Source: Cliona cf. orientalis
Taxonomy: Eukaryota; Porifera; Demospongiae; Clionaida; Clionaidae
NCBI GenBank assembly: GCA_963930775.1
Contig: OZ005695.1
Span: 3,472,001 to 3,536,000 of the forward strand
Length of the DNA: 64,000 nt
Reading direction: 5' to 3'
Part shown: positions 1 through 64,000 of the stretch, one piece after another
How positions within the stretch are numbered: position 1 is the first letter of the stretch
Layout: each line of letters opens with the position of its first letter
Notes under the pieces: generated by a model
Seen by the model: only the letters and a program-made list of their open reading frames with translations
The model's database searches: none
What the model was told of the DNA's origin: nothing
Position numbers and translations under genes: made by a program

Positions 1-1696
1 TAGAATTCCACAGTATGCCAAGTATCTTGCATTTGCCAGGCTCAGTGGGTGACTGTGTCCCTAGGACAGCTTGAGCGTAAGTCTTAGTCGAAGGATCAGT
101 GGAAACGGCTTGGCAGGATATGCCCTCTGCTTGATTGATCTTCAGTTGTAGTTCCTTTGAGTAAGTCAGGAACTTCCGCAGATTGAAGCCTCCACGTCTG
201 AAGAGCTTCTTAGCCTGCGTGAACAATTCAAACGCTTCTTTCTCAGAATTAGCACCAGAGACTACGTCATCAACGTAAGTAGAGTGCAATAGACGCTCAA
301 CCACTGACATGTGTGTTTCCATAAAGCTTTCAAGATGGAACTTGATGGTGGCATTCAATAGAAAGGGACTGGACAATACACTGAAAACGACTCTCGTAAA
401 CCAATAGATCTGGATCTTCGGATCTTCATCAGATGAACTGGAGAATATCACGATCCTTATCGTCGACCGAAATCATTGGAAAAGCCTTCTCAACATCAGC
501 AGTTAAGGCTACTCAGTATGATCAAAATCGTAGCAAAAGGTCAAGGATGAGCTGATTAAACTTCAGTCCCTTGTGCAGATATTCATTTAATGATGGTCCA
601 TCAGACTTGGCGGAGGCGTCATAGACGATACAGGGGTTTGTTGCGATTTTGTTTTGCTGCACAACTGCGTGATGTGGTAGGTAATGGGTTTGAGCAGGTG
701 GGGACTCCCCCTCGGGGACAGCTTCGATGATGCCCTTCTCTAGTTGGTCCCTGATGGTGCGGTCGTACTCTTTCAGTATTTCAAGATCTTGCCTGAGGCG
801 GCATAGCAGCCCTCGCAACCTTTGATACTCAATGAGTAATTATTGGGCAGAGGCTCATGGAATTCTTTCCATGGCAAGGATACCTGACAACGGCAATCGT
901 GGAAGATTACATGAGTGGTGAACTCATTGCAAGAGTTTTCTCTTCTGGTTGAATGCCCAGGGACTCAAGCTCCCAAAATGATCTGAGTTGCTCATTTAAA
1001 GTTTTAGGCTCTTGAGGCTGGGTGTCTACTCGAAGCACCTATGTAGTGGTTAGATTCACAGAACAAGTTACTGCGCCTCTCGCAGACATGGGTCCTGACA
1101 TAACCCAGCCAAGTTTTGTGTGGACGACTGTTGGGCCACCATCTATCTTGCAGATGCCCCCTGTCACTATTTCCCAATCCTATCAGCATGTCTACTTGTA
1201 GCTGCCTTCATCATCAGAATCGTTGGCCAAATCTAACCCAGATAAAGCTTGCTTTGCTGAATACAGGCAGTAATGGGTTGGCTCACAAGAGGTTCATAAA
1301 TTGTAGCGACAACGTATAATGAGAGTGGCATAAGGGGATAGCCCTTCAGACACATTATCACATCCACAATTGGGCATACCTTCGTTTGTTCCTTCTGAGA
1401 TCCAAACGTAGCTAACGATAACAGCTGTTCTCCCGATGACTCCAGTCTGAGGAGCTGCTGGGCACATTCAGTAAGGTAAAACTTCTGACTGCCACAACCC
1501 AGTAGGAGATGAATTTCAGCGAAGTTCTGAGGTTTCTGGGGATTCTGCATGATACCTCAAGCTGTATGTAGAGAACTGACTTCTGTTGACCAGAGCAGAG
1601 CGAATTGGTGGTCACACTGAGGGCATACGGTGCAACACTAGGATTGAGTCTGGGAGTGTTGGCGGCCTCTCCTGCCTGGGGACTTCTCTCCTGCAT
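1..1696 (-). pseudogene. pol: BEL/Pao pol (protease and reverse transcriptase), broken
   Basis: At 522-818 the minus strand reads a Pao RT N-terminal segment containing the family hallmarks HYLPHHAVV, VYDASAKS, GPSLNEYLHKG and FNQLILDLLLRF. Further down, the polymerase active-site box YVDD is encoded at 266-277, followed by the conserved FNLRKFLT-like stretch (about 160-180). The 900-1550 region matches the protease to linker part of the polyprotein, with LLLGCGSQK in place of the usual D-x-G-S-x protease motif. Reading frames change at least three times between 830 and 1700. The product would be the pol polyprotein that copies the element's RNA; it cannot be made from this copy. Confidence 0.85.
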
Positions 1697-1699
1697 GGT

Positions 1700-2860
1700 C
1701 TAAATTTCATAGATGGAGGTATGGTGCCTTCCCTTGCACTGCTGATGTCTGCTCATGGAATGACAAAGACGTCTGATATGGCCCTTTCGCACGTAATTAA
1801 AACGCCTTCCACTGTTTCTCAAGATCTGCTTTACCGTACTACAATCCTTGGTAGATGTGTTGCTGTTGGCAGTAACAAGAGAACCCCGCACTGGTCCCCG
1901 CCGCGCAAACACCTGATAGTAGAGTGGAGTGTCACCCTCTGTCATGAGTCCTTCATCCTTGACTATGGGATGTGGAGGGGTTGGACGCACGCTCTCTCGC
2001 AACTAACTCGTTTTCAAATAGCTTCATAGGTTAGTATCAGAGGATACATCTCAGCTCACAATCAGTCTCAGGTCTGGAGGGAGTTTCAAGAGGAGTAAAG
2101 ATGACAACATGGCTCCATATGAAGCGGCCTCGACTCCCAGAGACTTCAAATTCTGGATATGTGACTCGATGGTATCATAAAGATGACGTAACTCCTTCAG
2201 GTTGCTATCTGAAGTCATGGCCTTGGTGTTCAGAAGTGTCTCCATTTGTTTAGCTATTATTGTTTGTTTGTTTCCAAATCTTTTCTCCAGAATTTCGATT
2301 GCCTCTTTGTAATTGGCAGCAGATAATGTGAGACCGGCAATGGCGTCATAGGCAGAACGCTCAAGAAGCGACTACAGGTAGTTGAACTAATCAGCATCAC
2401 TTAAATCCTTGTTCTTGTGGACAGCAGATTCATAGAAATCTCAGAATGTCGACCATTTCATTAGATTTCCATTGAAATGGGGTAGTGTAATCTTCGGCAG
2501 TTTGACCTTGGCTCTGCCACGATCAACAGGTACAGCAGTAGTGGCTGGGACAGCAGCAGGTTTTGGAGTGGTTGCAGCATCAACTACTTCGTTGATGCGG
2601 GTCAACGCTTCATAGATCTTCTCCTTATTCTCATCAGATTGCTGGATTTCACTCTCCAATCCTTCTTCAGCCGTAAGTTGGACAATTTCCGAGTCAAGTT
2701 TGTTCAGAGTCTCCAACTTTTCATTCAGAGTCAACTTCAGTTGAGCTATCCTATCTCGAACTGGAGCTTCACTGTTCAAGGTCATGGAAATTTCTCCCAG
2801 TGAACGAGTGACTTCGCTCTGTGGCCAGCTCTTACGTGAGAGTGCTGCAACAGGTTCCAT
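1700..2860 (-). pseudogene. gag: BEL/Pao gag, broken
   Basis: The first gag block (2441-2860) starts at a Met codon. It has a heptad-rich helical N-terminus and the Pao/DUF1759 signature KLPKITLPHFNGN...WSTF, a hallmark of this gag family. A second block (2051-2245) continues the same family (HLYDTIESHIQNLKSLG, LLLLKLPPDLRLI). A third (1700-2002) contains a decayed zinc knuckle of the form FNYVRKGHIRRLCHS, where the first Cys has become Tyr. Stops and frameshifts separate the blocks near 2246-2440 and 2003-2050. Gag would form the particle that packages the element's RNA. Confidence 0.8.
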
Positions 2861-2916
2861 TTCAGCAAGTGTACTTTAACTAGAGTGATCGCGATAGGTA
2901 TGTTTCGTAATTTTGA

Positions 2917-2934
2917 ATCCGGCTCAAAGGACCA
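2917..2934 (-). other. primer-binding-site-like motif of the BEL/Pao element
   Basis: The minus strand reads TGGTCCTTTGAGCCGGAT directly upstream of gag. It begins with TGG, complementary to a tRNA CCA end. The abutting bases (from 2935) start the putative 5' LTR. Position and form fit a tRNA primer site; the primer tRNA was not identified. Confidence 0.55.
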
Positions 2935-3400
2935 TGACCATGTCAAGTATTTAGTCTAGTTTTCACTCTCTTTCTCTCCACGCCCTAGTCAGTCACAAAA
3001 ACCCCGATCAAAACAGATTCACGACTGTCACTGCTCACTGTAATTAACTCAAAAGAACTGCATGGCATGGCACATGACATCACAAGAAATTCATGTGACG
3101 CATACAAAATGAGCGAGAGTGATACAATAGCAATAGTGACAACAGTACTGCAGTTACATCATAAATCATAACAATAACATAATAATAAGAGTCCAGTTCA
3201 CCACAATACCCATTCACACTAATTGACTACTTTGGTATCATAGTTTATAATCAATCTCAGCGATTATACTAACTGCATGAGCAAACAGAGTTAAGTCATA
3301 TTTTTAATTGATTGATATAAAGACACAACGTCACGACAGCTATTCACACAAAACTGGCAGAAAAACTTTATAAATACGTATCAAATTCTGATTAAATATT
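2935..3400 (-). repeat. probable 5' LTR of the BEL/Pao element (right boundary unresolved)
   Basis: Non-coding, AT-rich sequence adjacent to the primer-site motif, where the 5' LTR must lie. The inner end reads ...CA on the minus strand next to the TGG. The second LTR is outside the window, so length and outer edge cannot be confirmed. It ends close to the stop codon of the Death-domain exon at 3422. Confidence 0.4.
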
Positions 3401-3421
3401 GAGGTTGTTGAAACTGTTAAG

Positions 3422-3711
3422 CTATAACTCTCCCAGGTTGGCCCTTAGGAGTGCAGCTCGTAATAACTCCTTGCTGGCATACCCTGTACTGCCACGCTTA
3501 TCTCCAGGGGCCCACAGCAACCACTGACTCAGCATTTCTCTGAGGTAGCTCTTGGGTGGAGACTGCAGTAGTAGAATTGGATTACTTTGAATATTGCCCA
3601 TTTCAGCTTCACTGAAGCCAATAGCTCTCCCAATATCCCTCCATTTGTAAGCTCTCCCCTCAAGTTTTTCGTACATCCATCTATGGTCCTTGTCCTTCAG
3701 TGGAGTTCCAC
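3422..3711 (-). CDS. exon: terminal Death domain
   Basis: 290 nt ending in TAG at 3422-3424. It has the death-fold pattern W-R-D-I-G-R-A-I-GFSEAEMGNI, then SPPKSYLREMLSQWLLWAPG and KELLRAALLRANLGEL. These are the six-helix core and typical C-terminal helices of sponge and DAPK-type Death domains, which form homotypic contacts in cell-death and immune signalling. The acceptor AAAATAG at 3712-3718 joins in phase with the Pro-rich exon. Confidence 0.88.
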
Positions 3712-6700
3712 CTATTTTTAAAGAATTAAGAATGTGCATAATCATGATACTACTTAATAAGTAGCTAGCTCCACTACTCTGTTAGTAACAGAGTTACATG
3801 TACACTAAAACTATACCTGTAGGAGGTGGTGGAGATGATATTTCAGGAACAATGTCATGACCATGTACATCCTGTATAGAGGAGGTGGTACAATGAGCAG
3901 GCAGTACAGTATGATCAGCAATGCATGTGTATTCATATAGTATACTATACCTCATCAAACCAGCATCTGTGTTTGTCCTTTAGCTTGAGATCGAGAGGAT
4001 ATTTCAGACATTTTCCATAATATCCACTTTCACTTTTCTTGACAATCATGAGGTGACCAGTATGCGAGGCCGCAGAGCAGGTGAACGCTATGTTAAAAGG
4101 TTGCTTTGTGGGATTTGGTGGCAATTTGAAAGGCTGATACTTCATTTTGGAAATAACATTCTCAAGAGTTTCGACTACTGTTTGATGTACTGTGAAACAA
4201 ATGAAAGCTAGAGAACGATCACTTTTTGTATCTGGGTAATGTTGTATTTGAACTTCAATGTGTTGCGGTCGAGAGATGAGTGTGACAAAGAAAGCTCCAT
4301 CGACAACAAATCTCAATTTATTTCGCTGCACTTGATTATTGCATAACTTCCATTGAGGTGATGTGGTGCTTTGATGACTGATAAAGTGAGCAATACTAGC
4401 ACTGAATACCCCAAACGGCACAAACCCCATCTCAAAGTGAATGAACATAGGAATTGCACGTTCCAAATTTGGTGATGTTGGACAGGCAAGCTCTTCTTCT
4501 GAGGCATGCTTCAGTACAGCTGGCATGATGAACTTTGGCTCAGGCTCTCGCTCACTGGAGAAAGCTACTTCCTCGTCTTGCTTCACCTCTGCCAAAATGT
4601 TGTGGTGTTTTAGAACGTCGACTAGCTGATTCAGCTTCAGAAGACTGCTTTGGGGATGATCTGTTGTATCCTGGATGTGTGATAAAGTGAAGATCCCTTT
4701 CTGTTGAAACTCATAAACTTGTCTTGGATTCAGAGCTCTATTTCCATGTTTGAATTTGTCGATAATGAGCTTGCTGATGCTGTCAAAGATGACCTGGGGA
4801 TTGCAAATGACCGTATCTTCCATTGAAGGAATATTGGAGTAGTGCATCAGGCTGCCTATGTTATGATGAAAGAACCAAATGGCTTCTTGAATTGGAGAGG
4901 TCATGGAAAGCTGCTTGGCGATCTCTTCACACTGAGCAAGGCTAACTATAGGCTTGTTGAGGAGATGAAGGACTATCCTAAACATGAGCCAAGATACTGG
5001 AATCGGAGTCGCTGGGAAGAAGCTTTTTATTATTCCTTCGATATCTCTGCGGATGTCTGACATCTCAGATTCATCTGTACCAAACATGTTATCAACTGTG
5101 GTCACCATGTTTCCATGCAAAGATTTGAGCAGAAGACCTTCTTGATGTAGTTTAGTTTCCTTAAAGTGTTCTTCCATTGTATTTTCGATTTTGGAAATTT
5201 GACTCTCTGTGACATGATCCTTGTACGTACCAAAAAGTAGAGCATGACTTGAAGCTCGTGGCTTTGCTTCTCTCCCTGCTCTCTGTTGGCTACTGAAACA
5301 GGTAATGCTTGCTAGACACTGATAAAGAACTTCTTCAATGCAGTATGAACTCTCAAGTGTAGTTTCATGTTCACTTTCTGCAGCGTGGAATCGTATTGGA
5401 TATTTCTTTCCTAATTCTTGGTCGAGTCGAAAGAAGAGAAGGTATAGAGCTGGGCCAAAGGTGAGGGCTGGTAGCACATCTAAAAAGGCTGGCTGACCAC
5501 CGACATCTGTCATATTGATCATCGTTAGATCTTCAAGTAGTCGCTTGAGATCTTCTGGACTGTCAGATTGAAGAATTGTGGTTAGCTTTTTGAAGGCATT
5601 ATTGATTTCAGATTTCTCTGTATCCGATAGTTTCATTAGAGTTTGTTCACTTTCATCATTTGATTGGTCGTCTTGTTTCATTGTGGGGTCGTTTGTTGAT
5701 GTTGGAATGATAGCGAGATCACTAGGATCAGGTGCTGGCTCACTGCTAGTTGCTAAAGTGGTACTCGTACGTCCTCTAGAGATTAGTTGGTAGAATAGCT
5801 GAGCAATATAGCTGAGATCCTCTTCATCATACATGCCTAATTGTGTGCCCTCCTTCGATCTCTTCACAGACCACCACTGTGATCCTACAATAGCTGCTGG
5901 TTTGCTCGTCAGTTTTTTGATGATGACATCATTCGTTTCCGCTACCCCAGTGCTTATTATTGGCCCATCAACCTGACTGAGGTTGACGATCTCCTTTATT
6001 AACCGACGGCGAGTTGATGTCTTTCCAGAACGAGGAGGGCCAAAAAAGAGAAATTTTAGGTATCGTAAAGTTAGGCTTAGGCCTCCTTGGAGTGCTTGCT
6101 CATAGGCTTCATAGTGCTTCATACTTAGTATACCTATGAGTTCATAAAATACGTACCGTGTACTGAGTTTATTCCAGTGGAAAGCCAGCTTAAAGATATA
6201 CAATGACAGATTTTAATTTTAATACAATTTTCTGGTGAAGGTTATCACACGCTCCATTATGAAAAGTCCTAGAATGTGAACTTTCTTGCACTAATTAAAT
6301 CTAGTGCTTAATTGGTTTAAATAATATGGTTCTTGATGTACATGTATATACATGTGTGATGATATCACATAGCGGTTAATTCAATTTTCACAGATAGGCA
6401 GGCGATCTTTGCCATTAAATCTTGCTGACACAACAGTGAGATGCATCTAGTAAAAAGATCTGGATCCAAGTATGCAAGTGTGTTCGCAGGCAAAATTAAG
6501 GGGATTGCTTGATTGATCGCATGATCGTTTGCGCTGCACATTTCAGACATTGCTGCAATCCGATCAGCTTGAAATGACACTTACTGCTTAAAAAGCCTGA
6601 CAGTAGCCATTATAATTTGTGACCATCTCTGAGAAAACCTGGCATATGGGATTTTTTTGTGAAAGTTGAGTTTTATGTCTGGTTGATAAGCTCTACCATA

Positions 6701-9700
6701 GAGCTAACCTGCGTTAAAGTTTCAGACCAACTGTGCGCTTTGTTGTGGAGATAAAACACTTTGTTTGCAATTGCGCCACACCCACAATAATCGAGAAATT
6801 ACGGTTCAAAGGCGTTGCTATGCACGTGTATGGTATTTCAGCATACTATGCGTGATCTGGAAATCAATTAAATGGACCTGGTCGGAGCCGTTCGAAATGA
6901 ACGTAAAGATCGAGCAAGAGTTGAATTTCATTGTTGATAACGGCAGCCGATTGTTCTTTGATGCCCAAGAAGCTAAAAAAAGGTGAGCGAATGTACAGTA
7001 GTTCAATGAATCTAGCTGTATCTAGATGGAGAATTCTAATTAGCGCCTATAGCAACGGGCTCCATGTATGGCAGCTGTACAGACTAGGTAGGTCGAAATG
7101 AAGGCTTATTTCATCTTTGTAACTAACGGTTAGCCTACGTAGATGACGGCAAAGGTTATATTAGAAAGGTTCTTTGGCATGAATACAACAAAACTCAACT
7201 TTGACATTTTTCAACTTGAGGTACTAAAACGTGCATTGCGCGAATAGCTTGCGGATACATATGCCGGGTTTTATCAGATACGGTCACATTTTGACTAGCT
7301 CGAAAAGGTCCATGCAAGTCAAAATCACGAGTTATGTTCAAGCACCCATAGGTGCTTATACCAGGGACATATACAAAATGTGCCTAATAGCGAGTGCATT
7401 GATCAGCAAAATCATGTATTAGCAAAATGTGCCTAATACAGTAGCGGTCAATAAAATGGTGACATTTTCGTTCCGTTCCACTCATTTTCAACCGAAACAG
7501 AACACCCGTTTCTGTCCTTAGACAACAACAATTACTCCAGATATGCATGCGCAACGCAATTGTTAAACGTATGTATGCACATACTATTATTAGTGGTGCT
7601 GGGTGTGGCCGGCCAGCTGTACGGTCACTACTCAACAGCTATCAAAAGTTGCACTTGTCAAAAGGTCAAACATCCAACATAAAGAGCGTGGCTTGCCAGC
7701 TATCAGTCAATTGATTCACTTTACCAATCGTCAAGGAAGATCAGAGAGATGACATACCATACTTACACACTTGTAGACCCTGCAAAAGGCAAGAATTATC
7801 CTTCTGTCTTGTCAGCTGGCCTCATGAGGAAATAAACTCTCCACAGTCCAGGTCAAGAAGATTGTCTCTCCCAGTCCAGCTGATCTAATACCAGACACAT
7901 TCTGTAAAGTCAAGGGGCTAGAAGAGCACCTGCGCAAGGTTGTAGCTTCGGGGACTCAGGCAGAAGTGAAGGCTAAGCTGGGTGAGTTGGAGGGAGGTGA
8001 GGATGCTATTGCCAAATCACCACCAGGAAAGAAAGCTTGCACTAGGAAGGAAATAGCACAAAAGAAAGGAAAGGGAAAAGAGAATAAGACATCACAGTCA
8101 ACAAAGAACAGATTGAACAAACAAGCAGGAAGAATCCTCATAGTTGCATGGTGCTCAGCCTCCTAACCAGCCAAAGCTGCCAGGATATCACAGATTCTCC
8201 TAACAAAGGAACACAGCTTATAACTTCAGAGAATCCAAACTAACAAACACAGTCTCATGACCAGCCATCAGCATCAGTTTCAGCAGATCAGCAAAGAGAA
8301 GTGATACAGCCTCAAGACCACCTGCCTACCTCTACAATAAACACAGAAGGAAAAATCACAGTCTGACGAGCTGTCAATCTCCACTGATCAGCTACCAGCC
8401 ACAGCAGAGCAGCAGCCATCCACCTCCAGAGGTCAACAAAAGGAGCCATCCCACCGTAGCCAGCCACAGCAGAGCAACAGGCCATCCACATCAGATCAAC
8501 AAATAGAACTAACACTATCTCAGCCAGCCAGAGCAGAGCAACAGCTGTCAACCCCATAGGACCGACAAATACAGTCTCATGTTGCTCTCCCTCCATTGGA
8601 ATATGACATGGAAGACCTGATAGATGATCATCCTGATGCTATGTCCCCCTATGAGAACATGGGATATGATGCTGGTAAGACTTTTTGGTTTGTATCACAA
8701 TTTTAATATTAAATGTTAATTTATAGGTGATTAATATAAAATTTAATGTTTACAGGTGCAATTGAGGTGCCATATATTTCCCCTGGTGAGAACATGAAAG
8801 ATTATGACGCTGGTAAGATGCCATTTTGTATTGAGCAGATTCAAGCCTCTCGCTGCACTTGACTGTTGATAGTGTCTGTGCTAGTAGGTAGGTTAAAGAT
8901 TTGGAAGGTGACGTTATCAAGCTGAGAGTAGAAGGTACGTTGGTGTGCTACAGTTGCGTAATTTGTGCACCCATATTATTTTATATCTTTGTCTTAACAT
9001 ATAAATATATCTAGATACCGAGGAAGCCAGGAAAATATAGTATACAGCTGTTGGAGGAACAAGTGGCCGAATTAGAATCAGCTCTGCTCCAAGTACAGGC
9101 CAACTCAGTATCTGGCCCATCTCTGATTCCACCAAGAGGTCTACCTTCATCCCCAAAACAGATGGTTTCAGTGGATGTTTCCATGTCCCACAAGCAGCTT
9201 CAAACCAACACTCCCAAACCACCAAATCACCCACCACCATTGCTCCACCAAAACCAAACACCCTCTAGGCTGCTACCTCGACTTCCCTACTCCATCAGCA
9301 ATTTAACTGCCCTCCACCATTACTGATTAATGCAATTACACCCCACTGCCACCACAACACCCTGCTCCTCAGCTGACGCAGTACCCTCAGCAGCCATTCC
9401 ACCCTCCCCCTCAGCTGCCACCCCACCCTAGCTCCTTCTCAGCTACGTCTCCTTCAGTCAGCATCATCGTCTTGAGGTCGTAAAAAGCCAGCCATTGCTG
9501 GAAAATTGCCCTCTTTGGTGATTAATAAGAGCTCCCTCCTACCTGTGAACACCATCATCAATAAAATTAACATGGAGATGTGGTGGGAAAGGATGGTCAA
9601 ATAAGAAGTATGGCATTAGCACTTGCAAGAGATGCTTTCTTTGGAGAAGAGGTGATGACACAATGTACTGCTCAAGGCTGGGATGACATACCTGGGCTAC

Positions 9701-12700
9701 CACACAAAGTTGATGGAACTCAAGGACAAACTGTGCAAACTCTGCCAGTCCGAGCTACTGGAACAACACCCCAGCTTTTGAAGAGCAGTGGTACAACTGC
9801 AGCCAAGCTTGTAAACGGCTAAGAGCATCGCATGCAGAAATCAAAGAATAAGAGACTCTGAGAAGTAACATTCATAAATACATAAAAATGTAGTTACCAT
9901 AAGCTGCATATTAACTATATCAAGTTGAAAACTTTATTAAATATTTTTCAAGAACATACATTGTGGCACAATAATATATTACATTATGTACCGTATTTCT
10001 TCTGAAAATTCGGCCCTTCTAATTTTTCGGCACCCTTTACCGAATGATTGAAACTAATTTTTGGCAAAGGTCCTCATGTGTATATACTTTAAACAGGAAT
10101 AGAATGCTCACGCAGACAGAATGTTGAAATATTAGCCTCTAAAAATTTGGCGAAGCTAAAGCAATATTATTATTTTCATGCCAATTTTTAGAAGAGATAC
10201 GATACCCATCACTGCTCCCGCAAGTTCTATTATGCATGGAATTGCTTTATTTAAGTGGTTGATGTACTTGTTACACTTCTCTACAGTTACTGTTTCCCAG
10301 AATCTTACAATTCTGTCGATTAACTCCTGCTTTATTGTTGGCTTTACTTTCCTTCTTATGAATTCTTTCATCTTATGCCAGTGATTCTCAATGGGGTTCA
10401 GATCTAGTGACTCAGCTGGAATTTTCCACCAATTGATTCCTGATGAAGTCTTGGACATGATGTGACGTATGCTTAGGATCATTATCCTGCATGAACTTGT
10501 GATGGGTGGGATACTTGGCTTCGATGAAGGGGACCAACATTATTTCTAGGATTTCTATGAACAAGAACAAATCCATTATCCCCTCAAAAACACAGATACC
10601 AGTCTGTCCTTCCTTGGTTATCCCTCCCCAGATGTGGACTTTCACTGGATGTTTAGCCCTGGATGGTACAAGCAACACGACATAAATGTCTATTCTGCGT
10701 GCATAATGCCAGGGCTGCCATAAATTCGGATTTTGTCCGAATATTCGGATTTTCATAGCTGTTTGTGAGGTACTCGGACGGATTTAACAGATCTGGTCAA
10801 AATATTCGGATTTCCAGCTTCTGCTACTTCTACTCTATCAGTATAGATCGACTGAGCCACATTTTCGCTGCTAAAGGGTTAACTAATCTCGATATCCATG
10901 GGTTAATTTTTGTTTGCCACGTGGACAATCTGAGTCAGCAGTTTAGTACATACATAGTACAATACAGTGGCCCTGACAGCTAGCGGTGAACGTCATGTCT
11001 GAACACGGGACAGGTGAAGCCTCCTGCTCTTCCAGCAGCAGCAGTTGCGACCCCAGTACCAGCAGCAGTGATCGTGAAAGTGAACCCGTTCAAAAAAAGC
11101 CAAGGTATACTTGTACTTTTCATCCTGAGTCAAACACGTATGATTGGGCAAGAGTATCTCGAAAGGGCCCTTCATTTGCGTTTTGTAGCCTTTGCAAGCG
11201 AGATATTTCTGTTGCATATGGGGGGCAGAAAGACTTGAGGAGGCATGAAGCGACCACTCCTCACACGTCTGCTAGTACGGCTGTTCGTACATCAACAAGC
11301 CTGAGAAATTATGTTAGTTCAGTTCCAGGCCCTATAGAAGGGACCAGGCTGTAGTAAAAGCAGAGGTGAAATTCAGCTACTTCATAGGAGAACATCACCT
11401 TGCTTTGGCAGTTGCTGATCATTGTTCTAAGCTTTTTTCTAGCATGTTTCCGGATTCAGAGATTGCAAGAGCATTTAAGTGTGGCCGAACTAAAGCTACT
11501 GCAACAGTAAAGGTGATAGCTCAGGATATGATCAAGAATGTATTGGAGAGAATCAGCGACTCAAAATTTTTTAGCATTCAGATGGACGAAAGCACCGACA
11601 TCACTGTTTATCAACAAATGGGTATAATGCTGCGCTACTTTGACGATGTGGATGGCAAAGTATGTTGTGTATTTTACAAGCTAGAACCCGTCATTAGTGC
11701 AGATGCTGAGGGAATTTTTGCAGCAATTGATCGAAATTTTGATGACTCGGGTACAATTTGTTATGCCAATTTGGTGGGAATGGGATCTGATGGATGCAAT
11801 GTGATGCTTGGGTCACGAAATTCTGTTATGACTCGTCTTAGGACCAAGCAGCCATCTTTAGTTTTTTTTCCATTGCAACTGTCATGTTGCTGCTTTTATA
11901 GCCAATCATGCCTGCTGTAAGCTTCCAGATTACTTGGATGATATTACCATTCAAATATGGTACTACTTTCACAAAAGCCCTAAAAGGCAAAGGTCATTTG
12001 AAAATTATCAGGTCTTTACCGAGTGTAAGCCTCACAAGCTGCTTAAAGCTTCTCAAACTCGATGGCTAAGCTTGGAGGCATGTGTGAATTGCTTACTAGA
12101 GCAATATGAAGCACTATTATCATATTTTCGGAGCACAGATGAGGAATCAGCTACTGTTACTCGGATAATAGAAGCACTAGAGACTCCTATAACAAAGGCA
12201 TACCTAATGTTTCTTAGTGATTCTTTACCCATAATCAATATCTTTAATAAGATCATGCAGCAGCAGTCTCCAACTGTACACTTTCTACATCAAGAAATTA
12301 CAGCTTTTGTGAAGAAGCTTCTACTTCGGTTCATGCATCCACGTGCTATTCAGGGTAGCAATGCTGATATTAGCAAAATCAATGTGAAGGACTCGAGCAA
12401 ATACAAACAGCTATTTGAGGTTTTTATTGGTGATCAAGCTAATACCTATGTGGAGGAGTGTGATGATCTGTCTACAAATGATGTAAAACTGTTTCGGGAG
12501 AATTGTAAAATGTTTTGGATTGCAGCTGCTGAATATGCCATCAAAAAATTGCCTTTCAATAACAAATTGCTGGGTACTATTTCTTGGATGCTGCCTTTAA
12601 AGCAAGATTTGGAATTAGAGAATCAAGTACTTGGCGTTGCTGCTGACTTACCCCAGGTTATTCCAGTGGAACAAAAATCTGCTCTCAGAGAGGAGTTTAT

Positions 12701-15700
12701 AGACTATTGTACTTACCAGCTTCCTTCACCTATCACTAGTATCACTAGTATTACTGATATATCATCATACTGGTATCAGATTGGTAAACTTACAGATATA
12801 GCTGGTGAAGTTCGCTATCCACGTTTGTGCACATTAGCGAAAGCAGTCTTGGTGATTCCGCATAGTAATGCTGATGTCGAGCGAATGTTCAGCCAAATGG
12901 GCTTAAACAAGACAAAACTTAGAAATTCTCTAGGAACTGAAACCTTAACTGCACTGTTACGTTTGCAAATGAATTCCCAGGAACCTTGTTATAACTTTAC
13001 TCTAGGAAATGAATTGTTAGAAAAGTGCAAGAATGCAATGGCAACTGTAAAAGACTCATAATTAATTTTTGTACATTATTAATAATCATGATTCTTATTA
13101 TTGCTTACTGTATTTTGAGCATACCAATTGATAAATTTTTCACCAAAAAAATTGATTTAGTTAATAATAGCACCTCAGGATTTCTCAGGCTTTTTCAAGA
13201 AGCCTTTTTCAGGATGTTTGAAGGTTTTATAGGATTTTTTCGCTCAGAAACTTTGGCAGCCCTGTAATGCATACATATAAACTTGTAATGTATGAATGCA
13301 TGTGCAGCTCATTACCGTGGTTTTGGTTTTGGGGCTTTCCCTATTTTTCTACAATAAAAGCGCTGATGGTTTTCAAGCTGAATAGCTGATTCGTCGGTCC
13401 AAATCACATCTTCAAATGCATCCTCCTTATTGCGCTGACACCACTCTAGACGTTTGCGCTTATTCTGCTCGTGTATCAGTTGGCAGTATGCGCTGCCCCA
13501 AAAGTCCACCCTAGAGATGAGCAGCAACATAGGATACTATGTTCTAAAGGAAATCTGAATTCCATTTTCGATACGCAGATGATGGAGCTGGTAGGCAGTA
13601 GTCTTGTCATCCTTCTCCATTTGTTGGTCTACCAGCCCTTTCACTTGTGTGGTGATTTTAAATTTTTTGAGGGTCGACCTAATCCAACATTCCTATCATT
13701 AGACCCACATTCACTATAGTGCTTGATAAACTTGTGAATACCAAATTGCAAGACTTCCACACCTTCCCTCCATCAGCACTCGAGCAGTCGTGTGAGGCTT
13801 GAGTCCTTGAAAGTGGTAGTGCAGAATTTGAAGCTTGTATAAACCAGATAAACATACCAGTCACATACAGTGCATAAAAGCACGCTTCATGGTGGCAAGC
13901 TTATCTTGACAAATGTAGACAAACCGGCAAGTACCAAGGTTACCAAGCTGATGAATGTGATAAAATTAACGTCCAGGTCGAGAACTTAGAGCATAGGAGA
14001 TTATGAAGATGATCACTTTCACTACTGAAGTCGAACGAGGGCCATGTTTACCATGTCAGGCCACCATTGTCTAGATCAGCTTGAAAGAGAGAGCAAATCA
14101 CGCTACAATACCTGATAAAGTATAATAACCCCGGCGAAGACAGTCATTGATGGAGAATGGCAAGCGTTTTAATTCACTAGTTGAAAACGTAACAAATCTC
14201 AATCTACTTGTTAAATATAGACGTGGCTTCGTCTACGTACGTACATAAGAAATGGAATGGAATGGAACAGAGATGCCCATGCAGTATAGCGCAAGCACAT
14301 GCAGTGCTGATGGCACGGCCGGCAATGAAAGTTTATTGAATCGGAATGGAAATAGTTGGCAACGCCATTGAGATGGGACAGAACGAAACTGAAGCATCAC
14401 TGTTTTATTGACCGCTATACTGTAACTAGAAAATATGGTATGGGAAAATGAAATTAATTCTTTTTAAACACATCTTTTAATACTATTATTAATTTGATGC
14501 ACAAGTACATGTACCATTGTAAGCAAGCATACTTGCAGTGGGGGAGTGCAGGGTTTTATCTGGCCCAAAAAAATTTGGGGGAGGGGTGGGGGAAACAGAG
14601 AATGTATAGCTGGACAAATGGGCTGCCTTGGTGATTGGGTACGGGAGGGGGACTCAGGTGCATTAAGGACTGCGAAGAGTAAGATGCATGTAAATGTAGG
14701 GTAACTTCAGATGTCGATATCTCCACTTCTGAATGACATATAAAGTGAAAGTACCAATAGAAACTACTAGCCTTACACTACACAAAGATGGTGACCACGC
14801 CCTCTCAAGGACGTCACAGACACTTTGGTGGCTTCCCAAACGAATGTGCTCTAGCGAGGTAACCTCGAGGAGGCGGTCTACTTCCATGCATTATGAGCCA
14901 GCCTTAACGGCATCTATACTTTCTAAACAAGCTATACTAACTATTCATCGGATTGCTTTTGGATAGCTAGCATACAAAGGTAGATACAACAAAAAATATG
15001 GTTTTGACTAGCGTAAGTACGGACTATACACGCTCATTAATAGTAGCATGAAATATTTCAGAAGAAGCAATCCGGCAGATCAGCTATTTACATCATGGTA
15101 AACCTCTCTACACTCTCAAGGTAATGTAAAAGTACCGTTTTCCTGACCGCCTCTCCAAGACACTGTCTTTCTCCATTGCAACAGCCATTTCTGCCGAGTC
15201 AGCAGAGCAATTGACCTTTAACCCACATAGGCATAATGCAAAAATTAGTGGAGGGCGCCGCGCTGGCGGGCGCGGTTACCGCAAACGAGCCATATACAAG
15301 CTTTATCAGTGTGGACAGTCCTTAATGCTCCTGAGGATGTGCCCCCTTCAGCGTGAAGCATGTGGAGCCATAGCATTATTTAATATAAGTTCGGGCCAGC
15401 AGAGTATAGGAACACATCCTATAACTCAAATATATATTGTAAGCAACGTTAAAATTTTATGAATTTCAATTAAATTTTTTGGTGGGAAACAGAATCTCTT
15501 TTGGAGGGAGATACTTCTTGCTGGGCTCTATACAGATAACCCCTGGAGTGTCATTATCTCATGCAACACCTTTCTCTATGTCATCCTTGAGTTCATCGGC
15601 CATGGATGTCAGACCATTCTGCCGGAGAGACTTTTCCACCTCCTCACGGGAGATGTCTCGAATCTCTTGCTCCTCTCGAAGAGAGAGTTCGATAGACTAC

Positions 15701-18700
15701 AGTTTGTCATCATTGAATCTCGTCAACAGAGTACCAAGCACCTGCAGCTCTTCCCTGGTCAGAATGTGCCCTGAGGGAACTGTATATGGGTCATTCCATA
15801 AATGTTCAACATGAAAAATGACAACCCAATTCAGTTTTCCCTGAAACTTGGTAGACATGTAACCACAATCAGTATTTGCGGTCAATGTTGTATGGCTTCG
15901 GAGATAGGGCCAGTTGAAGTGGCTAGTTTTCCACATATTTTGGACCTACCTTACTACCTTCAATTGGCTATTTCTTGAATAGAGTTTAGTTTCATGAAAA
16001 ACTAAACACACCACATCATAGTTCATGTTCTCGGTACAAAGAGGAATAATAGCACAATGTTCTGACCGAGTATGAAAAAATTTGAAATATCCCGAACGGG
16101 TGAAAAACAAAATTGATCTTTTTTAATTAATAAACTAATTAAAGCTCCACCTCAACTGTAGTCCACCCACCCATTAAGCACACCAAAAGAAAGCCGAGAA
16201 CATGAGCTATAATGTGGTATGTTTAGTTTTTCATGAAACTAAACTCTATTCAAGAAATAGAAAATTGAAGGTAGTAAGGTAGGTCCAAAATATGTGGAAA
16301 ACTAGCCACTTCAACTGGCCCTATCTCGGAAGCCATACAACATTGACTGATTGTGGTTACATGTCTTAGTACCTATTACATGTCTACCAAGTTTCAAGGA
16401 AATCTGAATTGGGTTGTCATTTTTCACGTTGGAACATTTATGGAATGACCCATATAATATAGCCCTGTTTATACACCCTGATCCAAATTGAACTGAACTG
16501 GTTAAACTGCGTTTACATACTAGTGCTTAATTCAGATTAACATTTTAATGTCCTGTTACTTTACATGTAATCCACATTCAATCCACATCAGAATATGGAT
16601 TCTAATCTAATCTAGATTAAAAGTGAATTAAGGCATTTATACAGAAACTGGATTAGTTTAACCCAGGTTCCAATCTGGATTAAGGGCCTAGTGTAAACAG
16701 GGCTTACGTGTGAGGAGCGTGCATGTGTGCATGATATGTGTGTGAGCATGTACATGTATATGCATGAATAATAATTATTATTATGTGTGTACATTTACAC
16801 GTGTGTATGCAGTGTGTGTGTGCATGTAATTATCATGACTATGTAAATAATCCTTTGTACTTCCATTTATGGAATAATTGACCCTATGACATTGTATTTC
16901 CTGTTCTATGAGAGATTAGATTAGCATACCAAACACAGGCGTGTTTCCCTGTTCCCAAACCACAGCGTAATATTATGAACAAACAGAACTCTGTCTACCA
17001 CACTCTAGTCTTGCAAGCCAACCACTCCTATGCAGAGAGAGAGTGAAGGTCTGGTGAACGAATTTACTTCATTTTGTTCCAAGGTACAATATAGGAACTA
17101 CCAATGAGATTATAGATTCATGTCATGTTACCAGTAAATGTGTGTGCAAAGAATATAATTAACGTGCACATAAGACTATTCTATATGCTCTCCCCATGCC
17201 CCTGAGCCAATTATTGAGCGCTAGCGGGCCCACTGTGTCTGCTGACTAGGGTATGCCAACTAAGGAAGAGGTAATCTTAAACTTTGTACAGTGACCAACG
17301 GAGTTTGTGCCTACCTGGTGTTTAAGAGTCTGCTCATGCTCATACCAAAGCTATACTTCAAATGTCGTCGTTTATCGCTGTTTTTGGCCATTGCTGCTTA
17401 TCCAGTGTCCTCCACTGCAGTGATCTTGGATTTCTTCTGCTGATTGAGACCACAGAGAAAATAGCAAGCAAGCGCACTTATCATCGCAAAGTGCATTGTG
17501 GTTAGGTACACATCACATGGAATAAACAGAAGTAGGCTCATTCACCAGATCCTCTCTCACTGTGTAGGAGGGCAGGGTTCTATCTAGAAATTTGGGTTTG
17601 GGGTGGAAGGGGGCGTGGCACTTTCATGCACAGTCCCTTCCTCCAAATCATTAAATATTAGTTAGACACTGTTTAGGAGGTTTCTGTGTGATTTAGAAGA
17701 CTGAAGGACTCCATAATACAGAATCCCGAGCGAAGCGAGGGTTCTATGAGAGCCCTGAGGTCTTCTAAATCACATAGAAACCGACTCAACAGTGTCTAAC
17801 AAGTTTAGCTTTGTATTGATTGCTGGAGCCAGAGGGCAAAACTTGTAAATGACTATGAAAATTTTGTAGGTGACTATGAGATATAGATACCTGTCAGTAG
17901 CTAATCAAATTGCAGTATTTGTACATGTTGCAGCTATAATCTAATAGGTATTTGTGGGTTTTAGGTGTAGCATACATGTAGTTACTTGTATACTCTTTGA
18001 TATAATTCAGAAGAATGCTATTTACATGTATTTCAAATAGTATACATTCCCCACCTCCTCCCTCTCCCTCCCTCTCTCTTTTTTGTCTTTCTACTTTTCT
18101 TTGGGGGAGAAGCTGGGTGCTTTGGGGGGGGGGGGAAGCTTCCCCCCTGCCGCCCCTATGGATAGAACCCTGGAGGGGATGGCTCACAAGACTAACCACA
18201 CTCAGCTACACACATTAGGAGTGTCCCATTCTCTCTCCACTTCATTCATTCATACCTGTTGAATTGGAGCTAGCTTCTCTCTCTCTTGGTGTCTCTTCAG
18301 TAGATGTCTGCTCACTGGTCCTATCAGGAATAGACACTGCCGCTCCATCTTCACTGCTTGCCTCTATAACAAAATCAATTCAGCCATGCAGTTAATAATC
18401 TCGTCAACTGTGCAATATGTGCCTTGTATTAACAGGAATGGTGGGGTAGTTGGGTAGAATAATTCAAAGAGTTTGCACAGACTACATCTTGTATGGCTAT
18501 TGAAAAGTGAAGGGAAGAGAGAAATTCTCAGCAGATAAACCTCTCACTTGATAGGTTATCAGATATACATGAGGTGGCTGAGTGGTGCCTTTGATACACC
18601 CACACACTGAGTAGCAATACATACCAGAAGGTTTCCCTCCCTCTGCCTGTACATCACCAGAAGACTCTTCATTCTTAGCTGAACCTATAGGGAATACATT

Positions 18701-21700
18701 TAGTGCAAAGATGACCCAGATTAGTGTTGATAACTCAATAATATTTAATTAAGCTAGAGAGAATGTCTCCTCTCTCCAACACACGTAAACTAACACACAT
18801 AAGTGCATGACATCCATAAAGGGTCACGGTCAAATGCGATCTAGCAATAATTTACTATTCAATAGGAAGTAATTTTAGTTGCCCTGTGTTGTCATCAATG
18901 GTAGTCATAATAATTATAGGCATGTGTACACACAATGACTTGTCACTTACTGGTACGGTCTGCTCTCTCCAGAAGACTCAAAATTTCTGAGTATCCTTTC
19001 CGCCTTGCAATATCAATGGGAGTTTGACCCCTCTGTAGTAATGCCACAAACACAAAGTAATATCAACAGTCAGTCATCCTAATTGAGGGCAGATATGTCG
19101 TATGGATGCACGTTAAATTGGGACTTCAATTTGTGATTTGAGCTGTACACACCTTCAGCTACTCCAACTAGGTTTCTATGCTCAGTGATCTATTGTCCTC
19201 CAGGTCTGCCAGACATGCTTCACCAACCCCATAGTACCTTTAGTGCAATGCCTAAAGCCCTATACTAGTGACATGTCCCAATACCCATGCATACAACTAG
19301 CAGCTCAACACTTACATTGTCTTTAATATCTAGCTTGGCTTGGGATTCAATTAACAACTGTGCCACAGCCGTGTGGCCATTGTAAGAAGCTGCATGGAGA
19401 GATGTGTAGCCTTGCTGTGGAGAAAACTATGGCTAATAAATTTATTGGTTATTAATAAAGGTAATAAACCTTATTTTTGTAGTTTGCTCTGGCTCCTTTG
19501 CTAATCAAGTACCTAGCCACTTGAGGATGATTATTGAGACAAGCAATATATAAGGGAGTAGCACCATATGGGCCCTGTGGTACATAAAATGCTAACAGCA
19601 GAGATGAATGCATAATTATTATTATTATAGAAATATGAAAACTAGCTCACTAAACAGTGGAGCTTAGTGAAAGCAAAACCGGGTACCATGATTGTAAACA
19701 TAACCCAATGTATTAGTGCATACACTAGTCTAGTGTACAATGTATATGCACATCGTTTCTACCCTGCACACACATAACATGTCAGTTGTGACATTTTTGT
19801 TCACACAAATATCACCATGGTTCAATGGTTAGGTCTCCTAGTATGTGATCAGTTCTATCATGGTGCCTTTTTGTCTAGAAAGTTTTTGTAAATAACTGCT
19901 TTCTGTTGGGCTATCTATAACGTACTTTTTCGACTGTCTATCCACAAGCTAATCATAGGTAAGGGTTGACCATCACGTCTACAGGCTAGCACAGCTTTAG
20001 ATTGCTACCGTGAGCGCATGCATATATAGGTACTATCATGTAAAAATTTAATACCATTGTTGGACAGACATTAATAATGTGATACTTTTAGTTGGTAGTT
20101 ACCACCAAGAGCTACTAGATACATACAATTGAGTGACATGGATTCTGTAATACATATCAGCAGCAGAAAACAATGCCATGCATCTACACCCACAGTAATC
20201 ACTAGACTAATAAGTGGTGATGAAAATCATCTGTGTGGGGCGAGACTTTGTGAAAGTCATGTCAGATCAGTCAGGTGCATGAAATTGCATACTGGGGTAA
20301 TAGCTAAGCCTGAGAAGCTATCACGAGAGTGAAAGTACCATACACATATAGATTGCTAGTAGTCCAATGATATTGATCACCTGTACTTTATTACTTTAGT
20401 TGGCATGCCAGACCATCATGCCTGTAGCCAGGTCCTGAGGGTAGAGGCCTCCAAGCAGTCATCTTCATGCTAAAGTGAGTACATCTACCATGCAGTGATA
20501 TTAATCGTGGATCTGAGCCTTGCCAGAACTAGTGGTCCAGCACTCACCTTCTCCAGTTCATGCCTTTTCCTACACTGTATAGGTCATCTCAGTCTGAGCT
20601 TTGTGCGCGCAATGTGCATATACGTGTTAAAAAGTAACTCTCTCCTCACTGAAATGATCACCCCACAGTACATTATACACATATAAAACCGCTTCCTGTC
20701 TCTCGTGTATTTGGGACTCGCTCGGGCTCGCCCCGAATTAATTAATGATAGCAAAATCACAATAATATTATTAATTTCACACATACCTCAATAAAAACAT
20801 GCTCTACTACTAAATGACTTCACTCACAGTATAGATAGTAGAGGGAGGATTGGGTTGCCTCTTTTACTATCCATGCTCGCAGTGAACTTGTAAACATGTA
20901 GTTAATTGACTACGGCACCCCCTGCTAACTGCTTCACAGAGGACTGTCAGTCTATATGCCGCTGGTACTCTGACCAGAGTAGTTGTTTGATGGAAATCCC
21001 AGGTTGGGGAGAATCCTAGGATCCACCAGCCTCCTCCTGGTGACAGGCATGCAGCTAGCCGGTTACCAGAGTGAGTTACGGCTTGGGGCCCATAATATAC
21101 GTCAGAGGTGGGCCTACCACGACCTCTGACGCCATTCCCCCAACCATAGGACTAATCACGTCAAGGCAAGCTTGACGGAGAAAATATACAAAAATAAAAA
21201 ACAACAAAATAAAATAAAAGTGTGGTGGGTGAGGAGGGTGAAAGTTGCTCCTCTATTCATGAACGTTCTGCTGATCGATAGCTACTTCTCAGTGCTGCTC
21301 TCATGTGTCTCTAACTCATCGTGAGTCAGCTATAAATAGGCGAGGATGCAGCCCTGGCAGGTGCATGGCTACTTCCTGCCAGACTGGTTTGGACTGGCTG
21401 CTACATGTTTCTCACAACCTTGCAAGGGCTGCCTGTAGGGCAGCAGCCCTTACAAGGTGTATGATGTGTACCTCTCAATTATCCTACTTTAATGACTCAT
21501 TAAACTTCATTTATAGGAATATTGTAGTAGTAGCAAACTTCAATCCAAGGTACGTGTACGTACTTCCTATTAATGATGTCCGTTGTTGGAAGGAATTTAC
21601 CAATAGCACTCATTGCACAATCAATGTGAAGGCCTAGGGATGAGGCTAAATCTACATTCAACAGTAGGCTTACATGTGTACCAGATTGCTTCAAAACTTT

Positions 21701-24700
21701 CAAGACAATCACTATTGTTAATTGTCTCTCTCTAGGCTGGTTCAATTCCACTGACTATAATAATGAACAGCATCGGTGCCAAACCCTTAGCGCTGGTGAA
21801 ATTAAATTTTATTGAAATATATAGTAGTGACATACCATATACTTTCTAGGTGCCCCTAAAAAATAATTATAGATCGCCAGGTGCCTCCAATTTGAACCGA
21901 ACATTTCACAAGCAGATCAAAGGGCAATTAGAATGGTTCTGGAGGTTTTGCCACAGCAATGGAAAGAGCTATGGAGCTGGAACAAAAACCAAAATGTAGC
22001 TCTTGAGACTTCGCATCTTGAGCAGATAAAAGCAGCTGCCATGGTCCTGAAAATGCTACTTTATATCTAGACTACGTCATAGTATTAGTATATATTACAA
22101 ATACTAGCAACACTGCATATTGCAAAGATGATAGTATGTTGGTAAAAATATGGCCCTAGTTCCAATTCTTTCTGGAAGTTTCACTCTGATCGCTGAATCA
22201 TGCTCAAGTTGCTGGTACCGTAGCCATCAGAACAGTTGTCTCTGACTCCAGAAAGACATTAAAGCAGTAGGTAAGTGCCCATGCATATGAACGTAAGAGA
22301 CAGCTTAGTTTAACATCCAGACCACAAAATAATTTTTATTGAATGGTAGGACATTTGTCTGATCATTATATGATTTGGTCGGTCAAGATACAAATATACA
22401 TGGACATACACATACATTTCATAATAGTATCAACATCATAAATAAACTGAACATTGTTCAACATGGAGAAATTGAAGATGGATCACTCACTGCCTTCAAC
22501 CATTCGTCCCAATCTAGAGATTAAGCCTTCCTCAGCTTCAGCTCCTCGAGCTCTTTCATGTCTATATAGCTAGTGTCAAAAGTCAAGAGGCTTAGCATCA
22601 ACAAATGACACCAAAGCTGGAGAACAAAGCGTTTTCAGTGAAATCCACACAAATCATGCATTTGGAACGCCATAAGGAACCTCATAACATGCACTGCTCT
22701 TTGGACCCGCAAACGAGGTATGTAGCAGGTAGCGTGGTAATAGAAAGACAGACAGACAGACAGACACACACACACACAGCACGACTATCGTAACCCTCGT
22801 GCATGCACCAAGGGTTAATTATAGATTTAAGCACAGAATAGCTACTGTCAGGAGTTTTGACCTTAGTATGGCTATAATTATATATATTTGACAGATGATC
22901 ACGGTCTGGGCAAACTACATGTATAGCTAGTCTATAGCATCATAATGGAGCCTTCTTGCTACAGATACTGCATGTACTTCTAAAAATCTGGCTCTTCTAA
23001 TTACCGGCACCCTTTACCGAATGATTGAAATAGTCTCAAAACTTTCAGCAAAGGTCGTCATGTGTGTATATGCTATAAATGAGAATAGAATATGCAAGTG
23101 GACGGAATGTTGATTCTGACAGAATATTAATCTCAAAATTTGGCGAAGCTCAAGCATTAATAATATTATTCAGGGTGAGCCTGAGTGAGCCCCGAATACA
23201 CAAGGTACAGGAAGCGGTTTTATATATACTTGTATGTATGTTTGTGGGGTGATCATTTCAGTGAGGAGAGAGTTAAATTTTGAACGTGTAAGGCAATGGT
23301 CGTCACACGCATGCACATACGCCCGCACTGCACCATCGATCTGAGAGACAACTCGAGTGTAGGCAAGGCATAAAACTGGAAAGGTAAGTGCTGTACCACT
23401 CTGGCAAGGCTTAGGTCCACGATTAACATCACTGGTAGACTCCACTTTCCTGAGCATGAAGATGACTGCATGGAGGCTTATCCTCTCAAGGCCTGGCTAC
23501 AGGTACTTGGACTCATGATCATGGCATGTAGACTACTAAATATAGTACTAAATATAGTATTATTAGGTGATCAACATTATTGGACTATAGCTATTATACT
23601 AGCAATCTGTGATACTGTCACTGTCGTGGTAGCTTCTCAGGCCTAGCTATTGAGGTACCAACCCCATGTGCGCATGCATGCCTGTGTGCTTTCAAAGAAA
23701 TCTTGTGACTTTTGCGAAGGCTCGCCCCGCACAGATGATTTTCATCACTAGTTATTATTTGCCGAATCCATAGAAGAAATAATATGGTAGATGCTATTCT
23801 TGTGAACTGATCCCCTACCCTCTCTTGCTTTCTAGTCTCCCTACAACACTCCATGTCCGTTTGAGCCTTTGTTTAGTGAGCTACATTTAGTGTAAAAATG
23901 TGTGACAGTAACAATTATTGTGTGCATGCATTATGAGCTAGTGAGCATGTGGTCATATACATGAGAACATCCATGAAAAAACCATGCATAATGTGCTGAA
24001 ATGAGTTAAGGCCACCATTACCAACTACAACCTTTGAACTATTGTTCCAGCAAATTTGAAGTCTCTAGCCTGCGTAGTCATGGAGATATGAGCAGAAATA
24101 TACCTGGATTGCCTGTACTAAAGTTTTGCAAAAAATTGCAATGAATATTACTATACGTACGTTGCACGCAGAACTGAAGTAGCTTCTGGTAAATACGTGG
24201 CCCCGCCTACCAAATCAATGAGCTAGCTGGCTGCCAAAATGCTCGAACAAGAGCAGCAGCCAACGTTTCGATGGAAAAGAACAAGAAGACAAGCGTTTCT
24301 AAAGATTGTTAGTACACAGAATAGAAGAAAGAAGTGGCCGGAGGCTTTATTGTGTGTAGCTGCCATGCTTATCTAACTGCAAGGGCTCCGTATCATGGCC
24401 ACTGTATGTAGCTACTTGCCTGACTTATTAACCCTCGCCGCAAAGCGTAGGCGGAGGGTTACTGCAATCGTTTGGCGATTTTTGTCTGTCCGTCCGTCCG
24501 TCCGTCTGTCCGTCCGTCGCAACCCTCTTTTGCTAAATGGTAAGGGTCGTCATAGAAAAAGTACGCATTCTAGGTATACATGGCATAAAGGAAGAGTGGT
24601 CATGTTAAGTGCTGCCCAGTGGAGTAGTAGTGTGCAGCTGTTGCAACTTACCAGTCTGTGTTTACATGGCACCTACCTCAACTACATGACTGATTGCCAT

Positions 24701-27700
24701 TCTGTGCTCTGCTGGTCAGTTGTCAATACAATCACAGTATAAACAGGCAGTGGCTCTCAAGTGCATAATTCAGTTGAAGTATGTCACATAGACTTTCAGT
24801 TTATATAGTGACATAGCCAGGTGCCTTTCCCCCAACTCTTAGATCACTAACTCTATATAGTACCAGAACCCTGTTTGGGTGCAGGGTATGTAGTCAATAG
24901 TACCAGTATATACCCTGTTCACTGACAGGTGTAATGTATAGGGTATATAGTTCAATACGCATGTAGCGGTGAGGGTTCTGCACTCCTGTGCATTCATTCG
25001 AGACATAAATCGGTTAGTATATAGCGTTCTAGAAGCTACAAAGCTGATTTATGTGTATAGGAATGATTCCTCTATCGATCTATACCAAAAGGTAAAAATC
25101 GATAGTTATACCATAGGCAACTAGGGTGGCCTGCATCTCAGATTGATATTCAATGCATTATGCATTATGCATGGTTTCTCGTGGACGGTCACATATCACT
25201 ACATATCACTACATACACACATAAACGCTTATCATAGAGTCGGTAGACTCTATAAGTAGGGATGGCCCGGACACTCCATACATAATACATTACAAATACC
25301 CAAATATCTCAAAACAGGTAACTTGATGAAATTTCTAGTGTCAAATCAGAATCTCCAGCAAATCATCTATCTATTGAGACCAAGATCGTTCATCAAAACA
25401 ATTGTACATGCCAGAACTAGATGTTCAAAAATAGCCATTTGTTATTCTTTCCTTCTATCTTTCTTTTTCATTATCAGGGCTAACTCAGCACTGCCTTGAT
25501 CACTCATCTTAGTCTGAGTATAAATCCACTCCACTGTGTAGCGCGCAGGTCCAAGACACGCTAGATACATCGCCAGAATAATCTTGTTACACCAGTCTGA
25601 TATGCTTCAGGTGTGAGCGGCCACGAGTGCCTAAGAGAATAGGCTGAATGCTCAACCTAGTAGCACAACACAGCACTGCACAGCTAGTAGAACTTACCAA
25701 ACTCACCTAAATCCTACCCGCACGTTGTGCTTCTAGGTTAAGCTCTTAGGCCCTCCTGGCCGCTCACGCTTGAAGCATATCAGGCTTACCCAGACTGATG
25801 TAACAAGAATATTATTCTGGCGATGTATCTAGATTTCTACCCAGTCAAGAACTCTCTCTCAGTTTACTCATGACACACTAGTTTCGCATTATCTCTACAA
25901 TTCCGTAATGGTGGGTGTGTACGGTGCTTAATGAAAAGGGTGTGTCTGATAACGCCATTTTGTCATATAATGCGCATGCTCATAATGTGTTGCCATAGTG
26001 AAGTCATGTGACTGCAGTCAGCGGCATGCACCACCGCCGCTAGCGCTATAGCTAGCTAGCTAGCTAGCTAGCGCTGTGCCTCGAACCAAGCTAGCCTAGC
26101 CTAGCCATAGCTAAGCGCCAGGCTCTCCCACGCAAGCTAGGCCAGTGCGAGCGCAAGCGCAATAAAGCAAACTAAGCTAGCTAGCTAGAGGCTAGCGCGT
26201 GCAGCGCTAGTACTGTGCTGCTGGGGATATGGAGACTCCGATGGCCTCAATGTATGGGCGCAGCGCAGCCCTCAGTAGAACAGTCGGCATAACAGCCAGC
26301 TAAGTATAGTGATAAAGATAGTCGAAAATACATGTAGCTATACTATAACTAGTACTAGAGTCTCAACGCTACTTGGCTGCCTGAAACAGCTTTTATCGCC
26401 TAGGCGAGTTAACGAGAGGCGTGGCTGCACAACCTTCGGCACCTCCCATCTATCCTTACTGTATATAGTTGCACTTATGCAATTTAATTACACACTAAGT
26501 AGAAAAAAAAGCAAATTTAAATAATTAAATAATCTAATTCATGGGGGGTTTGGGAGCACTTGGGGGGATAATTCAAGTTTTACATGGGCACGCAGAATGG
26601 GTCGAACTAGAGATTTGACGCAGGGGAATTTTGATTCATACCTTCTTAGGATTAAAGTTATGGCCCTTTAAAGTTTTCCCATATGTTTGTATAGGAAGCC
26701 ATGCATTTGCAATGTTTTCCGCCCACGCGCTACGTGAGGGGCGGGGCCACACGCGCACATCAACGACCATTACCAACTTTAGTCAAAATTGATGTATAGG
26801 CTGCCTGCTTGCATTGTATGGCTCTACTATGTATCCAGCTTGACTATGTGGTGGTTTCTGGACAATTTTTTTTCTGCTTAGTGTGTGGTCTACTTGAAAA
26901 AGAACAAGAATAAAACAATTGAATAAAATTGAAGGATGAAGTAGGGATGGCAATGCCAAAAAGTATACAAACAAGATTTTTAGGGATAAGAGATAATCAC
27001 AACCACTATACATCCCTACGCTTGCTTTTTTGAGTAGCATGGGGATCATAAATCAATAATAATAAAAAATGACTGACAGGAAGTACATGAATTTCTCCCA
27101 CATGTAAGTCAAGAACGCTCAAGTAAAGCATGCCTTGAATAAGTCGACATCAATAGGCCTGTAGAAAAATAAGCGTAGGGATGTATAGTGGTTGTAATTA
27201 TCTCTTATCCCTAAAACTCTTGTTTGTGTACTTTTTGGCATTGCCATCCCCACTTCATCCTTCAATTTCATTCAATTGTTTTTATACTTGTATTAATTAA
27301 GCACAGTGACTTTTTGTGTGAGTGATTCATGTGAGGCTCACTAAGTCTTGGCTTGCCCCAATAATTAACACACACACAAATAATCAATCTCACATCACAT
27401 GGCTGGTTGATCTTAGCCCCTCGACTGACCAGCAGCTCAACTATGGCCAGATGCCCTCCCTCGCTGGCTCCGTATACTGGTGGAAGAGTGCCCTGTAGAG
27501 AATGAGAGCAGCTGAGTATACATGAATGATGATAATAATAATACAATTGGCCTTGATGCACTACACACATAGTACTAATATTTTGAGCTTCATAATACTG
27601 CCATAAGCCAGAATCTCACCCAAAGAAGCCTGAGCTAGTATGTTGGTAAATTTCTTTGTTGATGCTGGCGATCTTCTTGTGTGCGGTACGCAAGAACATC

Positions 27701-30700
27701 CCCAAAAACAGGGCTGTCCATATCAGCTTGTGTCCCTCTCGGCCACCGTAGCTACGCCTATGCTACACACATACCGTAGCGTTCAGGGGAAGTGCTCATA
27801 GGTGCTTAGTTGTAACTGGTGATTATGATCCACTTGGACACTTACTTGGCATATAAATTGTTGCATGCAGAAAAGGGTGAAGTTAAAGGGCTGAGGGCGA
27901 GGCTACTACAACAGTAAGGACTGGGGACGAGGCTAATGTTATACTTGCACAGCAGCATTGTTCAAGGTTCAACGGCAGTATCAACAACCCTGGTGTGTTT
28001 TATCGAACTCCATAATGTGGTGCCAACATCAACTCAACGTCCCTCGCAGTAGCCTAACCTCCAATTCTTGGGAACTTAGCTAGCTACATCTTTAAGTGAA
28101 AGAACTATGATGCAAAGCTTTGGCGCAAGACTGAAGTACACTGAGCAATAATTGCATGTCCAATATTATCGCAACTCACTTGGGTTCAAGCACTGCAATG
28201 CCATGCATGCATACAAGCTTAGCTAGCCAGAGTCAAAGGGTACCACAAGATTGTTATACATGGCAATTAAAGCGTATGCGTTGAAGGTTAATAGACGCAC
28301 ATATTGTATATAGCTCGCAACATACAACGTTCTGTTTATACATAAAGTCATGCTATCACTAGCTGAGGCAAAGTCAAGAAGCTTAGAATCGGCAAATGAT
28401 GCCACAACTGGTGAACAAAGCGTTTTTGGAGGATCCACATATATCATGCCTTTGGAACGCCATAAGGAACCTTATAACACCACACTTTGGACTCGCAAAT
28501 GAGGTATGTAGCAGTTAGCATGGTAACAGACATACAGACACACACAACAACTACCGTAACCCTATGGCACATGCGCCAAGGGTTAATAATTAACTGATAC
28601 TGTACCTTGTTAATATCGGCACCCTCTTCTAGTAATACATTAATGATATTTGCATGTCCATATTTAGATGCATAGTAGAGAGGGGGGTTGCCTTGCTGTA
28701 AGAGAGACACACATACAGGGTATCAAAGAGGAATCAAACAACCACTCCCACTGCACGTAATCCACTACACTGAGTAAGATGGGAATACACTGATAATTTA
28801 ATCCATAATATTACCTACAGTTATCAACGTCACTGCCCCATAGTTATACCGTGATGACTATACAGACATATAATATGTGACCAGATTTGGGAAAACCCTC
28901 CTTATGGGATTTTTTGTGAAAATTGAGTTTGATGTATGATTGATAAGCTACTACCATAGAGCTAACCTGCATTCAAGTAATGAACATAAAGATCAAGCAA
29001 GGGTCGAATTTCGTCGTCCAAAACTACAGCAGATTGTTCTTCGATGCCCAAGAAGCTTAAAGGGTGAGTGAACCTACAGTAGTTGGATGAATCTAGCTGT
29101 ATCTAGATAGCCTGCTGGCGGGAATTTGAATTAGTCCCCATAGCAACGGACTCCTGGTATGGCAGCTATGCTGCTAAGTGGGTCAAAATGAAGGGTTATT
29201 TCGCCTTCACATAGCACAATTACCCTCGACGGCATTAGTTAGAGGAAGAGTTGTTCGACATGTGTATGATAAAATTTGGACTTTGACAAATTCGACCTGA
29301 TCATGCATTGCGCAAATCACACATGGATCCCTTATGGAGGGTTTTCCCAAATCCAGTCACATAATATTATGCCCACCTCACTCTAAACATAGCACACCAT
29401 TCTGTGCCACACCATGTCCACCATGGACACACAACAGTCTCACCGTGTTTACATAGTTCACCGCTGCTCCGTGACTAATCAGGAGAACGACCATCTTTAG
29501 ATGTCCTTTGGAACATGCTCGTGTTAGTGGTGTAGCACCTTGGAGCTAATACGTTAGCAAATATACAACATACAAATTAATGTGATCTTAACCAGATATA
29601 GCATAATAGTTAAGATATTCACATTGCTGAGCTATTTACATGAATTGACTGAGGGGAAGGGAGGTCTCAGACTCACCTACCAAAAGTAGTTAGTATTGGA
29701 TGCATAAACACAGCACTAGTCTAAGAGCATAATCTAGAAGACATTGAAGTGTGCTGTTGGAGCCAACGCAATAACTTCCCTACATTCTATGTCACACTAT
29801 ATGTACTGTGCCCTCGCGAAAGAGGGCCCACTACAGAATGTCGGCCCACCCCCACTTTGGGCTCAATTTCCTGCTAAGGTCTAGTGTTTACTCGAATATG
29901 CGCCCATGTGCAGCTGCCCTTGAAATCTCAGCTCAAATGGCTGGTTTATGAGGACTAAACTTCGAATAATCAAGTAACCTGATAAATAGCCGTAAAACTA
30001 AGCCTAACTAGCTTTATGCCACGTTTCAGCCCAAACGAACGATCGTCCATGGCTAGCGATCATAACCATGCCCACTTAATACAGCTGCAGTCAACAACCT
30101 GCGGTGAAGTATTGCGGCCGCCCTTGCTCTGGATTGGTAACCATGCTTGAATAAGACTGAAATCAATAGTAGCCGCTGCAACTATTCAAATTATGAAGAT
30201 AGCATGGGTACCTTACCTGGGCACTCTTTCGCGTCTAAACGTGATACTGATACCTCAAAATATCGGCCCATCCCCCAATCTTGGCCCAATGTTAAGGTGC
30301 ACTGCCTATGGGCCCTCTTTCACAAGGGTACGGTATATTCTTTGTCATTCAATATACAATAGAGTCTCACCTTTCTCTGATAATTAACATCAGCTCTATG
30401 AATCAAAAGAACAGCGGCACATTTGATGTGCCCACATTGGCTGGCGGCTATCAATGCTGTGTCTCCAAATTCATTCTGCATGAGTTGAGAAGCATGAATA
30501 ATGAACAAAAATATGGAAGTGGACATACCGTACCCCCACGAAAGAGGGGCCATGGGCGCTGCACATTACACTGGGCCAAGACTGGGACATGGGCCGATAT
30601 TCCAGGTATCAATATTGCATTTAGATACGAACGAGCTCCCAGGTAAGTTATCCACGCTTCCTTTATATTTCGAATAGTAGCAGTGGCTATACCATTGATT

Positions 30701-33700
30701 TCATCTTTATTCAAGCACAATTACCAATGATTGAGAGCAAGCTATCGGGCCGATACTTCACTGTATGTTGTTGATGGTAGCCGTATTTAGTGGGCGTGGT
30801 TACGATTGCTAGCCATGCATGATCATTCATTTATGCTGAAACATGGCATACAACTAGCTAGGCTTGGTTTTACGGTTGTTAACTTAGCAGGTTACTTATC
30901 AATCTTACACAGACCATTCAAAGTTCAATCCCCATAAACCAACCATTTGAGCTGCGTTTTCAAGGGCAGCTACACATGGGTGCGTACAGTAGGAGGCATA
31001 AAAACGGTGACGTTTCCGTTCCGTACCGTTCCGTCTAAACGGAATACGTCCGTTCTGTTCGCCGTTCAGTTCCCGTTTCACGTGCACAAGCGATCAATTA
31101 GCACGTTGGGCGTGTCTTACCAACATGTCAGGAACCAGAGCTAGCTCGTACGCTCGTGAACCTAGAATCGATGGTTGTACACTTCCACTGTCTTCTAAAC
31201 TTCGCTGGGACACTGTGCTGCTGCCGCTCTTCTGATTTTAGCGTTGACGCTCGACTGCAAGTGATTTTTGCTATCGTCAATCGATCGACCTCGGATCGCT
31301 GATCGATTCAAATCGCATCTACAACTAGCAGATCGACTGAAGTAGTACTCCTTTCGGCTTTCTTGCACTCCTCTGGCATGTAGTTCGAGCTAGCTACGGT
31401 TTGCGTAGTTGGTCGCACCATTTGTCGCCTGCTCCACCTCCCGTTCAGTTCCCGTTTTTTTGCTGAACGGAACGGGCACGCGTTTCTGTTTAAACGGAAC
31501 GGGACGGGACGGGACGGAAACGTCACCGTTTTTATGCCTCCTACTGTATTTGAGTAAACATTAGACCTTTGAAGTAAATAGAGCCCAAAGTGGGGGGGTG
31601 GACCGATATTCCGTAGTGGGCCCTCTTTCGCGAGGGTATGGTAATATTATGTAGCAAATAAATAATTTTGATATTGCCAATTTCAATTCTGCTTGAAAGT
31701 GCATATTGCATAGAGAGAGCGCATATACTGGGCATGCGCACCCCCTCCAGTCAGCCTCTCTCTTTACGTAGGAGGGGCTGGCTCATGCATGCATGCAATA
31801 CATGCATGCTTACAACAATCAGCTAGCCTAGCACGTGTTAAACTGGAGTTGGAAGCATACGGGTGTGTATTAATTGGAAATATATAGTGCTGCCAAACTA
31901 ATATAATGATCCAAGCTTCCTCCACTCAAATTGTTGGGCAAGTTGTGGCACTAAAAAGTCAGTCTAGTTGCAATGCTGGCACACAGCCTGTTGTCATACT
32001 CAATCAAAATTGTCCCCAAAAAGAAGGCCAAGTATGTAATACAGATTCTGCATATCATCACTAAAAGATTTCATTCCATTGAAGAATTAAAGTAAGCTAT
32101 TGTCATGAAAAGGTATCACTGGAAAACTTGCATGGCTACATAGAGCTGGTGCCAGGGACAAGCAACGTTAAGTTGGTTAGCCAGTACAGAAGATCTTGAA
32201 GATTTTATCGTGCTCATCATGGTCAAGTAGAGATCTTGCTGTAGTGTAATATGCCTCTGATCAAGCTTTAAGGAAACGAGCGCACTCTCCTATTGTAGAG
32301 AAGAAAAGTAAATGCCGAAAACATGCTAAAATCCTCTTGATACGACAACATACAGATAAAATGTGTCATAATCATGGGATAATGTGGCTAATATGCATGA
32401 GTTACTCACAGTATTAAGCACACATACTCAGAACAGTATCGTCTCCCTAGCTGTATGTCAATCACTAGTCGTAGACCACACCCCTCAATGCAGGTCAACA
32501 GCAGTTGCTTGAATTCACTACTGCAATGGTGACGTGCTCAAATGTCAAATCTACCACCACACTATGACAAAGAACAGACCTCGTCTCTCGCTTCACTCGA
32601 GGCTCGGTGGCACGTGGCCTGCATGCTGAGCAGGCCTCTCGAAACGCGCAGCGCTTCACGCCATTCGTTTGAGAATACATCTCTATAGCCACCCTTATTT
32701 ACGCACACGGCACTGCAATTCTGACCAGTCATGGGCCTTCTTAACTTGTAGCAGAGTGCATCTTTTGTGCACTCCAGGTTAGGACACGGACTATACTGTA
32801 TATAGTTCTAGAAATGTTTGCGGGTATAAATATTGCGATACTCAAATTTTCAGTAATTTTCTAAAAGAATGCGACTGTAATCTCAAACAAGAATTATGAA
32901 TTTGTACTAAGTATACAAATGAACAGGCTAAGATAACTATCACTGTGAGAAATTATTATAGCTTATCTGACTCCAAGATATAACATCAGGAACAACTGTC
33001 TGATCTTCTGAATTGCAGAGAATATAGAAGAGGAGAGCCATGTCCTCAGACAATAGAGTACACTGCAATGTAACATGCTATGGGCATGGACTAATACAGG
33101 TGGGCATCAATTAGAATAACAAACAATTGAAATTATTGTGTGAACCTGGTGCAACTCGCATTTATAGCAATAATATTTCTAGTACTATGGTATAAGAAAA
33201 TTGTCACTCTGAAAAATATTTTTCGTTGCGTACCTTTGCGAAAGAGAGCCCAGTACGGAATACCCCCACTTTGGACTCAATTTTCTGTTAAGATCTAATG
33301 TTTACTTGAATATGTGCCCATGTGTAGCTGCCCTTGAAAACACAGCTCAAATGGTTGATTTATGAGGACTGAACTTCGAATAGTGTATGTGAGATCGACA
33401 AGTAACCTGCCAAATAACCGTAAAACTAAGCCTAGCTAGCCTTATGCCACGTTTCAGCACAAATGAATGATCGTGCACGGCTAGCGATCATAACTACACC
33501 CACTTAATATGGCTGTCAACAACATACAGTGAAGTATTGGCCCGATAGCCTGCCTCCCTTTCTCTTTATTGGTAATCATGCTGGAATAAGGCTGACTCGA
33601 ATCAGTGGTAGCCGTTGCTACTATTCGAATTATGAAGATAGCATGGGTAACTTACCTGGGTGCTCTTTCATACCTAAATGCAATACTGATACCTCGAATA

Positions 33701-35711
33701 TCGGCCCATCTCCCAATCTTGGCCCAATGTAAGGTGCATCACCCATGGGCCCTCTTTTGCGTGGGTACAGTATAATGACAGAAGTAGAAGCAATTGAAAC
33801 TGAATTGTGAGAGAAGCATGCTACAGTGAGCATCAGCTTCATTTGTGATACCAACGAAGAAGCATAGTTCCTATGACAATCCACCTGACAAACCATTTTG
33901 AAGAATGATAAAAAAGAGCAAGCTAGAGTGCGACATCTGGAAGCACTAGTGCCTCTCTAATTTTGGGGTGTAATGAAGGAAGCTTAAGTCGGGATTCTCC
34001 AGGCAAGCGCATTATCATGCGAGGAAAGTGTATGGAACAGCTGCTGCAATTGCATAAATTGGAGTGGTTACTATAGATGAAATGAGACATGGGGGAAGTG
34101 AAGAAACTTTAATTATAGTTTTTGTGAGACAATTGGATGCACAACTCAATAGCCACAATGAACAATCCATGAATTTCACATTCTTGCAGTTTTGCTAGAA
34201 AATGCTGCATGTACTAATTGTGTGGGTGGAACTACATGATATCGATGTACCTAAATCCTTGTTCAATGGGGTTGAAATTGGGGCTATACGGTGGTAAATG
34301 GATCAGGAGAATGCCAGCACTGTTGCTCAAGCGACGTTGTCCATCGACTGACAAAGAGCGTGGGCACACATTTAGCATGATCGCTAGTACAAATGTCAGG
34401 AGGTCATCCCATATTCCTTAGATACAAGGACCATTTCACTTGTCAGTAGTGGTAGGGATTAGTGTATGGACACCTTTATGGTAAATTATACGGAAATGTA
34501 GCACATGCGCATGCAGTAGATACCAGGCCTTCCTTCCCCCTCCCTCCTTAGAAGGCCTGGGGACGAGGCTAGCCTCGATCATATACAAATCTTGTGCCAT
34601 TTTCCCATCTCTACTAAGTACAAGTACGATTGATCAATTACTGGGTTTTCGGCCGGTTCTAATGAGATTTAAGCTGCGACACACGTAAACCGAACAGATA
34701 TTGTGGGTGGAGCAACTCTGGAACGTCCATCTGCGAAAAATTAGATCACAAATCTTTAAAGATGGGCCTTTCGTGAAAATTGGATTCCTCGAGATTTCCA
34801 GCCACACGGTAAATTTGAGGTGGCCTATGCACCTTAATAATTATCATGGCCATAAACATTTTGAGTCTATTTATGAGAACTCAGATGTGTAACAAACTGA
34901 ACACAGCCAACCACACTATCATTACTGCATGAAGCTATTATTAACTGCCTTATAGCCGGAAAATTTGGCAGGGAATTAAATTTGGTGGTTGGCAGTCTAT
35001 ACTACAACTGCCAAATTAAAATCCACCAAAATTTCCTACTCGCATATATATGTATGGCGATCCCGTACTGAACCGCCAAATTTAAATGTGCCAATATTCT
35101 TACAACAGTAATTTTGGGCTCAACCGCCAAATTTAATTCCTGCCAACATTTCCGCCTATAAGGTATGTGAATGTGGCTACATATCTATAGCTATCAAATT
35201 CTACACTCAGTTGTTTGTAGCTAATTTGCATGAATATCTCACGTTAGTGGGCAGGTCCACTACCGCCTTATGTTTTAGGAACAGCAAAACTAGATCATCT
35301 CGGCCATGGTAGGAGGCAATCCAGAGGGGGTGTTTGCCGTCCTACAATAAAAAAAATAAAACTTAAATTATATACATAAAATAGCCTCCAAAAAGCTCTC
35401 AAAGTCTCTCTCTCTTTCTTTTCACGTTTAGATCACTTTGTCTATTTTTAAAGAATTTTAATCAGGCGGTTTAGCAATTGTATCACTCAGTGTGTATTTG
35501 TGCAGCAATGCTAGTACTGCTAATGGAGATAGTACAAATGATCACAATAACATTTGCATACAGTGGACAGGGCGAATACTATGATAGTATAATATATACC
35601 CACCTCATTATAGATGTTGATGTCCACCCCCTGCTCTAGTAGCCCTCTAAACTGACTAATGTCAGCCGTGCCTTCATAGCAAAGCTGTAGAAGTCTTCTT
35701 TCAAAGTCAGC
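3422..35711 (-). CDS. ankyrin repeat / ROC-COR GTPase / Death-domain protein (DAPK-like without kinase), 14 exons, 5' end missing
   Basis: Exons in transcript order: 35711-35604, 35341-35243, 30475-30371, 29545-29444, 28695-28606, 27492-27394, 19574-19470, 19414-19316, 19032-18951, 18684-18625, 18363-18256, 6133-3951, 3871-3817, 3711-3422. All junctions are AG|exon|GT and the phases agree throughout, giving 3585 nt (about 1194 residues plus stop). Domains: ankyrin-type repeats (about 1-297), acidic Ser-rich linker (298-352), ROC-type P-loop GTPase with COR-like region (about 353-1080), Pro-rich spacer, Death domain (about 1105-1194). In animals ANK-ROC-COR-Death is the DAPK1 C-terminal architecture, with roles in apoptosis and stress signalling. 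No kinase exon was found. The first exon's acceptor (35711) is phase 0, so at least one 5' exon is missing. It could instead be one of the expanded sponge ANK/ROC/Death immune-type genes rather than a DAPK orthologue. Confidence 0.85.
3817..3871 (-). CDS. exon: short Pro-rich spacer
   Basis: 55 nt, phase 0 in and phase 1 out. Encodes DVHGHDIVPEISSPPPPT. Acceptor ATACAG, donor ACAG|GTATAG. It restores the phase needed by the Death exon. Confidence 0.75.
3951..6133 (-). CDS. exon: ROC-type GTPase plus COR-like region
   Basis: 2183 nt uninterrupted, phase 1 in and phase 0 out. Acceptor CTCATAG (6134-6140) joins the preceding exon's single G to give Gly. The P-loop GPPRSGKT (exon residues 32-39) is followed by a DVGGQ switch-II motif at 5507-5493 and a GTYKD guanine-specificity box. 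These are ROC-family motifs (the last replaces N/TKxD). An insertion of about 70 residues rich in Ser/Thr/Asp separates P-loop and switch II. The C-terminal half has the helical plus beta pattern of COR. This module would bind GTP and couple ankyrin-bound partners to the Death domain. The donor is GAG|GTATAG. The open frame upstream of 6133 is intronic. Confidence 0.85.
6618..7288. mobile_element. MITE family A, copy 1 (TGTGACC termini)
   Basis: Left end TGTGACCATCTCTGAGAAAA and right end (reverse complement) TGTGACCGTATCTGATAAAA form imperfect terminal inverted repeats of about 35 bp. It is related to 28876-29361 and 51175-51417. No transposase. The interior includes short open frames that I regard as chance. 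Confidence 0.7.
7740..9846 (+). pseudogene. cargo gene of element 1: basic/coiled-coil protein with C-terminal BEN-like domain
   Basis: The region reads a chain of + strand segments with the order of a BEN-domain protein. First comes DTFCKVKGLEEHLRKVV and a Lys-rich run with KGKGKENK (7850-8150). Then come two small exons with donor/acceptor sites (end near 8672, 8757-8812). A coiled coil LLEEQVAELESALLQVQ (9045) and a Pro/Gln-rich stretch follow. Last is LPSLVINKSSLLP and a BEN-like domain at 9580-9846 (ALALARDAFFGEEVM, GLP, then ELKDKLCKL and QACKRLRASHAEIKE ending at a stop). BEN domains bind DNA or chromatin. Frameshifts and stops occur near 7845, 9330, 9598, 9715 and 9787, so it is broken. 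It converges on the transposase gene and is homologous to the cargo at 41400-44505. Confidence 0.6.
9987..10165. repeat. TACCGTA/GGCACCCTTTACC repeat, copy 1
   Basis: About 180 bp shared with 22975-23160: both contain GGCACCCTTTACCGAATGAT, GCAAAGGTC.TCATGTGT and AATTTGGCGAAGCT in the same order. Probably a non-autonomous element end between the two genes of element 1. Confidence 0.55.
10704..10709. repeat. target-site duplication, left (TAATGC)
   Basis: TAATGC directly abuts the CAGGG terminus at 10710 and is repeated at 13265-13270 directly after CCCTG. Six bp rather than the usual eight of hAT. Confidence 0.75.
10710..13264 (+). mobile_element. hAT-type DNA transposon inserted in the Tc1 intron
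   Basis: Termini CAGGGCTGCCATAAA and (reverse complement of the right end) CAGGGCTGCCAAAG give a 12-13 bp terminal inverted repeat. The subterminal left end has repeated ATTCGGATTT motifs. The element is 2555 bp with one broken hAT transposase gene on +. It is flanked by TAATGC on both sides. Removing it leaves a 96 bp Tc1 intron, so the insertion was initially hidden from the host transposase mRNA. Confidence 0.85.
10995..13061 (+). pseudogene. hAT transposase, BED-like zinc finger to C-terminal dimerisation domain, two frameshifts
   Basis: The start is ATG at 10995 (MSEHGTGEAS), followed by a Ser-rich tail and a BED/TTF-like finger FCSLCKRDISVAYGG...LRRHEATTPH. A +1 frameshift near 11345 and another at the T-run near 11865 split the frame. 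Continuity across both is clear, since FIANHACC resumes at 11898. The RNase H-like core has FSIQMDESTDI (first acidic residue, about 11580) and MGSDGCNVMLG. The C-terminus has HSNADVERMFSQMGLNKTKL, the hAT dimerisation (Dimer_Tnp_hAT) signature, ending at TAA 13061. It resembles the ZBED/KIAA-like hAT branch. Confidence 0.85.
13265..13270. repeat. target-site duplication, right (TAATGC)
   Basis: Matches 10704-10709 and directly follows the CCCTG end of the hAT element. Confidence 0.75.
14425..15478. other. intronic sequence, no gene recognised
   Basis: Part of the 12 kb intron. A fragment starting GCAGGGTTTTATCTGG at 14548 resembles the end of the 17573-18172 repeat. I see nothing else here that I can name. 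Confidence 0.5.
15479..15784 (-). pseudogene. unidentified coding remnant
   Basis: The minus strand reads about 100 codons with protein-like composition: PSGHILTREELQVLGTLL, then EEQEIRDISREEVEKSLRQN, then DTPGVICIEPSKKYLPPKE. Two in-frame stops occur (near 15697 and 15572). It is charged and helical in the middle. I do not recognise the family. It may be a processed or transposon-borne fragment. Its upstream side is cut by the foldback element at 15785. Confidence 0.4.
15785..16454. mobile_element. foldback MITE with about 240 bp arms
   Basis: Ends TATGGGTCATTCCATAAATG and CATTTATGGAATGACCCATA are perfect inverted repeats. The inverted similarity continues inward for roughly 240 bp (for example CACTTCAACTGGCCCTATCT in one arm lies inverted in the other). 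The loop is about 190 bp. No open frame of note. Confidence 0.85.
16461..16704. mobile_element. small MITE (AGCCCTGTTTA termini)
   Basis: Left AGCCCTGTTTATACAC and right GTGTAAACAGGGCT are inverted repeats bounding 244 bp. The interior is rich in ATCTAGATTAA/ATTCAGATTAA-like subrepeats. Confidence 0.7.
16705..17572. other. intronic sequence with TG-rich low complexity
   Basis: 16705-16860 is TG/CA-rich (GTGTGTGCATG-like). The rest shows no gene, exon or repeat structure I can support. Confidence 0.5.
17573..18172. mobile_element. 600 bp element with CAGGGTTCTATC termini
   Basis: CAGGGTTCTATC (17573) and GATAGAACCCTG (18172) are inverted termini of hAT-like form (CAGGG...CCCTG). A smaller palindromic MITE (17661-17800) is nested inside, and a T/C-rich tract with G and C runs lies at 18050-18150. 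Confidence 0.6.
17661..17800. mobile_element. 140 bp palindromic MITE
   Basis: GTTAGACACTGTTTAGGAGG at the left and its inverted counterpart ending CAACAGTGTCTAAC at 17800. Inverted similarity of about 40 bp per arm (TCTTCTAAATCACA core). Confidence 0.75.
18256..18363 (-). CDS. exon: acidic/Ser linker 2
   Basis: 108 nt, phase 1 to 1. Encodes EASSEDGAAVSIPDRTSEQ, then a TEETPRERE-rich tail. Acceptor TTATAG, donor ACAG|GTATG. Likely a flexible linker between ankyrin and ROC parts. It precedes the 12 kb intron. Confidence 0.7.
18625..18684 (-). CDS. exon: acidic/Ser linker 1
   Basis: 60 nt, phase 1 to 1. Encodes a low-complexity SAKNEESSGDVQAEGGKPS stretch. Acceptor CTATAG, donor TCTG|GTATG. 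It belongs here because length, phase and splice sites fit between its neighbours. Confidence 0.7.
18951..19032 (-). CDS. exon: last, truncated ankyrin repeat; switches phase
   Basis: 82 nt, phase 0 in and phase 1 out. Reads RGQTPIDIARRKGYSEILSL, then LERADRT. It caps the ankyrin array. From here the linker exons are phase 1. Confidence 0.85.
19316..19414 (-). CDS. exon: one ankyrin repeat
   Basis: 99 nt, phase 0. Reads QGYTSLHAASYNGHTAVAQL, then an LIES-x-AKLDIKDN end. Acceptor CCACAG, donor AAT|GTAAGT. Confidence 0.9.
19470..19574 (-). CDS. exon: one ankyrin repeat
   Basis: 105 nt, phase 0. Reads GATPLYIACLNNHPQVARYL, then ISKGARANYKNK. Acceptor CACAG, donor AAG|GTTTAT. Confidence 0.88.
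20213..20735 (+). repeat. interspersed repeat, copy 1 of an inverted pair
   Basis: Shares blocks in order (GATGAAAATCATCTGTG, GATGATC-type core, AGGAAGCGGTTTTATA region) with 23166-23760 in the opposite orientation. It ends in CTCGGGCTCGCCCCGAAT-like sequence, also seen near 23170 and 57003. Non-coding. Confidence 0.6.
20736..22559. other. intronic sequence, no exon recognised
   Basis: Contains an A-rich stretch at 21183-21225 (AAAATAAAA-type) that could be a retroposon tail. A minus-strand segment at 22474-22563 resembles a small exon but does not fit the phases (see rejected list). Nothing else is supportable. Confidence 0.4.
22560..22815. repeat. interspersed repeat with GACA run, copy 1
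   Basis: Contains AACAAAGCGTTTTCAGTG, TTTGGAACGCCATAAGGAAC and an (ACAG)n run, ending CAAGGGTTAAT. Same order as 28180-28588 and 43048-43320. Confidence 0.65.
22975..23160. repeat. TACCGTA/GGCACCCTTTACC repeat, copy 2
   Basis: Partner of 9987-10165 with the same block order (GGCACCCTTTACCGAATGAT ... AATTTGGCGAAGCT). Confidence 0.55.
23166..23760 (-). repeat. interspersed repeat, copy 2 of an inverted pair
   Basis: Inverted counterpart of 20213-20735. The pair is about 2.4 kb apart in the same intron and could form a large hairpin in RNA. Confidence 0.6.
23761..25560. other. intronic sequence with SINE-like microsatellite head
   Basis: 24425-24530 holds AACCCTCGCCGC...GGAGGGTTACTGCAA followed by a (GTCC)n run. 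Similar GGCGATTTTTGT-plus-microsatellite modules occur at 53340 and 56450. No gene seen. Confidence 0.45.
25561..25832. mobile_element. 270 bp palindromic element
   Basis: CTAGATACATCGCCAGAATA (25561) is the inverted copy of the sequence ending at 25832. Similarity continues through GATATGCTTCA and GTGAGCGGCCA for about 75-80 bp per arm. Confidence 0.8.
25833..26490. other. intronic sequence with (GCTA)n tract
   Basis: 26045-26200 is dominated by GCTAGCTAGCTA-type repeats with palindromic character. No exon recognised. Confidence 0.5.
26491..26886. mobile_element. MITE family C (CACTAAG termini), isolated copy
   Basis: Ends CACACTAAGTAGAAAAAAAA and TTTTTTTCTGCTTAGTGTG are inverted repeats of about 20 bp. 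Interior landmarks (GGGAGCACTTGGGG, ATTAAAGTTATGGC, CCATATGTTTGTATAGG, TTTTCCGCCCACGC) recur in the 47.9-51.8 kb cluster. Confidence 0.85.
27394..27492 (-). CDS. exon: one ankyrin repeat
   Basis: 99 nt, phase 0. Reads GTLPPVYGASEGGHLAIVEL, then LVSRGAKIN. Acceptor CTACAG, donor GAT|GTGAGA. The next exon found is 7.8 kb away, across an intron full of repeats. Confidence 0.88.
27790..28588. repeat. interspersed repeat with GACA run, copy 2 (longer form)
   Basis: 27880-28040 (GACGAGGCTA..., TTCAAGGTTCAACGGC) matches 42590-42770. 28300-28588 matches 43070-43320 (AAGAAGCTTAGAATC, GAACAAAGCGTTTT, TTTGGAACGCCATAAGG). It lies between two ankyrin exons. Confidence 0.65.
28606..28695 (-). CDS. exon: one ankyrin repeat, three codons short
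   Basis: 90 nt, phase 0. Reads QGNPPLYYASKYGHANIINV, then LLEEGADINK. Acceptor TTACAG, donor AAG|GTACAG. It is three codons shorter than the 33-residue unit at the loop end. Confidence 0.88.
28876..29361. mobile_element. MITE family A, copy 2
   Basis: TGTGACCAGATTTGGGAAAA and (inverted right end) TGTGACTGGATTTGGGAAAA form about 35 bp inverted repeats. Flanked by TAATA on both sides (28871-28875 and 29362-29366), a likely 5 bp target duplication. Confidence 0.8.
29444..29545 (-). CDS. exon: one ankyrin repeat
   Basis: 102 nt, phase 0. Reads LQGATPLTRACSKGHLKMVV, then LLISHGAAVN. Acceptor ATTAG, donor ACG|GTGAGA. This is the most canonical repeat of the set. Confidence 0.88.
29804..30335. mobile_element. 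repeat family H, copy 1 (532 bp)
   Basis: Begins TACTGTGCCCTCGCGAAAGA and ends (inverted) TACCGTACCCTTGTGAAAGA. Both ends also share the GGGCCCA...ATATCGGCCCA motif. It ends 35 bp from an ankyrin exon. Confidence 0.8.
30371..30475 (-). CDS. exon: one ankyrin repeat
   Basis: 105 nt, phase 0. Core reads FGDTALIAASQCGHIKCAAV, then LL-x-x-x-ADVN. Acceptor TGCAG, donor AAAG|GTGAGA. It lies in a 200 bp gap between two oppositely oriented copies of a 530 bp foldback repeat. Confidence 0.88.
30536..31633. mobile_element. repeat family H, copy 2, inverted and interrupted
   Basis: Opposite orientation to copy 1. Ends TACCGTACCCCCACGAAAGA and (inverted) TACCATACCCTCGCGAAAGA. A TA-flanked mariner-type MITE occupies 30985-31548. 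Without it the element is about 536 bp, the size of copy 1. Confidence 0.8.
30985..31548. mobile_element. Tc1/mariner-type MITE nested in repeat H
   Basis: TA|CAGTAGGAGGCATAAAAACG and the inverted right end ending CCTCCTACTG|TA give terminal repeats of roughly 50 bp that include GGTGACGTTTCCGTTCCG. TA on both sides is the Tc1/mariner target. Internal repeats of ACGGGACGGG lie near the right end. No transposase. Confidence 0.85.
31634..33230. other. intronic sequence, nothing recognised
   Basis: About 1.6 kb of the intron between ankyrin exons 30475 and 35243. No exon, element ends or coding stretch that I can support. Confidence 0.5.
33231..33772. mobile_element. repeat family H, copy 3
   Basis: Same orientation and block order as copy 1 (TTTATGAGGACT, AACCGTAAAACTAAGCCTA, GAATTATGAAGATAGCATGG, CCCAATCTTGGCCCAATGT). 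Its ends are more decayed. Confidence 0.8.
34206..34412 (-). pseudogene. IS630-like (DDE_3) transposase fragment
   Basis: Minus strand reads GQRRLSNSAGILLIHLPPYS, then PNFNPIEQGF, the region around the final catalytic Glu of IS630/Tc1-superfamily DDE_3 transposases. Only the C-terminal core is present. It is related to but not identical with the copy at 36915-37625. Confidence 0.65.
34948..35163. mobile_element. 216 bp MITE with about 45 bp inverted termini
   Basis: CCTTATAGCCGGAAAATTTG at the left and an end reading ...CATTTCCGCCTATAAGG at the right. The inner AATTAAATTTGG(T/C)GGTTG is shared by both arms. Two further AACTGCCAAATT/AACCGCCAAATT motifs lie inside. It is 80 bp downstream, in transcript direction, of an ankyrin exon's donor. 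Confidence 0.85.
35243..35341 (-). CDS. exon: one ankyrin repeat
   Basis: Exactly 99 nt (33 codons), phase 0. It reads DGKHPLWIASYHGRDDLVLL followed by an LKHKAVVDLPTN end. Acceptor TTGTAG, donor AAC|GTGAGA. Confidence 0.85.
35604..35711 (-). CDS. exon: degenerate ankyrin repeat (first exon found)
   Basis: 36 codons, phase 0 to 0, acceptor TTCAG and donor GAG|GTGGGT. It encodes ADFERRLLQLCYEG...FRGLLEQGVDIN, a repeat lacking the TPLH core but with the LL-x-x-G-x-D-(I/V)-N end typical of ankyrin repeats. It is the most upstream exon I could attach to the ROC-COR-Death gene. Confidence 0.75.
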
Positions 35712-36914
35712 CTGAAGGAAAACAAGTAGCCACGTACATGAGTATTGGCATATCAGCCAGCAAATAATCATTATTTTGCAGAATGTTATTGAACTACTAT
35801 GAAAGCCATGCAAGGCTTACTGCAGGTCTAAACCATTAGCCTCACATTGCTACAGAATTTGTAGGTAGGTGTGGTATGGTAAAGACATTGGGTAACCAGT
35901 GGGTTATAGAATTATATGGCCTATTGGCCTCTGGTCTTGTGGCTTTATGACCAAATGGCATTAAGCTAAGCAAACAAGTTGTCCCTATTCGAGGTACCAT
36001 GGCATGGACTACTCTAGCCTGTTCCCACGTCTCTTGCTAGGAATAGCTTAGTCTCGTGAACCAGACCACTCCCTCCGCAGTGCTGGATGACCCATATTGG
36101 AATGTGAATATGACCAATCAGATTCAAGCTAGAGTAGTGATTAGAAATTGTGAATGCACATGGAGTAAAGATCACAGTGTGGTTATCAAAACTTGTACAT
36201 GTCTGAAGTAAGATCAATGGACCATCTGCAGACACTGGTGACCACACTACTATTATGCCCATATCCCAGCCAGATACTTTCCACTATGTCACAAAACCTG
36301 TGCCAGAGTGGCCAGATCCTCCCTCCCATGTGCTGGTGATGCAATACATCCAGTGCTGCGAAGGGAGTAGTCACGAGAATAGGAAGGAATAGCTACTCAT
36401 GCTTGACTCCATGTCAGTTTTGATCTGACACTGAATGAATGTTAACTATCAGATCGGTGAAAAGATATGCATTCACTCATTCGATGATCCTTCAGGGCCG
36501 AAATGCAGCATGCACCGTACAATGATCCACACACTTACAATGAATGTGCCCCTTTACTGTTGATTTCTATTCTGTGTTCTGCGCTGCACGTGCAGGTGAC
36601 ACGTGATGCACGGTATTTGAAATGTACATAAGCGTGAGTGTTCCTGCAGCTATTAATTCATGACATCCATGGAGCCTCGTAGAAAAGCTCCATATGCAGC
36701 CAATTATAGATAGAGAATGGTTTGGCAGAGAATTGGGATGGAACTCCCATATCACACTATAGCTAATAAATCTCAATGTTGCCCTGGGAACCATGTACCA
36801 CATCAACCATCTCTTTCTAGATACTGGTGATGTACTAGCAAAACCAGCACTCCAAAGGACAGCTCTCAGGACATTATATTAATAATCATTCTGATGAGCT
36901 ATTTATTATTATTT
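35712..36914. other. upstream of the first exon found; repeats, no first exon recognised
   Basis: 35930-36070 and 36370-36490 match blocks in 59395-59600 (GGCTTTATG.CCAAATGGC, GGTACCATGG, GGTGAAAAGATATGCA). This is a repeat family and not coding. I looked here for the missing 5' exon of the ROC-COR-Death gene and did not find one. Confidence 0.45.
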
Positions 36915-37625
36915 ATTCAGTCCAAGTCTGTACCTAAGTGAGCTTTGTCATGCTGTTGAGGATGTATGTGGAAAATGTATTTCTCCATCTGCTGTGTGTA
37001 TAGTTATTCTCATGCATGAATTTACTTGCAAGAAGTTGCAGCATGCAGCCAAACAGCGTTTGCTACAGTATCGTGGAAGGTACATGGAATTCAGATGTAC
37101 CACTGTGACTGCTTTGTGCTTATTGATGAAACAGGTTGCAGTAGCAAGGATCATACACGTACATTTGGCTATGCCAAGAGAGGGGAGTGCTGTGGATCGT
37201 AGGTGGCTTCATAGGGATACAAGAATATTGGCTATTGCTGCTATGTTGACTTCTGGCATTTTAGCTGTAGAGCTAATGTCAGGAATAGTCAATGGCGATA
37301 AATTCTTTGATTATGTAAGAGGATCCCTAATCCCAGAAATGTTACCATTTGATGGCAAGAATCTGAAATCGATTGCTGTTTTAGACAATTGCTTGATCCA
37401 TCATGTTCGACAAGTAACCCAATTGTTCAAAGATGCTGGGATACTAGTCTTAATTCTTCCTCCCTATAGCCCTGATTTCATGCCAATAGAGAAAACATTC
37501 AGTTTTGTTAAAGGACCACAATGACCTATGACAATCCATGAATGATCCAGCAATTCTTATTCAGGAAGCATTCGATAGTGTGACTAGCTCACAATGCTAT
37601 GGATGGCTTTCAAGTTGTGATTTAT
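36915..37625 (+). pseudogene. IS630-like (DDE_3) transposase, broken
   Basis: An N-terminal helix-turn-helix-like part (CKKLQHAAKQRLLQYRGRYM, about 37030-37085) is followed by the first Asp in FVLIDETGCSSKDHTRTFGY (about 37116-37175, other frame). The main frame then gives FFDYVRGSLIPEMLPFDGKN, the second Asp in VLDNCLIHHV (about 37385) and Glu in LPPYSPDFMPIEKTFSFVK (about 37490). The last two are 34 residues apart. Frameshifts near 37090 and 37190 and a stop at 37522 break it; the C-terminus resumes near 37541. Such proteins move elements into TA sites. No terminal repeats were located. Confidence 0.75.
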
Positions 37626-37835
37626 GCACAAAATTAAAGCCAATCAAATCAACTTTCATAGGAATAGTCTATCGATAGCTATATTTTTTGGTAACAATAT
37701 TATGTAAAGTCACATATTGTACCATGCATACACAAAGATCATGATAATTGGTTTAGAGCTTCCTAATGTTATTACTGTTGCTTGCAACTCATCATACTGA
37801 TCCTTGCTGATAGCACCATAATCGAGTAAGGCATG

Positions 37836-38355
37836 TCACTTTTGAAGCTGGTCCAGGTGACGTAGCTGAAGTGGCAGCAGCTGTGGTAGATGTAGTGCAA
37901 GTGGTTGAGCTGGATGTAGTGGCTGAAGATGGTGCAGATATAGATGCTTCATCATTTGCAGAGCTTGAAGATGACTGGAAAAATCGCTTTTTAAGAGCCT
38001 GTGTGATCGAGTCATGTTTTGATATTTACCCATCTCCATCATATGGGCCCGTGCTCTCTTCTGCTCTGCAGAATATCGACTGCCATGTGTATCTTTCATC
38101 CACTTTAGCCATCTTTGCAGTATGCTTATCATACTGTGTACTGTGAGGAACCAGGCTTATTGGATGCCGCTTTAGCCATGGGGGACTTTGATCTTGATCG
38201 CTGGGATCCCTTTTGCCTTGCTTGTCCTTTGAGCTATAGCACTAAAGTGCAAGTTTGGTTTTTTGCCTTCATACCTCTCCAAAAACTCAAGTAACTCGTC
38301 ATCATCCAAAATCCACTTTTCTACCCTCCAATCCATGTCCAGGCTCATTATAGCA
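37836..38355 (-). pseudogene. small unidentified ORF region
   Basis: The minus strand from ATG at 38355 reads MSLDMDWRVEKWILDDDELL, then EFLERYEGKKPNLHFSAIAQ. It shifts frame into a Lys/Arg/Ser-rich stretch, then a Gln/His/Leu-rich tail by 37836. Not recognised. Its position beside a DDE_3 transposase suggests a transposon accessory ORF, but this is inference. Confidence 0.3.
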
Positions 38356-39350
38356 AAACTAACTTATCAATATCAGGCTGAGGAATATCACTTGGAAAGC
38401 TGCTTAATGGGCTTTCCATTTAATAATGATACACCCCCACGGAAGAGCCATAATTACTTCTGAATGGTCTAAATTTACCGTAAATCAAGAAATGTGTGTT
38501 GCATTAAAGTCATGCGGTTCAGTGTCACTTTGATCATATTAAAAATTAATGTCATCAAAATCTTGCGAATTTCAACCTTGGGATACTTGCACAGAGTATT
38601 TAGCTATATACAGTCTCTCAATCAGAATCGCAAATGGGTCACTAATTTTACTGATCTTTTCAGTATTGGATATATATTGCTTCTGTAGTATCAGTTTACT
38701 GCTGCAATACTGCTGATACTAGTTGTTAGCCTCCTCTGTTTCTCTCTGCCAGATTCCAGTCTGCTAATGTGTAGGCAGAGCTTCCATTTTAAAAATACTA
38801 TAGCAAACTCATAACCAGTAGTGCAGGTAGACTAGCTACAACACAGCATGCATTGGTGTGTGACTACGTGGTAAACAACTGGCGCATGCGTGTGGGCATT
38901 AATTGCGTTGGTTAAAATAATGTAATTATATTCATGCGCCTAGGCTATACCACGCATGAATACGCATGAATAAGATGCATGCATAAATTTTATGATATTA
39001 TAGGGTATACCATTTTAATGAGTTCTTGACAGGCAAAAATAGGAATGAAATCCCGATGGGTAAGTACCCAATTTAAATAGATAGTTACCATGAAGACAAT
39101 AATGAATGCGGGGAGGGGGGGGGGGGTTATCACACAAATGACACTTAGTCTGCACCTTGTTGCATTTCAATGAGTCTTGGAGGGCTCAAGTCCTCTTTTT
39201 AATGATGGTTAAAGTCAATAATTAGGCTTCCTGAGGGGGAAATTTAGTCTTTCATGGGGTATATCTTTATATATAGACCAATATAAGCTGTTTCATTCAT
39301 CAAAAGCTATTCCTTTCTGAACAGCTGACTGATAGATCTTGGCCATAACG
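38356..39350. other. intergenic sequence, nothing recognised
   Basis: AT-rich, with a G-run at 39110-39127. No coding signal that I can support. Confidence 0.5.
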
Positions 39351-39654
39351 TACAGTAGCTGTCAATAAAAAGATGGCGTTTTGTATTCGTAGGATGATCG
39401 TAAAACGTGACCATTGGTAGTAATTGCACGCATTAGATCCCAGGGAGTGAATGTAAACACGGAAATGCAACGTTGATTTAAAATGTTATTTCGTCTGTAT
39501 ATACGGTATTTAGTACGATATTTTAATCATGTACATGTATATGGTAAAGTGCAAGATCACTGGTTGAAAGAACGAGAAGACAGAGGACGAGAAGATACGC
39601 GATGTCGAACAATCCTCCGAAGAAGAACAAGCCTAGCCTGAGGGCTGAAATAAA

Positions 39655-41235
39655 GCATCTATATGGAAGAATGACTCCACGGTCTATGAAATGCGAACTA
39701 GCTGTATGTACGTGATAGCGAGTTACGCGAACCATGCCCACACTTCCTTCCGCATAATAAATATGTCAAACCGTGCCCCACAGTATTCAAATACTAGAGT
39801 AATGTATAATATATAAATGCAGCGCTAGTGCTTGCGCATTGCATATTATGCAAAAGTAATTTACTCCCTTTCATACGCAAGCGCTCTTTTACCATGCTTT
39901 TTTGAACATTTGAAAGAAAGATATATATTACTCTTGAGAGAGCTGCTGCAGAGTATTGACTGATTACTTGTTCTTTTGAGAACACACTTTGGGATCTGTT
40001 ACATAAGCCAAGTAAAAAGTGCGGATCTATATGGATGAACGACTCCTAATTTTCACGTTAGCATGACAGGGCTTGGGTTCTGGGTACCTGTTAATATTTT
40101 TGCGATTCGTTCTTAGAGCTTGGGCCTGTAATCTACGCGCCCACTGACGACCTGATCTCTAGGTTTTGAAACAAGAGATTGCTGGCAAGATCTCGGGACT
40201 GTGCCACCTGCAACATTCCTATGAGGCAAGAAACACGAAAGGACATCACAGATCGTCTTGTGTGGCGGTGTCCTCAGTGCAAGATAACCAAGAGCATCAG
40301 GGAGGGAAGTTTTTTTCGAAATCTAGGCTATCTTTACAGAAATGGCTCCTTTTAATCTATTTTTGGATGAAGAAGTATCCTATAAAGGATGCTGCATCTG
40401 ACTTCAAGATAGACAAGAACATGGCCATTGATGTTTACAGGTGGTTGAGGGAGGTGTGCTCAACTAAACGTTTGGTCACACCGGTCATTCTGAGAGGCCG
40501 GTGGATGAATCCCTGTACAGGCATAAACCCAAGGTAATTTATATGTTACACACATTATTTAGTTCTTACCCATACTGAAATTATTTTTCAGTATCATTGT
40601 GGCCGCTCAACCAGCACAGAGGTATGGGTGTTCGAAATGGCCGATACCTCCTATTCACCAGCACTAGGGTTCATGCAGCTGGTCGCTAAGAGGGATGCTG
40701 CAACACTTTTACCCATAATTCATAATCATGTTGCTCCGGGTATGATTATACATTCTGATCAGGCAGTAATGTACAACAGGGTAGGAGGGTAGGCTCCTTA
40801 CCCGGGGTAGAATCCCATGGTATAGTAAACCATTCCGTAGAATTAGTGAATTCCACGACTGGAGTCCATACTCATTATATTAGAATAGATCCAAAAGAAA
40901 GATAAAGAAAATGATGGGGTGCCTTGCAATGGAGATCCCTGGCTACTTGGACGACTTCATGTGGCGAAAGCAACATGGATAAACCCAGTGACTGGCATTC
41001 AACAGCATCATTCGAGACAACGCTGCACAGTACCCTCTTCCATAGCTGCCAACGAACATGGATACCTTGCTAATTGTTAACCTTAGTCATGTAATTGTTA
41101 ATGTTTTAATACTACTTATCATGGATATCTATATATACGCCGAAGTGTGGGCATGGTTCACGTAGCTCGCTATCCCGTACATACAGCTAGTTCGCGCTTT
41201 GTAGACCATGGAGTCATTCTTCCATACAGATCCGA
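39655..41235 (+). mobile_element. Merlin DNA transposon with about 95 bp inverted termini
   Basis: The arms at about 39655-39750 and 41139-41235 are inverted copies (GGAAGAATGACTCCA, GCGAACTAGCTGTATGTACG, ACCATGCCCACACTTC). Between them lies a Merlin transposase. Target duplication is unclear (left ATCTATAT, right ATACAGAT). It splits the first exon of the cargo gene of element 2. Confidence 0.65.
40140..41060 (+). pseudogene. Merlin (IS1016/ISXO2-like) transposase, broken
   Basis: A zinc-ribbon-like start CATCNIPMRQETRKDITDRL, then CPQCK (40200-40300) is followed by SKSRLSLQKWLLLIYFWMKK and YPIKDAASDF (40310-40410). The first catalytic Asp lies in VDESLYRHKPK (40501-40533). An intron follows (AAG|GTAATT ... 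TTTCAG|TATC, 40534-40591), then STEVWVFEMADTSYSPALGF and the second Asp in IIHSDQAVMYN (about 40750). Stops and shifts after 40780 degrade the C-terminus, though MMGCLAMEIPGYLDDFMWRK-like remnants persist. These are the features of eukaryotic Merlin transposases. Confidence 0.8.
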
Positions 41236-42589
41236 AATAAAGGTCTTCAAGCAAAAGAAACGTGGTAAGAATGTAAACGTAATTGGGGTTGGAGAAGCAC
41301 ATGTACCAGGATCAGTAGAGATAGCTAGCAATCAGCCAGTTTGGTTTTAGATTCTGTTTATTTACTTCTCCTAGCACCCTGCTATCTGATCTTTTGGCCA
41401 GATGAAGAAAACGTGTCCATGGTGAACAAAGCAGTATTGTTAGTATTGAAAGCGATTTTGACACCTTGGACATGGGGACCATGTGTCAAGTGAAGCAGCG
41501 GTCCAAACTTTATTCTGGAAGGTTGCATCAGACGAGTTTTTTTTCATGCAGAACTTGTATGGTGTGTTGCTTGATACTGGTTTTACTTGTCTGGAGGGTC
41601 AAGGGCAAATGTTAGTGTATCGTATGCTTTATGCTACTAAATTTTTCCTGGTAGGATCAAAGAATTCAATGCAAATGTTAGAAGGCGAGTTCGTGGATGG
41701 AGATTGGACCCCTTTCAACACCACTGGTGATGAGCAAGACGACAATGCCAGTGATAATCCTCAGGCGAAAGATGATACTACTCCTCCCTCTAAGAAAGTC
41801 TGTAGACAGAAGCTGGGGAAGGAAAATTCACACCAGCAATCAAGTGGTATTGACCAAACTGTACATCTAGTGGTAACAACTACATATGTATTGACTTGTG
41901 TATTGCTGTGTGTAGCTGGGAAGAAAACTTCAACTCCAACCTCACAATTAAAGAAAAAGAAGCCCAAAGGCAAGCTTGTCTTGTGACGTGTATATGCTTG
42001 ATACTTATTTTCTTCAGCTATTGCGAATGTACTTTGAGTAACACAACACGGTGGTGTAGCAGCTAAGAAGCAAGAGGGTGCAGGCAGTGATACATGTAAG
42101 AATGGACAAGTGAACATCAAGAGTGTAGATTCCATAGCAAGCAAGATGGTGACCAACTGAGGTACATGTACACGATTATACTACGAGCATGTACTCGTGC
42201 AAGCCCTAGCACTTTTTCTTAAGCGTACACTAGGCATCTATACTTAGTACCTAAATAATCATTGTCATAATATTTAATTTTCATGAATGTTCTTTTCTAA
42301 CATAGAGGTGGCTGGTGAGAGAAGAGAGGAGGGCCAAACCTGTATCTTTCATAGTGGAGACATGATCATGAATGTGACTGGCAGCAATGCTGCGACTGGC
42401 TCAGGTACATGTGCATACTTTACAACCTCGTCTGTCATTGTTAAATCATTATACTGTACTACTGTAACATTACTAGTCTAAGAGCTCCCTAGAGCACAAA
42501 ACCTTTGGCGCATTGCATGGCATTGGCTGCACAAGCAGGCGATGACAATACAATGCTATAGTAGCTTCCCTTTACCCACTTTCAATGTT

Positions 42590-43320
42590 GCAAGGGTAAA
42601 GGACCAACTGCATGATCATGAGGGCTGGGGGTGAGGCTACAAATGCATGTGTTGTTCAAGATTTAATGGCTCACAGCAGCAACAACCTTAACGTGTTGTA
42701 TCGAATACCACACTCATGGCAGTGCCTACATGCATCAAGTCAGCTTCCAGCCTCCAGGAGTCCTTGAGGACAATGACCATAATATTATATGCAAGCAAAT
42801 GACTGTCATGCCGGCCAAATCAGAGCTGCCACAGTGCTCCAATCAGTGATGAGCTAGTCATCTTGGATCTACAAGTATAGCTAACTGTCATACATACCCT
42901 TTGAGTTGAAAGGAAACCACTGTCGTTGGCTTCATCCGTCGAATGTTCGCCAACGAGCGGAAGAAGGCGGCGCGGCGGTGACCAGTGTCAATAATTATCC
43001 TACTGCGCATGCACTGAGGATTAGTATAGTCACATAATTATAAAGTTACCGTATATAGCGCATGACACACAATGTTCTATTTATACGTAGAGGCATACCA
43101 GCGATAGCCTGGAAAAGTCAAGAAGCTTAGAATCAGCAAATGATGCCAAAAATGATGAACGAAGCGTTTTCGGCGAAATCCACACAAATCGTGTTTGGAA
43201 CGTCATAAGAAACCTTACAACACTGATAATTGGACTCGCAAACGAGGTATGTAGTAGCTAGCGTGGTAACAGACAGACAGACAGACACACAGACACACAG
43301 AACGACTACTATCGTTATTA
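42590..43320. repeat. interspersed repeat with GACA run, copy 3
   Basis: Matches 27880-28588 in order, with ends TGAGGCTACAAATGC... and (ACAG)n ACGACTA. It lies between exon-like segments of the cargo gene in element 2, so probably intronic there. Confidence 0.65.
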
Positions 43321-44689
43321 AGAGTGATGACAACGATGAGTGTGGCAACATTGCCGGCAGTGGTGACAAGGAAGATGATTCAGGTGCTTTTGATGTACAG
43401 TCTACTAATGCATAATTATACATGTGTGCATGAACACTACATGTACATGTATGCAGTGTACAATATATTGCGTTCAGTTGCTTTATATAGTGGCATAGCC
43501 AGGTGACTTTCCCCTACTCCTTGACTAGATCTGCAAAGCACTGTACAATGTATAACATGTAAAATGCATACAATGTTTCTATCACAGATTTGCTATTGGA
43601 AATGGAAGTTAAAGGATTGAAAGAGTCAGATTATCTGCTATTGAGGATTTTATCAGAAAGGGTAAACAACAACAGAAGCTGCGACTACCACAAACACAGC
43701 CACAAGGTCCCCTGCCACTACCACAAGTTCCTGCACAGCCATTAGGATCTGATGATAGAGAAGATAGCTTGAGGTGTATGACAATGACTTTTACTGTGAC
43801 TACAGCAACTTGTATGGCACTCCAATGAATACCTCCAGCTCTCCTAAGCACTCTTACCTTCAAGATCACAAGCCAATACACCATTCGGATTCACAACCAT
43901 CATCACAGCCTGACTCTCAGGTCAACTGTTAAGATTATCAAGCATCACCCCGGAATCTCACTTCTCCTACCGTTCAGATTCACAACTGTCATACTGTCCC
44001 GAATCTCACCTCTCCTACCGACCAGATTCTCATCTCTCCTACCATCTGGATTTTCACTATCATGATCCTCGGGCATCTACATCCTACCATTCCAATCCTC
44101 AACCAACTTCTGTTCAGCCACCAAGGTGTAATTCATCAAGCCGAAAACAAACACTAAAATATTACCATCCTCTGCAATCAACAAGGAGAAATTGAGCGAC
44201 TGTGTCAGCGTCCTAGACAAGTACCCACACCTGCACACGGAAAGCAAGATAGCTACCGTGGTCACCAAGCTTGCACTGGAGGTGTGTTTTGGTGAGAAAG
44301 TTATGGCTATATATGCCGTTTCTGGATGTAGGGAGTTCCATGGATTACCCATCAACGAGCTTTCCAAGCTAAAACAGGCCATATTTAATCTCCTATCCCA
44401 GTACTGGTGAAATCCACTGGAGTTTGAGCCCACGTGGGTGGAGTGCACACAGTCCACTGGGCAGAGCTGTAAGAGAGCCGGTCAACCTGCAGCACACTAA
44501 CTTGAGTAGAACTAGAAGCTCATAAAGCAACCCCAACTGTACATATAAAATTTTGTGTAACTGCTGTGTTGATTCATGCATAATCACATTGTACAATCGA
44601 ATCAATTACTTTAAAGATGTAAAACATATAAGCATGTACAGTGTCAACTAAGTAATTACTAATAGCCTGTTGCAGCATCTTGTACCTGG

Positions 44690-45560
44690 GAATAACACTA
44701 CGTAAATGTCTAATATATTTCCTACATGTACATTTATAAATATGTACTGTAGACCAAAATGCCTCTATTCTGTCAATCAGTTTCTCCTTTGTCCTTGGCT
44801 TCACTTCCCTCCTGATATACACCTTCAAATCGTGCCACATATTAATAGGATTGAGGTCCAGTGACTCGGCTGGAATATGATCCCTTTCTCCTCGAGATAT
44901 CACTGTGCATAGCGTGACGTATGCTTTGGGTCGTTGTCGGCCATAAACGTGTGAGCTGGGATAGGACGTTCTCGATAAACGGCACAAGCGTCTTATCAGG
45001 TATCTCTGTATAAACAGTAGCTTCCATGATCTCATCAAAGATGCATATATCTGTCCTGTCACGAAGACCAATACCCGCCCAGACATGTACCTTGACAGGG
45101 TGTTTAGCTCTGTGTGTATGAAGAGGAAGAGAGGGGTGGGCATTAATAATAGTATGCTGATGCATGACATGATCTTTAAGTGTTGAGCTGAAGCTAGTCA
45201 CATACAAGTACATGTAGTAGTACTTATGTTGTTTATGTGCATGTACATCTTACTTTGGTTTGGGCCTCGGAGGTTCACCACGCTTTCGGCAGCAAAAGCG
45301 CCGGTGAGTCTCAAGCTGAACGGTACATTCATCAGTAAAGATGACCTCCTCAAAATCTTCATCCTTGTATGCTCCATAGTGTTGGGCCCATGCAAGTCTC
45401 TTCTCCTTGTTCTGTGCTCAAATGAGCTGGCAGTAGTTGCTTCCATGAAAGGTCCAGCCAAGCGAGGTGCAACATCGATAAATAGTTCTAAGAGAAGTGT
45501 GACGCGGCTAGTCTTCTGGTTGTCTTTGTGTAGAAGCCGGCTGATCGTTTGTGGTTAGTG
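44690..45560 (-). pseudogene. Tc1-type DDE transposase of element 2, catalytic Glu codon lost
   Basis: Minus strand: CTSLGWTFHGSNYCQLI (45480-45430), AQHYGAYKDEDFEEVIFTDE with the first Asp (about 45340), RKRGEPPRPKP, an intron 45253-45110 (CCAAA|GTAAGA ... CACAG|AGCT), AKHPVKVHVWAGI, the second Asp in MADNDPKHTSRYAQ (about 44940), and ESLDLNPI followed directly by NMWHDLKVYIRREVKP (about 44860-44800). The Glu expected after LNPI is absent by an in-frame triplet loss. A stop follows RYAQ and frameshifts lie near 44920 and 45280. The intron position and phase match element 1. Confidence 0.8.
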
Positions 45561-45871
45561 ACCCCGTGGCGAATGGTAGAAAATTCGCTGAAGCTTATAC
45601 GAGCTGTAGACCATTCATGCTTCTGCTTCTCGCACCTTGCTTGGCTAGCTACGTTACACGACTGTAGGTACGCTCATACCTCTTTAGTGTGATCATTGCT
45701 ATTGATTTGGACTCTGCCCAACTACAAATTATTGTCGTACTTTCTCCTGCAAGTACACAGCGTTGGCGTACTACACTTAACATGCAACATTAACAACAAC
45801 TGTGAATAGTGCATCGTTGCACAATCATCCTACGAATGTGAAATGCTAACTTTTTATTGACCACTACTGTA

Positions 45872-46530
45872 GCCTTTCTTTTGACAAACATAATTATTCC
45901 TTAGAGAGCACTGCACCATCACCTTCTCATGTTGATCATCATAACTGCCAGCAACATCATCTTCACATAGACTTTCAATGCTCAAAGTAGCGTACATAGA
46001 CTAAATAATGCCTGGCATGAGCATCTCAGTGATATCTGAGGATCATCTTCAAGCTGAGAGAATGGTGGCTCACGATTGAATGTGACCAGCTCTTCCTCTG
46101 CTATCTCAAGTGGTTGATTGTGACTTGAAGAAGACCAGGCACGTGCTCCACATCCTGACGCTGATATAAAAACACTCTGGGGTGTTGGGTTGTGTTGACT
46201 GTTGGGTGCTTGCGGTACTGGTTATCACACATGGCTTCCCAGCTATAATTATTATGCTGTCCTACCTTTTCACAATACACCAAGACATGTACAGCTACAT
46301 ACATGTAGCCAGAATCTCGCACTCAAGCAAATTAATTAAAGTGCGCACATGCATAGTGCATATACCGCATGGCATGGTGCGGAAAATGGAATGGAACAAA
46401 ATAATGTTCAAGTGGAACAGAAATCAACAGTATGTACACGCATTGCCGTATCCTTTTATTAGAATTTATTTGCACTCTCTAATTATCCGAATCAATGCAC
46501 ATTTCAGCGTGATGGCAGGTGGTCACATAA
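45872..46530. other. flank of element 2, no gene recognised
   Basis: A minus-strand open stretch of about 54 codons (RAWSSSSHNQPLEIAEEELV, 46155-45990) is protein-like but unidentified. AATGGAATGGAACA at 46389 resembles subterminal mariner MITE sequence. Confidence 0.4.
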
Positions 46531-47028
46531 TACCGTAAAGTCTGGTTAATAAGCTCATGCGCTTATCACTCTCGGTGGTAAGGAAACATGCGCCTATTAG
46601 ACGATGTGCACTTAATAGGGAGTGAAGTTTTGGCCCCACCCACTGCCAGCACGTTCAAGTGCTCAGTCACAAAGCTAGCAAGTTATGAACACAGCGATTC
46701 TTGGAATAAGTTCCATAATAGTTCATGGGAGTATGATCGGAAGCCATCGCTGGAAGAAACTGTGGAAAAATAGCCGACTTCTTTGGCGAGACTTGCTTTG
46801 AAATCGAAATCAAGAGTCAGAACCCGTCTCAGTGGAACATCGCAGTGTTGAGTATAGCCGATCTCGTGCAGCTGGCTACTGAAAATAGGTTGGTAAAATA
46901 CTTCTAGCAATGGAACACTCTTGATCAAACGGTGAATATTACTGTCGTCTTTATTAGGCGCATGCACTCATTAGACGATGCTTAATAACAGGAAGGAAGC
47001 ATGCGCTTATTAACCAGACTTTACGGTA
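46531..47028. mobile_element. MITE with TACCGTAAAGTC termini
   Basis: TACCGTAAAGTCTGGTTAAT (left) and its inverted copy ending at 47028. Further inward both arms share CATGCGCTTAT and TTAGACGATG. About 498 bp. Open frames inside are on both strands and not conserved-looking. Confidence 0.85.
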
Positions 47029-47029
47029 T

Positions 47030-47394
47030 TACCGTAGAATTCTACAAATACGCTCCCTCTCGCGCATAAGCCCCCCCTACATTTTTGGCTCAAGTCCTGC
47101 ATAGGTAGTTTTGTCTCGTGTATAAGCCCCCCAGTAAAGTATAGATATTAGAGTCCATAAGCATAGTACGTATTTGCGTCATATTATGCCTTACTTTGTC
47201 ATTTTTCTCGAGTTTTGCCCATCAAACAGCCAGAGAAAGTACAGAGATCGTGCGTCCATGTGGCATTCAACAGTTGGTAATGGTCATCACACGGAAGTGT
47301 AACCATCCCATGAATAAGCCCCCTCCCCACTTTTGCCTAATGCTAGCTAGCATGCACAAAGAGGGGGGGGGCATAATTGTGAAATTCTACGTAT
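47030..47394. mobile_element. MITE with TACCGTAGAATTC termini
   Basis: TACCGTAGAATTCTACAAAT at the left and ATTGTGAAATTCTACGTATA at the right are imperfect inverted ends. The interior has CATAAGCCCCCC repeated three or four times (CCTCTCGCGCATAAG, GTGTATAAGCCCCCC, GAATAAGCCCCC). It abuts the preceding MITE. Confidence 0.65.
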
Positions 47395-47893
47395 ATTAAA
47401 TCATCAAAATTTGATCGGGCCCATCTTGATTGCTTGATCACACCGCCTTGATTGCCAACCGGGGGTTGGGGTTGGGTGGAGTCAAAGGATATCTCGACCT
47501 TGATTGAACGGTGAGGTATTGATTTCTTGATCATCTCCAATTTACAGCTTGACCGCTTGATCCCAGTCACGGGTGTCAGTACAGCAGGTACATGTATATA
47601 GCTATTATGTGATCACTCCTGGTCTACAGAAAGCAATGGCTACTAAACGGTGATATAATATTAAGGTAGCATTAAAGGGTGTGGGCGTGAGCGTGACGAT
47701 CGGCTAATTCAATTAGTGAATCGTGAAGGGGCATAGCCGAGGAGGCCATATGAGTGTTTGTGAGGAAGACCCACAGATCATTATGCGCATGTAATTAGCG
47801 ATCGGAAGTGGCCCCTGAAGAAAAGACGAGTAATTGCCCACATCAATGAAAGATCAAAGCATTTTTCTTAGTTATTAACCCCAATGGGAAATT

Positions 47894-48240
47894 ACACACT
47901 AGGTAGGTAAATTCACTGGGGGATTGGGGGAGATAATTTTTACATGGGCGTGCATAATGGGTCGGAACTAAAAATTTGATGATGGCAGGGCATTTTGATT
48001 CACACCTTAGAATTAAACATAATTATGGCACTTTAAAGTGCTCCATATATTTGTATTGGAAGTCATGCATTTGCAATGTTTGCCCTTAAATTACGGGTGC
48101 GTGGGGTATGTTGACGACCCTTTATCGAACATTGTGTACATTGCCATTTGGATGCCTACTACGCATCCTGCTCAACTGTGTGGGCTCCACACTAAAGTAG
48201 AAGTAGAAGTAGTTATACACTGACACACTAAGTAGTAAGT
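47894..48240. mobile_element. MITE family C, copy 2 (right end degraded)
   Basis: Starts ACACACTAGGTAGGTAA and carries GGGCGTGCATAATGGGTCG and TTGCAATGTTTGCCC. The normal CTGCTTAGTGTG end is replaced by a repeated AGTAGAAGT. Confidence 0.7.
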
Positions 48241-48630
48241 TATAATATTATACTAAATAAAACTAATTATACACTAAGTAGTTACACACAAAAATTAGAA
48301 AAAAATGTAATTCTTGGGGGAACTGGGAGTAGTTGGGGACATATTTTTTTACATGGGCACACAGAATGGGTCAAAACACGAAATTTGATGGCGTAGAATT
48401 TTAATTCACGCCTAAGAATTAAAGTTATGGCACTTTAAAGTTTCCCCACATGTTTGTATAGGGAAGCCATGCATTGCAATCTTTTCCGCCCACGCACTAT
48501 GTGAGGGACACATAATGTGATGACCATTACCCACTTGGTCAAAATTGAAATTTAGGCTGCCTGCTTGCATTACAATATGGCTCTACTATGCATCCGGCTC
48601 AACTATGGTGGTTTTTTCTGCTTAGTGTGT
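48222..48630. mobile_element. MITE family C, copy 3
   Basis: Left ACACACTAAGTAG (with a short duplicated start to 48290), right TTTTTTCTGCTTAGTGTGT. Interior GGGCACACAGAATGGGTC and CTTTTCCGCCCACGCAC. Confidence 0.8.
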
Positions 48631-48661
48631 CTGCTTCTTGAAATAATGGTAGACAATAGAA

Positions 48662-49247
48662 TACACACTAAGTAGAACAAAAAAGAATTTGATGTAAAGT
48701 AATGTTTGAGACTCTGGGAAACATTTTTGACAAATTATTGATATGAGCATGCAGAATGGGGCATACCTGGAAGTTTCTTGAAGGCGGAATTTTGTTTCAC
48801 ACTTTAGAATAAAAATTACGGCCAGGGTTGCATACAAGATTTTTTCTGGGGGGGGGGGCATCTCACGGATGACTTACGTATGTATATGCGCTGCTGCCAT
48901 GCGTATATACCAGTAAATAAATCACACAATAATGCTGTGATAACAAACGATTTCTTTTTGCTTGTGTATGTAATCATATTATTTGTGCTGTATATATTAC
49001 ATGTATATTATTACGGAATTCTTGGGGGGGGGGGATCCCAGTGTGCCCCCCCCTGTATGCAACCCTGACGGCCCTTCGAAGTTTCCCCATATGTTTGGGC
49101 GGAGCTTCGCGCGCACGCGCGCACATAAACGTGACGACCTTTACCAACTGTTTGACAAAATTGAAGTTTAGACTGCCAGCTTGCATTGTGGATCCAGCTC
49201 GATTATATTATGGTGGTTTCCGGACAATTTTTTCTGCTTTGTGTATA
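48662..49247. mobile_element. MITE family C, copy 4, with nested hAT-like MITE
   Basis: Left ACACACTAAGTAGAAC, right TTTTTTCTGCTTTGTGTA. The copy is split at 48823 by a CAGGG...CCCTG element and resumes at 49070 with CCCTTCGAAGTTTCCCCATA, matching the family. Confidence 0.8.
48825..49064. mobile_element. hAT-like MITE nested in family C copy 4
   Basis: CAGGGTTGCATACA and TGTATGCAACCCTG are 14 bp inverted termini, flanked by ACGGC on both sides (5 bp). The interior has G and C runs near both ends. No gene. Confidence 0.8.
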
Positions 49248-49257
49248 GTCTTGCTTG

Positions 49258-49661
49258 AAAACAAAAAAAAAAATTGATAATGCAATTCATGGAGGATTAG
49301 GGAGCACTTGGGGACATAAATTTTACATGGGCACACAGAATGGGTCGAAACCATAGGTTTGACTCGACTTAATTTTGAGTCACACCTTAGAATTAAAGTT
49401 ATGGCGCTTTAAAGGTTCCCATATGTCTACGTAGGAAGCCATGCATTTGCAATGTTTGCCCAGACAAAAATTACAGGTGTGAAGGGTACATTGACGACCC
49501 TTTACCGAACATGGTCTATATTACTCAAGCTTGCATTATATGAGTTCTCTTGCATTACAAGGCTTTACTAGGAGTTTTCTTGCATTTTATGGCTCTTCTA
49601 TGCATTCCACCAGTACTTTGTGGTGTTTTCTGGATGACTGTTTTTTTTGCTTAGTGTATTG
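49258..49661. mobile_element. MITE family C, copy 5
   Basis: The left TIR is worn; GGGAGCACTTGGGGACATAA, GAATGGGTCGAAACC and ATTAAAGTTATGGCG are present. The right end is TTTTTTTTGCTTAGTGTA. It contains a small internal duplication of GGCTTTACTA/TTGCATT. Confidence 0.75.
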
Positions 49662-49671
49662 GCTTGTTTAT

Positions 49672-50174
49672 TACAGTAGCGATCAAAAAATCGTTGCCAT
49701 CTTCGATGCCCATCTACCTGTTTGTACGGCATGCAACACCCGTTCCGTTGCTGTCCGTTCGTTCCATTCCACGGTATAGAACAGGCCAGCAAGTTGATTG
49801 CTACATTGGTTTCCTGTTTTGGTACAAGCTGGGCTTGCCCACTAGGCAGGTAGCTGTAGCCTGGGTGCGGTCTGTGGCTTGTAGATGGCTACCACTGAGT
49901 CGACCTCTAACGAGATAAACACATCCCATCACTGCTTGAGTGACTAGACCAACTGTAAACTATGGTTAAGTAGCCCACCCTACCAGTTAGGTAGTGCTTC
50001 CAGTAGTACTAGCACCAATACCACAGTACAGAGCTTGCTGCCTAGCGCAGTACACGACTGCAGGAAATGAATGGAATGGAACAAATAGTGTTAGCCTGTG
50101 TTTGTAATCTGTTCCTGCTCCGTTTTCAAGCATACAGGCAGCAGAAACGGCAACGTTTCTTGACTGCTACTGTA
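49672..50174. mobile_element. Tc1/mariner-type MITE
   Basis: TA|CAGTAGCGATCAAAAAATCG at the left. The right end, inverted, reads TA|CAGTAGCAGTCAAGAAACG. GTTCCGTTGC and GTTCCATTCCA near the left and AATGGAATGGAAC near the right extend the inverted repeat. Same terminal family as elements 1 and 2. Confidence 0.85.
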
Positions 50175-50330
50175 CACACAAAGTAGTTACACACAAATCG
50201 TGGGAGAATTGGGAGTACTTGGGGATGTAATTTTACACGGGCAAGCAGAATGGGTCAAAACATAAGATTTGACAGTGGGGAATTTTGATTCATGCCTTAG
50301 AATTAAAATTATGACACTTTGAAGTATTAA
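50175..50330. mobile_element. MITE family C, copy 6, left part only
   Basis: CACACAAAGTAGTTACACAC, GGGAGTACTTGGGGATG and AGAATGGGTCAAAAC are present. The copy stops at 50330 where a TACCGTA MITE begins. A matching right end (GGTGATTTCTGGACA...CTGCTAAGTGTGT) reappears at 51416-51448, so three other elements now separate the two halves. Confidence 0.7.
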
Positions 50331-50790
50331 TACCGTATTTTCTCGTTATTAGGCGCATTTCGCTTATAAGTGCATATTCGTTATTAAGTGCATGCTATTT
50401 TGTTGGCCTAAGCACTCGTTATTAGGCGCATTTCGCATATAAGCGCATACTGATATTATGTGACCATTGACCTCGATATCTGCACGCTTGCTAGCTTGCC
50501 CAGGGCTCCAACCTTTTCAAGTTAGTCGAAATTACGATGGCTACTGTCGATTCTCAGGTTCTTCCAGCAACGAACGCCATTTCAACCTGGGCAGAATGCA
50601 GCAACGTGAACGATCGTGCAATCGATCGATTGGCCACGCCCCTTAAATGATACCGCGAACACGCATGCGTTCTTGATGTAGCTATTTTTTGTTAGGCGCA
50701 TCTCGCTGTTAGGCGCACTTCGTTATTAAGCGCAGATTTTCTTCCTGTGGAGATATAAGCGCATGCGCTTAATAGCGAGAAAATACGGTA
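50331..50790. mobile_element. MITE with TACCGTATTTTCTCG termini
   Basis: TACCGTATTTTCTCGTTATT and the inverted right end ending AAATACGGTA. The interior repeats TTATTAGGCGCATTTCGC/TTAAGCGCA several times on both sides. Confidence 0.85.
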
Positions 50791-50799
50791 TTATATTTA

Positions 50800-51174
50800 T
50801 ATGTGAGCGGATTTGAGAAAAGGGCCCACTTTGCGCATTTTCTGAATATTCGTTTGCATAACTTCTGAACTGTACTCGCTATGAGCTTCAGACTTGGAGC
50901 AAATATTCTTCAATCATTAGTTAACACTCACTGTAAAATCTCGTGCCCCACCCACATCCAGTATGGGCGTGGCGACCGCGCGACTCGATTGCGTTCAAGA
51001 TTCGTCATTTTATACCTCACTTCCAGTGTTTAGTACTTTGGACAGGCCTGATCTGCTTACAAACCAAGCCAGAAACCTAAGGCTCTTATAGTTTGTGTGG
51101 TGATGATAGCTTGCAAAGAGCCAAAAATTCACGTTTTGAGCAAAGTGGACCCTTTTCTCAAATCCGCTCATATA
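50800..51174. mobile_element. MITE family B (GTGAGCGGATTTGAG termini)
   Basis: Left GAGCGGATTTGAGAAAAGGG and the inverted right copy (CCCTTTTCTCAAATCCGCTC) give about 30 bp termini. Both reach CCACTTTGC. About 375 bp, non-coding. Confidence 0.85.
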
Positions 51175-51417
51175 TGTGATCGTATCTGACAAAACCCGGC
51201 ATGCGGGATCTGCGTGCTATTCGCGCAATGCGTGCTTTTAGTATGTCAGGTCAAAAAATGTCAAAGTCGAGTTTTTATCATATTCATGTAGAAGAACCTT
51301 TCTACTAACCTTTGCCGTCGTCTATGGAGGCTAGTCGTAAGTTACAAAGGCGAAATAAGCCTTCATTTTGACCTACCTACTTTACAGCTGCCGCCCGTTG
51401 CCAAGGGCGCTAACTAC
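51175..51417. mobile_element. MITE family A, half copy
   Basis: TGTGATCGTATCTGACAAAA and the next 240 bp match the inverted right half of 6618-7288. The other half is missing. Confidence 0.75.
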
Positions 51418-51464
51418 GTGGTGATTTCTGGACATTCTGCTAAGTGTGTCCACTCCTTGTTAAA

Positions 51465-51771
51465 CACTAAGTAGAAAAAAATAAATGGTTGGAGAGTTTA
51501 GGAGCACTTGGGGATGTAATTTTTACACGAGCACGCAAAATGGGTTGAAAAATTTTGATTCACGCCATAGAATTAAAGTTGTAACCATTCTCATATGTTT
51601 GCAATGTTTTCCGCCCATGTGCTACGTAAGGGGTGTGGCTAAGCATGCGCATGAACGTGATGACCTTTACCCACTTTGGTCAAAAATGGGCTGCCTATAT
51701 AGTTGCATTGTATGGCTCTACTATGCTTTCAGCTCAACTATATGGTGATAATTTTTTCTGCTTAGTGTGTG
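51465..51771. mobile_element. MITE family C, copy 7
   Basis: AACACTAAGTAGAAAAAAAT at the left, ATTTTTTCTGCTTAGTGTGT at the right, with AGGAGCACTTGGGGATG and CCGCCCATGTGCTACGT inside. A further left end (ACACACTAAGTAATC) follows at 51783 and fades after about 51910. Confidence 0.8.
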
Positions 51772-51909
51772 GGCTCCTTATTACACACTAAGTAATCACA
51801 ATGGTGAACCTAAGATAAAAGAATATCCATGAGTAATGTAAAGTAATGTAAATAATTTATTTGAAGCATAGGAAAAGGATAATTTTTACGTCAGCATGTA
51901 CAATGGACC

Positions 51910-52989
51910 AAATAAGGAAATTTAAACATAGCAGATGGGTAAGTCACTGGTCACCTTTCCTCGGCATGCTTAACATGAAACCAGACTTTAGCTCTCCAAA
52001 ATAATTTCTCAGCTATACTGATCCCTCAGCTCATCTTCCTGGGCCATTTTCGGCGCAAATACAGCCTCCTAATGCTTCCAAAGTGAGTCACAACGGCTGC
52101 CCTCTTCAAAACGCACATGAAGTAGAGTCTTGTGTGGCCACGTGACATGGGTGTTACAAATTAATAAATACAGTCAGCACTGAACGACTGTACATGGCCA
52201 AAACGTCCCTACTAACTTATTTTCTGTTCACCTCGTGTACTTTGATTGTAACCAATGAAATCTGCCCATCCTGTATTATTATTCATATTATGTAGGCCTT
52301 AATTAATAGTCCCCATAAGGCCACTCCAAGTCAATCATTAGTTTCTGGTCACACCAATTGTCTAAAGTACATGTGGGAGGGCAGGTGGTTAGGATTATGT
52401 GACTATGACTAATTGAGTTAAGATAGGAAGAGGAAGTACTTAGATGCAAACCGCTGAGTACAGACACCAGGCATTGTACAATGTATGCATGCAGTGCTTG
52501 ACAGTTCAGATGCACACAGAAAAGCACAAACTTAGACTTCTTAAAAGGAATGAGCATCTCAGTGTGCGTCCTCTGTGTCAAACGGCAGCAACATGTCATG
52601 GCAGGGTCTCATAGCTTGTAAATGAGTATCATGCAACTCAAAACGTTCTTTTACATCATTATAAATATCATTATAGTCCTCATAAATTGGCTTCAAAATA
52701 CCATGCAGAGGTGGGTGACTAAAAACTAATGGATTGATTTGGAGTGGCCTAACAACGGTATCCTATCCAGGTACATGACAGTCAAGTTCAATTTTACGTG
52801 AGTAACATGCTTATTATCCCAATCCCTCCACTTACTGTACTTGATCTAATACTACGCATGGAAAAAAAATAATTTCAATTTTGAAAAACGCGCGTTTTTC
52901 TGGTAAAGGTCATCAATCGCTCCATATACGTTATGAGAATTCATAAAAAGCTAATTTATTGCGTTAAATTGGATCATGCGTTGTGTTAT
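51910..52989. other. intergenic sequence, nothing recognised
   Basis: About 1.1 kb without element ends or coding stretches that I can support. GGAGTGGCCTAACAACGGTATCC-type sequence at 52741 matches 59640 and 60520, part of a dispersed repeat. Confidence 0.45.
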
Positions 52990-53530
52990 AGTTAATACAC
53001 CCCTACTAGTGCTGTATGGAATACTAGAGCTCTGTAGAGCACATACCCCGCGCGCTCTGTAGCCACTGTAGCGTAGTACCTGAGGCATATATATACACCT
53101 GTTTCATGACTTGACGACCCTTTCCAACACTGAGCTTGAACATGTGCAGTCGCATCATGTTATGCTAAAGAGTGGGTGTGGTCGATAAATCATAAGCATG
53201 CTGAACAGAAAGTGCACGATTTATAGCACTTAGTCTAGTAAGCCTTTTTGAGCAATTTGAAGCACATATAAATCAGTTTTTCACCGATATCTACCGATTG
53301 GCTGTGCTTACAGCACGCATAAATGCCTAGAACACGAGATCTGGCGATTTTCGTGCCGACAACGACGACGACAGACGGACAAACTGATTGCTTTACCCCT
53401 TGCGCATGCACGCGGGGTAATAATGCACGAGTGCAGTAACCACGTATAGCACGAGGGTGAAGCCCGAGGGCTGTATGTGGTTACGCATGAGTGCATTATT
53501 CCATACAGCACTAGTAGGGGTGTGTTAACT
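52990..53530. mobile_element. MITE with AGTTAATACACCCC termini
   Basis: AGTTAATACACCCCTACTAG and its inverted copy ending TGTGTTAACT are 34 bp near-perfect inverted repeats that extend through GTGCTGTATGGAAT. The interior has a GGCGATTTTCGTG...GACAGACGG module like 56450. Confidence 0.85.
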
Positions 53531-55135
53531 GGTTTGTATCCCCACTGTTGACTTCGCACTACAAGTGTGGTGTCTGAGCCTGACCACTGGGCCAGGTACC
53601 TATAGTAGTCAGCTGTACCACAGGGCAATATCATGATATTGCCCTAGCCACAGGGCAATATCCAGTATACTGCCCTGGCGGTAGCTTTGATCTACGTCGT
53701 AGGTGGGATACAAATTCAATTAACTACGGTATATTAAGCTTTAAAGGACCTTAAAAATACTGTTGAACTACGTAGGACCAAAATATACAAATACCTTAGG
53801 AAGCTCATTTGAAGATGAGTTGGTATGCTGGTTGCACTGTTTATCAAGCATGCACGATTTATTATCTGACCAGTGGAGTAGGAACCAGGGGGGCAGCGGG
53901 GGTCACTGGCCCCCTCCCCCAATATTTCAGAAGGGGGGCCTTGGCCCCCCCCCCCCCCCCCCCCCCCAATAATCAGGCTTGACACATAACCATGTATGTA
54001 TTCTTCCAATATTTATCACATATCAGACTTTCTTCGTAAAAGTCTGGATTAAATTACTGAGATACGACCTTTATAAAAGAATAATTACGGTCATAAAATT
54101 CAGTAATCGAAGCCGCACCCACAACTTGTATCGGTGGCCCCTGCACCATGCGATTGCTTCCTGCTCCACTGCTGATGATCTTTACCATGCGATAAATAAA
54201 ACAAACAACCATTACAGAGCTTGAAATAAGGATTTAAAAGTGTGCAGACATACTGTCCGTACATGATCAGTTTTGTTCAGACATTTTCAAATTTTGTACA
54301 GACATTTCAGATTCTGTTCTGCCATTCCATGATCTGCAGCTACATTTCAGTTTGTATGAAAAACTTGACTACATCCCATGTCCCTCATGAAAAGAATTAC
54401 ACTGCGCTACTGTAACGCCGCCATAATGTGAACTAGGACACGTCGACAAACTGCGCATGCTCCGTATACGTGTATATCGGGACGCGCGGCTTGAGCCAGT
54501 TGACCTGGACGTGACCTCCACCTGCCATGTGCTAGACTGAATAGGGAAATCCCCCCGAGTGCAAACTCGCCAAAGGAGGCAAACTGAGAAATTGCTATAT
54601 CTCATCGATAGTCCACGATCTCTTCTACGCTAGGTTCGAATTCTGGGTCTCAACAAGCTTTCATGCGTGCTAAATATTTTGAAACTGTTTCACAGCAATT
54701 TCATCATCATTAATTTTTATCATAATTACCTCATCGGTCGGCCGAATCGTTTTGTTGATTGGGACTCGGGACGTAACTAGGTAGTATTGTCTGCAGACTT
54801 GGCAGATTCCACAGACCACAAAACATGACTGTGGTTTGATGGAAGCAGTACTAGTGTAAATTATTATTCCCCATATGCTCTATGAACAGTCAATTGTGGC
54901 TGTAGGCAACCACAGTGCTGAGCTATTGCTCTAGGCTATGTCTGGACATTATGTCTGCACAAAGGCTGCTATGCTCGGATATTTGGGCAATATGCACAGA
55001 AAATGTCCGATGTCCGACCGTTATTTCAAGCTCTGTATTACCCAACCAAGCGATGAAAAAAATGGTCCGGTTTTGGCCTGACCAGCCTGACCGGTTCCAG
55101 TGGCCATGGCTTGTAACAGTCATTATAATATTATA
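53531..55135. other. intergenic sequence with C homopolymer
   Basis: A C run of about 25 bases lies at 53947-53971. CCACAGGGCAATATC is repeated at 53619 and 53650. No gene recognised. Confidence 0.45.
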
Positions 55136-55707
55136 TACCGTAATATATATAGCTCCAAATTTTTGTGGCACAATATTTTCATGAATTTTGTAATTTTACT
55201 TCTCATAGAGTTCCTCACGAAATTTAGTATTATTGTGGGCGTGGCTACGTTCTATGTGCGTACACATGCATACCGTGATCGCAGCGCGAGTGCGATCGAT
55301 GTACAGACTCTGTACGTTTACTTTCAGAAAATGAGCTACAGTTGCCTACCAAATCCGCAAGACCTTTGTCCAAAACTTCCTTCTTGTATCGAATCCACCA
55401 ACAATCACGTTAAAGAGATGGCTAATAGACGACAGCAGAAGGCGCTAAAGGCAAAAAGAAACGCCCATATACATGTAAGTCTTGTCTAATTTCTTTCTCA
55501 TCACACTAGCATGCATGCTACAAGCCTAGCCATGTGCAATTGTGGGCGGGGCGACAACATGAATTGTTCGTACGGGGGCTGCGGTGCGGTGGTATTCACG
55601 AAAAAATGTGGCGATCACGTAATTTTTATCACGAAAATTTTCATTCATGGGATTTTCAGCAATTTCACGAAAATTTTGAACCAAGAAAATTTGGAGCTAT
55701 AAGGTAC
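55136..55707. mobile_element. MITE carrying a short first-exon-like ORF (TATAGCTCCAAATTTT termini)
   Basis: TATAGCTCCAAATTTTTGTG at the left and its inverted copy ending GGAGCTATAAGGTACC at the right. The interior plus strand reads MSYSCLPNPQDLCPKLPSCI, then an RRQQKALKAKRNAHIH tail that runs into a GTAAGT donor (55470-55480). Confidence 0.7.
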
Positions 55708-57000
55708 CTAATTCATGTAAGCTCTTTATTTCACTTACATGTAGGAAACATCATGAAATTAATACTTAATCAAGTGCTTTCAAGGTATGCATAACTTACA
55801 CTTGTCTTACCTTATTCTGTCCATTATGCATGATTGATTGATTGCTAAATCTGAAACAGCACAAGTCACAAAGAGTATACATTGTACATACGTGAAATTG
55901 TATTATTGACATATCATACACTACAAGAGAAGGAGAAAATCACGTTCCTTTATTTTACAGCAACTTCCTAATCAAATTATCCTTTCTTATTAGTTCATAC
56001 CAGTACAAGATATGTTGACTTGAGTGTTGACATACATGTACTAGTAGTAACAAGGATTGGTCACTACCATACTAACCCATGACCAGCGATTTGGACCACA
56101 TTCATATCCATATTGTAATTATGCTATGAAATAGGGGCATTTACCACCGTAAAATATAATTCAGTCTCTACAGAGCACATATCCCGTGTGCTGCATGTGT
56201 ATCCTGCATTGGAAGACTTGATTGATGGCTGCAGCAGCACGCATGAACCTACTGACAATCTTTACCTACATAATTTTGCGCATGAGCAGAGAAGGAACTG
56301 TCGATAGGCGTGGCTACGGTGGCCAACAAAAAGGCACTATTATGATGCTCGTGGATCGTATCCATCGATTTAAAGGATACTAAAGCCAGTTTTTCGCCAA
56401 GTTCGATAGATTTGTTGTGCTTATGAGTTGCTCAAATGTCTAAATCTCCAGATCTGGCGATTTTTGTACTTACAAAAGATAACAGAGATGGACGAAACCT
56501 ATTACTTTACCCCTGCTGTGCATGCGCACGGAGTATGTTGACAACAGCTACTTCCGACCTCTGTCGAGCCATCTAGCTACAGCTTGATATCTAAAGTGAT
56601 GAAGAGAGGCTATGGCCAAGGCCCCTACATAGGTGCCATCAAATCTTGATAACAGTCGTGGGCATCAGTATAGTGCTCATATTCAGTGATCATGAGCAGC
56701 CCCCGTGGTAACTACTCATCAACTGAACTCCATGAGCTAAACTGCTGCAATTATCATTGGAACTATAGTACCTTGTGAGCGAGTCTCAGTGTAGGGAGAC
56801 AACCACAATTCATTGGATATTGGTCTACCCTATCATCATGGGACATGAAATGACCTTCAAAGCTTTAATATTACAAAACCACTCCTCCGATCATGGGCCA
56901 GGCTGCCTTTCATAAGTGCCAGCCACAGGATATACAAAAGATACAGTTTAATTGTCAATCCTGTTGATCACAGTTCACACACACATTGTATAATAACAAC
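55708..57000. other. intergenic sequence with repeat fragments
   Basis: 56170-56545 resembles 53040-53420 (GAGCACATA.CCC, TCTGGCGATTTTTGT, GCATGCGCACG), a degraded repeat. Nothing coding recognised. Confidence 0.45.
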
Positions 57001-57607
57001 ATTGGAGGCGAGCGTGAGTGAGCCCCACATTTGATTTGTTTGCCGGAAGTTCGTCTGTCCGTGTGTCCAGTTTGCATGGCTAACTGAGCATGCTTCTTTA
57101 ACCGCGCTCGGTCTCTGTTGCTGTCTTCTCTGTCTAGTTCATTCTCTGTAGCTAATGTTGGATCCGACATCCTCATTCTTGGCCTTTCTTACCGAGTTCT
57201 CAATCTCCTTTGACTCTGATCATTTGAGCATGCACAAATAATTGGCTAAGAGGCGTGGCACAATAGAGAGCACGTTATTTTTGTGCAGCTCAGGATGGAA
57301 GCATAGATGGTAGCGACTAATGAATGGATCAATATGTTGCAGTAGCTTTGTCGGTATGTTCAAGCTTGTTGCTCGCTAATAAACTCATATTATTTAAAAG
57401 TTCACTGCTAAGTGGTTGTGTCTTGAAAAAGGACAAAAGGACAACCAGAGCCATAGAAGCCGAGATGCGCACGTGCTGACATCGCGATATCGCTTGCATA
57501 ATTTGTGCATAGCTACGTGTGTCATGCACACGCAAGCTCGCCCCCACGATGAAATACATCACACTAGTTATACATTCACTGGTAGATTCTCTCCCTCTCT
57601 CTATACG
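57001..57607. other. repeat fragments, no gene
   Basis: GAGCGTGAGTGAGCCCC at 57009 echoes the end of the 23166 repeat, followed by a GTCTGTCCGTGTGTCC tract. Open frames here are on repeat sequence. Confidence 0.45.
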
Positions 57608-57713
57608 GGTGTCATAAATTTTGGGGACCCCATGAAAATGGGGACCCCGGGTCCCCATTTTCATTATGATTTTGGTGACCCTTCCATGAATATGCCCCCC
57701 CCCCCCCCAGTTT
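57608..57713. repeat. palindromic GGGGACCC module 1
   Basis: GGGGACCCCATGAAAATGGG, then GACCCCGGGTCCCC and CATTTTCAT: nested inverted copies of the same word, ending in a C homopolymer at 57697-57710. Confidence 0.75.
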
Positions 57714-58377
57714 AGTTCGATGTCCATAGTAGAGAACTTGAAGAATCGGTGGTTGCCATGAATTTTCTAGGGTCAGCAGAGCTCATTATTGTTAGGAGAA
57801 GTTAGTGGCTGGCTAGAAAACTATGGCTTAGCCGCTAGCCTAACTTGTATAAAAGTCTGTACACGAGATTTAGCGATCTCTTTGGTAAAGGTCGTCAGCG
57901 CTTTACAATTCAATGTCTGAAGAGTAGATTGGCTTTTCAAACATTCAAGTTTATATACTATGAGTGATACAGTGTTATATGACTGTGCCAGGGTATCTCT
58001 TCTGTATAAATCTACTCTGGCTTGTAACATAACTACTGCTTGTTGGCAGAGTAGCTAATAGCTAGAAACAAAAAAGTGGAGTCCAATGATGGCCAGATAC
58101 AGTATGTAACCACAACCCTAGAGCTTGCTAGTCTGGGTGCCAGACCGTAAAACCATAGGTATAATAATATTATGGTATTATGGATCTTCATGACATTCAT
58201 GGCAACATGAGTATATCCTTTTTGTGACAATCTCAATACAAGGAAGACATGTGAAGTGTCTGGCACCTGGACTAAGAGCTTGCATGATAGTATAGTTGTA
58301 CTACCAAATTAGCTAATACCATGCAGGGCTGAGTCATGTGCTGTCTAGTCAATGTTTATGCCTACAAGTGTATTGCA

Positions 58378-58525
58378 CTGGGGGTCCCCAAAATCCTATG
58401 AAAATTGGGACCAGGGGTCCCTAAAATATTATAAAAATAGGGACCCGGGTCCCCATTTTTCTATGAAAATGGGTACCCGGGGTCCCCAATTTGGGGGGTC
58501 CCTATTTTCATATGACACTGGTATC
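58378..58525. repeat. palindromic GGGGACCC module 2
   Basis: GGGGGTCCCCAAAATCCTAT, GGGACCCGGGTCCCC and GGGGTCCCCAATTTGGGG alternate with ATGAAAAT in both orientations. Could fold extensively. Related to 57608-57713. Confidence 0.75.
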
Positions 58526-58574
58526 TAATGTTGTTCACTTAAGCTTACTACCATTAATTAATTTAATATAAATT

Positions 58575-58934
58575 AGGCCAGGAAAAAAATATTTTAGTTT
58601 CTCAGGTTTTTCCAGCTAAGAAATGATGCGGGCGGGCGGCTTTTTATTTTATTTTTATCTTTTGGGACGTGGTCCATCACTAACCACGCCCATTTATCGC
58701 CGACCTCGTGCAAAACAGTTTGGTCTTAGTTAGTCTATATTATAGTGTCTTATAGCTTAGCCATCAAAGAAGCAGTTTTGAGAAGTCAGATGTCTGCCAG
58801 AGAGTGGCAAGGCTGATGCTTGAAATACAGCCAGCCAACGAGATAGAGCGGTAAGCTTGACTCTGACGTTTAATTACCACAGCAGCCAAAAACTCAGTCA
58901 CTCTCCAAAAACTGATGCGGGCGGGCCTGAGAAA

Positions 58935-58982
<48 letters not shown>

Positions 58983-58997
58983 TTTTTTGCCTGGCCT
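58575..58997. mobile_element. MITE with AGGCCAGG termini
   Basis: AGGCCAGGAAAAAAATATTT and the inverted right end (...GCCTGGCCT). Both arms also contain TTAGTTTCTCAGG and GATGCGGGCGGGC. The right arm is expanded by an (AT)n then T-run (58940-58988). Confidence 0.75.
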
Positions 58998-59963
58998 TAT
59001 ATGACATTATATGCCTTTACAGAAATTATTATAACCAACCTGAACTTGTGGGATATAAAACAGTAGCTTCTCTGTAAGTATTAAATACTATGATATAGTA
59101 CTCGCGGCAGCTTCTTTCACGAAAGAAAGCCTCGGCCCTGGGAATGAGCACCTGGTTCGGTACACTTCCTGCTTACCGTATCCGATCCGATCTCATCAAG
59201 TTAACGCGCCACCAAAAAATAATACTTGGGTGGCGCATAATTAGGAATTCGCACTATGTGTATGTACCGGGAAGCCCCGCGACCTTTGACCTCACCTTAA
59301 CCCCTTCAGCGCGCAAAATGCGCTGGCGTCTCGTCCCCAGACCCCGCCCCAAAAAGAAGGGGAAAGGGTCTGGGGACGGATTATGGCCTTTGGCCTTGTG
59401 GCTTTATGGCCAAATGGCCTTAAGGTAAGCAAGCAATTATTTGTAAGGTACCATGGACAACTCTAGCCTGTCCCCAGGTGTCTTGCTACTAAGGAATAGC
59501 TACTCATGATTCTGTAAGTTTTGCGGATCTGACACCGTGAAGTTTGACATTGAATGTTGAACTATCCAATCGGTGAAAAGATATGCACTTGTTTGATCAT
59601 GCTGGTGTAATTAGATTCTTCCGAAATAAATAGTCCCCATAACAACGGTATCCTGTCCAGGTGCACGACAGTTGAGTCCAACTTAACATCAGTAACATGC
59701 TTGTTTTGTTCTGACTCTGATACATGATAGTATCATTTAGCTATACAGTTGTGATTAAATACGGGTGCATATCTGAACTCCTGAATCTTGCCTTCATTGC
59801 ACTGGTATGGCGTATACCGGTACTGTTAATTTAATACTATCACGTCATGATGGTCCCCCACAAATTGTGATCCCTCCAGCCTGTGACTGTCCACTGCGCC
59901 AATTATATATGGTCCCCCCAGGACAAGCCCTGGAGACGAACCCTTAGTCTGGCAGGCCAGCCC

Positions 59964-60257
59964 CTTCACAAGAGGGAGGAGGAAGGATCTGGTGTCATGC
60001 GAGTTGTACCTGCTGCAGCCAGGAGTGCAGCCCAATCAGATTGCTCCACGTCATCACCAATATCGTGGGACTGTCCCAAATGCACAAGCTGACCAATCAG
60101 GTGCCAAATCTTCTGGGACTGTCCCTACCATTTGCTCTGACCAACCAGGAGCTAGATCTTCACGAGTGCGGTTTTGCACACACTGCGTAACAGCTAAGCC
60201 CTGGAACAACTCGCGTATAGGCATGACACTAGACCCTTCCTCCTCCCTCTTGTGAAG
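59964..60257. mobile_element. 294 bp MITE at the centre of the foldback region
   Basis: CTTCACAAGAGGGAGGAGGA and the inverted right end (TCCTCCTCCCTCTTGTGAAG) are perfect for 20 bp and extend through GGTGTCATGC and GAGTTGT. The interior repeats TGGGACTGTCCC twice and GACCAA(T/C)CAGG twice. Confidence 0.85.
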
Positions 60258-60410
60258 GTCCTGTCATACAGATCCTCGAGACCAACATTTTTGCTAACCG
60301 AACTCTAGCCCCTGACCCCTTTCGTAAATGGCGGGGGACCCATGATGCACAGTTGCCATGGATGGTCCTTAGCTAGTACTCAAAGTGATACAAGATTGAT
60401 AATAAGATAA

Positions 60411-60798
60411 TTATTGTGCGATCTAATCACAGGTGTGTAGCTAAATTAATAGAGTTACCCTGTTGTGTCAAAACAAACATGTTACTGACGTTAAGTTGGA
60501 CTTGACTGTCGTGTACCTGGACAGGATACCGTTGTTATGGGGACTATTTATCAATCTAATTGTACCAGCATGATCAAACGAGTGCAAAATGACACAAATT
60601 GATGTTACTTACTCATAATTATTGTACGATCTAATCACAGGTGTGTAGCTAAATTAATAGAGTTACCCTGTCATATTGACACAAACATGATAGCTACTAA
60701 CGTTAAGTTGGACTTGACTGTTGTGTACCTGGACAGGATACTGTTGTTATGGGGACTATTTATCAATCTAATTGCACCAGCATGATCAAACGAGTGCA
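60411..60798. repeat. tandem duplication, 208 bp unit
   Basis: TTATTGTGCGATCTAATCAC at 60411 and TTATTGTACGATCTAATCAC at 60619 start two copies. Both run through GTTAAGTTGGACTTGACTGT to ATGATCAAACGAGTGCA. Confidence 0.85.
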
Positions 60799-61245
60799 TG
60801 TGTACCTACATGTACTCTTTTGATCTGATAGTTTAACATTCAGATCACAAAGTCAGCAAGAGACCTGGGGATAGGCTAGAGTCACAGTCCATGGTATCTC
60901 AAATAGGAACAAATTGTTTGCTTAGCTTAAGGCCATTTGGCCATAAAGCCACAAAGCCAAAGGCCGTTAGGCCATCTTTTTCCATAACCCTCTGGGGACT
61001 GGCGAGCGTTTTCTTGGTTATGCATCATCAGCAGTTTTGTTTTCAGGTAAACCAATCAGATCACAGCTTTGGCACAGTCATATGACTCACTGCCCGCAGG
61101 AATGTAACAGTAGAGCCTACTAACCAATCAGATTCGAGGTTTGTTTGAATGCTGGCGGTGTCGGTGCGCGCATCCAAAGCCGGCCAAACCCAGCAAACGC
61201 TCGCCAGTCCCCAGACCCTTTCCCCTTCTTTTTGGTGTGGGGTCT

Positions 61246-62506
61246 GGGAACAAGACTATGGCGCATAGAGATTTCAAGGGGGGGGGGGGGGTTGGATACG
61301 TGAATAATTTTTATCCATCCTCTGTAAGCTTGTAAGTAATAAATTGTAGTATGCGATTTTTATGCTAAATACTACTGTAACAGTGTAGAACTCCATAATT
61401 TATAGAATTTAGGAGATTATTCTGAGGTTGTGTGTCTTATTCAACACTTGCCTGTACATGTTGTGTAGGAGAAATCAATGCAATAAAAATATTCTCGCAA
61501 TAGTTCAGTAATCATTTTCATGCACACTAAGCACTGGGGTGCAATTTGCAAACTTTGTAAGCATAGCTAGTATACCTCATTGCACAAGATGTTTCCAAGG
61601 GTCGTGCAGGCAGGCCGCAGTTGCCAGTAATTCAGCAAATCATCATACCCTGCAAATTATACAAGTCACATTCACACAATCTCAGAGGATACTGAACAAG
61701 TATCTAACCTAGACTCTAGACTCACTAAGGTCAAGTTCATAAAAGTGGTATACACTTGTTTGTAATTGTGTATCCAAGTCTCCCACTTTGACACCATCAT
61801 AGTGGTAGATCCAACTGTCTTAATTCCTTTTACAAACACTGTGTCTACCGTACGACTACCGGCACTGGTACCAAAGATTTAGTGCTTGGAGTATCGGCAA
61901 CTCTATTAGTATACTAATAGCCACTAATACTGAGTGCTAGACGGCTAGTGAGGTTAGTGGCGGGGGGTTGGATTTCAGTACTCGGTTAGTGACGAGGGGT
62001 TTGGGTTTAGGGTATGGTTGGTGACAAAAATTTAATATAACTTAGACACTGAAGCCAAGGGATCTACAGGATTTAGGACACTAATATAAAATCGAGAAGC
62101 TTTGACTTTTGTCAAGTGTATGTAATGGACACAGTTGGCCTAGATATCACTATCCTGTGGCAATATGGAAATTTCAGAATAATAATATTCAAGAAGCATT
62201 GAATTTCCTGATCTAGTAAAAGAACGAAGTAATCATAAACATCTGCATACATAGCCATGGAATAGTTATGTAGCTTTACCTATACTGAGTCAATAGCACT
62301 TCTGTATTGCTAATGAGTTGTCCAACCAATAACTTCTTCTACCCACTTAATATATACGTACAAGGCATACTCCATTGTCAACGCTATATTCAAGGAATAT
62401 CTGCTTCAGGAAAGGTGTGGCACCTGATGTATTATATTGGAACTTATCCAAGGTAGACCTCTACAAAAATCACAAGATCCAAACTATCCTCTCAAATGCT
62501 TATTGG
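61246..62506. other. intergenic sequence, nothing recognised
   Basis: 61900-62035 contains GGTTAGTG(A/G)C(G/A) repeated with G-rich spacers (GGCGGGGGGTTGG, GACGAGGGGTTTGGG). No coding signal otherwise. Confidence 0.45.
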
Positions 62507-62806
62507 TCAGCTAAAATAATATCCCCAGAATGATGTACTGCTCTCCAGATCCACATCAAGGAGCTTGTATGCAGTGACAAAAGCTAGCTGCTCATTTAAG
62601 GGAAGAGTTATGAGATGAAGAGCAGCGAAGAACTCCAGGAATGTTGGATGTGAGAATGTGAACTTGATTTGACTTTCTGATCCGGGTACTGAAGTTACTC
62701 CCACAAAGCTCAGTAGATTTATGTGGTCCTTTGTAGCTTTGATGTCAGGAAAGGAAATTTGATTTTTGAAAACTCCACCTGGTGTAGAATATTGAAGGCA
62801 GAACAC
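62507..62806 (-). pseudogene. NLR-like fragment: winged-helix/helical region after NACHT
   Basis: Minus strand reads INLLSFVGVTSVPGSESQ, then IKFTFSHPTFLEFFAALHLI and TLPLNEQLAFVTAY. The FTFSHPTFLEFFAALHL core is the conserved motif after the NACHT domain of animal NLRs (compare F-x-H-x-T-x-Q-E-F/Y-x-A-A). It is about 100 codons, open, ending with a stop at 62507. No NACHT P-loop or LRR is adjacent on this strand. NLRs sense microbial or stress signals; this looks like a relic or an isolated exon. Confidence 0.6.
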
Positions 62807-62951
62807 AAATTAAATCATCTCCGTGAGGGGCATTGGCACGTATGAACTGCCACAGGGATTGAGTATTCCACTCAAGACGGTGCCCTTCGTAATGCTTGAT
62901 CGTTACATTCATAAAAGCAATGTAGATTTGAGTTGTTGTCCTGAATGATAC

Positions 62952-63150
62952 TGTAACACTGAAAATTTTAAAAAAGAAACACGAATTGAGATATTAGGAT
63001 ACAATTTTGATAATTTAATGAATTACTTACACAAGCTATCTGATAATGCAATACTGGTTAATGCAATTCAACATTCATGGGATAACGATCCAGAAGTGAA
63101 GGAGATGTGTACCCTACCCCTCAACATGGCTATGATGCTGCATACCCCCC
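62952..63150 (+). pseudogene. NLR-like fragment: NACHT C-terminal segment
   Basis: Plus strand after a stop near 62948 reads ENFKKETRIEILGYNFDNLM, then WDNDPEVKEMCTLPLNMAMM. The (R)IEILGY and VKEMC-x-LPLNMA patterns are those of the distal NACHT region (compare LC-x-(I/V)PLN-x-A). A MITE (63161-63780) truncates it on the right. It lies on the opposite strand to the winged-helix fragment 150 bp away. Confidence 0.6.
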
Positions 63151-63160
63151 CCCCCCCGGT

Positions 63161-63780
63161 ATACTGTATAGCCGGAAATTTTCGCCTGGAGAAAATTTTC
63201 GCCTTTTTCGTCCAGGCGCGTCGTGGGCGAATATTTTTTCGGCGAATTATTTTACCCAGTGAAATTTTGTCATGCTAAAATTTTTACATGCACAGGTTTT
63301 TACACGTGGCTGCCAAGCTGTACTAGTAGTGCCTCATGATCGACAATCAGCTGGTATTCAAACCCCATCTTTCTCAATCTGCAGTCTAGCCTGATGTCAC
63401 TACTATCCTACTTCCACGTTGCTCCTCGGGTTTTACCCGATCCTTCCGGGCCCCTATCGGCGGAGCTAATAGCTCCTTCCGCCATCGCAGAGGCCAACGC
63501 TGCTGTGAACGGCGTGCAGCAAGCGAAGATTAAGGGAAGTAAGAAGCAAGGGACGTACAGGGAGATCGACCGTGTGCTGAGGATCAAGCGCGTGCAAATA
63601 CGGTACCAAAATTATTTAATATTCGGGCGTGGCGTGTTCATTCGAGAGCTCCACCCACTACTTCCTGGTAAGCAGCTAGCGCTGTGGGCGAAATTAAATT
63701 TGGCGAAATTTTTGTGCCAATACAAAGCATGAGTATTGAGCGAAATTTTTGTCCAGCGAAAATTTTGTGCTATACAGTAT
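63161..63780. mobile_element. MITE carrying a short first-exon-like ORF (ATACTGTATAGC termini)
   Basis: ATACTGTATAGCCGGAAATT at the left and GCTATACAGTAT at the right, extended by repeated AAATTTTCGCC / GGCGAAATTT in both arms. 620 bp. Inside, 63394-63600 on + reads MSLLSYFHVAPRVLPDPSGP, then SAIAEANAAVNGVQQAK and KKQGTYREIDRVLRI, ending at a possible donor (ACG|GTACCA). Confidence 0.8.
63394..63600 (+). CDS. exon-like ORF inside the MITE
   Basis: About 69 codons from ATG with balanced composition: hydrophobic start, a Pro/Ser/Ala middle (LPDPSGPLSAEL) and a basic end (KIKGSKKQGTYREI). The pattern LP-x-P...P-x-x-I-x-x-x-N-x-x-V is also seen in the ORF of the 55136 MITE. Probably the first exon of an autonomous relative's transposase, or a captured host exon. 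Beyond 63600 the frame runs into the terminal repeat. Confidence 0.4.
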
Positions 63781-64000
63781 AATATAGTCACCGACAATGG
63801 CCGTGATATAAGCAAACAAAATGAGGACTCCGAGTAAATCTTATTTCCTTCTATGATATCGTTTTGTGAGCATTACAGTTGTATATCTAACAAACAAGTG
63901 TCATTGTTACACATGAATATCATACCAATGTAGCTAGATTATTGTAGCAATCTAATGTAGCTGCTAGATAATGAATGTTGTTGTTACAATCAGTTTATGT

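Follow-up and report, generated by a model that had tools for sequence, protein, structure and literature searches.

In the sponge Cliona cf. orientalis, the usual form of one clade of Tc1/mariner elements is a transposase gene together with a second gene, which encodes a BEN-domain protein, both lying between the terminal repeats, mostly in convergent orientation and on the same strand in some sub-clades. Ordinary Tc1 elements carry one gene. Two degenerate members of this clade were found in the window, the whole 64,000-nucleotide stretch of DNA that was analysed (Table 1).

Two-gene elements between terminal repeats

Across the genome, 16 exact pairs of TA-flanked terminal inverted repeats were found, 12 of them enclosing both genes, four enclosing neither and none a single gene, a transposase alone included; the control pattern, read backwards, gave no match. 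Eleven of the 12 pairs with both genes spanned 4.0-6.5 kb, the remaining one 15 kb. Among loci L006-L022, the full gene pair was missing from L007, L011 and L014, and the terminal-repeat scan found none for L026-L029, among others. When transposase loci were considered irrespective of their ends, a BEN match lay within 4 kb at 89 of 121 merged loci, in convergent orientation at 73, on the same strand at 16 and never divergently, and BEN was absent near 21. Conversely, 89 of 137 BEN loci were paired with a transposase; when the BEN loci were placed at random, 1.0 were paired on average and never more than 6. This genome-wide pairing and the gene counts within terminal-repeat pairs rule out a chance juxtaposition of cargo and transposase. 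The first-pass annotation had considered that most copies might lack the cargo, which is not the case among the exact pairs, and that the cargo might also occur as a gene outside the elements. No transposase was listed within 7 kb of 38 of the 137 BEN loci, which may be host genes or relics.

These elements resemble Sleeping Beauty and other Tc1-like (DD34E) transposons in their catalytic domain, D..34..E spacing, TA target and short terminal inverted repeats, and differ from them in being longer and in having a second conserved gene. D56 and E91 were invariant in seven of seven sequences (alignment A2), DDE_3 was matched by all four transposases scanned (1.1e-19 to 7.7e-23), and comparison of the catalytic domain with the PDB gave a match to Sleeping Beauty (1.4e-25). 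An N-terminal helix-turn-helix was matched by HTH_32 in the L044 transposase (35.9 bits, cut-off 33.7), the other three scanned being below the cut-offs. The DDE_3/Tc1 type of the transposase and a BEN rather than a Myb/SANT partner set these elements outside PIF/Harbinger. No relatives were found in viral contigs, queried with A2 and the L034 and L048 transposases, or in bacterial/archaeal contigs, queried with A2.

The two window elements had been annotated as large TA-flanked transposons of different families, with the cargo gene on the forward strand converging on a transposase on the reverse strand, and both statements were confirmed. The motif TACAGTAG occurred 12 times in the window, against 2.4 expected from shuffles, including positions 7437 (+), 39351 (+) and 45864-45871 (-); the right end of element 1 was the variant TACAGTATAGCGGTCAATAAAA, and the terminal-repeat pair was detected. 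Since their transposase pieces share 52-67% identity, elements 1 and 2 are different families of one clade. Translation revealed frame shifts and stops in both genes of both elements. The first-pass annotation was right that the two elements exist and overlooked that each is split by an insertion separate from the two-gene element, namely a hAT-like element in element 1 and an ISXO2/Merlin-like element in element 2, the latter with a match of 23.4 bits, slightly below the PF12762 cut-off of 27. The likeness it noted between the two cargo proteins is weak when these broken copies are compared directly (at best 32% over 37 amino acids, E 0.024) and becomes plain through better-preserved relatives.

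Table 1. Features of the two Tc1-like elements and their nested insertions, in window positions
Feature	Position	Strand	Evidence
Element 1, degenerate Tc1-like two-gene transposon	7437..14424		TA-flanked TACAGTAG/TACAGTAT ends; cargo +, transposase -
Element 1 cargo, N-terminal module (LVSWPHEEINS ... TFCKVKGLEEHLRKVVASGTQAEVKAKLGELEGG) and basic KEN region, more than one frame	7715..8166	+	Weakly matched by profile (i-E 4; 0.056); translation
Element 1 cargo, coiled-coil-like stretch (LLEEQVAELESALLQVQ)	9015..9150	+	Translation, by eye
Element 1 cargo, BEN-like domain, frame-shifted	9476..9819	+	Sequence comparison of cargo pieces; C7:3481595-3481705, E 1.3e-6 to L016 BEN region
Element 1 transposase, second half of catalytic domain (QDNDPKHTS ... 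LDLNPIEN), broken	10204..10651	-	Sequence comparison; DDE_3 E 0.0047, 17.2 bits, below cut-off
Nested hAT-like element, CAGGGCTGCC/GGCAGCCCTG ends, TAATGC on either side	10710..13264 (approximate)	+	Dimer_Tnp_hAT E 2.3e-8; ends by reading
Element 1 transposase, first half (IWTDES...KPKPR)	13315..13638	-	Sequence comparison
Element 2, degenerate Tc1-like two-gene transposon	39351..45871		Both ends exact
Nested ISXO2/Merlin-like element (limits by eye)	39645..41245 (approximate)	+	DDE_Tnp_IS1595 (PF12762) E 6.5e-5 for 40592-40765
Element 2 cargo, N-terminal module (YLIFWPDEENVSMV ... MCQVKQRSKLYSG) and basic KEN region	41329..41857	+	i-E 0.0015; translations
Element 2 cargo, BEN domain, 78 residues open, then stop	44174..44407	+	About 40-50% identity with other elements' BEN regions
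Element 2 transposase, second half of catalytic domain	44688..45102	-	Sequence comparison
Element 2 transposase, first half (IFTDEC...KPKPK)	45253..45468	-	Sequence comparison

The BEN partner and its co-variation with the transposase

Judged by its sequence, the cargo is a BEN protein, in which an N-terminal FLVxW...CxVK module is followed by a basic segment, a coiled coil, a proline-rich linker and a C-terminal BEN domain. The Pfam BEN profile (PF10523), which had been suggested as a check, gave no match on the two window cargo pieces and exceeded its cut-off of 23.2 bits in other two-gene elements, such as L026 (39.3 bits, E 7.6e-10), L031 (30.3 bits) and L034 (27.0 bits). A score of 35 bits was reached at C1:24914389, a locus sharing 50% identity with the L016 cargo, and the cut-off was passed by 36 of the 51 listed loci, and by two more once in-frame neighbours were included. 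Among ten class-1 cargo open frames scanned, five gave BEN scores of 13.4-20.2 bits, none of which reached the cut-off, and the other five gave no match. Against the PDB, profile A3, built on one cargo class, matched BEND3 (8.4e-13) and BANP (4.4e-4), and A1, the BEN profile of class 1, retrieved none of the BEN chains, its best match (E 0.38) being unrelated; class 1 and class 2 cargo aligned with each other in hhalign at E 1.7e-5 and 79% probability. The Pfam scores above the cut-off and the PDB profile matches rule out a chance likeness to BEN.

Cargo and transposase co-vary: their distances correlated with a Mantel r of 0.86 (0 of 9999 permutations) in the 14 elements left after de-duplication of the 25 with both domains. 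The correlation was 0.90 within class 1 (116 of 9999, n=6) and 0.49 within class 2 (448 of 9999, n=8). Mean amino-acid divergence was 0.67 for BEN versus 0.38 for the transposase. Moreover, BEN shows signs of constraint: dN/dS was 0.10 and 0.16 for two closely related pairs, and four pairs whose dS is near 1.75 gave 0.17-0.19. In the near-identical L031-L033 group, BEN gave 0, 0.43 and 0.88 and the transposase 0.64-0.91; among distant BEN pairs, which are saturated, the range was 0.31-1.13. A passenger gene, captured once from the host and carried without use, would be consistent with the BEN loci that stand without a transposase, but the ratios well below 1 in six pairs, co-variation with the transposase even between BEN domains only 19-36% identical and the lack of any terminal-repeat pair with a single gene make this already disfavoured reading hardly credible.

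A second partner, CpG-rich ends and the role of the partner

The best 150 DDE_3 transposases, chosen as single-gene controls, had a BEN match within 4 kb at 5 of 150 and failed in that capacity, since the five elements inspected among them each carried a partner gene of their own. In a second Tc1/mariner group, the partner has a SHOCT-like tail, is unrelated to BEN, stands in convergent orientation in 117 of 150 matches and was found at none of the 121 BEN-group transposase loci. The tail (PF09851, cut-off 27 bits) reached 37.7 bits at the best loci and 25.4, slightly below the cut-off, in the L033 protein; comparison of the partner with the PDB gave no convincing match. It is quite possible, at somewhat less than an even chance, that two-gene Tc1/mariner elements are the rule in this lineage, with at least two divergent clades having each acquired an unrelated partner (BEN or SHOCT) in the same convergent slot, and that transposition needs a clade-specific, element-encoded partner that binds the ends.

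In 18 chosen elements, a sample that excludes L041 and L043, pooled CpG observed/expected was 1.6-2.4 at 25-225 bp inside the ends, against 0.36-0.75 in the flanks and deep interior and a window average of 0.56; among 27 elements with mapped terminal repeats, it exceeded 1 at 46 of 54 ends. In the four same-strand elements examined, a CpG-rich block was also present at the non-promoter end, 3′ of the cargo; in L030, which is one of the four, the measured stretch includes the start of a nested element. CpG-rich ends were dropped as a mark of BEN elements, since the BEN elements L041 (0.95 and 0.00) and L043 (0.57 and 0.40) have CpG-poor ends and rich ones (1.70 and 1.16) occur in L030:351-2290, the sole SHOCT-partner element for which both ends were mapped. 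Such ends could be plain promoters or CpG islands.

The two-gene architecture suggests that a helper protein takes part in transposition here. There is about an even chance that the BEN protein serves as a cofactor of transposition, which would oligomerise through its coiled coil, bind the CpG/CGCG-rich repeats about 25-225 bp inside both ends in most families, help the transposase to locate or pair the ends in the manner of Harbinger's Myb-like protein, contact the transposase and be required for transposition. Unmethylated CGCG is bound by BANP and BEND3 (PMC11472053, partial text). The cofactor reading is held with less confidence because of the CpG-poor ends of L041 and L043.

Other roles would draw on the same ends. 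VANC proteins are thought to act as anti-silencing factors for plant VANDAL elements. An anti-silencing BEN protein would bind unmethylated CGCG at ends or promoters and block methylation or heterochromatin, with no part in cut-and-paste; the CpG ratio at the ends, far over the window average in most families, suggests escape from methylation, and BANP and BEND3 read unmethylated CpG (PMC11472053, partial text), but the blocks are missing in L041 and L043, and this role appears unlikely. Control of transposase-gene transcription, by auto-repression or insulation, would suit the gene starts at both ends of convergent elements and the chromatin-related functions of BEN proteins (PMC11472053, partial text); retention of the block 3′ of the cargo in the same-strand elements and an unrelated protein in the same slot of another clade make it improbable. 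Tethering of the element to chromatin such as CpG islands, by which the BEN protein would steer integration, is highly improbable: BANP and BEND3 are CpG-island binders (PMC11472053, partial text), whereas the pooled 300-bp flanks of the 18 elements are CpG-poor (0.36-0.61), a comparison that is not a proper test of insertion bias.

Known systems and significance

Additional genes are present in the ciliate IS630/Tc1 elements Sardine, Thon and Anchois, and in TBE and Tec, where they are tyrosine recombinases and hypothetical ORFs, neither BEN nor SHOCT being named in the partial text of the source (PMC3464196). PIF/Harbinger elements encode a Myb-like DNA-binding partner under weaker constraint than the transposase and with a congruent tree (PMC9179366, partial text); the BEN partner is likewise more divergent than its transposase, yet co-varies with it, while its domain is unrelated to that partner and the transposase is of Tc1 type. 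BANP and BEND3 share the BEN domain with the cargo, and BANP also the coiled coil (PMC11472053, partial text), but they are host chromatin proteins not encoded by transposons. Within one full-text library, the listings and partial texts consulted described no Tc1/mariner element with a BEN or SHOCT gene.

Gene-delivery tools are based on Tc1/mariner elements, the textbook example of a self-sufficient transposon with one gene. A second gene that is present throughout a clade and co-varies with the transposase would imply that some of the superfamily acts together with a partner encoded by the element itself, the contribution of which becomes directly testable. It also places BEN domains on animal mobile elements, a possible route for chromatin domains to spread or to enter host use.

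Association of BEN genes with Tc1-like transposases

Both broken Tc1-like elements of the window were confirmed at the positions proposed by the first-pass annotation, together with the layout described for them, in which the cargo gene lies on the forward strand and the transposase on the reverse strand, all of these genes being broken. Each element had received a further transposon, and the hAT-like insertion was surrounded by a 6-bp direct repeat, TAATGC; a repeat of 8 bp is usual for hAT elements.

Features of the window (C7:3472001-3536000) and of loci elsewhere in the genome
Feature	Coordinates	Remarks
Element 1	window 7437-14424	
Element 2	window 39351-45871	
hAT-like transposon	window 10710-13264	inside intron-like gap of element 1 transposase
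ISXO2/Merlin-like transposon	window 39645-41245	inside element 2; long inverted ends
Open frame, 755 residues	window 3948-6212 (-)	COR-A domain, Roco-like, E 5e-10
BEN-carrying element L041	L041:2019-7297	
BEN-carrying element L043	L043:1761-6994	
SHOCT-partner element L033	L033:201-2284	partner convergent, unrelated to BEN
SHOCT-partner element L030	L030:351-2290	as L033
SHOCT-partner elements L046, L047, L048		as L033
Row of same-strand BEN and transposase matches	G000:C6 ~159000-942000	4-10 kb between the two; 8 of 10 BEN matches with stops; looks like a repeated block

The 216.8-Mb genome encodes Wnt domains on C4, C8 and C19, one place on each, which identifies it as that of an animal; the presence of three Wnt genes, together with its overall character, suggests a sponge. 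In this genome, a single transposase query gave 153 matches (best 150 of 319 candidates scored), the listed ones merging into 121 loci, and the matches of the BEN queries (Pfam BEN and the proteins of classes 1 and 2, the two sub-groups of BEN-carrying elements) merged into 137. A BEN match was found within 4 kb of 89 of the 121 listed transposase loci, against 1.0 on average and never more than 6 near a transposase when the 137 BEN loci were placed randomly; 73 of the observed pairs were convergent, 12 had the transposase upstream on the same strand, 4 had it downstream on the same strand and none was divergent. Within 7 kb, the association extended to 100 of the 121, one of them divergent, and 21 had no BEN match. 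Moreover, long open transposase frames with clear TIRs were present in several families (L031, 368 aa; L034 and L035, 349 aa; L042, 412 aa; L044, 399 aa; L045, 336 aa), and thus not every member of the BEN clade is a fossil. In L035, the open stretch of the BEN frame spanned only 94 residues. L026, L027, L028 and L029 are class-2 copies related to one another, and their BEN frames are long (520-728 aa), but the scan found no TA-flanked TIR for them.

Element ends

The terminal sequence TACAGTAGNNGTCAATAAAA had at least 100 matches in the genome, 50 per strand, and its backwards-read control had none. Among the matches listed, 16 pairs of facing ends were no more than 16 kb apart, and both genes, whose joint retention had been proposed, were matched in 12 of them, neither in four and one alone in none. 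Of the four, L011 retained fragments of both genes and another was 573 bp long; in L007 and L014, neither transposase nor BEN gene was detected between the paired ends. Among the matches listed, 68 ends were unpaired; going inward for 9 kb from these, both genes were met at 17, the transposase only at 1, BEN only at 1 and neither at 49.

In a selection of 12 class-1 and 6 class-2 elements, the pooled CpG observed/expected ratio 25-225 bp from either end was 1.62-2.38 in class 1 and 1.61-1.97 in class 2. By comparison, flanking DNA gave 0.36-0.61 and the element interior, sampled 575-975 bp inward, gave 0.63-0.75. CGCG density at class-2 ends reached 83 per kb. The ratio exceeded 1 at 46 of 54 ends of 27 TIR-mapped elements, near copies included. 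The eight exceptions comprised one end in each of the decayed elements 1 and 2, the two ends of L007, and every end of L041 and L043; these last two elements carry BEN genes yet, unlike most of the BEN group, have CpG-poor termini. The palindrome ACGATCGT occurred at 12 of 28 class-1 ends, some of them taken from related copies, and was not seen inside class-1 elements. All four same-strand elements examined had a CpG-rich block at both ends.

Identity, co-variation and constraint of the cargo protein

The cargo protein begins with an N-terminal module (FLVFWPDEDSYSEVPESKIV...IQVKERQKVYTGVLVAVGSK) and ends with a C-terminal BEN domain; between them lie, in order, a basic segment and, both assigned by eye, a coiled coil and a proline-rich linker. 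The BEN-like character first recognized by eye was borne out by Pfam BEN matches over cut-off in L026 (7.6e-10), L031 (5.0e-7) and L034 (5.2e-6), and by one of 35 bits in the cargo at C1:24914389, which shares 50% identity with the L016 cargo. L042, L044 and L045 scored just under cut-off, as did 5 of 10 class-1 frames at 13.4-20.2 bits; the remaining five frames gave no BEN match. Against solved structures, the class-2 BEN profile matched BEND3 (8.4e-13) and BANP (4.4e-4), and the class-1 profile had no BEN match; the two profiles matched each other with E 1.7e-5 and a probability of 79%. A class-1 profile of the N-terminal module, for which Pfam scans of two frames were negative, matched at the expected place in element 2 (i-E 0.0015), element 1 (0.056) and class-2 members (0.04-4), a result that is no more than suggestive.

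Co-variation of cargo and transposase was recovered in 14 de-duplicated elements of the 25 with both domains, whose distances correlated with r 0.86 (matched by 0 of 9999 permutations), in part because of the split between classes; within class 1, r was 0.90 (116 of 9999, n 6) and within class 2, 0.49 (448 of 9999, n 8). BEN dN/dS was 0.10 for L006/L010, 0.16 for L009/L016 and 0.17-0.19 in the four pairings of L009 and L016 with L019 and L021, where dS was about 1.75. Against constraint, however, stand the near-identical L031-L033 group (BEN 0, 0.43 and 0.88; transposase 0.64-0.91) and distant, saturated BEN pairs (0.31-1.13). Transposase values in pairs outside L031-L033 were 0-0.15.

A second two-gene group and the proposed role of the partner

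The DDE_3 set (best 150 of 548 candidates), originally chosen as controls, represented another Tc1/mariner group, with none of the 150 in the BEN-clade list. All five elements read (L030, nested, L033, L046, L047 and L048) had a second, convergent gene with a SHOCT-like tail, which scored just under cut-off in a Pfam scan of the L033 protein. Such a partner lay within 1.5 kb of 117 of the 150 best DDE_3 matches, convergent in all 117, where random placement averaged 1.0 and never exceeded 6; none was found within this distance at the other 33, nor at any of the 121 BEN-clade loci. The SHOCT profile alone found it at 89 of the 150. The family name is weak, since this profile is short and, at E up to 10, has matches in 11 of the 14 control genomes as well, but the association with the transposase is not. 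One element of this group likewise had CpG-rich ends.

The first-pass annotation had tentatively regarded the pairing of a BEN-like gene with a Tc1-type transposase as undescribed. Extra genes are reported in ciliate Tc1/IS630 elements (PMC3464196), so this kind of element is already known; the literature searched gave no example in an animal, none with a BEN or SHOCT partner and none of such partners being kept from family to family. BANP and BEND3 bind unmethylated CGCG (PMC11472053; PMC10206803), and the Myb-like protein of Harbinger interacts with the transposase, allows nuclear import of both and binds TIRs, being under less constraint than the transposase and having a congruent tree (PMC9179366). 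By analogy with Harbinger, the favoured reading is that the BEN partner would act as a transposition cofactor that reads the element ends.
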